A stretch of 64,000 nt of DNA from Pseudisothecium myosuroides (lineage: Eukaryota > Streptophyta > Bryopsida > Hypnales > Lembophyllaceae): the NCBI GenBank assembly GCA_951799445.1, contig OX637288.1, forward strand, positions 6,884,501 to 6,948,500, given 5' to 3'. Position 1 is the stretch's first letter, and each line of letters opens with the position of its first letter. The translations under genes were made by a program, and so were the position numbers. Of this stretch, positions 1 to 64,000 are shown in pieces. The notes beneath the pieces were generated by a model. It had not been told where the DNA came from and made no database searches. It saw nothing but the letters and a program-made list of their open reading frames with translations.

Positions 1-98
1 GCAATGGCTTAATATATTTAGGGTGCTTGCTGCCCGAGTTAACGTGTCTGGGGAGCACACTGTTGACGAAGGCGGAGTGTTGCATTGCTTGCTTGCAG

Positions 99-408
99 TT
101 GCTCGGCGTCATTCACGCCCATCAACCGAAAGGACCTCTCCCAGGGATGCAAGCCTCAAGCAGGATTTTCCAAGTGTGGTGCATACAACCAGCGCTTCCT
201 GCGCCTCACAGGCTACGACTACAACTACAACGAATACGCCACGGCGTTCCACGTGAGCGTCACGGATTGCAACAGCAAGTGCCTGAAAGATTGCTCCTGC
301 AAGGCGTATTTTTACTACCAGAAGTCGGGATTGTGTTACCTGTCAAACGAAGTGCGAACCTTGAAGAAGGTGTCGGACAATAGCAAGCTCGCCTTCATCA
401 GGTTGTGA
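99..408 (+). CDS. PAN/apple-domain lectin-type protein, C-terminal exon (5' end outside window)
   Basis: The last exon of a secreted or cell-surface plant protein of the EP1-like / G-type lectin (S-locus glycoprotein-like) kind. The frame is closed by stops upstream, and a consensus acceptor (CTTGCTTGCAG) ends at 98, so the gene enters from the left. The residues show a PAN_2-type cysteine pattern: CSASF, GCKP, FSKC, then TDCNSKCLKDCSC and GLCYL, followed by a short tail ending FIRL and TGA. In this family the PAN domain follows mannose-lectin and EGF-like domains and is thought to mediate protein or carbohydrate binding. There is no kinase domain after it, so the product is more like an EP1-type secreted glycoprotein than a receptor kinase. 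The lectin part cannot be seen here, so the exact subfamily is open. Confidence 0.75.
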
Positions 409-2204
409 GTCGATTCACAATTATGGACTCGATAGTGTGCTTTGAGAGCATTAAAAAAAAATAATGTCAACTCTAACTAGTTGGCTCTACACCGACGGGG
501 AGGTTTTGCATCGACATCGATAGAAGCCACCCTGAGGAAGTTTGAGTACCTACCTTAGTTGAAAAGCAAACCAATGTTTCCAGGGTAGAGCCTCTTGTAG
601 TGTAGTTGTCTATGTTCTTTTGTGAGGTTTCAAATTGAGAAGGATTATTGGTTATAATCCCTGTTGAGTGAGTGGCTTAATGCTAACTTAGAGTGTGGAT
701 GAAGTTGGATGAAGTTTGGACAATGTGCATGTGTTTTACACTGTACTACCCAATGATGTAATGACATAGTTGCATTGAACATTGGTCTTCACTTTATGGA
801 TTTGATAAGAGTTTTATTGGACATAATGCCAAATCATTCCACACAATTTTGAACATCTAGACCTATAGCTTTGGCATATCAAAGGATTCAAAATAACAAG
901 AAGGGCTATGGATTATAATCATCTTTTGACAAGTTAGTGAATGAAACAATGACAATGACATGGTTTTTGCCTTGCATTTAATAGAACTTGGTATTAGAGT
1001 ATATAGACTTGTTATGAATCAAAGTCTAATTTGGATTTCAAGTCTTTGACCTAATTTTACTCTCTTGCAACCTAAAGTAATTGAAATTATACACAATGTG
1101 GAATTGGGGGTTCAAAGGGTTGGAATTGGATTGAAAAGTCTCAATTTCATGAATTCAATGAATACCACCATTCGGTTTCTACAGATGGCAAAAGATTTTT
1201 AGATTATTCCACAATGTGAAGGGACGTTCTTGGATTGTTATTAAAATTATTTAGAGAATTTTGCTATATTAGCATCCCAAAGAGCAAGAATAGTCCTTCC
1301 TATAATATAAAGGCAAAATGTCCGATTACCTATTGGTGCAAAAACCATCTTGAACAATTTTAATCCTTGTGTTCCAAGTTGGAACAGCACTTGTTTGAAA
1401 TATTGTGAGCTTCCCCTCCAATCCTACCATTTTTTCAATTCCAAATTGCAACAACTTGAAAGGAACCGTCATGTTTATAAAGTAAAGGACTCTCTTTCTG
1501 TTATTTTAAGCATTTCAACCAATTTGCTTTCGTTGGCAAAAGATTACACAATAGAGTTCATTGCAGGGAACACTCTTACATGATCCAAACCCTCTTGAGA
1601 TCAAATTGTTTTCTCACTCAATTCATTGGAGCATTTCTTATGCAATCATTCAATGTAGGAGGTTGGAACCCAAGATTGAAGGGACACTAAACAACCCCAT
1701 TTCCTTTGAAAAATGAGTAGCCATACACTTACCCATTTCATGATTTCTTAAGGTATGTGCACCTAAAAGTGACACTCTCCTAATTGTTGCGCCACCTATC
1801 TACAGCTGTCCAAAATTTCAAGATTGCACATACCTTACACCCAACTTGCGAATTGAACGCCAACCAATATTAAGTGAATTGGAAGGGATGAGTTGTTGCA
1901 AACAGGTGTCAGAATAGAAGACGCGATCAGGTGCCTCACAAGTTTAGCGTCCCCTACCTTGCTTTTAGAAATCTGCTGCTATGGAAGATGCAAAACACAC
2001 TGAGGATCATGAGTTTGTGAACGAAATGGCAACAGACAGATCGGCAACTTGACAGCCGAAAGTGACATAAAAGTCTACCAAATCCTTGCAAATTGGTTGC
2101 AGGCTGTGTGAGAGAAGAGCACGCTCGCCAAAATGCATTGTTTGTAGACCGAGATTCCTACTTGCGGATTGCACCCACCTTTGTAAGCGGACAGTTCACA
2201 TACC
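409..2204. other. Intergenic stretch, no gene recognised
   Basis: AT-rich sequence between the PAN gene and the DUF1499 gene. Open frames are short and resemble no family I know. The only structure found is one copy of a diverged dispersed repeat near 1588-1975, listed separately. The last few hundred bases should hold the promoter and 5' leader of the DUF1499 gene. Confidence 0.5.
1588..1975 (+). repeat. Diverged dispersed repeat, copy 1
   Basis: Shares an ordered series of words with 3467-3812, including TTGAGATCAAAT, CTTACACCCAACTTGC, GATGAGTTG, and a run around GATCAGGTGCCTC / GAATCAGGTTCCT followed by TTTAG and ACCTT. The two copies are colinear but heavily mutated and have indels. Family unknown. 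Confidence 0.45.
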
Positions 2205-4737
2205 ATGACTCCCCTCTGGTGCTCCTGCCGTCCTCAGGCGCTCCTCTTTCTCATCCCTTCTAAAACCAGCTTACCTCGAAGCAGGCCACGGATTGAGAGC
2301 AGTGCAAACGCGACTGAGAAGAGCTCCGGAGAACAAGAAGAATGGAGCAGTGGAAGGGCGAAAATAAGGAACGCGATGTGCGCTATGGTGAGCGCTGCGA
2401 CGTTGGCGTTGAAGGTGCCGGATATGGCGGACGCGGCCACGCCGTACGCTCAGTCGCAATCCGAGCGCCTGCAGATTGGTTTGATTAATGGGTAAGCATT
2501 TCGGGTGAGCGATATGGCGTTCTCTGTCTTTCGCTTAGGGTTTGCAGGGGATTTGCAGAGGGGTTCGACGGTAAAGGTCGAAACCTCAAATTTTGTTATA
2601 ATGGCGAATTTCAGTGACATTTGCACAGTTTCAATTGCGTTACTGGATCATGCGGATACGAATCCTTATTTTTTAGAGCTTTGGGGCACTTGAAAGGTAC
2701 AATTTGCAATGACATGACCGTCTGATTGCCTTGCACCTCGCAGGCGAATCCGCTCATGCCCTCTCGACATTAATCCCAATTGTGTGTCGACCTCTTCAAG
2801 CAACCAAGCGTACGCATTTCCGTGGGAAATTCCGGCGTCCGATTCGACCTCGGCTGTTAAGGTAGCTGTAAACCCTAAACCCTGACGGAACATCTGAAGC
2901 AATTCGCAAATTCCCACCACAATTAAGTTACTGTAGTAGTAGTACATAACATTCTAGAGAACTCTTCTTTGAGCACGTTCTGAAGTGGCATGAAAAGGAA
3001 TTCCTGAAACTTGTTGTTTAGAATGTTGAGCTCAATTTGAACATGTGAGCTTCTCAAGCCAAAGAGCAATGTGAGTACGTCAGAGCTTCGATTTCGCCTG
3101 ATTTGCTCCAATTTGGTATGCACATTACTCTTATTTGGCACTGCTTTCAATAGTGGAATGTCACTACTCAAGAATGATGCCCTGATCACTTCAAAGTTTG
3201 AGATGAGCCCGATTATTAATTGAACTTGTACGTGCCAGAAAATCGAAAGCGCTATTCTCGGCACACAGAAGAATGCGCAGATCGTCAAGGTGGAAGACGT
3301 CTCCGACGGTACAATTCTCTCTCACACTATGTTCATGTTCCTATCCAAACGTTGTGATACTACTTGTGTGAGTTCAAGCATTTTAACATGTGATTTAATC
3401 TAGGAGTGAATTTTGCGAGATCAGTATGGAACTGCGGAGATCTCTTTACGTACATGGGCTAAGCTCCCTTGAGATCAAATTTCTCTCTCAATGTTTGATG
3501 ATTTCTTATGGAATCATCCAGTGTGCAAGGTCATGTAGACCACTGTAAAGGGATCATAATAGATAACCAACCCCACAATTTCCATTCGAAGAAATGTGTC
3601 CATAGACACAGAGCTTTGTCATGCTTACACCCAACTTGCTACTTGAAGGCCATCCAAGTGTTGCTTAGAGTTGCTGTTCAGGTTCCTCATGATTTTAGTA
3701 TCCTCTACCTTAAATTGTGTTGATCAAAAGAGATGAGTTGCTGTTGGTAACAGGGGTCGGTAAGGAGACGGAATCAGGTTCCTAATGGATTTAGTATGCG
3801 CAACCTTAACCCCTGAGCGCCCCAGTGCCTCAAATATCGCCCCTAAGAATTGTTTGCAGCATCAAAAACACCCTGGATTGTGCTTGTACTGCGCGACCAA
3901 CAGTACACGGGGGAAGTATTGAGCAATTGTGACAAGGAGTGGGGCCAGCAGGAAAGGAGGCAGTACAACGGAGTGGAGCCACTCGAAGCAACTCACATTA
4001 CGGCAAAATATTGAAGTTTCAGGCTTTTTGAGGCCCAGGATGTGTACCGCTTAGCCGGTCCGCCTTTGGAGCCGCATGGTGACCTCCCCAAATTCGAACC
4101 TGCTTGGTCATTGACATAGGTGTCAGATTCGATTGAAATTTTGCAAGCTCGTCGGTGGTTGGTGACCCCACCCCCTGCCAAAATTTCAGCTCAAAACACC
4201 AATTCATTCGCTCGCAGGGCTGTCCCGATCTGGTCATCGCTTTGAAAATTCACCTCTCAAAAAAATTTCAACAGTTGTTTGACCGTTATAATCTCCGAAA
4301 GTAGACAGTGAAACCTTGCAAAACTATTTGTGCACCTGCGGCACCTAACCTTCCTACAAATTCAACGGTGAAAGTTACTCGATGTCATTTTAGTGATGGG
4401 GAGGTCAATTTTGCTCACAGGGGGTCCAGTAGGACCTCGTGGCTGCAGTTTTGGGCTGGGCGCTCAGGGGTTAACTCAGTTTGTGGGGTTGACTGAGCGT
4501 GCAGGGAAACGGAGCGGGAAATACATGGTGGCGGAAGTGGATGGGTTTCTAGGGCGAGATACGCTGGAGTTTCTGGTGCGAGACGACATCGTGACGTACA
4601 GGTCCATGGCCAACAAGGTGCAGTACGTGTACCCGTTTACCACGCCTCTAGGGGACTTCGGGGCTCAACAGAAGCACATCCAGGCTCTGGGCGACGAACT
4701 GGGCTGGCTTCTGCCTGATTTTGATACCACCAGATAA
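2205..4737 (+). CDS. DUF1499 family protein, plastid/thylakoid type (4 exons)
   Basis: Exons 2205-2491, 2744-2861, 3239-3308 and 4505-4737 join in frame with GT..AG junctions to 235 codons plus stop. The first 50 or so residues look like a chloroplast transit peptide. Residues 52-78 form a second hydrophobic stretch ending in an AxA-like site (MADAA), as in thylakoid-lumen proteins, followed by ATPYAQSQ. Exon 2 carries the conserved PNCVS and FPWEIP motifs, exon 3 TQKNAQIVKVED, exon 4 GRDTLEFLVRDD and YPFTTP (201-206), with a C-terminal ELGW. This matches the plant DUF1499 proteins (Arabidopsis At3g60810 type), whose function is not established. The first ATG of exon 1 was chosen; M58 or M61 would remove the transit peptide. 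Intron 3 (3309-4504) contains a dispersed repeat copy. Confidence 0.85.
3467..3812 (+). repeat. Diverged dispersed repeat, copy 2 (inside an intron)
   Basis: The partner of 1588-1975, lying in intron 3 of the DUF1499 gene. Same order of shared words, many substitutions and indels between copies. Confidence 0.45.
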
Positions 4738-6437
4738 GACTCACCCATGCTTCATAGAAGGAAATCAAGCACTATGGTGAGCTCCCTCGGTGAGCGCTTT
4801 TAACGAAGTGTTTGAAACTTATTCATCAAGCTTTGGATACAAAGAATGGGAGAATGATGGAGAACTGACGCAAAAGAAATTTCCCACTAGTCCTCCTTTT
4901 GATATGTTAAGATGGAAGCATGAAGTGCACGGGATCAGGGATGAAATTTTGGATTCAACATAGCGGTATTCAGCAGTGGGAGGAGGAATGAAGTGCAAGG
5001 AATAGGGATGAAAGTTTGGATTCAACGTCATGTTGTTTAGTAGTAATGCTAGCAGGATGGCTTTGAAATTCATGCAAAAAATTGTATTGTATTCACAATC
5101 ATGGAAGAAATCACTATTGAAGAAGAGTTCTCTCTTTTTGTACTGTAGAGCCTTGTCGCATGCATGATCCCGGTTTCTCATTCCTTGTAATTATTGAGGA
5201 TTCAACTTGTAACGAAGGTTTATTATTCAACTTCCTTTTCATTTGTTTGGGGGAATCATTTGCCTCGTGGAATAATGTTGTGAATTTTAGGGTTTAGGGT
5301 TTTAGAGTTTAGGGTCCCTGTAATATCAATTCATTGACATTTTATGAAGTGGGTTGTGAGTACATATTTCCTGCATTTGACAAATGAAGTTTCCTTTCGC
5401 ACAAAAGTTTTCACGATGTTTGCAGCATTAATAACATGGATTGGGTTACTGTTGTTAGCCCCATCTCATTGTTTTGATGTGTGGATGTAGGATCTTTAAC
5501 CCCCCCAAAGTCCCTACATCCAATTAATGGCCCCTATGTGTCCTAGTCAATTTAATTGTGGATTTGAAACTATCCAATTTGTACTTTGATGTGAACTACG
5601 AGAATGAAGCTCAACAAGTATAATATCTACCCCATTTTAAGTATATTACATACTCCCTTTGTTTCTACATACTACCAGGGTGTCCCTTGTGTATTACAAA
5701 GGAAACACCGGTGTTATGTAGAAACAAAGGGAGTCAATAGATATGGAAGTTGGAAGTTGATCATGAGTTCATCAACTTTGAGTTTCATTCTCAGCAACAA
5801 TATTTGTACTCCTATTTGCACCCAAAATACGATTAAATACAAGAAATGAGGGATGGTAGCCGGTGAAGCTCAAAGAAAACTCCTCAATTGCTGAGAGAAT
5901 ATAGAAGGGGCCTGACAAATTTAGGACGTCAATCAGAATGGATCCATTTTCCAATCAGATGCTGAATCTGAAAGTGAAAATTACACCATTATTAGCATCC
6001 GAATCCGTAGGGGTCTCATGTCGAAATGAGATTTAGAAGCAATCAATTTCAATTTATTTTCCCGAGTCCCCTCGAAAAATTGTATTTATTGTATTGCTAG
6101 GCCTCTGAAATTATCCTTAGGGCAACGAATTGTATACTCTAAATCCACGTTGCATGTAAACGGCCGAGGGAAGAAGGTGAGTCTGAGTTCGCAGGGAACA
6201 GAAGAACAGGCCCTTCAAGCTTGAACAGCCCAGTTCCTCTTTATAAACAGAGCCGCTCAAGCACAGCTTCCATTGATAAATTCTCATGTTCGAACCAAAT
6301 GTGCAAGCTCACATTTTACAAATCAATTGAGTCCACTAAATCTCGCAGGCAATTCACCTAACCACTACTGATCCTCAATAATCCCCTATTCTAATTCAAA
6401 TCCTCAAAATCCAAACGTCGAATCAGAATCCACTACA
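4738..6437. other. Intergenic stretch between convergent genes
   Basis: Holds the 3' ends of the DUF1499 gene (plus) and the membrane-protein gene (minus). A few TTTAGGG-like words occur near 5288-5312, and a small inverted-repeat element lies at 5653-5733. No further coding sequence recognised. Confidence 0.5.
5653..5733. mobile_element. 81-bp miniature inverted-repeat element
   Basis: Ends are CTCCCTTTGTTTCTACATA and its exact reverse complement, 19 bp each. CTCCCT termini are typical of Stowaway-like (Tc1/mariner) miniature elements. The left flank is TA, but the right flank is TC, so the expected TA duplication is not clean. Confidence 0.7.
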
Positions 6438-7526
6438 TTATATCTCTTCTAGCTCGGCCTCGAGAGCTTCCAGAGAGATAGGGCCCTTGAGGGGCATATA
6501 CTCTCCCAGATAGCCATCCAAATGCTCCGAAAGCGCATACCGATCAATGCTCTCATGATGGTACGACTTACATACAAAATACACCACCGTTTGCACCAAA
6601 ATCCCAATCAGCGTGCCCGCCGTCCACAGCAGCAACAGCAGCAGGCCGATGAAGACTCGGCCCACCATGCTGTGCATATGGTGACGACCCGTCACCAGAG
6701 CATTGTACAAGGTCAGCACCAAAAACGTGCAGAACGCGTATAACAGAAACACACTGCAGGCCACCCACCTCTTGCCTTTGATGAGATCCACGCTCTTCTT
6801 CAACGCACCAATGCCGTAGCTCTCCTCCAACACCGAGACCACGCTAGCCAGGTGCCACACTAAATTAAAGTAGACCAGGAAACTGTAGAAGAGAATGGTG
6901 ACCAGCACCCCAGGAATGAAAACACTAATCCCACTCCCCGCTTGCACCAGCAGCAGCAAAATGATGATGATGAAAAACGAGAAGTAGTAGACGAAGAGGA
7001 GCACATGCGCCCACAGAAATGTGAACATCAGGCGCTTCCACACCTTGGGGATGACGCTGAGGACCTTCATGTACGAGAGCCCCTTGCCTGTGTAGATGCT
7101 GGCCACGCTGTACACAAGGGCGGCTGTGGAAAGTAACGAGAATGCCAGCACGAAGATCATGTACAACACGGTGATCATGCCCAGGCCGAAAAACTCCGCG
7201 TCCAGATGGTTTTGGGTGGCGGTGGCTTCGGGGGAGTCTGGTCGCTCCATGTCAAGCTTATCCGCGTTTAAAATGATCTTGCGGAGTAACGGATGCGTGA
7301 TCAAGCTGTGGCAGAAGATCACGGCCCCCAGCGGGAGGACCAGAGTTAGGGCTAAGGAGAGGAAGAGTCGGATGTGGATTTGCAGGATATTGTAAGCCTC
7401 CTTGCAGATGCCGACCACCCCTAAACTACGCATCTCATCCGGTTCTCGGTCCATCATGCCAGACAGACCCCAATCGCCAAACCACGTTCCGTTTCCTTCA
7501 AGATCCGCACCAGCTCGCCCCTCCAC
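6438..7526 (-). CDS. Plant-specific six-helix membrane protein, single exon
   Basis: A 362-residue protein belonging to the plant family of Arabidopsis At1g31130/At4g19950/At5g44860, which databases label with transferred names such as 'polyadenylate-binding protein 1-B-binding protein'; no biochemical role is established. A roughly 45-residue soluble N-terminus ends in SLGVVGICKEAYNIL. Hydrophobic segments follow at about 51-73, 115-145, 166-194, 200-230, 254-278 and 289-318. Between helices 4 and 5 lies the conserved VLEESYGIGALKKSVDLIKG. The C-terminal tail contains CKSYHHESIDRYALSEHLDG and YLGEYMPLKG, a hallmark of the family. Intact, with no sign of decay. The first ATG was chosen; M24/M25 are alternatives. 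Confidence 0.88.
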   Translation of the reverse strand: MEGRAGADLEGNGTWFGDWGLSGMMDREPDEMRSLGVVGICKEAYNILQIHIRLFLSLALTLVLPLGAVIFCHSLITHPLLRKIILNADKLDMERPDSPEATATQNHLDAEFFGLGMITVLYMIFVLAFSLLSTAALVYSVASIYTGKGLSYMKVLSVIPKVWKRLMFTFLWAHVLLFVYYFSFFIIIILLLLVQAGSGISVFIPGVLVTILFYSFLVYFNLVWHLASVVSVLEESYGIGALKKSVDLIKGKRWVACSVFLLYAFCTFLVLTLYNALVTGRHHMHSMVGRVFIGLLLLLLWTAGTLIGILVQTVVYFVCKSYHHESIDRYALSEHLDGYLGEYMPLKGPISLEALEAELEEI

Positions 7527-8621
7527 GCTCTACAGAGTCCTCTCTGTCACCAGCCCTGACACGCAGATGCATAGATGGGGATGATGGATCCTGGGTTCCA
7601 GTCCACTTCTGTCAAACGCTCCAGTCGCTCAGTCTGAGATCCAACAAGAAAAGCCTTCAGACGAAATAGGCTACCCCGTCGCTTATTGGAAAAACTCTCA
7701 ACACCTACAGAGGATGGAAAACCCTACTGGAGCTACGAACCCGAGAATCCAAGCACACACAAGAAAAAAATATACTCAAGCAACCTAGGGTTTGAAACAG
7801 AGCCCACTACCGATGCTGCTATTTCACAAAAATTTCAGAAACCCAATGGAAACTCCAACCCCTCTACTAACCCACAATCCACGAACAATTCCACACGGTT
7901 TCAACAGCCCACCTTCGGCTGAACACACACTCCCTAACCCCTCCACCTCCCTCGAACCTTCCTCAATAGCTGTCATCCGATCCAAAACCAACCAACCCCA
8001 ACTGCGAACGAACTCCCAACCGGATGCCAAACGTGCGTTGCAAGCAAACGCTGCATCAGCTGAACCGCATTGGCAACGGAACGAAGGCCGATCCGACCCA
8101 CATGCACTCTGTCTGTCACAGCAGAAGCGCGATCTGACCAATGCACGTCGGATGGAGAATAATGAAGAGAAGAGGAAGAAGGGGGACAATCAATCCAGTT
8201 GGAGCTTAACTTACAAACGAATCATGCAACAAGGTAGCGAGCTAGGACAGGAAAGGAATGCAAGCGAAGCGCGCTTGGTGGAGCCCAGCTTCCCAGCGCA
8301 ACTGCAGGAATGCAGGAATAGTGCGTGATAACCGGAACAAAACAGATCACGAGTTAAGTTTTTTTATTCAAGGACAAAATGAACAAACATTTGCGGATTG
8401 GGCGCTGCTAGCGGAAGCTGGCTATGGAGCTGAGTGGCTTTCGGGAGAGCAGGACTTACTCGCCGCCGACGCTCGCTTAACTAAGCTTAGGCTTCGAAAA
8501 GAAAACGCTGGCCTACCTGCAAGAACAAGAAAAGAACTCCAGGCTTTGGTTCAGGCTTGCATAACCGGTTGTTGACTTTTTCAACTCACCATTGCCATTA
8601 CAAGTTGCAACTCATAACCTA
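7527..8621. other. Upstream region of the membrane-protein gene
   Basis: Should carry the minus-strand promoter and 5' leader. Overlapping open frames occur on both strands (for example 7792-8328 plus and 7824-8189 minus), but none resembles a known protein and they overlap one another. I treat them as chance. Confidence 0.45.
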
Positions 8622-8877
8622 CACAAAATAGTGAAATTAGGTTGCCCCATACTAATTTCTCGACATTTAACACAATATAAATATTTTATGTTATCGTACA
8701 AGAATGTACGGAGTATCACTTTTGAATTAGGTTTTGTTGTAATTAGGACTTATAAACCTCCATGTGTACAAGTGGAAATACTTGTAAAAACATTTGTTGA
8801 CTTTGATGGCTTGTAAAATAACTTTCTTGACATAAGGCAACCTAATTGTTAAGGCAACCTAATTTCACTATTTTGTG
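8622..8877. mobile_element. Stowaway-like MITE, family A copy 1
   Basis: Terminal inverted repeats CACAAAATAGTGAAATTAGG at the left and the reverse complement at the right, flanked by TA on both sides (8620-8621, 8878-8879). About 256 bp, non-coding. Internal landmarks such as TTTTGTTGTAATTAGGACT and CCTCCATG recur in the copies at 21108 and 30091. Confidence 0.8.
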
Positions 8878-8884
8878 TACACTG

Positions 8885-9285
8885 AATAGTGAAATTAGGT
8901 TGTCCCACACTAATCTCTCGACATTCTACACTAAATGAATATGTACAGTTACTTTAGAAGGAGTAGTAAAGTAAGAACTATGTGTATGGCAATTGTTGGT
9001 GCACTAATTTGTGGCTCGGGATCAAGGCTTTTTTTTTTTGCAAAATTTCGCCAGATTCCAACTCCCTCTGACAGATTTCCGCCACTGTGCCTGGCTCCCT
9101 CCAAATATTCACCAACGAACGGAGGGCACAAAAGGACTCCACTCTTCATCTACAGTGCAAAAAAAAAGCCCTGCTCGGGATAAGAGATTGGCATGTGCCT
9201 CCATCTAGACAAGCATTAGTCATGAGGTAACTTCTCTAGGGTAAGGCAACCTAATTGTCAAGGCAACCCAATTTCACTATTTAGT
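8885..9285. mobile_element. Family A MITE copy 2, with a nested insert
   Basis: Begins AATAGTGAAATTAGGTTG and ends with the inverted partner CAACCCAATTTCACTATT. The centre, about 9015-9181, is an insert with its own inverted ends (CTCGGGAT..GGCTTTTTTTTT and AAAAAAAAAGCC..CTCGGGAT). It directly follows copy 1, so two copies lie in tandem. Confidence 0.65.
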
Positions 9286-9415
9286 GTAGTTTCCTTTCAA
9301 CTTGCTTCCTACACCCTTAGATCATGAAGGTCAAAGGTTGTGATTGAAAAATGAACAACTGGTTATGTATTAGATAACCTATTCGCCGCTAGCGCACCTC
9401 ATCAGTTATCTAATA

Positions 9416-9984
9416 CTCCCTCTGTCCCACTAAAAACCTCCAAAAAGCTTTCCCACAAGGGATTAACTACATTTTTAGTCTTTTTGATAGGGATACATGC
9501 ATTTGAAAACTAGCAACCCATCCTTTAGATCTCTGCAAAATCTCCAACTTAGGCACCATCGTTTAGGCACCCAAAATCCATGTGGAAAGTACCATTTTTG
9601 ACAAAATTTGTAAACGCTACCAACTCCATCATTCTTGATGATTTAAATGTTGGTAGCAACATTGGGATTCTAGAAACATCTACTGCAACCTAAATATCCA
9701 CAACAAAGATCCCTACACCACTTCAAAAACAACTCTTCAAAGTGTCGAAGTGGTCACCAAATCCATTGTCAATACTACTGTCTTAGGAAGCACAACGAGT
9801 CCAAGGTGTCTCATATGGGCAAGGCCAAGCTTTCTTGGCAAAGAATGCTCCCTAATCACTTGACTTGCCTTCACAAGGTCGTTCAACACAGCCAACATTT
9901 ACCCAACAATTGAAATCTAAATGGAGCTTTTTAGTGGGACAAAAATTGTGCTTGATTTGGAGGTTTTTAATGGGACAGAGGGAG
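9416..9984. mobile_element. 569-bp Stowaway/mariner-like non-autonomous element
   Basis: Inverted ends CTCCCTCTGTCCCACTAAAA and TTTTTAATGGGACAGAGGGAG, flanked by TA at 9414-9415 and 9985-9986. No coding capacity for a transposase. The CTCCCTCTGTCCC ends and TA target are those of plant Stowaway elements. Confidence 0.82.
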
Positions 9985-10326
9985 TACGTAACTTATGAAA
10001 TTATGAGCGCCTGAATCCTTTCTTGAATATTTGCAGGGTTTTGCTTATATATATCTTTATAAATACTTATGAGCCCCGTGCCGTTGCCACAGCCAAAATG
10101 TGATTAAAAGTAGTTTTCTAATTTTTTTCATTCATAAAAAACTTCAAAATTTAATAACTTTCACACCGAAGGTTTAGACGCCACGAATCAAAGCCTATGC
10201 ACCCCTCCTTGCCAAGGGCTTTCCGACGATATTAAGCATGCCACCAGGGGACGCATGATCTGGGAGATCTCAACATACCAAACAAAAATAAAAAATAAAA
10301 AAATTAAAAATTAAAGCCAAACTTAA

Positions 10327-11247
10327 CCCCTAAAGGCCCAAGGCCTTTTTTCTGCCAAAAAACACTGAAAACTGCCATTTCTATAGCAAACAGTAAAAAA
10401 AATAGAAAAATGTTTTTTAGCACATCTAACCGTAGGATCTTACACATATCTAGTATGAGAATGTATGGAAAAAATTTCAGAATTTTTGACCACACAGATT
10501 GCAAGATATTTGTGTTTAAAGTGGAAAAAGTAAGTTTTTCAGCACATTGCGGGACTAGATTTTTTGACTTTGAACATTTTTAACTTAAAATTTTTGCACT
10601 ACAGAGTTTTGAGCTTTAAATCTTTATAGTGGAGAATTGAGTTGAGAGTCTAGGGGGAAAAAAATATTCAAAAAAACTTAATTATCATTCCTAAAAAAAT
10701 TGTTAAGTAGAAGTAGGTACGAGATAGAAGGAAAATCTAAAATATTAATATATTTTAGATGGAATTAAAATACACTAATCCCAACGGTGAGATTGTTTTA
10801 GCAAGTAAACTAAACCATGTAAACTTATTTTTTTGGAAAAATTGCAAAAATAGCATTCAGAAATGAATCCTACAAGTTATTTTTTTCAAGAAGATGCTGT
10901 AACTGCCCAAAAAACAAGAATGTCCATAACTTTCTCATAACAAAGCCAAATGAAATGAATCAAAGCTTTTTAAATAGACAAAAATATGATCTATGAGAAA
11001 AAAATATTTAAAAAAAAAATTGCCAATTCTTTTATGATGCTTGGGCTGCCCGCCGTCCCCTGTTTTGAGCTTATTTGGCCATAACTATTGTTCCCGGGCA
11101 CTAATTGTGAAAAAAATTATATTCCCACAAAGCTAATCAGCTTTTCTACCTCCAAAAAAAGTTTCAAAAAATCACGACAAAAATTTAGCCCGTAGATACC
11201 TACCTGAAATCCCATTTGTCCCCCAAAGGGACAATGGGCCTTAGGGG
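10327..11247. mobile_element. TTAA-flanked repeat family B, copy 1 (piggyBac-like ends)
   Basis: Ends CCCCTAAAGGCCCAAGG and CCATTGTCCC..GGGCCTTAGGGG, flanked by TTAA on both sides, 921 bp, no open frame for a transposase. Internal landmark CTAACCGTAGGATCTT recurs in the copies at 42930, 45595, 52709 and 61229. TTAA targets with CCC-type termini fit piggyBac-derived non-autonomous elements. The class assignment is inferred. Confidence 0.65.
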
Positions 11248-11332
11248 TTAAGGATACTAGCAGTTGGCGCTTGCTATGCTACCCATTTACCATATTATAT
11301 TTTAATAAAAGATTCATATATTATGAATGAAG

Positions 11333-11545
11333 AGTAATAATTTCAATAAGTCTTCAAATAAAAATGATTAAAATCTTCATATAATTTTTTTTACAAAAAA
11401 TGCATACTTTGATATGTACAATAAAGATTTTAATGAATGAATAATTTCAATAAGTCTTCAAATAAAAATGATTAAAACCTACATATAAATTTTTTTTAAC
11501 AAATATGCATACATTGAAATGTACAATATAAATTTTAAAGAATGA
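11333..11545. repeat. Two tandem copies of an AT-rich unit of about 110 bp
   Basis: The run beginning near AATAATTTCAATAAGTCTTC and passing AAATAAAAATGATTAAAA, ATGCATAC and ATGTACAAT is repeated head to tail with a few differences. No function visible. Confidence 0.6.
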
Positions 11546-11810
11546 AGTATATGCAAAGATGAATACATTAAAAAATATGCATATATTGGAATGTAGAAGA
11601 ATCCAAACATAAATAACAAAAATGCTTGAAATATAATAGGTTGTCTCAATTGAGACAGTGACATGATGATGGACACCAAAAGAATACAGTTGGATGGAAG
11701 GAGATGTCGCCAAAGCGTGCATGAACCTTAAACATGCAAAGTTTGAAACAAACTCTAAACTTTTCACCTGATCAAGGCGTTGATATTTGGAAGAATCTGT
11801 TTGACAAATG

Positions 11811-14153
11811 TCATGCAAAGACCTCATGGTAAACCACATTTTTTACCATTCTCATGGCATTTGAATTGCCATTGGCAACCTTAATGTTTATAGGATGTCT
11901 ACCACAAGACAAAGCCACATATAATTGGCCATAGCTAAATACTTCATTCTGAAGATAAATGCTAACTTGGTTATATGATTGACCCTGCAATTTCTTGATT
12001 GTCATGGCAAAAGAAAATTATCTTTGACATGGTGTGAACGGCATGCGGCTATCGTTACAATGATGTGTGATTCTTGGAATCAACACCTCTTGGCCACGAT
12101 GGTGCCCTTCCACAATTTCACGCAATAATATAGATGAAGACACTTGCAACAAATGCAAGCAACTACCATTGCACAAACCTTTTGCTGAATTCAAGTTCCT
12201 TAGCAACATCATATATTGACCCTATTTAAGATTTAATTGGTGAAGTAGCAAACCGCTTAGATGTAGAGAATTTAAAAACTCTACCAACTAATGATGGACA
12301 TACTCATCATTCTCATGAATAAAATCAACATTAAACCATTGATGCACATCACCAAGCATGTGATCATTGTTTTTACAGTTGATTTCTTGGGCATCATCAT
12401 TCTGGACAACCAGAATTATACGCTTTAAGAAATCGACCGGGTCATCAAAAATTGCATCAATGAGTCCATCTAGAGAATTTCTGTGTGCTACCATTTAATG
12501 CGGTATCTCTATTTCTAAACCAGTTTTGCCTTCACCAATATCTAACAAAAATTGTTGAAAGTCCGGTTGACTTTGCAAACGCATAGTAGTGGTCAAATGA
12601 AAATGTTGCATCAGCAGAAACAAATATGAACGCTGCAAGCAAGCCTCAACAGTTTGCTTGCGGCCTCCACCTACATCGATAGGTAAAGTTTGACAAATAT
12701 CACCACCATATAAAACTACAAGATTGCCATTTGGAATATCAATAACATGAATATTTTGCAATGATCCATCTATTGCTTTAATCATAAATCTATGCCCAAC
12801 ACAAGCTTCATCAAGTACAATCAATAATATTTCACGTAAACTTTGAACTAACGATGATTGGATACTAATGCAACAGATCAATTTATCGTGCAATTGTAAT
12901 GGAATGGCAAGAGAAGAATGTGCCGTTTGCCCTTCATACAAAGGCAAGTAGCAATTCTACTTGTTGCCATTGCTATACACTTGATACCAGACTACAAAGA
13001 TAACCTAATATGGTATTGTATATAAAAATCTTACCGATACCTCCAGGCCCGTCCAAGAAAAATAACTTACTTGGAGGATGGAATTCCAAAATGGTAGTAG
13101 TAACTGCATTGAAAACAATATGTTGTTCTTCATTTAGTCTACCTACATTGTCTTTTGTAAAATTAACATCCAAAATAATCCATATCATTGTTGTAATTGG
13201 CATCACTACCAACATCAACAATTTTTGAATAACCAAACTCATTCAAATCTTGAAGGTCAAAAGAATCCACAATGCGTTTATCTTAAAATGATAAATGTTC
13301 ATCAATGGACAAAATCGCTTTGTTATAGCAGTTTTGATCATTGCGCCAATCATCAGATATAGCGTCAAAATGTTTCCTCAGCAAACCAAGAGGATCCAAT
13401 GGTTTTCCAAACACAAGAAACGTTGCAAACAACCGTCGAATTTGTTTAGGTAATGAAATGATAGTTGCCTCTTGGAGATAGTTGTTCCATTCAGCATCAT
13501 CTTGCAAAAGCCTTCTTGCAATGCAAGCAACTTTATATGTTGGATGTATCGTACTTTAAAGACAAAATAGGTCATCAAACAAAGTTGGTGCCTCAACATG
13601 AGTCAACAACAAATGCAAGTAAAAAAACTCGGTACCTACATGAACCATATTCACCCTACCAAAAACTTTGTGTTATCTTCTTTCCCACGTGTTGTTCTTC
13701 ACATCCCGCTTATGGTGGAGTGAAAGATCCATGTATCGAAGAAGTATATGATTGCCTTAATTGCTAGAAGCAATCAAGGCACAAATACGATGATTGAATT
13801 CAAAAAACTTTGTGAGTTTAGTCTCAGTGTTTTGATCAATCAGTGATTGCAAAGATATTCCTTCTTGAAAAGTAACATATTGCTAATCGAAAAGATGAAC
13901 AGGTAAACGAGAAGTACTATGACTTGTTGTTGGTTTCAAAACCAAAGAGCCTCCAATATGCTTCTTGAATGGCCACATAGCGTCCCTTTAAGAATTCCTT
14001 AATCTCATCTACGACGTCATCTGTTTCTATAACGCCACGGTCTAGACACTTAAAAATATACTTATGGAGGTATTTGACAATTTTTACTAAACTACAAACC
14101 TCCATATTAATATGGCAGTTAAAATGGCCTACTAAATATGGATTGTATGGCAC
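11811..14153 (-). pseudogene. Decayed Helitron Rep/helicase (PIF1-like) gene
   Basis: Minus-strand fragments read in the order expected for a Helitron protein. 14153-13917 carries the Rep-downstream segment with PYNPYL and NCHIN and EVC..VKYLHKYIFK. 13507-13283 shows a QIRRLFATFL segment. 13242-12973 has a Walker A region DGPGGIGKIFIYN, in which the usual GKT is changed to GKI. 12947-12495 has LDEACVGHRF (Walker B-like), GGDICQTLP and LTTTMRLQ. 12212-12018 has VMLLRNL-like and PRI motifs, and 12005-11811 ends with TIKKLQGQSY and SYGQLYVALSCGR. Stops and frame changes separate the pieces, so it cannot encode an active protein. In life such a protein performs rolling-circle transposition. Confidence 0.85.
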
Positions 14154-15240
14154 AATCCATCAACTGTATAGGTTTGAAGATGTTTGTTGTAATACACCAT
14201 TAATACAAACCATTATAATTTGTGTTTAGCAACCAAAACAATTATTTTCATTGCAAATTATTTGAATTTGACATATTAGTTTCTAAGGATTGTATATAGT
14301 ACATTTGTTTGGACTGTAGGTGATTTACTATGATATAACAACAAAGTGATACCAAATATTTGGCAATATGTGTTAACTCTATTGTTATCAAATGCATTTG
14401 TTAGTATTTTATCATATATATTTTAATTATTCTATAATATATTAAATATATATTTTTTGCATTAATAAATTATTGGATTTCAATTAAAAGTACTTATTCA
14501 AAATAAACCAAAATTTGACCATAGCCTATTTGTATGTGACAAACCAATTTCTTTGACTATGGTCCGTCACATATAAATGGGCGACGCAATAACAAATTTC
14601 ATATATCCAAACAGACAATTACTTTTAATTGTATTCTAATATCTAGTGTACTCGAACAAATTACATTCTAAACTTCATGATGGAAAGCCCTCACAGCAGC
14701 TGAGAGTAGCGAAAATGAATTCTCAAATTTATCGAGAAGATTTGTTTTGAGCTTTGGTCTGGTGTCTTGCTTCTTCAAGGTGGAGATGCGGCATGCATGT
14801 GGACCCCCCCTCCCAATGTAGCTATATTGTAACATTTTTGTATCGTCTGTTACTAGATCGATTTAATAGAGAATGCTTTGATGGGTTTGCGTAGAATGTC
14901 TTGGTCTTATTCACATGCAATTCCAATTGTGCATAGAAAGTGTGAATATAAAATTTAAATTTTGTTTGAAAATCTTGATTTTAGTATAAAAATGGTTGCA
15001 TTTGAATTTTATTTTTGAAAATCCATGAGATGTGAATGCAAATGTGTAGTGGATTCCAAAAGGTGGCAATTGACAGTTTTTAAGTATTAAAATTTCAGGA
15101 ACAGACATGGATGGTTATGAGTGAAGGGGTGTGAAAGAAGAAGTTTTTGAGTATATGTAGCCTTGATTTGATCACGTTAAGTTAGGTTGAGCAGTGAGGG
15201 GTAGGATGGATGAAGGTTAGTTGACTTCATCCAAAAGGGA
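14154..15240. other. AT-rich intergenic stretch
   Basis: No gene, tRNA or clear repeat seen. It could include the 5' end of the decayed Helitron, but I could not define its terminus. Confidence 0.45.
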
Positions 15241-15346
15241 CAACAAATAAAATTTAGAGTTAATATTAAGAAGTTAAATTTTAAAGTTAATTTTTGAAGT
15301 TAAAATTTAGAGTTTGAAGTTAAACTTTAGAGTGAAATTTAGAAGG
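15241..15346. repeat. Left remnant of the TTTAGAGTTAAA minisatellite (insertion site)
   Basis: Short degenerate repeats of the type TTTAGAGTTAAA / AGAAGTTAAA run up to the AAGG at 15343-15346, directly next to the giant element. The same degenerate repeat continues at 40870-41745 on the other side, which shows that the element split one tract. Confidence 0.8.
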
Positions 15347-15370
15347 ATGCCATATTTAACTACTTCTGGA
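15347..15370 (+). repeat. Left terminal inverted repeat of the giant element
   Basis: 24 bp, identical to the reverse complement of 40846-40869. Immediately inside, TACTTCTGGAC (15361-15371) and GTCCAGAAGTA (15380-15390) form a perfect hairpin with an 8-base loop. Confidence 0.92.
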
Positions 15371-15429
15371 CTTTCAATAGTCCAGAAGTAAAGAGGCGGT
15401 GAAATCCCCTGATGTTTTTCTATGGATCT

Positions 15430-16790
15430 GGAGATCTCCTGAAATAGGAACGCTTTGCATGCATCCAATTCAGCACCCACAAGTATGTCGGGGAGTGCTT
15501 CATGTGCTTGGAAATGAAAGAAATCGTGTAGTTGTAACATAGCGGATCCGTGGTAGAGTTCACATGATTGTATTGGGAGATCTGTGGACCGGGTTTCCGT
15601 AGTTTAGGCATCCAATTTACAGCACAACTGAAGTCTCAGAACCTATCGAGAGATCCCCCGATGACCACCAGTTGTTGCAAACATGGCCCCCATCCCATAT
15701 TAATCCCTCAGTGAGCGCTGATCTTCACATAATTCTATCGGGAGATCCCCTGACGGGGGTGTAGAATATGAGTCGGCTTCACTGACAATCTTGGTGTCGA
15801 AGTGGGGTACAATTTGATTTTTGTGCTAAAGTGCAAGTGATATCCGAGTTCATCAAGAATGATTCACAATAAGGCACGAGGGGGGCGATTCTTTCAAAGA
15901 TATATGGTATCCCGAGAGTTCAAAGGAAGTACACACAAGTGGATTTGAAATTCAAACATCAGTTGACAATTACCAAATGAGCAATTGCTCTTGGGAATAA
16001 GGAGTCCGGTTCTAGGATTCACCGGGAGATCTCCCGACGGACTGCTAACATAGTGGAGCTAAGGTAGTCAGGATATGACGAAGTGACAGGGCCATATCAC
16101 AGTAACTTACTCACAGTGACATTTGAAGAACTGTAGACCACTGAGTCACAGGTGCTCAGACGTTCAACATACATCTGAAGATGTATAACGGCTAAGTAAA
16201 CATAATATTCCATCCAAAATAATGACAGTAGTTTCAGTTTGTGAAAGAACATCAAGGTTCTTTCACTGCAAAAAATAGTAAAATTCGTACTTAGTTGAAT
16301 GTCTGCTATATAATTGTGAAGATGCAAAACCTAGAAGACTAGAATTCCAACAGTGTAACTGCGAGAGAAAAGAAATGCATTATTCAGACTCATTTGAGTG
16401 CATGTGTGACCCGAGCAATGTATTCTGTTCCGGACACAAACATAAACCACTTCCATTTCAGGAGACGAGAGGAAGAAAGAGATCCCGCGCTTCTGCTATC
16501 AAGTCGTTGCCCCCGTGCCGCACGCAAAGAATAGAAATCATAAACATATTAATATATTCATACAGATTTATTTTACATATACAAGTCACAAAAAGTAGCT
16601 CTGAAAAACTAATCGAAGAACAGTCCTACTGACTCAACGGACTATACTTCGAAACCCCCACTTGCGGTTGCGCTTACTGGATGTAGAATGCGTCGTGCGA
16701 TATCACGATGGCAGTCGCACCCCGCAGAATGCATCGTGACATCTCACGATTGCCGCGACGACCGACACAGTGCGTCGGGAGTTCCCACGA
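15430..16790. repeat. Left subterminal cluster of the 16-bp palindrome (7 copies)
   Basis: Copies at 15430-15439 (core GGAGATCTCC only), 15646 (TCGAGAGATCCCCCGA), 15738 (TCGGGAGATCCCCTGA), 16022 (CCGGGAGATCTCCCGA), 16693 (TCGTGCGATATCACGA), 16734 (TCGTGACATCTCACGA) and 16775 (TCGGGAGTTCCCACGA). They lie between the left end and the stop codon of the DUF7869-type gene. Further weak matches lie near 15543 and 15574. The rest of 15391-16821 shows no coding sequence. Confidence 0.85.
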
Positions 16791-16821
16791 TGGCAGTAGC
16801 GACCCCGGACTAGGCACTCAA

Positions 16822-19800
16822 TCATGGGTCCACCACGTTTGCCCGATTCAAATTCACTAAGGCAGCCTCCCTACTCTTCTGAGGAATCGTCCGTGATTTT
16901 TGATCCACTCTCCTGGACCAATTCGCATACACTGCAGCACCCGCGTCCACCCAGGTGGGGGGACTTTTTTCAACGACCCATTTACCGTACCAGCAATTCC
17001 GATAAAGCAATTCCAGACTCGTTTCGGAGTTATCGGGTCGCCAGTACTGAAGCAAGAACTTCCCGTTATTCACATCTCCTTCCACTCTGCATACAGTAGA
17101 CAATGCTCTTCCCTGCCAAACAGCACATGATTCCGGGACTTCCGGTCTGACAAGTACCCAACAGCCTGGTCGTATGTCTAGCCATGGATTAAAGCTTTCC
17201 CTTGGCGCTTCATTTGCAGGGCCGCAGTAAGGCTCCGGCTCCTCTTCTTCCTCCGGAATCACGTCCATGGGATTCACCGTCGATCCTGGGCGAGGGACTC
17301 CATTACGCGCCACCCTCCAATCGTGTTGTGGCCAGAAGCCTTCCACCAACTCCGGAGGACACTCGGGTAATGGTTCCTTCAGCTCATCGAGAACACACTT
17401 CCAGTAATCCACGTATGGACCGAACGCAGTTGCAAATCCTTCGCATCTAGAAATACCGTATTGCCAGTACTGAATGTATTTCTCGAGTCCTACCAGCATG
17501 AAACCCTTGTTCAAGGTAGCTTTCCGCGCCGCTTCCCTTGCCTTCTCTTGATTTCCATGCGGTATCGGAACCTCGCTGCCCCACATGGGCTTAAACGGAA
17601 CAGGCTTAGGACAGCCGTGAGGGAGCATGGGCCGACCATTGCTGTCTGTCTTCCAAATGCGTTCAGAAGGTTTCTTCGACGGCAACCAGTTCGAATCAAC
17701 TGCTGACCTTTTGAAGTTCATGACGGGGACCCCGTCAGTGTCCACGTAGAACTTGAACAGGTGCATCTCCCCCAATCCAATTAATTTTTCCCCGCGATCG
17801 CATTGGTAACCCTCCACGAACGACTTGAAATCCCCCACCTCCTGTATGAACTCCGGCATAAATGACAGTTCTTGGGACTGCATGAAGGCTTTCATGAGGT
17901 CAGCAACGACAAAAGTGTTCTTGGTCTTCAGGGCCTTGGAAAGGTGGCTGAAATATGCATCGATGTCCTCGTGAGTGTGTCCGACTAGTAGAAACCCAAC
18001 CTGAATTTCCTTGAAGACACCTCGTGCAGTGAGCAAGGATAAGAACGCCATCAGATATTTGTTCTTGTTATCCTTGGCAGAGTTGTCAAGCTGAAGATAT
18101 AAATTTTCAGGAAGAGGGGTACTTCCAACCCGAGCTCCAGGTTCGGTGAGGGTTAGGCTGTCCATACATCTAGACTTTCCTCTAAGCAGTGCCTCGAACA
18201 ATGAGTTAGCCGGTGGATATGGAAAGAGGTCGCCTGCCTCTCGAATAGGTGGACCCTCCAGCCGGCGCAACAACCTCGCCAAAGACGAAATGGTGAAGTT
18301 GGAGTCCGCCGGCCAGCAAGATGGAGCATAATGGGCGTAAGCACCGTCACCATGGCCATGAGCTACCATTCCAGTAACGCTCATCGGAAGCTGCCCCAGA
18401 CCGGCCGTGGCCTTCGTTGTCACCCGGAGTCTGGGTAGAGCTGTCTTGGATGTATCCATCTTGTCGTGAATTATACATAAAATTCTTCGAGGATCTCGTT
18501 TGGATTCCTCACGCCAAGACGCATACAAACGACGGCAAGAAGCTTGGTGATTCAGATGATGAGTCCGCTGCTTCACGAACTCCACGTACTCGGGGCTTCC
18601 TTTCGGAGACTTCAGAATAAACTGCTGTAGGTCGTCGCACGTAGTACATTTTGCAAACGAACTTCCGACAGGCTTAATGGAGACGTTGTTGAAGTTCTCC
18701 CGCTTGAGTCTACTAATAGTCGACTGGCTCACGGGCGGCAGACCGTAGTCGGCATTCAACTGCACATCCAGAATCGGTACGCTTAAGCATCGATACGAGC
18801 GAAGGTGAAGGAATGCAAATGACAAGCAATGCACCAGAACAGTGATCGTGATATCTCACGATCATTGATCTCGTCGGGAGATCTCACGATCAATAAAGCA
18901 GTGACAGGAGATAAGGGGCACTACCTCGTTGGCGTCTGCTCGGACTCGTTTCCAATTTCTTCCGGGAGGAAGGAATTTTAGAGTGTCCGTTCTTCCGTTC
19001 CCGATGCCGCGCATTTGGTGGGGCATTTGATCCGCATTCTCGTCAATAATGGCTTTCATAGTCCCAGCGACCTGAACAGTCCGAGCCCGCGGGCGCTTAA
19101 CCCCTGTGTTTCCGTGCGTCCCTGATACGACGCCGTCGTTGTACATCTCGATGTAACTGTGGTAAGTGGACTTCGGGATGCCGTGAATTATGTGCCACGC
19201 CTTGCCACAAACATCAACTCCCTCTAGCGTGACGTATTTCCGCTTCCGCTCCCCGTACCTTTCGTGTAGTTGTCCTCCCACTCCAATCCCATATTCACGG
19301 CGCTCGTCAAACGACTTCAAGTAGTACTTCTGCCTTACTAACAGCGTGAACTCCTGGTTATAATGCTGACAACACAGACGTCTGCAGCACTTCTCCGAGC
19401 TGACTTTCCGAATCTCCTCGTCTGCCGTTTTGCGGGAGTACTGCGATTCCTTCAGTTCCAGATTGGGTTTGCGAACTATAAACCGATATGGTGCTTTCAT
19501 TTTACCTCCAAGGTAAGCGAGAGGGTCGTCCATATCGGGAATGGCGGCAAAATGATCCACTGTCTCCTTCAACGAACGACCGTTGGGAAACCAGCACTCC
19601 GAAATTGGCCACCTGTCGTGAGACATTATGGCTTCGGTGTCACCCACAAAAACATCGAGGACTGTCACACCTAGGAAACCTTCACCAAGTGTCTCTTCTT
19701 GGAAATGATCCTCCGGACTCCAGCAAATGATACGACCCGAGGAAACGAGGAGTCCGTCGGCGTCCTTCCGATGCACATCAAGTCCAAACCAGGCTCCTTG

Positions 19801-20205
19801 ACGAATATACGGACATGGATCCATCGGGGGATCCCCCGACGCTCTAACAACGTCGGCGGCTCTCCACAACACTACATTCTCTTGAACATCCTCTAATGTG
19901 TTCATACCCCTCTGACAAGGAAAGCATTTCAAATCCTGGAATTCTAATTTGACAGAATGAGGTCGCACCAGAATGTAAATCCAAGGCTCAACAGGTATGG
20001 GCACACCCAGCCACTGGCCCTGGGGACGAACCTCTTTAACGATTCCTGATCCAACTTCACCGAATCCAGGCACAAACAGCTTAACCCAATCACCATTCAC
20101 AAACGCTTCACATCCACCGGTGGAATCCTGTGATTCACCCTCTACATGCGTTCCGTCCACATACGGAACTATCGCGTCAGCAGCAGACTCACAGAATGAA
20201 TCCAT
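16822..20205 (-). CDS. DUF7869-type RNase H/DDE-like protein, probable transposase (2 exons)
   Basis: Exon 1 runs 20205-18925 and exon 2 18759-16822; with a 165-bp intron they give 1,072 codons plus stop. Residues 36-120 resemble a small chromatin-reader-like or beta-rich region. A Cys cluster CCRRLCC lies near 273-279, and VCGKAWHIIHGIPKSTY (332-348) is a helix-turn-helix-like segment typical of this family. The core shows IIHDKMDTSK (D526/D529), LYLQLDNSAKDNKNK (D652) and VGHTHEDIDAYFS (E691/D692/D694), the spacing expected for an RNase H-fold triad. Residues about 959-1022 form another beta-rich region (WVLVRP, then WYGKWV). No internal stops. An in-frame palindrome encodes SGDPP at 123-127, and two more lie in the intron. 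The intron acceptor is the least certain point. DUF7869 proteins are widespread in mosses and animals with no proven activity; a transposase role is inferred from the core and the element around it. Confidence 0.82.
18846..18889. repeat. Two palindromes in the intron of the DUF7869-type gene
   Basis: TCGTGATATCTCACGA at 18846-18861 and TCGGGAGATCTCACGA at 18874-18889. They occupy the middle of a 165-bp intron. Confidence 0.9.
19824..19839. repeat. Perfect palindrome inside exon 1 of the DUF7869-type gene
   Basis: TCGGGGGATCCCCCGA is a perfect 16-bp palindrome read as Ser-Gly-Asp-Pro-Pro in the coding strand. The ParB-like gene on the opposite strand reads its exonic copies in the same frame. 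Confidence 0.9.
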
Positions 20206-20366
20206 TGTCAGAGTGAGCTTTATCGAATCCTGTGGACGAGATTAAAACGATCCGTAAAACCTGTACATCATACATTCAAGGAGTTAGGCATGTCTACAGA
20301 AGAGCGCTGCATTCATGGCATTGTAACCTCACGACATGAAGGACAGAAGCATCAACGTCTGTACAG

Positions 20367-21045
20367 TCGTGGGAACTCACGATCACACGGCAACGCAACA
20401 TGAACAAGTGAATCTAGTTACTGTCAACAAGAAGTTCGAAAGCCCAGACGCGATAGTGCGATCTCAAGAAGGCCGTCCCAGAACCACTGGGAAGAAGCCA
20501 AGGCATCCAGGAAAACGTCGCAGAAGTTTAGAAGACATTAACCAAAGAACGTTCAGTACATCGTGGGATCCCACGACACTGATGGCGCTTAATCACTTAA
20601 ACCAGAGATTGCGGTATTCCAAGATCCTCCTAAGGGATCACATAGACCGCTACAGAAATATAAATGAAGTACTGGGTCAAACTGAATCACTCTGATGAGT
20701 CCCCGACATATTATCAATCAATCGTGGGATCCCACGAGTTCGGTATCCTGTAAAATCCGGAAGAGTGTTTGTGAACCCCCCCAAGTAGGAGAACCTGGTG
20801 CCAACCGGAAATGTGATCGTGAGATCCCACGATGCTTATACAAGATCGACGAGGAGTATGACGGTCATCGAAAAGTAAGGCACCTAGACGTACACCAGGA
20901 AGGCCACAGCCAAGGTTCAATCGATCGTGGGATCCCACGACGAAATGATAGAACATCCCTCGACTACCAGACCGCGATATCTCTATACTCGAAGACTGAG
21001 AGGTCTCGCCCACGCTCAATAAGCGGAGATCGTGGGATCCCACGA
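20367..21045. repeat. Palindrome cluster upstream of the DUF7869-type gene (6 copies)
   Basis: Copies start at 20367, 20561, 20722, 20817, 20925 and 21030. Those at 20561, 20722, 20925 and 21030 are the exact form TCGTGGGATCCCACGA. They are spaced about 95-195 bp, within the first 850 bp before the start codon, where a promoter should be. Open frames across this stretch are by-products of the repeats. Confidence 0.9.
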
Positions 21046-21107
21046 TGCTTACGTATGTTGGATATATACACGTATTCTACTGTCGTAGACTAACGTATCT
21101 ACAGATG

Positions 21108-21340
21108 ATCGTGAAATTAGGTTTCCTGTCACTGGTTTCATGACATTCGACACTCTATAACTATTCTCAGTTACTGTACAAAAATTCTCTACTTTTAAAG
21201 TGGATTTTGTTGTAATTCAGACTCCTGAACCTCCATGGGTACAATAAGAAACGTTCTTAGAAGTAGTTGAATTTGATGGCTGGGTTTTCCTCATGTAAGT
21301 TCGCCTAATTCCTAGCGCAACCTAATTTCACTACTTTGTG
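21108..21340. mobile_element. Family A MITE copy 3 (inside the giant element)
   Basis: Starts CGTGAAATTAGGTTT and ends CAACCTAATTTCACTACTTTG, with the internal words TTTTGTTGTAATT and CCTCCATGGGTACA shared with copy 1. The ends are mutated relative to copy 1, so this is an older copy. Confidence 0.7.
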
Positions 21341-22380
21341 AAGACGTTCTGACCGGTTGTCATCCACATACAAGGTTCTCATATCAACTTGCCCTCAGGG
21401 CAGTGCCGTCCCGCGATTCAAAAGGAACCTCGGTGTCACCACAGCATGGTGATCCCTTAAGCACGTGAGTTTTTCGCAAAATGAGTACAATGCGCGAAGA
21501 AAATTATCGCAGACTCCGTTTCACTTTCAATCTACGACATCCTCAGTTTGTGACAGAGTGCAGTGGCGTCAATTCGACTACAAAATCCTCGACATTGGGA
21601 ATCGCATAACACTTGCAAGGGATGCATTCTTACCTTGCAGCAACTGGCTCGGTCAGAACTTCGTGCGCCTCCACGCCCACTCTGTCGCCAACGCCGGCAG
21701 ACACCCACTCGCCACTCCGCAGCCTGCTCCGCCTGTTCACGTGTGCAGACAAAAAGAGCAAGCTCTAGGTTCTTTTCGGGTTATGAACCAGGTGGCTGGT
21801 TCGAATTCTTCAGCTCTGAATTCCCGCCGCGAATTTTGAAATCACCAAGCGATCCTTGATTTCGAATGTTGGATGCGTTCTTCAATGTCGTGCCACAATC
21901 AACAACGGCCTGGGGGTACGTGCGGTCCTTCACTTCGGAAGTTGATTGCATTCTCGAATTCCGCGCATCTCTGACTACAAGGAGGGAGGGCGTGAGGCTC
22001 TTGACTTTCTGACTGGAACTTCGCAAATCCAGGCTTCACTGAAATTCCGATTCTTCGCTGACATTTTGAAATTCGCCGCATTCAAGGATGGTATCGTTGC
22101 ACCATTTTCTAGGAGTCAATGATGCTTTGACCAAAGCGGATCAAACTCTGAAGACTTTCACTTGACAGAATGTCACACGCTTCCCCGATCAATACTCGGA
22201 ATTCTTCCCCTACACGACCTGATTATACGTATCCTACAGAAACGAACTGTACCAAATCTCGTGAACCCAAAAGCTTGAGCACCTGAAACATGTGGAACAC
22301 CTCACTTACAAAAAGAATCAACAAAAAGTTTGAACTCCCGAATGTTCATATTTGTTATTTTCTATTCCAATGAATGCAAT
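21341..22380. other. Unassigned stretch within the giant element
   Basis: Richer in G+C than its surroundings up to about 22100, with overlapping open frames on both strands (for example 21465-21839 plus, 21781-22081 minus), but none matches a family I know. Possibly a captured or decayed gene fragment. Confidence 0.4.
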
Positions 22381-22605
22381 CTTAGGGTCTAGGGTCCACA
22401 GTCATAGGGTCTACAGTCCACGGTCATAGGGTTTAGGGTACATGTTGTAGTGTATTGTTCACGGTTTCAAGGTCATGGTTCTTGGTTTCAGGGTTCAGGG
22501 TTTCAGGGTTTAATAGGGTTTAGGGTATACAGTGGCAGCGCTTTACATTAACGTTTTCAGGGTCTGCAGTTCATGGTTTACGGCTTTTAGGGTTTAGGGT
22601 ATTAT
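22381..22605. repeat. Degenerate telomere-like (TTTAGGG-type) repeats
   Basis: Many variants of TTTAGGG, AGGGTTTAGGG, TTCAGGGTTTCAGGG and CATAGGGTCTA occur within about 220 bp, about 0.7 kb before the satellite. Related words (CCCTAAACCCTAAACC) appear at 23448-23462, at the edge of the array. Confidence 0.75.
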
Positions 22606-22862
22606 GAAAAATGAAAATGACGCTGATTATTTGTTTCCAATTTTTTCCTCAATTAAGTTTACGTCATCTCAGACTGGGAACATATAAACTTAAAATTCAA
22701 TCTAACTCAATATTGCTAATTAAAAATGTCAGTTAACAGATTGATTTCATATATAATTCTTGTTATGTAGTACAACATCCTATGGTTTAATATGGGACTT
22801 TACGGATTAAACAATGATTGACACAATTTTTATTTCATCTACGAATTTTTAAATAAAGCACC

Positions 22863-23015
22863 AGGGGCTTTTTTGCGTTTCCCTCTCTCATTTTTTCCTG
22901 CGTAAACGGCAATCCATGACTTCTCGTTGTGTCACAATCCGTTGACACAATGAAAAGTCATAAGATTGTTGTTTACATAGGGGAAAGTGAGAGAGGGAAA
23001 CGCAAAAAAGCCCCT
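22863..23015. mobile_element. 153-bp near-perfect hairpin element
   Basis: Left arm AGGGGCTTTTTTGCGTTTCC..CTCTCTCA pairs with the right arm GTGAGAGAGGGAAACGC..AAAAAAGCCCCT. An inner part, ATGACTTCTCGTTGTGTCA with TGACACAATGAAAAGTCAT, also pairs. The whole unit can fold on itself. No clear target duplication. It may be a foldback MITE or a hairpin-RNA source. Confidence 0.75.
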
Positions 23016-23329
23016 TGTGAAGGACTTTGGATGTGCAATCATGATGGAACAAAGAACAAACTAAACCATTTATTTATTTTGTATTTTAAATCTCAGTCTG
23101 AATGATTTAATGAGTTAAATGCTTTCAAATTTGTTAATGCACTTTGACGGGTGATGAATGCTTAAACCTGGAATCATGTCATTCATGAGAATATTGTAGG
23201 TCATGCAATCTTCCTCTGGATTTTTGAAATGATCGAACGTGGTATACATCTACATCATTATTTGACAACGATGTACGTAATATTGTTATTTGTTATTGTT
23301 ATTTGAACAATCTCCACCGATGTGAAACA

Positions 23330-26300
23330 AAAAATCGGGAATGAAATGCATGATGGCTTGAAACGGCTTAAATCATATTTAAAAAGTCATGAAATTTCAT
23401 ACATGCATGCATAAAATTTGATTTAGAAAAATGTAATTGCTCCAACCCTAAACCCTAAACCACTATTTTCTAGTCTTGCCCGTTGAAAAATTCTATTTCA
23501 CATGAAAATAAAAAAATTGGGAATGAAACGGGCCCTGCCATTGAACTATGGCTTCATTTTAAAAATGTCATGGAATTTCACACGTGCATGCATAAAATTC
23601 TACTATGAAAGTTGGAATTGCTCTCAGGATTTAGATTCCACCACTATATTCACTTCTTGCCCCTTGCAAAATTCTAATTCACGTGAAGAAAAAAAAATTG
23701 GGAATGAAACGGTTAGGCCCTGCCATGGAATGGCTTCATTTTAAAAACGTCATGGATGGTTCATACATGCATGCATAAAATTCTATCGTGGAAGTTGGAA
23801 TTGCTCTCAGGATTTAGATTCCACCACTATTTTTACTTCTTGCCCGTTGAAAAATCCATCTTAACGTGAATTAAAATAAATGGGGAATAAAAATATTGGG
23901 CCCTGCCATGAAATGGCTTCATTTTAAAAATGTCATGGATGGTTCATACATGCATGCATAAAATTCTATCGTGGAAGTTGGAATTGCTCTTAGGATTTAG
24001 ATTCCACCACTATAATTATTCGCTTCTTGCCCATTGCAAAATTCTAATTCACGTGAAGTAAAAAAAATTGGGAATGAAACGGGCCCTCCCATGGAATGGC
24101 TTCATTTTAAAAATGTCATGGATGGTTCATACATGCATGCATAAAATTCTATCGTGGAAGTTGGAATTGCTCTCAGGATTTAGATTCCACCACTATTTTT
24201 ACTTCTTGCCCGTTGAAAAATCCATCTTAACGTGAATTAAAATAAATGGGGAATAAAAATATTGGGCCCTGCCATGAAATGGCTTCATTTTGAAAATGTC
24301 ATGGATGGTTCATACATGCATGCATAAAATTCTATTGTGGAAGTTGGAATTGCTCTTAGGATTTAGATTCCACCACTATAATTATTCACTTCTTGCCCAT
24401 TGCAAAATTCTAATTCACGTGAAGTAAAAAAAATTGGGAATGAAACGGGCCCTCCCATGGAATGGCTTCATTTTAAAAATGTCATGGATGGTTCATACAT
24501 GCATGCATAAAATTCTATCGTAGAAGTTGGAATTGCTCTCAGGATTTAGATTCCACCACTATTTTTACTTCTTGCCCGTTGAAAAATCCATCTTAACGTG
24601 AATTAAAATAAATGGGGAATAAAAATATTGGGCCCTGCCATGAAATGGCTTCATTTTGAAAATGTCATGGATGGTTCATACATGCATGCATAAAATTCTA
24701 TCGTGGAAGTTGGAATTGCTCTTAGGATTTAGATTCCACCACTATAATTATTCACTTCTTGCCCATTGCAAAATTCTAATTCACGTGAAGTAAAAAAAAT
24801 TGGGAATGAAACGGGCCCTCCCATGGAATGGCTTCATTTTAAAAATGTCATGGATGGTTCATACATGCATGCATAAAATTCTATCGTGGAAGTTGGAATT
24901 GCTCTCAGGATTTAGATTCCACCACTATTTTTACTTCTTGCCCGTTGAAAAATCCATCTTAACGTGAATTAAAATAAATGGGGAATAAAAATATTGGGCC
25001 CTGCCATGAAATGGCTTCATTTTGAAAATGTCATGGATGGTTCATACATGCATGCATAAAATTCTATTGTGGAAGTTGGAATTGCTCTTAGGATTTAGAT
25101 TCCACCACTATAATTATTCACTTCTTGCCCATTGCAAAATTCTAATTCACGTGAAGTAAAAAAAATTGGGAATGAAACGGGCCCTCCCATGGAATGGCTT
25201 CATTTTAAAAATGTCATGGATGGTTCATACATGCATGCATAAAATTCTATTGTGGAAGTTGGAATTGCTCTCAGGATTTAGATTCCACCACTATTTTTAC
25301 TTCTTGCCCGTTGAAAAATCCATCTTAACGTGAATTAAAATAAATGGGGAATAAAAATATTGGGCCCTGCCATGAAATGGCTTCATTTTGAAAATGTCAT
25401 GGATGGTTCATACATGCATGCATAAAATTCTATTGTGGAAGTTGGAATTGCTCTTAGGATTTAGATTCCACCACTATAATTATTCACTTCTTGCCCATTG
25501 CAAAATTCTAATTCACGTGAAGTAAAAAAAATTGGGAATGAAACGGGCCCTCCCATGGAATGGCTTCATTTTAAAAATGTCATGGATGGTTCATACATGC
25601 ATGCATAAAATTCTATCGTGGAAGTTGGAATTGCTCTCAGGATTTAGATTCCACCACTATTTTTACTTCTTGCCCGTTGAAAAATCCATCTTAACGTGAA
25701 TTAAAATAAATGGGGAATAAAAATATTGGGCCCTGCCATGAAATGGCTTCATTTTGAAAATGTCATGGATGGTTCATACATGCATGCATAAAATTCTATT
25801 GTGGAAGTTGGAATTGCTCTTAGGATTTAGATTCCACCACTATAATTATTCACTTCTTGCCCATTGCAAAATTCTAATTCACGTGAAGTAAAAAAAATTG
25901 GGAATGAAACGGGCCCTCCCATGGAATGGCTTCATTTTAAAAATGTCATGGATGGTTCATACATGCATGCATAAAATTCTATCGTGGAAGTTGGAATTGC
26001 TCTCAGGATTTAGATTCCACCACTATTTTTACTTCTTGCCCGTTGAAAAATCCATCTTAACGTGAATTAAAATAAATGGGGAATAAAAATATTGGGCCCT
26101 GCCATGAAATGGCTTCATTTTGAAAATGTCATGGATGGTTCATACATGCATGCATAAAATTCTATTGTGGAAGTTGGAATTGCTCTTAGGATTTAGATTC
26201 CACCACTATAATTATTCACTTCTTGCCCATTGCAAAATTCTAATTCACGTGAAGTAAAAAAAATTGGGAATGAAACGGGCCCTCCCATGGAATGGCTTCA

Positions 26301-28895
26301 TTTTAAAAATGTCATGGATGGTTCATACATGCATGCATAAAATTCTATCGTGGAAGTTGGAATTGCTCTCAGGATTTAGATTCCACCACTATTTTTACTT
26401 CTTGCCCGTTGAAAAATCCATCTTAACGTGAATTAAAATAAATGGGGAATAAAAATATTGGGCCCTGCCATGAAATGGCTTCATTTTGAAAATGTCATGG
26501 ATGGTTCATACATGCATGCATAAAATTCTATTGTGGAAGTTGGAATTGCTCTTAGGATTTAGATTCCACCACTATAATTATTCACTTCTTGCCCATTGCA
26601 AAATTCTAATTCACGTGAAGTAAAAAAAATTGGGAATGAAACGGGCCCTCCCATGGAATGGCTTCATTTTAAAAATGTCATGGATGGTTCATACATGCAT
26701 GCATAAAATTCTATCGTGGAAGTTGGAATTGCTCTCAGGATTTAGATTCCACCACTATTTTTACTTCTTGCCCGTTGAAAAATCCATCTTAACGTGAATT
26801 AAAATAAATGGGGAATAAAAATATTGGGCCCTGCCATGAAATGGCTTCATTTTGAAAATGTCATGGATGGTTCATACATGCATGCATAAAATTCTATTGT
26901 GGAAGTTGGAATTGCTCTTAGGATTTAGATTCCACCACTATAATTATTCACTTCTTGCCCATTGCAAAATTCTAATTCACGTGAAGTAAAAAAAATTGGG
27001 AATGAAACGGGCCCTCCCATGGAATGGCTTCATTTTGAAAATGTCATGGATGGTTCATACATGCATGCATAAAATTCTATCGTGGAAGTTGGAATTGCTC
27101 TCAGGATTTAGATTCCACCACTATAATTATTCACTTCTTGCCCATTGCAAAATTCTAATTCACGTGAAGTAAAAAAAATTGGGAATGAAACGGGCCCTCC
27201 CATGGAATGGCTTCATTTTAAAAATGTCATGGATGGTTCATACATGCATGCATAAAATTCTATTGTGGAAGTTGGAATTGCTCTCAGGATTTAGATTCCA
27301 CCACTATTTTTACTTCTTGCCCGTTGAAAAATCCATCTTAACGTGAATTAAAATAAATGGGGAATAAAAATATTGGGCCCTGCCATGAAATGGCTTCATT
27401 TTGAAAATGTCATGGATGGTTCATACATGCATGCATAAAATTCTATTGTGGAAGTTGGAATTGCTCTTAGGATTTAGATTCCACCACTATAATTATTCAC
27501 TTCTTGCCCATTGCAAAATTCTAATTCACGTGAAGTAAAAAAAATTGGGAATGAAACGGGCCCTCCCATGGAATGGCTTCATTTTAAAAATGTCATGGAT
27601 GGTTCATACATGCATGCATAAAATTCTATCGTAGAAGTTGGAATTGCTCTCAGGATTTAGATTCCACCACTATTTTTACTTCTTGCCCGTTGAAAAATCC
27701 ATCTTAACGTGAATTAAAATAAATGGGGAATAAAAATATTGGGCCCTGCCATGAAATGGCTTCATTTTGAAAATGTCATGGATGGTTCATACATGCATGC
27801 ATAAAATTCTATTGTGGAAGTTGGAATTGCTCTTAGGATTTAGATTCCACCACTATAATTATTCACTTCTTGCCCATTGCAAAATTCTAATTCACGTGAA
27901 GTAAAAAAAATTGGGAATGAAACGGGCCCTCCCATGGAATGGCTTCATTTTAAAAATGTCATGGATGGTTCATACATGCATGCATAAAATTCTATCGTGG
28001 AAGTTGGAATTGCTCTCAGGATTTAGATTCCACCACTATTTTTACTTCTTGCCCGTTGAAAAATCCATCTTAACGTGAATTAAAATAAATGGGGAATAAA
28101 AATATTGGGCCCTGCCATGAAATGGCTTCATTTTGAAAATGTCATGGATGGTTCATACATGCATGCATAAAATTCTATTGTGGAAGTTGGAATTGCTCTT
28201 AGGATTTAGATTCCACCACTATAATTATTCACTTCTTGCCCATTGCAAAATTCTAATTCACGTGAAGTAAAAAAAATTGGGAATGAAACGGGCCCTCCCA
28301 TGGAATGGCTTCATTTTAAAAATGTCATGGATGGTTCATACATGCATGCATAAAATTCTATCGTGGAAGTTGGAATTGCTCTCAGGATTTAGATTCCACC
28401 ACTATAATTATTCACTTCTTGCCCATTGCAAAATTCTAATTCACGTGAAGTAAAAAAAATTGGGAATGAAACGGGCCCTCCCATGGAATGGCTTCATTTT
28501 AAAAATGTCATGGATGGTTCATACATGCATGCATAAAATTCTATCGTGGAAGTTGGAATTGCTCTCAGGATTTAGATTCCACCACTATTTTTACTTCTTG
28601 CCCGTTGAAAAATCCATCTTAACGTGAATTAAAATAAATGGGGAATAAAAATATTGGGCCCTGCCATGAAATGGCTTCATTTTGAAAATGTCATGGATGG
28701 TTCATACATGCATGCATAAAATTCTATTGTGGAAGTTGGAATTGCTCTTAGGATTTAGATTCCACCACTATAATTATTCACTTCTTGCCCATTGCAAAAT
28801 TCTAATTCACGTGAAGTAAAAAAGATTGGGAATGAAACGGGCCCTCCCATGGAATGGTTTCGTTTTAAAAATGTCTGGCAATTTCATGCATAAGA
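23330..28895 (+). repeat. 183-bp satellite array organised as 366-bp dimers (about 30 monomers)
   Basis: The landmark GGGCCCTCCC recurs every 366 bp (24081, 24447, 24813, 25179 and onward), and the related GGGCCCTGCC falls between, so two diverged 183-bp monomers alternate. Twice (27009 to 27192 and 28290 to 28473) the same monomer type follows itself at 183 bp, a register slip. The central copies are nearly identical, while the edge copies (before about 23750 and after 28850) are diverged. Each monomer has ACATGCATGCAT and each dimer one CACGTG. There is no coding potential. The monomer length and dimeric order resemble centromere-type satellites, but here the array lies inside a transposon. 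Confidence 0.95.
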
Positions 28896-28901
28896 CAGTG
28901 C

Positions 28902-30086
28902 ATGTCGATATGGAAAAAAAGGTACAAGTTCAAAATACTCCGCTCATGAAGTGAAGAGGCATGAGTGGGAGAAGTCGAATCATGCTACATTTTTACGAAC
29001 TTACCACGTAACCTAAAAAGGTCCTCTTCCGCCTGCGGTTCATTCAAAGAACTCTCATTCCATAAATCATTCATAAAACAGTACATGTCGGTATCAAAAA
29101 AAGAATGTATAAATTCTTAATCTTCCGCTCATGAAGTCATGAGCAAGAAAAGTCCATGGATTGGTACGTTTTCCAAAATTGCGATACATATTACATGTCG
29201 ATTTAAAAACAAAAAATTGAAGTTGTAACTTAATATTAATTTTTTTTTCATAAATTGAAGATCATTTCTGAACGTCCTTTGTTTGACATTTTTTTTTAAT
29301 TTCCATTTTTTGCAAGTAATTCCAAGATCATGGGCGGCTGGGCTTGGTCACGTACTTTGGAGAACTGTCTCCAGATATGCTCCAAAACACAAGTAAATTA
29401 AATAGATTAACACCTAGTATGCCCCTAAAACCGCGAGCAATCACGCTCTTGTCCACATCTATTCAATGATCATTGGAAGACAATTTATATAGAAGACAAT
29501 AAGATAATTTAGATATTATTTCTTCATTACACATTTGCCAATCATGTTGATTGTGTACATGAAAATGATTGCAAAGGAGATGAATGAGAAAGAATTATAT
29601 AGGAAAATCATCAACAATGTTCCCTGTACTTATGTAATCGTTACAGTCATTTCTATTTAATTAAATAATTTGGACTAATCATTTTCTAGAGAAATGACAG
29701 AAGTGCAAACTAGAAATCAAAGTTCATTATGTTAAAGGCATTTTTAGCGGCTTGTAAAAAAATAATAATCATCGAAACCAAAGGTTAAACCTAGAAATCA
29801 ATGTAGCAATCTATGAAATTAAACCGCTCATGATTCGTAACTAATGTTTGCATGGGTAGAGTATTTAAAATAGTAAAACTACATTTTTTTTTGGTAAAAT
29901 TAACTCGTACAACATCATGCATGATTTATGGAATGAAGGGTCTTTGAACCGCAAGACCGAGTTTTTTTTTTTAGATTACGTGGTAAGTTTGGAAAAACGT
30001 AGCATGGACTTTTTCCGCTCAATCATGACTCTTCACTTCATGAGCGGAGTATTTACAACTTGTACATTTTTTTCCCATACCGACAT
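28902..30086. mobile_element. About 1.2-kb element with long inverted repeats
   Basis: The left arm, about 28902-29070, and right arm, 29919-30086, are imperfect reverse complements. Shared words include GACATG/CATGTCG ends, ACTCCGCTCATGAAGTGAAG with CTTCACTTCATGAGCGGAGT, TTACCACGTAA with TTACGTGGTAA, and TTTATGGAATGA. A further partial copy of the left arm follows at about 29085-29170. The middle (29171-29918) is AT-rich and non-coding. It abuts the end of the satellite. Confidence 0.7.
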
Positions 30087-30090
30087 TTAA

Positions 30091-30330
30091 AATAGTATAA
30101 CTAGGTTGCCTTATTTCAACAAAGTTACTTTACAAGCCATCAAAGTAAATAAACGTTTCTACAATTATTTTTATTTGTAGACATGGAGTTTCGAGAGTTC
30201 CAATAGCAACAATACTTAAATAACAAATAGTGCATTCTTATAGAGAAACAAAAAAAAAGTATGTGGTAATTATCGAATGTCACGAAATTAGTGAGGTGCA
30301 AGTGTGCGACCTAATTTCAGCATTTTGTGT
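30091..30330. mobile_element. Family A MITE copy 4 (inside the giant element)
   Basis: Begins AATAGTATAACTAGGTTGCC and ends CCTAATTTCAGCATTTTGTGT, with TTACAAGCCATCAAAGT and ACATGGAG inside, the reverse orientation of copy 1. Diverged. Confidence 0.65.
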
Positions 30331-30387
30331 AATGAGTGATTATTTAGCTTAAGACTTCTATTCAAGCCCTCCTCATGATGTCAGTAA

Positions 30388-31637
30388 TCATGAGGAGGGT
30401 GGGCAGTCATGACCTCCGCCGTCTTGCACCTGACAGCACCACGTCAGCAGACTCCCCCGCCGATTTCCTCTCCTCCTGGTCTCCTTTCCTCCCCACGACG
30501 TCTGCTTGCCACCCTTTTCTCCCGACGTCGTGTGCTTCTCCGTCTTCCTGATTTCATGCGCTTCTCCGCTTTCCTTCCTCGCGATTTCATTCTGGTTGTT
30601 GCAGTCCGTTAGTTTGGTTGTCTGAAGCTTGGCATTTGGAGTGAGTTGGGTTGTGTGGAGTTTCTTTGGTTGGCGGGGCGTTGAACTTCTGTTTGCGGAG
30701 TCGAGTGCGGCGAGGGACATTAGAGGAGCGTATAATTCAAATTTTGCTGGCGGAGTGTGTGTGCGCGGAGAACGAATTTTTGTGGCGGAGTGCGGTAGTG
30801 CGTGAAGCATTTCCTGGCAAAGGCGGTGCGCAAGCGTCCGGACCTGTGCGCGAGAAAAACAACACGGTGCTGGACTTCACCCACCTCATTGAACAGGTTA
30901 GTTCATTGTAGTCCAACCTCAAAACCTACATTTTGATTTTGTAGTTCTCTGGCGGTGAGGTTCATTATTTGACTTCTTTGTTGTAGAATTGTGATCGCAT
31001 GGAGGTGTGCGTTTGCTCTGGAGTTTAGCTTCTAGGCTTGGAAAGAATTGATCCCATTCAAGCTTGTCAAATGAATCTAGTACATGGATACAATGGCTGT
31101 ATGGCACTCGCCCTCCTTGCAGGTGTAGGCTCTCCTCACGCATTGTAGTTCACGGTTCATCACTGTAGACCCTAGAATGGTAACCTGGATGTTATTCACG
31201 AACTAGAGTTCAATGTGTATGGACTGCTGTGAGTGTTTGAATTGAAGCAAAGTGAAGTAAGGAATGGGAATGTTGCTCCCAAAGAGGAATGGAGCGAAGA
31301 GTTCATTGTATATTATTTAGTTAGACAGTACTCGTTTGTGAATGATATTAGGAACATGGTTTGTGCAGGGATTTTATGACTATGATCAGACACGCTTGTT
31401 TTCTGTGCGATAGGCTACTTAGTCCGTCGCTTTAGAATGATTTAAGTTTACCTTCTCTTCAATTAAATTCACTTCGCTAGTCATGAAGAAACAAGTTAAG
31501 AGTTTGTGATTCTCAGTGAATGATTGAAGCTACAATTTCTTCTGCATTTGAATTTCATGCCACAGTCTTTCGAAGAGCGGAAGGGCATTTCTGTAGTAGC
31601 TGAAAACAAGGCCGGACCCGTGCAAGCGGAAGCTACG
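30388..31637 (+). promoter_or_regulatory. Promoter and probable non-coding leader exons of the ParB-like/NIF gene
   Basis: A G+C-richer stretch at about 30400-30900 ends in a consensus donor (GAACAG|gttagt at 30898/30899). A good acceptor (CCACAG) ends at 31565, with an open frame across the junction but no ATG in the first exon. I therefore read 30.4-30.9 kb as a leader exon and 31566-31637 as leader in front of the ATG. The intron between holds nothing recognisable. Confidence 0.45.
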
Positions 31638-34600
31638 ATGGCAGCAGCTCCATCCCAGCGTACAGCAGACCTCCCAGTTTGGAAGGACCCGTAAGTTACT
31701 TTGAACTATATTCTCATTACTTTCCGTTTCTTGCTTGCAATGTCTACGTTATAAACAATACCAATAATTAGGGTATGGCTGTTTGCAATTGCATTGGTAC
31801 GCACTCTGCTGAAAACGAGGGTAGTAGAGCCTCTGTCATAGTCGCTGTTATAAACATGGCCGAGAAATACGGTAGTACATATGCCGAGAAGAACACACGG
31901 TAATGAGTACGTGACTCTGTTACCACGGATAGTGACCCTAAAACCGTGCATCGTGGGATCCCACGACAGGGCAGTCCCTGTGTAGATTCGAGCATCGTAG
32001 GATCCCTGACTTGAAACCCTAGCCGCCCACCACTGCGCGTCCACACGAGTTTTAGGGTTTGTGGCCCATCGTGGGATCCCCCGATGATAAGATGTGAAGA
32101 CGCAATCTAAACCCAGACCACAGGTTAGGCACAGACCAGGCAATGGATTAGTAACCCATCGTGGGATCCCCCGATGGAGGATAGTAAGGACCGCGTCTGA
32201 CCCAGACTTAACAATTAGAAGGCCACCTACATAGAGCATTCAAGTACTAAACCGTCGTGGGAAATCACGACGAGAGAGTCTAGCGTGGGTAGAGAAATTG
32301 AGATGCAGGCAGGTTAACAAATAGCGTTGATTATGTGAACAATCAATCGTGGGATCCCACGACAGACAGTAGTTTCACAGATCATCACCAATCACCTTCT
32401 AAGATATTCCAATATCCATTCTATGTTATTTGGTGCCGTCGTCATATGCCGGGACGCCTTCAGTTAGTGAGTTGAGATGCAGTAACCACCTGCCCACTAC
32501 TGTCCGTGAATGTAACCGATCGTGATATCCCACGACAACGGTAATTTGTGAAACCAGATCATCAAAATCATCACGAAACCATTCCTTCGCTTTCATAACA
32601 TCCGTCGTGGGATCCCACGACTAAGGATAAAAATTAAAGTTAGAACGAGAATAATATCGCACCACCATCTGCTCTATCGGACAATGTAGAAACTAACATC
32701 TCTTTCTACCATGCTGCAGTGCAATGCAAGTCGACGAAGGTCCAGAAGAACTGACACCAAGGAAGCTTGGTACCTTCATCGACTGCTACATTACGTCTTT
32801 GGAGTACACAGGTCCACATCCACTACAAGCCTTTTTCCGATGCGACGAGCAGATTACGCATTGGGGAATCGCCTGGAAAGCAGAGAGTGACGGCTCCGCC
32901 ACTATTCTTCCCACGCTGGTGAATGGGACAATGGGGCATCCAACTGCCGGACTGAAGGTACTAGAAATGAAGGGGCTTGACGACGACACAGCGCTCCTAG
33001 TTGTAGAGGAGAAGGTTCCCCTTTCCGGGGAGATCATAACGTTTGGGCTGATCCTTGACTACGCGAAGTTCAGCCTCACTCTTTGCGAGTCTGTGACTGC
33101 AAGATCACATCTGATGTGCAAGGACACGTCTAAGCCTCGGTGGAAGCCTAAGGAGCTGAAGAACCAGTGGGACATAATCCTGGAAGACTTAAGAGATACA
33201 AACGCTCCCCCGCAAGCCGTGACAGCGGTTGCTCCCACGCCGTCCCCCAAAAAGAAGACCAGGAAGAGGAAGTCTGCAGTTGGAGCTCCCGGGGACGAAG
33301 TTGAAGCCGCAGCTGGGACATCCGGAAAGAAGAAAAAATCGGATACCCCGCTTCCGCTTCACAGGGCTGTGGCTCTAGGGGAGGCAGACGTGAAGAAGAT
33401 GACACCGGAAGAGATGAATAAGATGAGGACCCTGTACGAGAACTCTTTTGGTGGCCTGTACAAATGGGGCAGGAAAGCAGTCTGTGACAGCAAAGGAGAG
33501 CTCATCCGCGTGCACTACGACTATCTCCACCAGGCACCTGTAGCACTGCTCGTGTACAGGGGAATTCAGGCAGAGCGGCTTGATTCGCTGACGAGGAAGG
33601 CACGAATCACACCTGATTATGACTCGGAGAACAGAGTCATAACAGTGCTTCCCCTTAAAGCGGGACCTTACGGCCCGGCGAAGGTAGTGTCGTACTATGA
33701 GAAGCAAGCGCCGAAAAAGGAGATCTTTGAAAACCCCAAGACGCACTACTACATAATAGGGGGCCAACACACTGTCCAGGCATTCAAGGACCTGATTAGG
33801 CTTGGTGTGATTCCCGAGAAGGACAAGAAGCTCGCCTCCACCTTCAATATTTTACCTGTGTGGACGGACAAAGATCACCACGGAGACCTAGTGCACTTCT
33901 CACGGGCGCTGAACCAAGATGTCGTCGGCAAACAGAAGGAGCAGAACTTCACGAAGCAGCTGCTGAACGCAAGAATCAAGTGGCGGAGTATGGGAAGTCC
34001 ACAGCCAGCAATATTGGGCAGATCGCACTCAGTAGAGTACAATGTAAGAATGCTGCTAGAGTTGACATATTTTTTTGGGGGGGTCATCAGAGTGCGCTCT
34101 ACCTGACCATCGTGGGATCTCCCGATGGTCCTGCACTACATCTCAGACCTTCATTACGCTAGAACCTCGTCATCGTGGTATCCCACGACTAAGTCCTGGA
34201 TTTGCGATAAGGGGTAGTTCTACGTTAGAGTGCAGCCATCGTGATATCCCACGACTTTAACATGTGAAATACTAGATAGCGCTAGTTTAGTTTTTTGTGC
34301 TGGCGGTTCAGTGCGTGGTGTTTTCAAATTGTGCATGTAGAAGATAGTGGCTCATCGTGATATCTCACGACTGCCTGTTGCCTAAACGACTTCCTCGTGG
34401 TAACTGACTGATCGTGGGATCGCACGACTGTTTATTGGACTTCTTGTGTTCACGTGGTCTGTCTACGGATCGCGTACTGACTGTTACTCCTTTGTTGGGC
34501 AGGCGTTTCAGCCGTCGGTGGCAACAATATTTGCGGGAGCAAAGGCGAAAGACATCGCCGAACTGAGAATCCCTCTACTCTTCCTGGAGAACGACGCTGA

Positions 34601-37600
34601 TGTTGAGAGATGGATCAAGATAGAGGAGAGATTCATGGCAGGTCTCCTTCCCGACGCGGCGGGGCTGGTCGATGTATCGGGGAGTACGGATCGCAAACCG
34701 TTGGCGGCAAACGACTTCAAGCCCCTTTACGGACTTAGACCGGAGGACATCAATTTCCTTGCCGATCAAGTCGAAGCCCAGGTTATTAGCATGAAGACCT
34801 CCGTCGCAAAGTCGAAATCACAGAGAGGTGGAAAACGCATCATCTCTCTTGCAGACGCCGGCGCCAAAATTCGGTTGGTCAGGGCGATGAAGAACGAACT
34901 CTTGTCACACTACAAGGGTCATCTGCTGCCGGCGAGGAGGGTGGAGTACGAGCCTTACCCGGACTCTTTGTGGGTCGAGTTTGCGACGGAAAGGAACATT
35001 CAGCACGAGGATGTGGAGATGTGGGTCAACAAGGCAATGGAAACCCCTGCTGGAAAGAAGTGGTTGCAGGATCGGACGAAAAATCTCAACAGGACGTTCG
35101 ACCCAGCTGACCTTCCGCAGTCGGTGATCCAAATGTGGGAGTCGTACTTCAAGCTGACGGCGGAGGAAGAATCGGTGCAGGCAAATGCACGTGGTTTTTC
35201 AGAGCACTATCTCTGTAAAACCATGGAGGAAAGCAGCTGGGACATCAGCGCCACCTTGGCGGCAGGGGACGTCATAGCGTGGAGGGGAAAGAAGAAGCAG
35301 CACCTCTACATCTGGTTCATGTTCGAGTCAACGTCCTGCGGGTGTCGCGCCAAAATTCTTGAAGAGCGGAAGTTGAAGAGACTCTTTGACGCTCTGGAGT
35401 ACTATGATCCGCAGGACCAGACAATCGTAGCCCGCTCTGCCGCCGTTCTCCTCACAGATGCCGAAGGGTTCCACATGATTGTGGCTCACATAGAGAAACG
35501 AAGGATGGAAGTGAAAGCTAGGTTGTGGGACTGGCACGTTGTGAACTACATGGCAGGGCCCGAAGACTTCTTCCCTCAAGCTCCGGCCGGAGACGGGTAC
35601 AATGTCTTTGTTGTCTTCATTTTTGGGCACAGCAAAGAGCACGAGCGGCGGACTTGCTTCAAAAGCTTCTTCCCGGGATTGGACCGCCTGACTCAGGTGT
35701 ACAAGGCGGAAGATATGCCGGACGACTACCCTTACTGGCGTCGGCAGCAGATGCCGTATCTGAAGATCAGCAGTGCGTTGATTCTATTCGAAGGACTAGC
35801 TTGCAGCGACTATGTCTTTGTGAATGTCAACGGGGGTCCGGAGTTCACATATCTGGGCTTGGTATGCACTACAACGATTGTCTTTTCTTTTGTTCTTTTG
35901 ATAATCTCATTTCGATTTCGGGGATTTGAATGTCACTAATTTCCGGTTGTTGTGTTTCAGTATTTGGAAGGTGGTAAAGTGCTGGAAGTTGTCGATTCAG
36001 CGGAAGCGAAGACGTTAAGTCAGGTCTTCGCCAAGCAGATTTGAGACGACAAACATGCGCAGGCGGCACCCCTTCCTCTTCCGGAGGCCGGACACGAGGA
36101 CGAGGAAGTTGAGAGTGATGATGACGATGCTGTACTCGAAGACATCACCCAACACAGACCGGGTTCAGGAACAAGGTCGGTTGAGCACCCTAAGGTTAGT
36201 GTGCATTATTTGCTGAACCATCGTGATATCTCCGGACGTTGGGCAGCGTATATCTCTCGCATGCTAATCTGGGAGGGCAAACTGAGCTCAATTGTGGTGG
36301 GATATTGCCTTTCTCGCAGGCGAAATCTCCGACTCCCTCCCCCCGGCGAGAGCAGCTGATGGATGCGCCAAGTGGAGCAGAGGATGCAGACGATGTTCCC
36401 GAAGTTCATTCGGCGCAGGCGGAGCTGGCAGATCTGGCAGAGGAGCATGAGAGTACTCCAGAGCCGTCACCAGCTGAACGAATTGTAATTCCAATATCCA
36501 GCGGGTCGTCAGGCGAAGTGAATTCAGGTGTCCAATTAACGGACCCAAGGATATCCAAGAGGAAGCCGCTTAAGACGCCGGTCAAGGAACCCGACACCGC
36601 AATGGATACTGGGAGCACAAAGGCGGCCAAGCGAGCGCGGAAGACAGCACTCGAGAATCGGAAGGGGGGGTCCTCCAAGTGGACTCCAAGTAAGTCGTTG
36701 GTGCAGCGCAAACAGTCGCTAGCGAAGCTGACTGGGAGTCCCAATCCCGAAGCATCAGTCGTGGCAGAAGCGCTTCTGACTTGTGCCTTGGGACCGTTAC
36801 CATCGAGGCCTGTGAAGTCGACTCAGCCGCAACAGGAGGATGCGCAGGCATCTCGTGCTTCAGGAGCTGACAGACAGCTTCCGGACCTCGACTTATTAAC
36901 CCTGGAAGACACTCACCGACCAGCATCGGGGGATCCCACGATGACGAACGAGTCACTGGTCAAGAGCGGGGAGGATGCTGCCGACCTCAGCGAGGGGAGG
37001 AATGAGTCGAAGGGGGATGATGACCACCTCGGATCGGGGGATCCCACGACGGGCCATGCATTACCTGTGGAGACTGTGTTAGCTGTCTCTCGACGTGGTG
37101 CAGGGAGGGATGACCAAGGCCGAACACCGGGACCTGAAGGATCGGGGGATCCCATGATCGTTGAAGAGTCAGTGGTCTCAATTCATCATGGCGATCCGGC
37201 AGAGAGCGAGGGGGGTGAACATCAGGAAGGAGTGGTTGCATTGTCTTCGTCGGGGGATCCCACGACTGTGCGAGAGCGATTGCTCCCGCCGATGGGCATC
37301 ACGGTTGCTGTACTGAACGACACCCTTGTTGACTTGGTCCCCCTGAGTCCCAAACCTGTTCCTGGAAGGAAGAGTAAACCTGTCATAGGGCGGGCGAGGA
37401 TTGTCGACATTGCTTCACTGGCCTCCAGTGTTCCACTGGAGGTTGCAGGAGAGGTGGTTCCTGATGACGGTGAGTGCCATTCTGACGAAGTGCTAGAGGC
37501 CATACCTTACGAGGCCGAAGAAATAATGAAGTTCTGTCTTGTTGATTGTATGAGAGCATTTGGTCATTTACCGAGTCTAAACCACTATGGGAAGAAGCGT

Positions 37601-38742
37601 CTCGATAACAACAAGGATATTCATTTGGAATCCGTAAGGCGAGCGAACCGTTTCCTTTACAAGCCCGTCTTTAAATGGATATTTCAGGATGGTCCGCGTG
37701 CAGTGTATGATGGAGGGGATCCACCTGATGCAGACGAAGAGTGGGAGGCATTGGAAGGCGGCGTTAGAGGGAGGAGGGTGGTGGTGGCTTCGAGCGACGA
37801 CGACCTTGAGCCGGGATCTTTCAGTGGTGACCAGGGGGAAAGAGGACCAGTGAGCGCCGACGAGAGAGGAAAGGGGCAAATGCTCGTCGAGAGGAGAGGG
37901 GAAGGATCAGTGAGCGGTGGCGAGAGGGAAAGAGGACGATTGGGCGACGAAAGGAGGGCGGAAGGGTCGCCAGCTTGTAGCGTCCGAGCTCCCGCAGGTA
38001 ACATGCCTACATTATTGTCAATGTACATTCGAGATAACGAATCTTGAATTGGCCGGTCACTGACTCTGTGCTTCTCTTGTATTCTGCAGTTTTTCGAGTG
38101 CCTGCTGAACCGGTGGCGAAGTCGTCGAATCAGGTAGAAAAGCGGCGGTATTATGTGGTCTTCGACCTTAATGGAGTTCTTGTTCACAGGTCATTCAATG
38201 ATTTGAACAGACGCGTCGTAACACTTCGACCGAATGTTGGTCATTTACTTGACTTTGTGCACAGACATGCAAACATTGCATTCTGGAGCAGTATGACACC
38301 GGCAAATTTGACGAAGGTATTGAATCAAATGCTGCCGGGGACGTCTGTTAAGGCGAAGGACGTGCCTGTTCTCACGCAGGAAGATTGCACAAAGTCGTCC
38401 TACAGAGACCCCAATCACCCGGATAGGCCCTTCTTCCTCAAGGATCTAAATCATTTCGCCACTAAGCTGGGTTTGAGGTCAACCGAGAATGTTCTCCTCG
38501 TTGATGACGATCCACTTAAGAACCTCCTGAATGATTGTCATAGCGCCATTTTCCCCCACAAATTTGATGGGGACTGGAGGGACCAGTACCTTGTGGGGGT
38601 GCTCAGTCCTTGGCTCGGAGGTCTGTTTAAGTCACAGGAAGTTGTGCCGGCGTATGTCAAGAAGCATCCGCTCCACAATGGTCTGCCACCGGCGGTCCCG
38701 TTGACCAGACCGGGCTCTGACATTTTGAGGGCAGTAGTTTAG
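31638..38742 (+). CDS. Very long ParB/Srx-like plus FCP1/NIF-phosphatase gene with one in-frame stop
   Basis: Exons 31638-31690, 32720-34043, 34503-35861, 35961-36194, 36320-37997 and 38090-38742 join in frame with GT..AG junctions to 1,767 codons including the final stop. The start ACGATGGCA has a favourable context. Residues about 190-202 are a basic NLS-like stretch (PSPKKKTRKRK). HYYIIGGQHTVQAF (about 360-373), preceded by YRGIQAERLDSL, resembles the ParB/Srx (DGQHR-like) fold. The second large exon is unrecognised. Exon 5 is acidic and has TGA at 36042-36044 (codon 940), after which the frame stays open. Exon 6 is low-complexity, with a 36-residue repeat beginning SGDPT. Exon 7 is a NIF/FCP1 HAD domain: FDLNGVLVHR near 1574-1583 and LLVDDDPLKN near 1685-1694. 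Either the gene is a fresh pseudogene or it makes a 939-residue ParB-like protein, with the NIF part expressed otherwise. Confidence 0.8.
31951..32620. repeat. Palindrome cluster in the first coding intron of the ParB-like gene (8 copies)
   Basis: Copies start at 31951, 31995 (weak), 32069, 32159, 32255, 32347, 32520 and 32605. Exact TCGTGGGATCCCACGA occurs at 31951, 32347 and 32605. All lie in the intron 31691-32719. Open frames over this region on the minus strand are repeat by-products. Confidence 0.92.
34110..34427. repeat. Palindrome cluster in the second coding intron (5 copies)
   Basis: Copies start at 34110 (TCGTGGGATCTCCCGA), 34183, 34239, 34355 (TCGTGATATCTCACGA) and 34412. They fill much of the intron 34044-34502. 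Confidence 0.92.
36221..36236. repeat. Single palindrome in a short intron of the ParB-like gene
   Basis: TCGTGATATCTCCGGA within the intron 36195-36319; imperfect on the right arm. Confidence 0.75.
36926..37263 (+). repeat. Four in-frame palindromes in an exon, about 108 bp apart
   Basis: Copies at 36926, 37034, 37142 and 37248, type TCGGGGGATCCCACGA (the third has CATGA). Each is read as Ser-Gly-Asp-Pro, giving a repeat of about 36 residues. The sequence between copies is not conserved; only the palindrome is. Confidence 0.9.
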
Positions 38743-39906
38743 TTTTGGTTTCTCTTCCTTGACGGACTTCATCGTGATATCTCACGATCTCCTTTTGGCG
38801 TACATATTATTGCTTGTAGCTTAAAACTCTTGAACATACTGTAAATATTGTAAATGCATTTTCGAAATACTGGACATTCTTTGTTTGTAGGAGGCATTGA
38901 TTCTGCCTCGTAGTAAATGTGAAAATAAATTTTTTTCCTAAATGCCTTTGATTAAGATAATTATGAGTTTGAAGGGATCACCTCGACCTTGACTATTAAT
39001 CCGCGTGCATGCACATCTAGAGATCTAATGGTATACCGTGGAAGTGGATTCTATCGGTAGATCGGACTGTTCTGGGCATTTATCCTTGTCTTTTAAATCT
39101 AATGTGAATGCATTTCCGGAGCATGACCCTCACTTAGAATTGTTTTCTTACTCTTGGTTTGCAGCTTTAATCTAAATTTGGTTCTGAAATTGTTTATCAT
39201 ATTACTCGGAAGAGTGGAATTTTTTGAACACTTCACTAGATTTTAACACTGGGCGTCATCATCTTGCGCGGCAAGCTTCATCAGGAGATCGCACGATACA
39301 ACGTGACGTGTGAACTTTGAAATGTTGTTTCCGTCCTTGTATTGTCTTGTGTTTTTGTACTTGTGGATGACAGTGAAGTTGTAGTTGTGCTTCTACTGTT
39401 TGTTTGGGAGTTCTCCTGCAGTTCCGGTTTGCTGAAGTACGGATTTGAAATTGATAATTTTGTCCTCTGTCTTCGGCTTGATCGGAAGATCTCACGATCA
39501 TTTTCCCTTGCATCGAATTATTAGTCTTAGGCGGATTATGTAATGTCCATTTTTGTTGCTTCAATCGAATGCAATTGAATTTCTGCTGCGTAACTTCCTT
39601 TGCTTGAGTATTTTCGGTCTTCTAGTATGTCACCCTAAACCTTTTTTTGTATTTGACGCGAATTCTAAATCTGCATCCCTTGTTAGTGCTGTATTCTGGG
39701 CTGCAGTGACACCGTAGAAGTATTGCTAATTTCCTTGCACTATGCAGCAAATAAGACATTCAGTCGCTGTTCTTCAAATAACTACCCATGCGTATTTTCA
39801 ATTAGCGGTTCTGTTGTATTGCATATTGGTCGGGGGATCTCACGATCAATTGACGTCGTTTCTGTATGTACATGTCTGCGTACTGAGGCTTACTTGGTCT
39901 TTGCAG
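38743..39906. other. Region between the two NIF-like genes, with palindromes
   Basis: Contains palindromes at 38772 (TCGTGATATCTCACGA), 39281, 39482 and 39830. Its start should be the 3' UTR of the long gene. No clear exon is seen, though leader exons of the second NIF-like gene may lie here. Confidence 0.5.
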
Positions 39907-40389
39907 AAGGCGATGCTCTTAGTACTAACAGGGGATCTCTGCGTGAAGGGCGGTGTGGCGGATCTCCCACAGAATATCGAAATTCGGCCCGGCTTCCGTG
40001 GTCTTCTCCGACATTTCGTTCATGAAACTCACTGTGGTTTGTGGTCCGCAATGCAACCTTCAACACTGGCCGCTCTTCTTCGACGTATTCTACCGCCGGA
40101 AATTCTGTCAAGGTTTCTATTTTTTGCCGGGTCTGACAATCCACGGAAGAACCAGGTGTATCCCCATCGTCGTGCAATACTGAAGACTGTCTTGAACATT
40201 CCTCGGACGCGCAGGGTACTCTTGAATAACAGTGTTGTAATGCTTGTTCTAGATCCTCTTTATGGGGAACGTCCGCACTTGCTTCGACCGGCGTTGCATG
40301 TGAGGGATGATGTAGGTCCTGTAGAGTTAGATCGTCCGCACATTATAGCACCGCCTTTTGATTGGTCTTGGGCCCCAAAAAACATGTAG
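39907..40389 (+). pseudogene. Second NIF/FCP1-like domain copy, catalytic residues lost
   Basis: Follows a consensus acceptor (TCTTTGCAG ending at 39906), with an ATG at 39913. It aligns by eye to the NIF domain of the preceding gene: IEIRPGFRGLLRHFVHET matches its TLRPNVGHLLDFVHRH, and GLWSAMQPSTLAALLRRILP matches AFWSSMTPANLTKVLNQMLP. The DLNGV catalytic motif is replaced by LVLTGDLCV, and the VDDDPLKN motif by NNSVVMLVLDPL. It therefore cannot be an active HAD phosphatase. It ends APKNM and TAG. It could be a decayed duplicate, or a pseudophosphatase that is still expressed; the open frame favours some constraint. Confidence 0.65.
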
Positions 40390-40845
40390 TTGGAAGTGGA
40401 CTAGCTGGGTTATATATCACCTGTTTGTTGCATCCAAATGATTATATAAGTGGCGAATCCACCTTTTCTATCTGACTGTGATTACACCTTACCAAATGTC
40501 TGTAATTGCATTATGTTGCTTCATCCATTCTTTTGTGTTATGTGATACTTTGGGAAGTATCTTCTGAGCTCTCCCGATCTGTGATGTCGCATATTAATGC
40601 AACCCCGGATACAAATGTACCGCTTACAGCAAATGTCGGAGTTGACATCATCTCAAATTCATTGATTTGTTCGAACACTCTATCCCGAAGGAGTATATTT
40701 CCTTGCACCGGGAAATCTCCAGACCACTTAGCATCCCAAAGCGATTTAAATCTCCTTTGAACGGCATTACGGACTCATTGTACATACCATCGGGAAGATC
40801 TCCCGATGGACAGGACCTTCACAAAGTCCAGAATTCCCCGTAAAT
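40390..40845. other. Right subterminal region of the giant element
   Basis: Non-coding. Holds one palindrome close to the right end (40790-40806, TCGGGAAGATCTCCCGA) and the words TCCAGAATT and TTCCAG, which echo the terminal repeat. Confidence 0.6.
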
Positions 40846-40869
40846 TCCAGAAGTAGTTAAATATGGCAT
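40846..40869 (-). repeat. Right terminal inverted repeat of the giant element
   Basis: 24 bp, the exact reverse complement of 15347-15370, followed by AAGG (40870-40873) and then host minisatellite. Confidence 0.92.
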
Positions 40870-41745
40870 AAGGTAGAATTTAGAGTTAGAAGTAGAAGTT
40901 GAAACTTAGAGTTAAATTTAGAGGTTAAAAACTAGGATTAATTTAGAAGCGTAATTTTAGAATTTTAAACCCTAAAGTTAAAACTAGAAGTAAAAAAATA
41001 GAATTAAACTTAGGAGTTAGAATTTTAGAATAGAAATTAAAATTAGGAGTTAAAACGTTGGAATTAAATTTAGAAGTTAGAAGCTAAAGTAAAATTTAGA
41101 AGGTAAAAATTTAGAAGCTAATTTAAAAGTTTAATTTCAGAAGTTAAATCCTAAAGTCAAAACAAGAGTTAGGATTAGAAGTTAGATTTTTGAGTAAATT
41201 GTAGAGGGGAGAAACTTAAAAGTTAATTTAGAAGTCTGACTTTAGACATTAAATTTGGAGGTTAAATCTCAAAGTTAAAATCTAGAGTTAAATTGAGAAG
41301 GTAGAATCTAGAGTCAAAGTAGAAGTTAAAACTTAGGGTTAAAATTAGAGGTTAAGATATAGAGTTAGTTTAGAAGCGAAAATGTAGGGTTAGAATTTAA
41401 AACATAGATTTAAATTTAGACGTTAAAATTTAGAGTCAAAGGTAGAAGTCAAAAGCTCAGGCTAAGATTAGGAGTTAAAAATCAGAGTAGAAATTAGAAG
41501 TTATAAGTAGAGTTAAGTTTAGAAGTTGAATTTTAGAGTAAAAAAATTAAAAGTAGAAGTTAAAAGCATAGAATCAAATTTAGAGGTTAAATCTTAGAGT
41601 TAATTTTAGAAGTTAGAATTTAGAGTTAATTTGGAAGTAAAAACATAGAGTTAACTTTAGATGTAGAAACTTAGAATTAAAACTTAAAGAATAAAACCTA
41701 GAATTCTATCGGAAGATAAAAGGTAGAAGGTAGTCTTAGGGGTTT
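40870..41745. repeat. AT-rich minisatellite, main part (insertion site of the giant element)
   Basis: About 870 bp of degenerate short units mixing TTTAGAGTTA, TTAGAAGTTAAA, AAATTTAGAAG and variants. It continues the tract at 15241-15346 that was split by the element. The unit AGAAGTTAAAT also resembles part of the terminal repeat (AGAAGTAGTTAAAT). Confidence 0.85.
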
Positions 41746-42929
41746 ATGGAACATAGGGGCCCCGTTTCAATTAGGTAGGGTCGTGAAAAATGTCACCAAC
41801 TACCCTTGACATAGGATAGATAGTTAGGACGATAGAATTTCACCCTTAGATCCCCGTGACCCTGATAATTGACACCTAGCTTGGAAATCACATCACTCAC
41901 ATGTCTAGACATTTCTTTTGCCATCCACGAAATTTAGGAAACATTAGCAAGATCCATTGCTTGGAAGGCACAGTGGACCACGCTCGCAACATCCCCTTAA
42001 ATCAAAAGTAGATAAAAGCTACGAACCTGGTCGTGTTTGCTTCATTACCAAGGATGGATAATAAAGCGCCTACAATAGAATAGTTGATTTATTATAATTG
42101 AAAACCTCAACACATCCCTTTTTTGCAATATATTCTAGGACATAATTTTGTGGATAGAAAATAAATATGTTGAGGTTTTAGTTTATAATAAATCAGCTGT
42201 AGTGAAAATTTAAAAACTAAAAATTGCCCATTTTTGAGAACTTGATGGTGATGAGATTTTACCAAAAGAATGACATCAAAACCATCTTCAATATTCTCAA
42301 GTGTGCGCTAGGGAGCCCTCTTCTCACAAACATAGAAGACATAAAATAATGTATTTTTAAATGACCCTTGGTAGAAATATTTCCATCTATTGTGGGAATA
42401 GACCACAAAAATCTGAGCTCTAAATCATTAATTTAAAGCACTCAATAGCATTCAATCCTTCTAAATCTATAAGTGTGACAAATCATCACAATTGAATTTT
42501 AAATATAAAATGATTTTTTAAAATTTCTAAAAAATAAGGGATACAATTACAATCAACACATCTACAAAAGAAAAAAAAATTCAAGTTCATCGGATTCATG
42601 CTTCAAAAGTTATAGTGGAGGATAGCCACAATTGTGCAAAACGTTGCCAAAAACAATTGGCATTAGAATGAAAAGGTGGCCACAAGACGGCCGTTTTAGG
42701 ATTGTTTCCCAAGTTTTTAATCAACACAATGTTGATTAGAATATTATATAAATATAAAAATTAAGTAATTAATATAAAATATATATATAATAATAATATC
42801 TGACGTGGTAGTTTCTTGGCCAAATGAGATTTTTGACTTTTGTAATTTTGGATTCATTTTAACATTAAGTTTTTTTTTTTTTTTTTCATTATTTAATTCT
42901 TTAACTTTCTTGACTATGCTTTCTCTAAA
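41746..42929. other. AT-rich stretch, only a small hairpin seen
   Basis: No gene recognised. At about 42083-42196, GATTTATTATAATTGAAAAC..CTCAACA and TGTTGAGGTTTTAG..TTATAATAAATC pair as a hairpin element of about 114 bp. Confidence 0.5.
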
Positions 42930-44354
42930 AAATTAAAAATGCTCAAAAAGTGCCATTTTGAGCACAAGTATCAAATTTCGGAAAAAAAAACAACAAATTA
43001 ACTGTAGGATCTTGTATTACGTTGGTTTGAAAAGACATGGAAAAAATTTCAGAATTTTCCACCATTTGGATTGCAAAATATTAGTGTTTGAATTGACAAA
43101 AATCCTTTTGGGGGCCCTGCAAAAAGCGGGGCAGTTGCACTTCACAAGGTCACATTTGTATGAAAAAAATATCCAAAATGGTAGTTACTCTTTGGATTCA
43201 TTCTTCAAGGCAAGTTTCCTACATGTTTGAAAAAATTTAGATCATTTGAAATTGTAAAACACATAGAAAAAAAATAGTATGTAGAAAAAAGTAGAAAATG
43301 GTTCAAACTGCTAAATTGTTAAGAAGTTAAATATGGAATTGAAAAATGCCAATTCCAATGGCTGTAATGTTGTAACAAACAATCTACATCCTACAATTTT
43401 ATTTTTTTCCAAAAATATTGAAAATTGAGTGAAATAAACGACTTCAAAATTTATTTTAGAGTAGAGAATTCATGAATGCCCGCAAACTAAAATTCCTCTT
43501 AACTTTTGACTCATTGATTGAAACAAAATGATTCAAAGCTTTCCACATATATATAAATATAAAAAACCAATTTCATATTTTTATTTTTGAAAAATATGAT
43601 TTTTTTTAATCTACTCGGACTGTCCGGATGAAAAAAAAGTACTCCCTCCATCCCTAAATGATCTTCTTGTTGCAGTCTAAAACTTGTGAATTGGTCAAAT
43701 TTGACTTTTGATTGCTATTGGGGACCAACACAACAACTTTGAGTAGTAGTTCTCCCTCCAACCATGAAATCATCAATCAAAAGACAAATTAAATAATTAA
43801 AAGGGTCAATCGACATTATTCATTCTTATTTTTTGCATCTCTTCGAATATTGTCCGATTGAAGGAGACGAAGCTTTGGGAGGCGGAACAAACGTCCACAC
43901 ATGGTCTTAGGTCCATACTAAATGCCTACAAAATGATGACCTCACACTCAACAATTAAGTGCCTATTGGTGCTCTTTGAAAATGCTCAAAAAATTATAGT
44001 TTTTAATACTCCTAAACTGCATTGTAAAAAGGGCTTCGAAACTCAAAATTCTAAGGAACTAAGGAGAACTCTAAATCCTATTCATAGTGCAAAGTGGATT
44101 TTAAAAATGTTATTTTTAGCCTTAATCCGAAACATTTTGTCCAACAGGAAGATCATTTTGGGACGGAGGTAGTAACATATTAGGCCATAAATTTTGACTC
44201 ATATTTTCAAATGTCATAAAATTTGTTCACATAAAAGATATTCCTTGTCCACAACTTCTATTAAAGTTTGGGCCTAAAATATGCAAATTTCTAGTCACAT
44301 GTATCTGCCCAAAATTGCTATGTTGCTAAAAATAGTAGACTGGTCCTTTAGGGG
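42930..44354. mobile_element. Family B repeat copy 2, interrupted by a nested element
   Basis: The right end GGTCCTTTAGGGG is followed by TTAA (44355-44358). The interior has TTAACTGTAGGATCTTG and GGAAAAAATTTCAGAATTTT as in copy 1. The left end is unclear. It was split by the Stowaway-like element at 43642-44172. Confidence 0.6.
43642..44172. mobile_element. 531-bp Stowaway/mariner-like non-autonomous element
   Basis: Ends CTCCCTCCATCCCTAAATGA and the inverted partner with GATCATTTTGGGACGGAGGTAG, flanked by TA on both sides. An open frame of about 100 codons runs inside but is not a transposase. Confidence 0.8.
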
Positions 44355-44358
44355 TTAA

Positions 44359-45594
44359 TTAAAATTATCCCGTGCAATTAAAGTTTGCTGATTTATTTAT
44401 TTTAATTAAAAAAAATTCCAAAGATTTCAACTAGAGTTGTTCATAGTCTGGGAACTTGTTAGATAAGATTTTGGAGTTGAAGAGCCGTTTCAGGCCCATT
44501 TCTAATGCTATGAATTAGCCACTATTAGCTAGAATACAAAATAATAATAAAATAATTTCTAAAATTAATAATAATTTTTTAAAAATAATTTAATTTTTTA
44601 AAATATTAAAAAAGAAATTAAACATTATTATATGACGTGGCCAAAAGTTTAGCCATGCCAGATTGCTAATGTGGCAAATTTTCCACTGTCCGGGAACTCA
44701 AGGGAACTTGCAGCCCTTTAACCCCCCAAAACTTCATCTAATAGTGTTTCTTGCAACCACCCAAAAATATTTTTTTATTACTAGAACTTCAAACAATGTA
44801 AACTTATCTCGAAACTTATGTAGACAAAGTTTTTGAAAAACATTCCACACATTTCTCTAGAAGTCTAAGACAATTTTGTATGATCGGATTCACATTAAAA
44901 AAATCTTTTTTTTTAATTTTTCCTTAAAGCACAATAAAGTGGAAAATTGTGACAATTTTTGTAAAAAAAATGCCACTTAGGAATTGAAGTTGCTATGATT
45001 ATTTTGTTGAATTTGATGAAGATTAAGGTCCCTTTCATTTATTTTTGTAGATGGTTTGCATTTTACACCCTAAGGTGAATGTACCCATATCCGATCACTT
45101 AAGGGATTTCCCAGCAAATGATGAGCAGTTTAAGGCGCAAGAAATTTTTTCCATGTAGAAAGATAAGAAATAAATTTTCTTAATTTTATTTGCAAAATTG
45201 AAGTTACTATGATTTTTGGGAGTCAAAAAGTTGTCTGGACTAATAACCAATGTCTAGAGTCATCCAATTCCGATCACCTTAAAAATTGCTTTCCCGCTCA
45301 CTATTTCCTACTTTCTTCCTCACTACTTTGGACATGTGTCATAACCTTATTAGTTCCAACCTTGAAAAAACACATTCCAAGCTTTTCAACCTTGGTTGGA
45401 AATAGTGCCCCCTATAGGTTGGCTATGGGTCGTGATCGACTATGGGTGCATCTACCTTATATGGTTTGAAAAGCTTAGAGCATCATCAATTCATAACTAA
45501 CATTTTTGCTTTGTGTCCTTGATGGACCTCCTCAATAGTCAACAGCCCTCCACAACTTTTTATGAAAAATTCTTTACGCATTAACCTCTAAAGG
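44359..45594. other. AT-rich stretch, little recognised
   Basis: At about 44455-44745 a probable small inverted-repeat element ends with TTAGATAAGATTTTGGAG and CCAAAACTTCATCTAA, loosely related to the one at 60996-61224. No gene seen. Confidence 0.4.
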
Positions 45595-46508
45595 ACCATA
45601 GCATTTTTTTTGTAAGAAAACACTCAAAATTGCAATTTCTATTGCAAAGAGAAAAAAAATTGAAAATTGATTTTTTACATATCTAATTGTAGGATATTTT
45701 ACTAGACTAGTATAAAAATGTATAGAAGAAATTTCAAAAACTTTGGCTGTATAAATTGCAAGATAATTGTGTTTAAAGTGAAGAAAATAAGTTCTTTTGC
45801 TCTTTAAGTGACTAGATTATTTGACTTTGAATCTTCTTAACTTAAATTTTTGTACTACAAATTTTGAATTAAAAAAAATTGATAATGAAAAATTGAGTTA
45901 AGAGTATAGAGAAAAAAATATAAATAAAAAACACTTAGTTTTTGTTCTTTAACAAATTGTTACAGAGAAGCAAGTGCAAAACAAAAGAAAAATCTGAATT
46001 TTTAATGGCTCTAAGATGGAATTGAAACACACTATTTGCAATGGTCATACTCGTGGTTATGTTGTTCTAGCAAGCAAATTAAACCTTTTGGAACTTATTT
46101 TTAAAAAATTGTGAAATTAAGTTTAAAAACGAATCCCGTACATTATTTTCCAAGAGGATGCTATGATTGTTTAAAAAATAAGATGCTCCGTAATTTTTTC
46201 ATCACTAATCCAAATGGAATAAATTAAAGCTTTTTATATAGACAAAAATATGATCTATAAGAAAGAAAAAATTTAAAATTCTGATTTTAAGTCTTTTTGG
46301 ATTTCTTTTGCTCCCTGACAAGATGAAATTTTTGCTTAGAATGGAGTAATTTGCTACCAGCCACCAACTAAGATAAAAATTATATTCTCCAAAAAATAAT
46401 GTTTTTTTTTCATTTTTTTTAAAGTTTCAAAAATCACTACAAATATTGAGATTGTGGGAGCTTGCCAAAATCCATTTTGTCCCACATAGGGACTTTGGTC
46501 CTTTAGGG
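45595..46508. mobile_element. Family B repeat copy 3
   Basis: Begins after TTAA with CCTCTAAAGGACCATAG and ends GACTTTGGTCCTTTAGGG before TTAA. 914 bp. The interior matches copy 1 (TCTAATTGTAGGAT, ATTGCAAGATAATTGTGTTT). Confidence 0.7.
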
Positions 46509-46512
46509 TTAA

Positions 46513-47460
46513 AAAACCTTTTATGCAAAAAAAGAAGTTCCAATTTATTGGCACATATAACAAAGCTTGAAAAGATTTTAATAATTACGAATCTTGTTGT
46601 AGTGAGCCAATTTGCGGGCTCTTCAAAATGACGGGTGTGGGAAGGAGAATGTTGGAATGAGAATGGAGCCAATCTTGGCTATAGTGGGGAGTGTTTTACT
46701 AGATTCTAAATTCATTGAACCGTTGTTGTGGTTTGTAGTGGCCAAATTGGAGTTGCTCTTAAGATTATTGAATAATTCTATATGACCCAACAAGATTATG
46801 ATTTTACATGAGATTGTCAATAAATGCTACACATAGAGACTTTTGCATACATTCAAGTGCATTTCATGGTAGTAAATGGACTTATAAATTCACTTTTAAC
46901 GTGTCTTCAAAACTTGACATGTGAAAGTTGTTAAATCAAATTTGTATATACACAATATAAGAGATTATAAAGATATGAATAGAATGTGCAATTCCTTTGC
47001 AATGGGAATGATTTCCGTTACCAAAGTGCAATGTTGAAGAATAAAGTAAAGGGATTGTGGAAAGTTAAGTTAGAGTAATAATGTATTTATTTTAGTGATT
47101 AATTATTATTTTGCTATTTCAATTAGAACAAAATTGAGGAAAAAAACTATAGAGATGACCATACTCATTAGAGTTGAAAAGTTTAGTATTGCATTCTGAT
47201 TGTATAATAGGATATAATAATCTTACTCATTTTTTTCCAAAGCATATTCAGTTAAAAGTCCATGAACTTCAAGATGCTCTTACATGCTTGAAAATGTGTA
47301 CATTTTCAACTACAAATTGCGTTGAAATTGTTATAAAGTGCATTTGAATATCATAACAAATATATACATTTAAAATTGAAGATCACACAATAATTTGGAT
47401 TTCTTCTATACACTATCTATCAATTAGTAATGCCACCCTTTGTTAAATTTACAACTTGCA
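46513..47460. other. AT-rich intergenic stretch
   Basis: No gene or repeat recognised, although it may include the 3' flank of the Tc1/mariner remnant that follows. Confidence 0.4.
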
Positions 47461-47469
47461 TTCTATTGG

Positions 47470-48200
47470 GCATATTAGAAATGAGCCTTTGCATTTTCTC
47501 TAAAGAAATTTATATCATTTCTTGCTTGTTCTTCGGCATGCTCTAGTTTCGCAACAAATCTTTGACTATCTTCCAATTGTTTACTAGAGGATTTAGATTT
47601 GGTGAATTAGTAGACTAGAGCACCTCTATAAGCTTGAATTCATTTATTAGGTTGATTATGCATAAAATAGAAAACACTCGGCAATGTACCCTTGTAAACA
47701 TTATGAACATTGAACAAATTGGGTGGCACTTCTTACACCTTGAGGCATGACTCCTGTTGAAAGTTGTGAAGTTAAGGCATCCCAAACCATCCCAAATGTT
47801 TAGCCAAATCTAAAAATAGGTGCTAAACAATCCCATGCATATCTCTCATGTACTTTCTATGAATTCCATCATATTCTAATTTGCTAAGAGTTCTTTCCAA
47901 TCTCAAAAGATGACTCAATCATTAGTCCAAATAACTTTGCTCCAGTATTCTTTTGTCCAATAATAGAGTTTGCAAGCAAATGCTAATCTCTTTGCTTTGT
48001 GTTTTACATTGAGATACATTTTTTTTTATAGAAATGCAGTTTCCAAAGCCATGTCTACGTATATATGCTCGTATTGTATTAGGATGCATATTGAAATTTC
48101 TCACAATCACTCCAAGTGTTTGATGTCAGTCTTGATTGATGAGACATGGCAAAATCTCTCACTGCACAATTTGACAACTTCCGAGGCTTTTGAATGACCA
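47470..48200 (-). pseudogene. Decayed Tc1/mariner-like transposase
   Basis: Read on the minus strand, 48110-47922 gives MHPNTIRAYIRRHGFGNC followed by SIKKN, the second helix-turn-helix of Tc1-type transposases (compare 'T[IV]RRYLRRHGF..KKP'). Further along, near 47625-47580, the fragment STNSPNLNPLVNNWKIVKDL corresponds to the conserved SPDLNPIENLW box around the last catalytic acid of the DDE domain. Stops and frame changes lie between, so it is inactive. I could not define terminal inverted repeats. Confidence 0.7.
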
Positions 48201-50510
48201 TGCTACTTCAAACTTCTCACTTCTTTAAAACAACAGAAACAATTGAACGTGGCATACTCATTATTTTTTTCTACAATATCCTTACATTTCATTCTAGATA
48301 GCTTGTCACATTCCAATTACTAGAGGTTTTGAGCTCAATGTTCACAATCATCCTCATTTTGAGAATAATTGCATTAAAAAACACCAATGCAATGCACTAA
48401 ACATGCAATCTGTCTAGAGAGGCATGTGACTCAAGTTGATAAACAAACAAAATTGAATGTGGTTACATGTAACACGTATGAGTTGATATAGACAAACAAA
48501 ACAGAATTGATAGATCATGAAGCGGCAATGACTGCAACTAATAATAATGACTCAACAATAACAAAAAACAAATGCCTCCAACTAATGATAATGTGGTATG
48601 GCGCAAGTATTCAAGCAGAAACAAGCCTATGTAATCCCATAAGGATCGGAGTGGAGAACCCAAGGTTCGTGAAAATGAAAATGAAAATCTCAATGAACGG
48701 GGGAAACAAGGAGTGATCCACCCAATTACCAATTACCAAGCAAGAAGTGAGAACCAGTGGCGACGCTTAGGACATAGTGTTTAATCTAGTGCCCAAGTCT
48801 ATTAATGTGCTACAACAAATTCTCTCATGTTTAGACTGGTTCCTGCCGAATCCATGCACGTTCAGCAGGTGAAATTTCATGATGATATATATTGCATGAG
48901 ACCCTTTCGTAATGAGGCTAAATTGGACGAATTCATTCACATCCTCAGTTCCGCACTGGAGTCCATTCCAAACAACCTTGACTCAGATGAGTATGTTGAG
49001 TAAGATGTCATTAGTGGAATGGTGGTTTCTGAGCACCAGCATTCACATTCTTCATGGGTGCTCTCCACTGACAGTTAGTTCTAATGCCTGCTCTTGCAAA
49101 GTCGCATGACAAAACATACCAGCTTGCTATTTGCAGCCACTGATTTTACAAGGACAAGAATTTGCTCGCCTTGTGCCTTATCTCCAGACCACCTCCGTAC
49201 ATACTCACCGCACGCAAATTCATGCTGCCGCATTGTATTAGCAATACATGTGGAGTTCACTTACATGATCAGATGCTTGTGATGAATCGAAACCTCTGCA
49301 TCACGTCCACAGGAGATCGATTCTGGGTCAGTACACAACTACTTCTGATACTTTACAAACTTCTTGTGCAAAGGCTTATACAGCATAGCTTGAGCTGGTT
49401 TTATAGTGACCTTGAGACCCCAGGTGGGAAGTTTGATCGATACCACTCACGTCCGATCCTTTCCGTGTTGCATATCTCACAGCCTTTTCATTTCCTTTTT
49501 GCAGGACTCACGTACGCCACTAGTGCGGAACAATAGAGCTTTAACTGATTGTTGATCGAGGAATGAAGGGAGTTGTGCTTGTGTCAAAGTAGATCACACC
49601 AGATCTGGTCATCACTTGATCTATTATGTGAGTGCAACTGCAAGATCTTGAAACGTTTTAGGGTGCAATTGTAGAGGATCTTTATATGGTTCAAGAGTCC
49701 ACTGATCTCCTTAGCTTGGACTCGCCATCTTCAAATGATGTGATCTACAAGTCTACTTGAGCTCTTTACTGTACGCTTGAACCTCACATGCACGTTCTCA
49801 GAATCATACCAATTTAATTAAGGTGACCAGTGCTCATAATCCAAATTGTTTACGCTCTGTAAGCACTAAGCACCGTGGACAAGCACAAGCACCGTAGCTA
49901 GGCAAACATATCGCACAGTTTTACCGGACAGCAGGAACCGAAATCCAACACTGGTAAATTTGAACTACAAAATGTATTATCTCGCCGGCTGTTTTAAGAA
50001 TTACAACCTGTCCGACCTCCAGCACATGCAAAAAGTGCAGAGGATTAAGCTAGCTAGCTCGGAGTGGGCCCAAACGTAGCTGACATACCGGTGCCCAGTC
50101 GGGCATCTAGAACCGTGTGCCAGAGAGCAGATCCATCGAGTATCAGGGTGCCCTCGTCCATTCATGATTCTCTCACTCATGCCTTGGGTGGTGCTCCAGG
50201 ACAGCCATTCCACTAGTGTGTGGAGGAATTGAAGCAGCTCTATCTCGCAAACCAACTCAGCTTACAGTTGTGCCCTTGTCAATTTACTACCAGTACAAAT
50301 CAATGCATCCATCAATCTCCTGATTGAGTCTTTCAAAATGTTCAAGACATTTCCATTTACGTCAAGAAAAGAAGCATTGCTGACTCTGGGAATCCTGTGG
50401 TAAGATCAAGATTCAGCACAGTTCCGAGAGCGTTGTCAGTGGCTCTATATGATCAATCATGTGAATGACCTAATTATTATGAGCCGGCAGTTAGCTGTGT
50501 GACTGTGCCC
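48201..50510. other. Intergenic stretch, nothing recognised
   Basis: Slightly richer in G+C from about 48900. Short open frames on both strands (such as 49162-49536 plus and 50001-50255 minus) match nothing I know. Confidence 0.4.
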
Positions 50511-50520
50511 ATCATATTGC

Positions 50521-51101
50521 AGGGTCCTCAAACAGGCGGAGCTAAGATTTCTGAAGTTGGAACTGCAACCCAGACCAAATTGCACCTGTGGTCAGTCTTT
50601 GGCAGGGCTTTCGGTTCTCCAGCCAGGTGGACCGATTTTTATTCAACAAAATTGAAAACAAATCTGGCATGGATTATTTTCAAAACATGAAATAACAACT
50701 ATTCTCCGCCAGGCCACTTGTGGCTGGCGGTCCTGTATTTTGCCCCTGCAATGAAATTCCGTTTTATTTGTTTATGGGCAATTTCATTAAAATGGCAGTA
50801 TTCCAAGTGCCACTTTGACGGTGTGCCATTTTCATCACCTAGGACAGGTTTAGATTTCAAAATGGCCGTTCTGAACCATCTAGGACAAGTATAGATTTAG
50901 AGCAGCCGTTCTAAACTATTTTCATGCCAGTTTAAAATAATAACGCCGTTTTAATGAAATTGCCCATGTTTCAAAAAAATAAAAATGAAAATGACAACTA
51001 TCTTTGTATCAGAGTGCTCAGTGGATCTCAGATAATGAGGAGGAGGATAGGTACGTAGAAGAGCCTATTCAGGACATCAGTTTGGGGCAGCCCATTGCAG
51101 G
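50521..51101 (+). CDS. Possible exons of an unrecognised gene
   Basis: Two stretches look like exons. From 50521, after an acceptor (CATATTGCAG), the residues run GPQTGGAKISEVGTATQTKL and on to FGRAFGSPA before a possible donor AG|gtgg near 50625. Around 51020-51101, between a TATCAG acceptor and a GCAG|gtaata donor, the frame gives SAQWISDNEEEDRYVEEP and ends GQPIA. The phases of the two do not join with the splice sites chosen, and a MITE (50774-50967) lies in the presumed intron. A third candidate at about 51556-51637 reads SSWRQTPLLLKYIDDNPDMF before a gtaaat donor. No family recognised; may be remnants of one gene. Confidence 0.3.
50774..50967. mobile_element. 194-bp MITE with ATGGGCAATTTCATTAAAA ends
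   Basis: Terminal repeats ATGGGCAATTTCATTAAAA and TTTTAATGAAATTGCCCAT are exact reverse complements. GTTT flanks both sides, a probable 4-bp duplication. Non-coding. Confidence 0.8.
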
Positions 51102-51435
51102 TAATATTCTTTGTGTGATGTACATTTCAGCGCTCCCATGTCCTTCATAAGAAATTTGCCTGCAAGGGCCTTGCCCAAACTTGTGTCTAGAATCATATAT
51201 AGGCTCTAGTCCAAAGACTAACATGAATAAGGAATCTGTTGCTTAGTCCTCCTAATTGCATCATGTGAGCACAAATAGTCTTAGTCTCTTAGAGTGTGAC
51301 AGTCTACTATCTTTGTTGCTAAAAAAACCAGAAAAGTTACTCCAACCTGTACATCAGTGTGACTGATGTGTCTCCTTGTAGGAATAACTCAACTCTCTAA
51401 ATCTCATGAACATCTTCTATTGAAATCAATATTTT

Positions 51436-51541
51436 GTTAAAATGGTGGCATTCCATAAACTTGGCATTTTCACATTCAGACTGTCATTTTCACATCTGAA
51501 ATCTACACCTATCTGGTGTATGGAATACCACCATTTTAACA
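51436..51541. mobile_element. Small palindromic MITE related to the previous one
   Basis: Arms GTTAAAATGGTGGCATTCCA and TGGAATACCACCATTTTAAC face each other about 65 bp apart. Shares the AAAATGGC theme with 50774-50967. Confidence 0.6.
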
Positions 51542-51639
51542 CAATTTCTCATATTGTTGACGCCTCCTCTTGGAGGCAGACTCCATTGCTACTCAAATAC
51601 ATTGATGACAATCCTGACATGTTTCGCACAATTTCTGGT

Positions 51640-52190
51640 AAATATTGATAGGTTTGATGTAGAAGACCCAGCCCTTCAGTCTCTGAAATGACATACGTCT
51701 TGCTGGTACTTTCAAGTTTGAGTGGCAAATACATAAGATATGTGAAGAAGTAAGATTGAAGATTTCCTTCAGAAAACAAAATCAGTCCTCTCCATTTATT
51801 TACTCTCTCTGTTGCCCAGAAAGTGACATTTGTGCAATGGCCCAATTGACTGAGCTTCAAAACCTTCAATCCATACGAATTTGACATGATTATTGCACAG
51901 GAATAGAAATGCTTTGTTCTGCTGCCGGGGTGTACGTCCTTGCGCTCAGATCGTGAGTAAGCATTCAGAAGCTTACGTACATCTTCTGTCAGCCGCTGAA
52001 GGCAAATGAGCTGCCACTGCAGCTTCGATGTGGACACAGAAGGATTGGGACCAAAATAATTACGTTATTACAAGGCGGGTCGATCACTGGAGAGGTGATG
52101 GAGTTGGGACTGGCAACAGAAACATGACTTGATATCACACAGACTTTGTCATTGGGAAACCGGAAATGACTTGGGGCTGTATATAAGGTG
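51640..52190. other. Unassigned stretch
   Basis: A 162-codon open frame runs on the minus strand (52037-51549) but resembles no known protein and overlaps the candidate plus-strand exon above. I do not call it a gene. Confidence 0.35.
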
Positions 52191-52708
52191 GGTACCCCCA
52201 AAACTGCCACTTTTGCTACTGAGCCTAGTTACTATTATTAGACTGGTCAAATTTGTGTATGATCTTGTTGGCAAGCAAAAGGAGGTTCCAACGCACCAGA
52301 GAACGTGGCATTTGGATACTGTATACAAAAGTTATTAAGGAACAAAGTTTGGTTCTAAAATGGTTTCTTCCACATAGGTACAAAATTGATTTTGGAGATG
52401 TAGATGGAGTAAAGATGGCAGTTTAAGGTCAGTGGCACATTTAGGGGTACCTACTTTAGTGTGGGGAGCTGGCACTATTAAGTACCGATGATTAGATTCT
52501 TTTTCCAAATACTGGTAGCTGATTCAAATGACAAATGTGCCCAAGAAAATTGTTATCGATTGGTACTTCAAAAAATTATTATTCTCAGTAAAAGAGCAAG
52601 GAAAAATCTAGTCATATCAATGAATAATCTCATGATAGAGAATTTCAAACATATTGTTTTTTTAGTTTGGCTTAAAGTTCTCAAGGGATATGATATGGGA
52701 CTTATTAA

Positions 52709-53632
52709 CCCCTAAAGGACCAAGCCATTTGCAGGCTCCAAAACCACTGAAAATTGCCATTTTTGTTGCAATCACTCCCTAAACCAAAAAAAACTTTTTT
52801 TTTACAATCTAACCGTAGGATCTTGAAATTCACTTGTCTCAAATCATGTGATAAAAATTTCAAGAAATTTGAATGTTCCGATTGGAAGATATTAGCATTC
52901 AAAGTTGGAAAAATAAATTTTTTTGAACTGTTTCCTGCAATTTCAGATGACTTTGACAGCCATTTGTGGATTTTTTTTGCACTACACACCATAAAGTTAA
53001 AATTTTTTATGTTGAGCATTTGAGTTGAGAGTCATGGAAAAAAATTTCAGCATATCAAAACTTGATTTTCACATATAAAAAAATTGTTAAGTAGAAGTAG
53101 GTCCAAAATTGAATGAAACACAAAATCGTTAATAGCTCTTAGGTGGAATTAAAACACCATAATCCCAATGGTGGGATTGTTCTTGCAAACAAACTAAACC
53201 TTGTCAAAAAAAAAATTGAAAAAAATTGAAAATTGCATTTAAAAATGAATTCAATAAGGTTTTTTTTTTTAAGATGCTTAGATTGCCCAAAAAACAAGAA
53301 TGTCCATAACTTTTTCATTTTGAGTCCAAATTGAATGAATCAAAGCTTCAAATGTAGACAAAAACATGATCTTTGAGGAATTTTAAAAAAAAAAAAATCA
53401 TTTTTTTGTGTTTTTTTTTACTACCCGACGAACTACTTTTTTGCTTTAGAATGGCATAACTTTTGCTCCCGGGCACCAATTGAAAAAAAATTATATTTTT
53501 AGAAAGCTAATGTGATTTCCTATCTTCAAAAAAAGTTTCAAAAAATCAGGTTAAAATTTCAGGTCGCACGAGCCTGCTCGAAATCCCAAGTGTCTCCCAA
53601 GGGGACTTTGGTCCTTTAGGGGTTAATCAAGC
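52709..53632. mobile_element. Family B repeat copy 4
   Basis: The best-preserved copy: TTAA, then CCCCTAAAGGACCAAG, ending CTTTGGTCCTTTAGGGG, then TTAA. 924 bp. Internal CTAACCGTAGGATCTTG. Non-coding. Confidence 0.75.
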
Positions 53633-53636
53633 AATA

Positions 53637-54312
53637 AGCAAGTGAAGGCTTGATTATTTACCCCTCAAGTAGAAACATGATTTGCCTAGATCAGGGAAAT
53701 AACCTATGAAGAAACCTAAGTATATGATGAATAAGACCTATTATGAGTCTTCTAGTGGAATGTTAATTTTGATAAATTAGCAATACTCCAACACTTTGAC
53801 ACCTTTCTAGACTTCGTATTTGAAAATGTAAATTCATATTTATCCTAGATTTTAGACCTTCATGAAAAATATCCATCACAATTTTTGGTACCCAAATTGT
53901 GCCACATTAATGAAATTAGCATTGTGGACATTTCCTTGGTCTACACAAAACATTTTTTTCACTTGTGCCAAAAGTAAAATAGAATATCAATTTGAGAAAC
54001 ATACACATAAGACTCAAATTTATATTCAAATCTATACTCAAATATAATCATTTTGGATAATGGAAGAAAAAAAAGCCATTGCCATAAAAAAAAACTCCAA
54101 AATAGGAAACCTATTCAAAAGCTCCCAAGGCACAAGCACACATCGTGACCATTGCCAACCAAAGTTTCACAATTGCCTAAGCAACCAATTAAGGCACCAA
54201 TCCACTACTAAGGTAGACCCCTCTAAATGCGCCACTGACCCTAAACTGCCATCTCCACTTTGTGTACATCTCCAAAATCAATTATGTACCTAAGTAGAAC
54301 CAAACTTTGTTC
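53637..54312. other. Interior of the 4.7-kb element
   Basis: AT-rich, no coding sequence recognised. A short plus-strand frame at 54060-54293 overlaps repeat-derived sequence and is not convincing. Confidence 0.4.
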
Positions 54313-56560
54313 CACTACTAGAAAAGGGGGCCCTAATCAACAGAAAATCAATGCACTTACGTTGATTACAACAAAAAAAAATTGAGCTCTGTTGATGTGG
54401 TTGTCCTCTAAACATCAATCAATATGATTTGGTTGATTTGAACAAAAAAAAAATTTGCTCAGTTGATTCGGCAATCCTCTCAACATCATTTTCATTTTTC
54501 CACATATTGTAATAGTAAGATAGGGTCGGCCAAAAATAATTATTTAAAAGTATGCCAAAAAATAAATAAAATGAATAAGAAAAACTATCAAATTCAGCAA
54601 AAAATTAAATGATCAAAATTTTGTAAAAAATAAAAATGTCCAATATTAGCGGCAAAGTCCAAAATAAAGTCCAATGACCATCTAAAATCAAGATATTCTA
54701 TATGGCAAGGTGATGGACTTATGGTGACTTCCAAAAATAATTGGCTATTATATAAATTGTTTTAATAAACTAAGAAATTAAAAATACTAAGAGAAATTTT
54801 GACATGTTGTATAAAAGGGATTCTACCTTTATATACAATTTCACTTAGAATAGATTATATTTAGACTTATTATTATTTGAATGAAATTTTTATGGAAAAA
54901 TAATTTTTTTGTGAAAAGTCAAAATGTCTCATTTCTTTTTATAGGAAGAATGTGCATCTTGACTAGAATCACATACTACAAGATCCACGAATATTGGATT
55001 TTTATTGATTGATATCTTATTGATTAAAATTTGCAAATATGTTTTTGATATATATAGTTATTTGATGTTATTTTGAATTTTTATTGTATTTTTTTGCAAT
55101 CTATGGAATGAAAAATAAAAAAGTAAAATTTTGAGGTTAAATTTTAATCAATAAGATTTCAATCCATAAAATTCAATCAATAAAAATTTAAAATTCATGG
55201 AACTTATAATATGTACTTCTTGTCAAGATGTATATTCATCCTATAAAAAGAAATGAGACATTTTGACTTTTCACACAAAAATTATTTTTACATAAAAATT
55301 TCATTCAAATAATAATAGGTCTAAGTATAGTCCATTCTAAATGAAATTGTAGAATCCCTTTTGTACAACAATATGCCCAATTTTCACTTCACAATTCTAG
55401 TTTCTCAATTTATGAGAGCAATTTATATGATGGTCCCAACTACTACTAGGAGTCACCATTTTTCATTGACATTTAGAAAAAATGATAGTAGAGAGGTTGT
55501 TTTTACAATGAAATCCATTGTTCATCATGAATTATCAAAGAATATGGGATAATTTGAAGATGAGAGCTTGACCGCTCATTGTCAAAATGTAGAAATTGTG
55601 TACAAAGTAGAATTTCAAACCTCATTTTGGCATAATATAATATCTTTTTTCAAAGCACTTTGAACTAAAAAAAGTTGTGAAATCAAGCCAAATTTCATCT
55701 CCAAAAAACCGTTTGATGTTTCAAGCCTCCAATCAAAAGTTATGGACAAATTTCAAAGTGGGTGTTTGAAATTGTCAAAAAAAATGTCCCTTCCAACCCC
55801 TCTCTCAAATTTGTCCATAACTTTTAATTGGAGGCTTGAAATCTGAAACGGATTTTTGGAGATGAAATTTAGATTCACTTTCTACAATAACTTAGTTCAA
55901 AGCTTTTTGAAAAAAGTAATTCTACAATGCCTAAATGAGGTCTGAAATTCTACTAAAACTACAATTCCTACTTTTGACTTAAGTATGAGCGGTTGAGCTC
56001 CAACTATTCCTCACTCTTTACAAATCCCATATGGGTTGTCCTACCTCCTACCACCTCACTTGTATAAAGGCCTTGTCTTCCCCTCTCTTCAAACACCATG
56101 GTAAGCTACATTCAAAGTTAAATTGGAATATATGTTGAATTATTTGGAATGTAGTGGTGGATTTTGGCATTCAAAGCTCTATAGTAGTATATATTTATTT
56201 AATTATTTTGAATATAATGTTGAATTTTTAAAGTTAAATTTTAAATTTAAGAATTTAATTTGAAAACTTTAATTAATTATTTAATATCAATTTGTTGATT
56301 GTTGATGTGGCAATTTAATCCGTTTGGCCATTCTAATGACGTGGCAGTCTTGCCTACGTGGCAAGTTCAACCTATGTGGCAGCTTACGTGGCAAATTATT
56401 CAATAATAATAATAATTTTTTCATTGTGACCGAATCAAGATATAAAATCAACATATAAGTGTTGATTTTTGTCCGAATCAAAATGTCCTAATCCACTGTC
56501 CAAAATAACATATATTTTTTGATTTTCTTGTTGAATCGGACACTAAATTTTCTAGTAGTG
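54313..56560. mobile_element. Non-autonomous CACTA (En/Spm-like) element
   Basis: Starts CACTACTAGAAAA and ends TTTTCTAGTAGTG, flanked by the 3-bp duplication TTC at 54310-54312 and 56561-56563. 2,248 bp. CACTA ends with a 3-bp target duplication are diagnostic of this superfamily. No transposase. Contains a large foldback (54813-55368) and a second inverted pair at about 55640-55930 (TTGTCCATAACTTTTAATTG and its partner). Confidence 0.88.
54813..55368. mobile_element. 556-bp foldback nested in the CACTA element
   Basis: Arms of roughly 230 bp are imperfect reverse complements: TGTATAAAAGGGATTCTAC with GTAGAATCCCTTTTGTACA at the outside, and GTCAAAATGTCTCATTTC with GAAATGAGACATTTTGAC further in. 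Non-coding. Confidence 0.75.
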
Positions 56561-56908
56561 TTCCCTTCATAACTTTTGCATATGGTATCCAAATGCTACG
56601 TTCTTTGGTGCATTGGAACCTCTTTTCATTTGCCAACACAAAAATCGATGAAAATTTAACCAGTTCTAATAATAGACACTAGGCACACTAGCAAAAAGTG
56701 TCGGTTTTGAGGGTACCTAAGTGGAAGAAACGATTTTCGAACCAAACTTTGTTCCCTTCATAACTTTTGCACACGGTATCCAAATGCCACGTTCTTTGGT
56801 GCGTTGAAACCTCTTTTCACTTGCCAACAAGAAAATCAATGAAAATTTAACCAGTTCTAATAATAGCAACTAGGCACAATAGCAAAAAGTGGCGGTTTTG
56901 AGGGTACC

Positions 56909-58246
56909 AAGCAGTTCATTGCTCTCTAAGGCGTATGATAATGCATCAATGGGCCGAGATGATGTAAACAGGAGACCAAAGCCCTGCCCCACTGAGCAAC
57001 TCAAGTCCCTTTAGATTGCGGTACCCTACTACCTTATATGTCACGCACTCATTCATTCATTCACTCACATTTTGCTTTACTGGTGGAATACGAATTCATG
57101 TACAGTTGGCCAATTTTGGGTGACTTGATCATGCTGATCTCTCACAGCAATTGTACGACCACCACACCCCATCGCATCGCACGAGCTTGAATTCATTGCG
57201 AGGGGACTGACAATTTCCAGGCCCAGCTTCTTCTCAGGTGTAAGATAAACTTTTTTTTTGCGGTAACGAACTGCGCAAAGGACAAGAGCAAAAGGATGAG
57301 AGTGATGACCTCATTCTTCCAGGATATGGAAGGGACAGATGCTCAGTAACTTACTCCAGTGGCAGCAATTTGTCATACAATCACCCGGGCACTGAATATT
57401 GACCCACAAACAAAGTTATTGTGACCTGTTTCTGAACCTGATCCCTTACAAATGTTTCTTGCCTAAAATGTATTGATAATAAAGGATGAAGATGATGCTT
57501 TTGGTTTTTGCATCCTAGTAAAAGAGACTTGTTCAATTCTACTTAAAGCATGCTTGAATTATGGGCAAACAAGTCACCGACCCTTTGGCGTTATGAAGTT
57601 TTCTAAGAGTACTGGACATTGGTTTAATCTTGGAAGGATGTGGCCTCATTCAAATATGATTCAATTTTTGGACTGATAGGATCATTCCCTATTCTACAGC
57701 AACATCCTTGAAGGGCTAATTGAAAAAATCTACATGAACAGCAGCAAATGTCAATCACCTATTGTAACATGCAAGTGTGCAATGAAAATTGATGTTGTTG
57801 CATCAAGGTTTTGGAAACAGAAAAGTGGTAAAAACATTTTATGATTTCTTGGATCTAGGGTGCATGTGGGCAACTTTTAATATTTCTATAGTTTGCAATG
57901 TTTGCAAGGGAGGGTCCCAAACTTGGTTGAGGGTACCAGTTTTGAATTTTTCTTGGATGCTCTCATTCTTTTGCAGTGACAACAATGGATCATCCTTTGG
58001 TACAGTACAGCTTTTTAAGCATGAGAGCTTACTTAGGGTTAACTTTGAGTTCACCTGAAATTAGTACCTGTACTTTAAAAATTTATAGATTACTCATACA
58101 ATGTGACCATGACCAAAACACCTCTGTTTAAATCATCCAGAATCCTCATCTCAAATTCTCAATTGCCACCAAGACTAAGCACTTCTCAGTCTACCTACAC
58201 TTCTCTTATCACTTTGAGGGCACTTGTGGTCTTGATTCAGAGGCGT
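56909..58246. other. Intergenic stretch, nothing recognised
   Basis: Short frames at 57473-57676 and 57789-58058 (plus) match no known family. No RNA gene seen. Confidence 0.4.
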
Positions 58247-58862
58247 TGGCCTTGGCACACTAGTAAGGTGGTCATAAGTTCAAACCAAGGCATTGGCATG
58301 GTGCTTAACACCATAGTTGGGTGGATCAAATGACCTTGTCATCATATTGGGACCTCAAAATTTCTCAAGGGAAAGAACATGTGGATTCTTTACAAGATCT
58401 ACTTTTTAACATAAGCATCAAAGATGGAGTTCACCATCTAAGTGTATGAGATTTAGATACAGTAGAACCTCTCTTAGTGCATACTATCATAGTGCATATA
58501 TGTAGTAAGAAAGGTCGTGATATTTGTGAACAGTAGTTGGAGGCTCTATAGTGAGAGGCCACGTTAGCCAAACTACTATAGAAAACCTCTCCAACTGCAT
58601 AAACCTCTCTTAGTGCATAGTCCCGGCACTATGCACTAAGAGAGGTTCTACTATAGTTGGCATAAGTTCATAAGTTCAAACTAGATATTGGCAAGGCACT
58701 TATCACCATAAATCACCCAACTACAAGAAGGATCAAATGACCTCGTCGTCATGTTAGAACCTCAAAATTTCTTTGGGGAAAGAACATATCAATTCTTTAT
58801 AGGGCCTACCTCCTAATGGAGACATCAAGGATGGAATTCACCATCTAATCCAAGAGGCTTAG
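58247..58862. repeat. Diverged direct duplication of about 200 bp on both sides of a small element
   Basis: Copy 1, about 58247-58445, and copy 2, about 58663-58862, share CATAAGTTCAAAC, GGATCAAATGACCT, ACCTCAAAATTTCT, GGGAAAGAACAT and GGA.TTCACCATCTAA in the same order. The pogo-like element lies between them. Confidence 0.65.
58460..58653. mobile_element. 194-bp pogo/Tigger-like MITE
   Basis: Left end CAGTAGAACCTCTCTTAGTG and right end CACTAAGAGAGGTTCTACTA, with TA next to both ends. CAGTAGAACC-type termini with TA duplications are those of pogo/mariner-type elements. The right end itself folds (CCTCTCTTAGTGCATAG with its partner). Confidence 0.78.
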
Positions 58863-60995
58863 ACAGTTGAGCTGTTCCCAACATATGCTCACAGTTCACT
58901 CGAATCTTTCACACCAAAGTTACTGTTCTTCTTTCTCCTATCACTTCCAAGTTGTATACAGTGAGGGCTTCACTCACTGGGGTGGCAACTCTGTGCTATA
59001 TATTACAACTCATCATGAAACCCCATGCCGAAAGTGGTTTCGACAATTTCTGCACCGGTTTCATTCCTGCCTGCGACACTTGCCAGCGTTTCATGCCTGA
59101 CTTGCCCCATAAGCAGAAAGCAAAGTTGCCAACTGAAGCAGCCTTGCCACTTGCCAGGCGGGAGACAACCATGTCTGCAGCTCTGAATTGCTCATCACTG
59201 GAATTCTCTTCACTAGGAACAGCTCAAGTAGGCCTAGTCTGGCCACAGGACAGCACAGCCAGTTGTGGGCGCATGTGTACGTGTGCACACGCAAGGCCTG
59301 ATGCCCTCAGAAATTAAACTGATCGAGTCCCACTTGAATTCTTGTCCAAGTAAATAGCAATCCATAGTTATAGCATGGAAAGCTGTGTCCCTTTGTTCTT
59401 GTTGGTTATAGGATATGTTTGAGCTTCCATTAAGCCTATCACCACCCTGATTTGCAATTTGGGTATCTTGTGCAATGCGTCGATTATTGCCTAGATGTTT
59501 CAGAGATAGAATTAGTTGAATTGACTAAAATGCAAGTGGAATCATAATAATCTAACAAGAACTTGAATTGATATGAATTTTCAAACCAAAAATATAAAAC
59601 CGTTAGTAAATTGGGTCATGACCTTTTTAAAAAGGTTCTAAAATCAATGACCTACAGTCCTCATTCCGTTTGATGAGTGTTATAAAAGCACATGTGCAAC
59701 ATTCCAAAAGCACCTCTTCTATTGGTTGAAATTACAACTTTTTTAGACAAGTACTTATTCACAATTAAGCTCACCATATCAAGATTATTGAACCACATCC
59801 CAATCAACCTTAAACCGTCCTTTAATAGGTGTGATCTTGGTGTCATTCCTTAACAATAGCACCTAATTACTTGCCCAAAGTACCTGATACACACACTTTG
59901 TGAAAATGTGTGGAAATTGGCTAGAGACTATCGCAATTGATGAGGAACCTGTAGATGGCAGAATTAAAAGGCTGATGGTGTTTGGTTGTTCTACCTTATG
60001 ATCGCCACTCATTCCCATCACTCAAAACAGTTTCAAATTCGAATAAAGGAATGATGTGTGTTTATTTGCGAGAAGAAAAGAAAGCAGGGTTAATCTGGAA
60101 GTTGAGCGCTTTGGCTTGAAATAGAGAGGCATTGAATTCCATAATTCATTTGAATATAGCACCAATAATTGTTAGTAGAGTCACCTATAAATTCAGCACA
60201 ACATGTTGTTGAAAGGAATGAAATGAACACCAAAATGGTGGTAATGAGTACAAACTGCATTAGTAGGCATCTAGGTAAGGAACTTCAAGTAGAAGATTCA
60301 ATTCTAGTTCTCACACGTGCCATGTCAAGAAAGAAAACAAAAAAGAAAGTTTGAGGGCCCTTCATTTATGAGAAAAAATAGAAGGGAACAAGGGAGGTAC
60401 AAGAAAAGAGCAACAAGAGAAGGTTCCCAAATTTTGAAGATTCTCAAAACGCAATTTCTCCCCTTCTATTTTGAAAAAATCTATAACACTATGTATGCAT
60501 GGTGGCTTGCATGTCTATGTAGCCACAAGAGTATGAAAGATCATAAGTTTAAAAATTGCTCCTATATGCAATTGTGATGCTCTGTATCGTACCAATTTCC
60601 CCCAAAATTAGAATTTTACGCTCTTATTAATAGGACAAATCATTATAGTTGCTATTGTAGAAAATTAGAAGAAACACACACTAGAGATGAACTACATTGA
60701 TTTGTCTCATTAGTGCACGTGACACTAATTGACCAAAGTCACACTCTTTTGAAATAGTGTAGGTTGAAAAACTCTTGTATTGTATCAATTTCCACAAAAA
60801 TGAAATTTTGTGGTGACACTAGTTGTTTAGACCGGGGTGAATTGACCCTCTCACTCGTCCCCATTTTTATCCCCTGGGGAAAACACAAGACCTTTTCGTC
60901 TGCCACACATATAGGTCATAGGAACAAATTAAGACCTATATCTGGACCAGATTCACATTGCAAACATCACCCCTAACACCAAATGCAAACATACC
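58863..60995. other. Intergenic stretch, nothing certain
   Basis: A plus-strand frame at 58952-59317 contains CDTCQRFMPDLP, faintly like the zinc-binding part of retroelement integrases, but too short and isolated to call. The remainder is AT-rich and non-coding. Confidence 0.4.
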
Positions 60996-61224
60996 CATTA
61001 GAAGAAATTTGAGGGGTGCAGAAGACTGCGAGTTCCTAGGTTGTTCCCAGCCTGGGAACTCTGCCACACGCGCAGTTTGACGTGGTTGCGAGAGTGCCAC
61101 GTCGTATTTTTTTTTAATAATTTAATTAGGGTTCTAATAGCACCCAATGTTCCCTTGCTGCATCGAGAACAAAATAGAGAACGGCCTGAAACGGCCCTCC
61201 AATGCCCTCAAATTTCTTCTAATG
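60996..61224. mobile_element. 229-bp MITE with CATTAGAAGAAATTTGAGGG ends
   Basis: Left end CATTAGAAGAAATTTGAGGG pairs with CCCTCAAATTTCTTCTAATG at the right. Non-coding; contains GCCTGGGAACTC and a CGTGG-rich inner part. Abuts family B copy 5. Confidence 0.7.
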
Positions 61225-61228
61225 TTTA

Positions 61229-62613
61229 GCAACTAAAGGACCAAGGGTGTTTTTTTTATCAAAAACCACTCAAAACTACCATTTCTGTTGCGTTCACTTA
61301 TGAAAACCAAAAACATATTTTTTTTTAGAATTTAACCGTAGGATCTTGCTCTCAACTTGTCTAAAATCATGTGCTAAAAACTTCATCAAATTTGACTGTA
61401 TGGATTGAAAGATATGAGCATTCAAAGTTGAGAAAAAAAAAATTTTGAACTCTACCCTACAACTTCAGCTGCCTTTGACTGCCATTTGTGGAAAATGTTT
61501 GCATTAAAGACTTTGAATAAAAAAATATACCATAATGAGGATAATGTTATACATATGTTCACCAAATTTCACTTCAAAAAAATTAGTGGTACAAAAACCC
61601 TAAAAATCTTGGAATGACACAATGCCAAAAAAATTGACAATACACTATCTTTTCTTGCTAACAAGACTTCTACCTCATACTTTCAATACTCAAAAATTGT
61701 AATAGTGGATTGAAACATTTATTTATCTTTGACAAACTCCCCCCCAAAAAATTAAAACTCTAATTTCTATTGCAATTAGAAGGCTTTTTGGAGAGCCAAA
61801 ATCTTGTACGCAAAGGAAAAAAAAGGGACCGGGTTTGTTCCCTTGCGTTCCCGGTATATTCCCTATAGTGTTCCATTGCGTAGGACCTCCAACTCACTGC
61901 ATCATCCACCTACGGTGTACTCCATCCATCACATGTTTCTATCCACCTACTTCTCTATGAACTTCAAAAATTCATAACTAATTCCACAAAGGTCCAAAAA
62001 ATATGAAACGACTTGGGTTAGATGTCAATTTCATTTCTTTTCCTCTGAAAATTTACTAAAAATTGTTTCAAGGAGTTCAACTTCCCCGAAAACGTAGTCA
62101 GCTCTTGAAAACAACATACTATCTTCTCTCCATCCAGTTGGTGTTGTTCCTATGATTAGTTGCTGTTAGGCTCCTGTCACAACTTGTTTTTCTCCTCTAT
62201 ATGCCATGTAAGTTTACATTAGATGGCATGCAAACTTCTAAGGCCATGAGATGAGAGAACTACAATACCCTGCAGACATCAGAAATTTTACTAGGGGTTG
62301 CCCGACTAGGTGCAAGGGCCAGGGCCTTCACCCAATGCCCACCCCGGCCTGGTTGTGGTGGCCCAAAACTCTGCCCCTGCCAAAGTCAATGGGTATTTGG
62401 CAGCCTAGCCTGTCCTTCAAATTTATTTTCACCAAAAAATGCCCATAACTTCTTCATCCGGAATCCGAATGAAATAAAAAGTATATATCCACGAAGCTCT
62501 CGTGAAACTACACAACCTCGAAAAATCTCAAAAATATTTACTTCAAATTGAGACCTTAAGAACCTACCCGGACCCAAATTGTTCCTTGAGGGGACAAACG
62601 GTCCTTTAGGGAT
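61229..62613. mobile_element. Family B repeat copy 5, diverged and enlarged
   Basis: Begins AACTAAAGGACCAAGGGTG and ends ACGGTCCTTTAGGGATTAG. The interior has TTTAACCGTAGGATCTTG and CATTTGTGGA as in copy 4. It is about 460 bp longer than the other copies, so it probably contains further insertions (for example around 61850-62300). The TTAA flanks are mutated. Confidence 0.6.
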
Positions 62614-64000
62614 TAGGACAAATCAGTGTACTGTAATGACTACGGAGTAAGTATGAAGCGCAGTTATTGAGGGAATGTGACCGCGATTGACCAGTACAAC
62701 CCAAAACGGGAACCAAAAGACGGGAACAGAAAGAGATGGCTACCCACTCACGATCATGGTGCCTCATCTCTTGCACACAACGCTCACAACACTCAAAAAT
62801 CCTCAAAAATCCTTACGACTCTGCCTCACAATCCTCGCAACGCTCGCAACGAGAAAGTGAGAGAGATGCGTCCTACTGCGAGCGACAAAGCAAGCTCCTT
62901 CCGTAACAGTTCTCCTTCGTTGCACCAGTGCAACTCATTCACCATTCAATTTCAAACTGTGTGTGTGTGTGTGACTCGTTCACGGGACGACGCAGTCAGT
63001 TGGCCTCCGTCACAGGATAGTAACAAGTCCGCCGTCCTAGCTACAAATTGAAAACCGTGCTTTTGCTTGGCTTTTCCTCTTTCGCCGTCCGTCACTGGTT
63101 TGCCTGCTAGCTCGAATACTGTCAAAATTCTAGCTGTCGGGCAGTAGTACCACAGTTGAATCCCTTGATGAGTCCCTTGATGAGTGACTGAGTGGGACTT
63201 GTTTCGCGAGCTTTCTAGTAAGTGCACGGTTTCCTCGGGCGGGGTTATCCGCTCGGTAGGCGTGCCCATTTGGAGGCTCTACTGAAATGATTTTGGAATC
63301 ATTCCGGACGTCTCTTTACAGCCATTCGAGACGCCAGTTCGTCGCGAATTAATCTACGTTAAAGGCAGGCGGGCTCATGGGCTTGTGAGAGGACTGATTG
63401 AGATTCATTCCGGAGTGGCTAAGCTATTTCCAGAGCTTTGAGATACCGGAACGGTGTAATGAGCGCCGGGTAGTTGATGATTTCAATTCGTAGTGTGGAA
63501 TTGGCAAGCGAGGAATGAATATTTTTGCAGCTTGAGATCAAAGCGGCGCGCGAGTTTTGCGAGATCGAATCGTTGTTAGAATGTGCGTGTGATGGATCTT
63601 CTAGTTTCAAAATTGGTCACGTTTCCGGGAATTCTGTTGTTGACGGTTCCACCGTTTTCATGTTCGATCTCTTCTCGTGAATTGGTTGCATAGATTTGTA
63701 AGTCTGATGCTTCCCCTAATGGTTACAGTGCCAAGAGCAACGCAAGTGAACATTCCTTCTGTTGTCGGTTCCTTACGTAGCGATAGTCGAGTAGCTTTTT
63801 GCAGTGGAAAGTTGAATGGTTTTTGACCGATTCTTCCTACTGATTTTGCCTTGTACCCACCCGCGTTTTCGGTCTCTAGCTTTTGCAGAGTTTTGTTGCC
63901 GTCGTGAGGCGAATCATCGATGGCCGCAGATAGTGCTTACCCGCTCGACGATTCTCTCTCAGGCCCTGTGATCGTGTGACACTACAATTGCCGCTGCCTT
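62614..64000 (+). promoter_or_regulatory. Possible promoter and leader of a gene leaving the window
   Basis: More G+C-rich than the preceding 20 kb, with a (GT)n microsatellite near 62959-62972. Near the end, ATGGCCGCAGATAGTGC at 63920 opens a 19-codon frame (MAADSAYPLDDSLSGPVIV, then stop at 63977). This could be a first coding exon cut by an intron, or an upstream ORF. Nothing identifies the product. Confidence 0.25.

Follow-up and report, generated by a model that had tools for sequence, protein, structure and literature searches.

A window of 64,000 nucleotides, the whole stretch of Pseudisothecium myosuroides DNA analyzed here, contains a giant transposon that carries many copies of a 16-bp palindrome. 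We propose that these palindromes are family-specific, putative dimer-binding sites, most likely for the N-terminal part of the family's own DUF7869 protein, and that they would be used in transposition and in the control or protection of promoters; we place the probability of this reading at roughly 0.6.

A palindrome confined to a transposon family

The sequence-only reading had reported about 39 copies of the palindrome, all within the giant element. A strict pattern, TCGNNNNATNNNNCGA, occurred 28 times in the window (starts 15646 to 39830), as against a mean of 0.38 and a maximum of 3 in 100 first-order Markov simulations. A degenerate consensus, TCGKGRKATMYCMCGA, which was built from the very sites it scores, found 37 sites when at least 14 of the 16 positions had to match and 42 when at least 13 had to; in eight simulated sequences the first threshold gave no site and the second gave 2.5 on average (maximum 4). 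The reported number is therefore right. The confinement was borne out as well, in that all 28 strict and all 42 looser sites lay inside 15347-40869, with no strict site elsewhere in the window. So was a claimed absence from 21.1-31.9 kb: no strict site fell in 21100-31900, and the satellite part was free of looser sites.

Four full copies of the element had 28, 29, 27 and 26 strict sites, as against none in 154,775 bp from outside such elements. The exact palindrome TCGTGGGATCCCACGA was found at 905 places in the genome and its reversed control at none, and all 50 among the matches listed (of the 905) fell in family copies or in miniature derivatives. The strict pattern had 5193 places genome-wide and its reversed control 2661; thus, background accounts for about half of the 5193. 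On contig C1, the first 50 distinct places of the strict pattern (up to 6.33 Mb) divide into 29 within a single 21-kb copy of the element and 21 that are scattered. One of the scattered places fits the element's rule in both half-sites, and another, at 6022581, is one change away from the exact consensus.

The limits of the transposon, given by identical 24-bp terminal inverted repeats and a 4-bp duplication, were identified by eye (Table 1). Allowing up to three mismatches, the left repeat was present at 588 places on the plus strand and 560 on the minus strand (control, 0), and full-length relatives of the element measured 21,155, 21,506 and 21,700 bp. Clear 4-bp target duplications, again judged by eye, flank the window element, copies a, b and d, and six of seven miniature loci; the duplication at the miniature locus L021 was unclear, and the ends of copy c were not found. 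The miniature elements, 202-517 bp in length, accounted for seven of nine isolated places of the exact palindrome. They consist of a left end (37-40 of 48 bases alike), a right end (33-36 of 48) and a few motif-like units. No description of the transposon was found in the open-licence literature, and neither the exact motif nor the alignments of gene 2 and of DUF7869 found relatives among viral contigs, in a collection from which records near this genome were possibly excluded.

Within the element, the clustering that had been described holds for the left end, for introns and for the region upstream of the DUF7869 gene. It does not hold for the right end, where the last kilobase contains decayed copies only. 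Sites in coding exons (19824; 36926-37250) and a second array, upstream of gene 2 (31951-32605), had gone unremarked. A search for helical phasing of the site spacing gave nothing convincing (one of nine periods, 11 bp, had an uncorrected p of 0.012). A spacing of 54 or 105-108 bp recurs in the related families L044 and L041/L046 and in the coding exon, and we found no explanation for it.

Table 1. Positions of the transposon, its genes and its palindromes in the window
Feature	Position	Strand	Remarks
Whole transposon	15347..40869	.	25,523 bp; AAGG flanks at 15343-15346 and 40870-40873
Left terminal inverted repeat, ATGCCATATTTAACTACTTCTGGA	15347..15370	+	
Right terminal inverted repeat	40846..40869	-	
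Left-end palindromes	15427..16790	.	Strict 15646, 16693, 16734; looser 15427, 15738, 16022, 16775
DUF7869 gene	16822..20241	-	Open frames 18862-20241, then 16822-18855; predicted intron between
Two palindromes in predicted DUF7869-gene intron	18846..18889	.	
Palindrome TCGGGGGATCCCCCGA within DUF7869 open frame	19824..19839	.	Identical in 5/5 aligned copies
Array upstream of DUF7869 gene	20367..21045	.	Five strict sites and one decayed
Internal 183/366-bp satellite	23459..28875	.	No palindromes; present too in four aligned copies a-d
Array upstream of gene 2	31951..32620	.	Six strict sites
Gene 2	32724..38742	+	Five putative exons, limits predicted from sequence alone
Gene 2, exon 1	32724-34043	+	Predicted ParB-like domain
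Five palindromes in predicted first intron of gene 2	34110..34427	.	
Gene 2, palindrome-bearing exon	about 36320-37997	+	
Four palindromes in open frame	36926..37265	+	Spacing of exactly 108 bp; identity between units 97% in the motif and 33% in the flanks
Three strict palindromes 3' of gene 2	38772..39845	.	38772, 39482, 39830

Constraint on the motif and symmetry of its arms

The motif columns were less variable between copies than the remaining columns. In an alignment of five copies, 8 of 344 non-CpG motif columns varied (963 of 13,196 elsewhere), as did 8 of 120 CpG motif columns (260 of 1,583 elsewhere). In the palindrome-bearing coding exon, 13 of 17 units from four copies had the identical 16 bases, and the word held its exact 108-bp register despite flanks that had diverged to 32-36% identity. 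In one unit of copy d, a proline codon has become a leucine codon and the opposite arm has changed synonymously; symmetry is therefore kept at seven of eight pairs.

The sequence-only reading had further held that the two arms change together, as would be expected of sites bound by a protein dimer. Permutation did not support such coupling: arms agreed at 85 of 112 free positions as against 79.3 expected (p = 0.06), at 44 of 64 as against 42.3 among distinct cores (p = 0.33), and with p = 0.10 for pooled loci. Each arm obeys a single half-site rule, close to (A/G)TCG(T/G)G(A/G)(G/T)A. Thus, the argument from arm covariation fails, and the case for putative dimer sites is carried by the confinement, the low variation, the miniatures and the palindromes of related families.

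DUF7869 families and the candidate binder

The product of the DUF7869 gene (PF25273) scored 151.1 bits against a Pfam cut-off of 26, and that of the L041 family scored 153.7 bits. Its model suggests an RNase-H-fold protein resembling transposases. Gene 2 has a C-terminal NIF/HAD phosphatase-like domain and, in the window, an in-frame stop near 36040 from which three of five aligned copies are free; its N-terminal region is modeled with a fold like that of the ParB N-terminal domain. Both fold readings come from a second look at the models and not from Foldseek, which matched neither model to anything at E <= 0.001; likewise, a sequence search of the two proteins against solved structures gave no match at E <= 1. 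In the open-licence literature we found no paper naming DUF7869.

In five of the six DUF7869 transposon families examined, that of the window included, the DUF7869 gene has an array of palindromes upstream. The palindrome is TTATCTTCGNNNCGAAGATAA in L041/L046 and L044, GGTTCAGAGYGGYCACCCTGAACC in L042 and TTTAACTCGNNNCGAGTTAAA in L045. The N-terminal parts of the DUF7869 proteins are 65% identical where the palindrome arms match, 51-53% identical where the palindromes share length and a TCGNNNCGA core, and 26-32% identical where they are unrelated. Related DUF7869 proteins thus have related palindromes, and distant ones have unrelated palindromes. Moreover, TTATCTTCGNNNCGAAGATAA was present at 248 places in the genome (control, 0), and 43 of 50 among the matches listed were no more than 20 kb from a listed DUF7869 match, as against 0.66 on average, and never more than 19, in 5,000 rotations.

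We suggest that the palindromes would be bound by a dimeric DNA-binding protein of the transposon family's own, with the N-terminal part of the DUF7869 transposase as the most likely candidate. The bound dimer would single out the element and its miniature derivatives for transposition. Dimers seated in introns, in exons and on the array upstream of each of the two divergent genes could bring about regulation or freedom from host silencing. The family-specific words behave as if they were address labels of DUF7869 transposon families and allow an initial conjecture about what DUF7869 does.

Other readings explain part of this picture. That tandem duplication and gene conversion simply left the copies behind, without function, fits the arrays of L042 and L044, which are plainly tandem repeats; but the coding exon has retained just the 16 bp, with its 92 flanking bases about a third identical, motif columns vary less, and several families carry palindromes of unrelated sequence, which makes this extremely improbable. 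A host activator or silencer, with the element a mere carrier, would account for the promoter-proximal position of the palindromes. Their near-absence outside elements and their differences between DUF7869 families favor an element-encoded partner, and we consider a host protein very unlikely. Somewhat unlikely, in our estimate, is that anti-silencing is the main role, an element protein binding the sites and removing or blocking DNA methylation as VANC does on VANDAL elements. The layout matches that of VANC21 targets as the cited passages describe them (a short motif repeated many times in introns and non-coding DNA and enriched in a single family, with the protein and its motif diverging in step; PMC5735166). 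A CpG is present in each half-site, by definition of the pattern, and CpG accounts for 8 of the 16 motif columns that vary. VANC21 motifs, however, are arrayed in a single orientation and are non-palindromic, and Pfam scans of the element, which were not aimed at VANC, recovered no VANC relative. Anti-silencing overlaps with the reading that we prefer, which leaves the effect of binding open.

A different reader within the element would be the ParB-like protein of gene 2, which might load as a dimer at the palindromes and perhaps spread as a nucleotide-dependent clamp, as in ParB-parS and KorB-OB. We judge this unlikely. In addition to the Foldseek result, there was no Pfam match to ParB among 21 aligned members; GGQHT, nearly invariant in relatives, replaces the phosphate-binding motif GERR of ParB (PMC11790492); no helix-turn-helix was recognized by Pfam, and model residues 408-469 are of low confidence; and the L041 array has no gene 2 relative within 8 kb upstream, except for a 42-aa match at E 0.006. 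In a bolder and quite improbable version, clamping and spreading from many parS-like palindromes would coat the element, each family evolving its own palindrome. If true, such coating would serve autoregulation, anti-silencing or the pairing of copies and would place a ParB-type site system in a nuclear element of a eukaryote. We report a predicted ParB-like domain within a plant transposon gene.

Comparison with known systems

CACTA (En/Spm) elements are defined by CACTA termini and a 3-bp target duplication, whereas the termini here are ATGCCATATT, beginning ATGCC, and the duplications are 4 bp. Like the window element, CACTA elements can be large (Tgmt*, 20.5 kb), and the passages cited describe subterminal repeats with family-varying motifs that act in cis in transposition, are bound by a TNPA-type element protein and have a GC-rich part that is possibly methylation-sensitive (PMC2613891). 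The motif here differs in being palindromic and in occurring well away from the ends too, within promoters, introns and exons. In piggyBac and piggyBat, a transposase dimer binds subterminal palindromes of the transposon with two of its domains (PMC11707139). The sites there are few and near the tips, as against about 28-37 spread over two genes here. The OB site of KorB is 16 bp, as are the present palindromes (PMC11790492, in the part cited); unlike bacterial and plasmid ParB-parS and KorB-OB, the present system would operate in a eukaryotic transposon, with GGQHT for GERR and with binding that is putative. Sola elements, compared by description, share the 4-bp target duplication found here, and some exceed 15 kb; the cited description gives them a DDD transposase and reports them in the moss Physcomitrella patens (PMC10741241). 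The same source gives MULE target duplications as 7-12 bp, which sets the element apart from MULE/VANDAL.

VANDAL/VANC of Arabidopsis, in the MULE superfamily, is similar in having a short motif in numerous copies, in non-coding DNA and introns, that is highly enriched in one family and differs between related families along with the element protein (PMC5735166); the VANDAL motif YAGTATTAY is non-palindromic and in a single orientation, whereas the motif here is palindromic. One genome thus offers a natural series of DUF7869 families with differing palindromes and a common layout, and co-evolution of a transposon protein with its DNA address is therefore directly testable. The series resembles the co-evolution discussed for VANC and TNPA, but with sites that are symmetric and easily read.

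Distribution and symmetry of the palindrome

The strict pattern of the palindrome, TCGNNNNATNNNNCGA, is found 28 times in the 64-kb window, always within 15646-39845, compared with a mean of 0.38 in simulated sequence. The degenerate consensus, which takes in decayed copies, is matched by 37 sites when at least 14 of the 16 positions must agree and by 42 when 13 suffice, every one of them in the element. The 121,775 bp of flanking DNA and 33,000 bp of random sequence from contig C1 held no strict site, which bears out the confinement to the element claimed by the sequence-only reading, as well as the claimed absence from the internal satellite region, where the strict pattern has no match. Across the 388-Mb genome, which is eukaryotic and, judging from named protein relatives, probably that of a bryophyte, the exact consensus occurs at 905 places and its reversed control at none. 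The strict pattern occurs at 5193 places versus 2661 for its control, so roughly half of the matches across the genome amount to background. Of 50 strict places within the initial 6.33 Mb of C1, 29 lie in one 21-kb copy of the element and the others are scattered; among those 21, one shows two half-sites that fit and a second departs from the exact consensus by a single change.

The motif also marks other copies of the element, a check that had been suggested. All 50 of the exact places listed among the 905 belong to the family: copies a-d account for 29, two additional copies verified by alignment for 12, damaged copies for 2, and miniature elements for 7. Strict sites number 28, 29, 27, and 26 in four full copies. 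Within each CpG class, motif columns are 2.5-3 times less variable between copies than the remaining columns (one-sided Fisher test, p = 0.0017 for CpG columns and 5e-5 for the rest), a comparison tilted somewhat toward the motif by the use of the majority base to define sites.

The two arms had been reported to change together, a coupling that permutation does not support. At free positions the arms agree in 85 of 112 cases versus 79.3 by permutation (p = 0.06), with p = 0.33 for distinct cores and 0.10 for pooled loci. Given no significant coupling, symmetry is maintained mainly through a single half-site rule obeyed by each arm, as for two identical subunits.

Copies of the element and palindromes in coding sequence

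Copies a, b, and d, on C1, are full-length (21,155, 21,506, and 21,700 bp) and are flanked by the 4-bp duplications ACAA, ACCT, and AAGG, respectively; the ends of copy c were sought and not found. The terminal repeat, with up to three mismatches, occurs at 588 + 560 places genome-wide (control, 0). Outside the satellite, the aligned parts of copies a-d share 94-99% identity with the window. Exon 1 of gene 2, whose product is modeled with a ParB-like domain, gave 91 matches scored among 439 candidates at 92-100% identity, some open and others with stops. The satellite array is also present in all four aligned copies; the element is a transposon with a built-in satellite. The NIF/HAD-like sequence reads DLNGVL, with N where a second aspartate is usual, and activity is therefore doubtful.

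Positions of the element, its palindromes, and nearby features
Feature	Position	Remark
Element	15347-40869	24-bp identical terminal inverted repeats; AAGG on both flanks
Array upstream of DUF7869 gene	20367-21030	
Array upstream of gene 2	31951-32605	
Palindromes in inferred introns	18846, 18874; 34110-34412	
Palindromes inside open frames	19824; 36926-37250	
183/366-bp satellite array	23459-28875	between two divergent promoters
NIF/HAD-like stretch	38038-38742	Pfam E 1.9e-13
NIF/HAD-like stretch	39730-40389	relatedness judged by eye alone
PIF1-like helicase fragment	12495-12956	outside element; E 1.8e-26; possibly a Helitron remnant
AT-rich degenerate repeats, type TTAGAAGTTAAAA	15248-15333; 40880-41680	surround element
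Small inverted repeat TCTGGACT...AGTCCAGA	15364-15390	just internal to left end
Loci with two groups of second palindrome	C1 ~6.70, 46.48 Mb; C2 ~43.39 Mb; C3 ~10.95 Mb	

Further palindromes lie by the left end and 3' of gene 2. Those in the exon are spaced exactly 108 bp apart, and spacings of 54 bp (L044), 105-106 bp (L041/L046), and exactly 108 bp (window) recur across families. Between exon units of the window the palindrome is 97% identical and the other 92 bases 33%; the corresponding values are 100 and 32% in copy a, 97 and 32% in copy b, and 92.5 and 36% in copy d. Thirteen of 17 units share the identical 16 bases, and thus the same synonymous codons. In one unit of copy d, a Pro codon has become Leu and the opposite arm has changed synonymously, leaving 7 of 8 pairs symmetric. 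Because the bases, codons, and symmetry are kept while flanks are only about one-third identical, the exon palindromes suggest that selection acts at the DNA level, not on the encoded peptide.

Of the nine isolated exact places, seven fall in miniature elements of 202-517 bp; 4-bp duplications are clear at six of these seven loci. The termini of the miniature elements correspond to the left and right ends of the big element, and between them lies a short series of motif-like units. At L022 (4703-5219) one such element sits inside a second member of the family, and the two have separate duplications (TGTT inside GTAC). Since these elements consist of ends and palindrome, they suggest that mobility may need both, although the sample was picked by the motif. 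A stretch similar to the small inverted repeat lies near one of their ends.

Palindromes of other DUF7869 families and their putative reader

A genome search returned at least 153 DUF7869 matches in several size groups (150 of 1,224 candidates scored), and DNA upstream of the gene was read in five groups besides the window. L041 and L046, one family with a 1000-aa frame, carry six to eight copies of TTATCTTCGNNNCGAAGATAA; L044 (969 aa) has 17-19 copies with TTATCTTCGNNNCGAAGATAA arms, a different center, and 54-bp spacing; L042 (634 aa) has 12 tandem units with GGTTCAGAGYGGYCACCCTGAACC, "upstream" being assigned by strand; and L045 (980 aa) has four or five copies of TTTAACTCGNNNCGAGTTAAA. No palindrome array was found in the DNA read upstream of the gene at L043 (1072 aa). 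Under a uniform rule, the largest palindrome family numbered 5, 8, 1, 10, 2, and 6 at L041 through L046, and none of 24 controls exceeded 2; under a tolerant rule, it numbered 6, 9, 1, 15, 4, and 6, and the controls gave 1 (twelve of them), 2 (eleven), or 3 (one). The controls were random or flanking DNA rather than upstream regions of other transposons. An array is thus present in five of six families, window included, or four of six by the uniform rule alone.

The DUF7869 protein and the palindrome go together. L041 and L044 are 65% identical in the N-terminal region and have the same arms; L045 is 51-53% identical to L041/L044 over 90-105 residues, and its palindrome shares their length and TCGNNNCGA core and differs in the outer arms. 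Palindromes are unrelated where N-terminal identity is 26-32% (L042 versus others) or 26-31% (window versus others); L043, with no array, is 22% identical to the window. The second palindrome, that of L041/L046, occurs at 248 places genome-wide (control, 0). Among 50 of these listed, 43 have a listed DUF7869 match no more than 20 kb away, and the number rises to 45 at 30 kb; with 5,000 rotations, the mean for 20 kb was 0.66 and the maximum 19. Of 15 clusters of the second palindrome, five are lone occurrences with no listed DUF7869 match nearby. At several loci the DUF7869 domain has two groups of this palindrome upstream, one at a distance of about 2-3 kb and the other at about 10 kb or more, a layout resembling the two promoters in the window.

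Which protein, then, would read the palindrome? The main rival candidate is the ParB-like protein of gene 2. We think that the reader is most likely the DUF7869 protein, because it is the factor known to be shared by these families. Its N-terminal half is conserved in outline and divergent in sequence, and contains, by eye, a helix-turn-helix-like stretch. Binding could serve transposition, in view of the miniature copies, and could serve promoter control or anti-silencing, in view of the arrays. TNPA of CACTA elements (PMC2613891) and VANC of VANDAL elements (PMC5735166) offer precedents.
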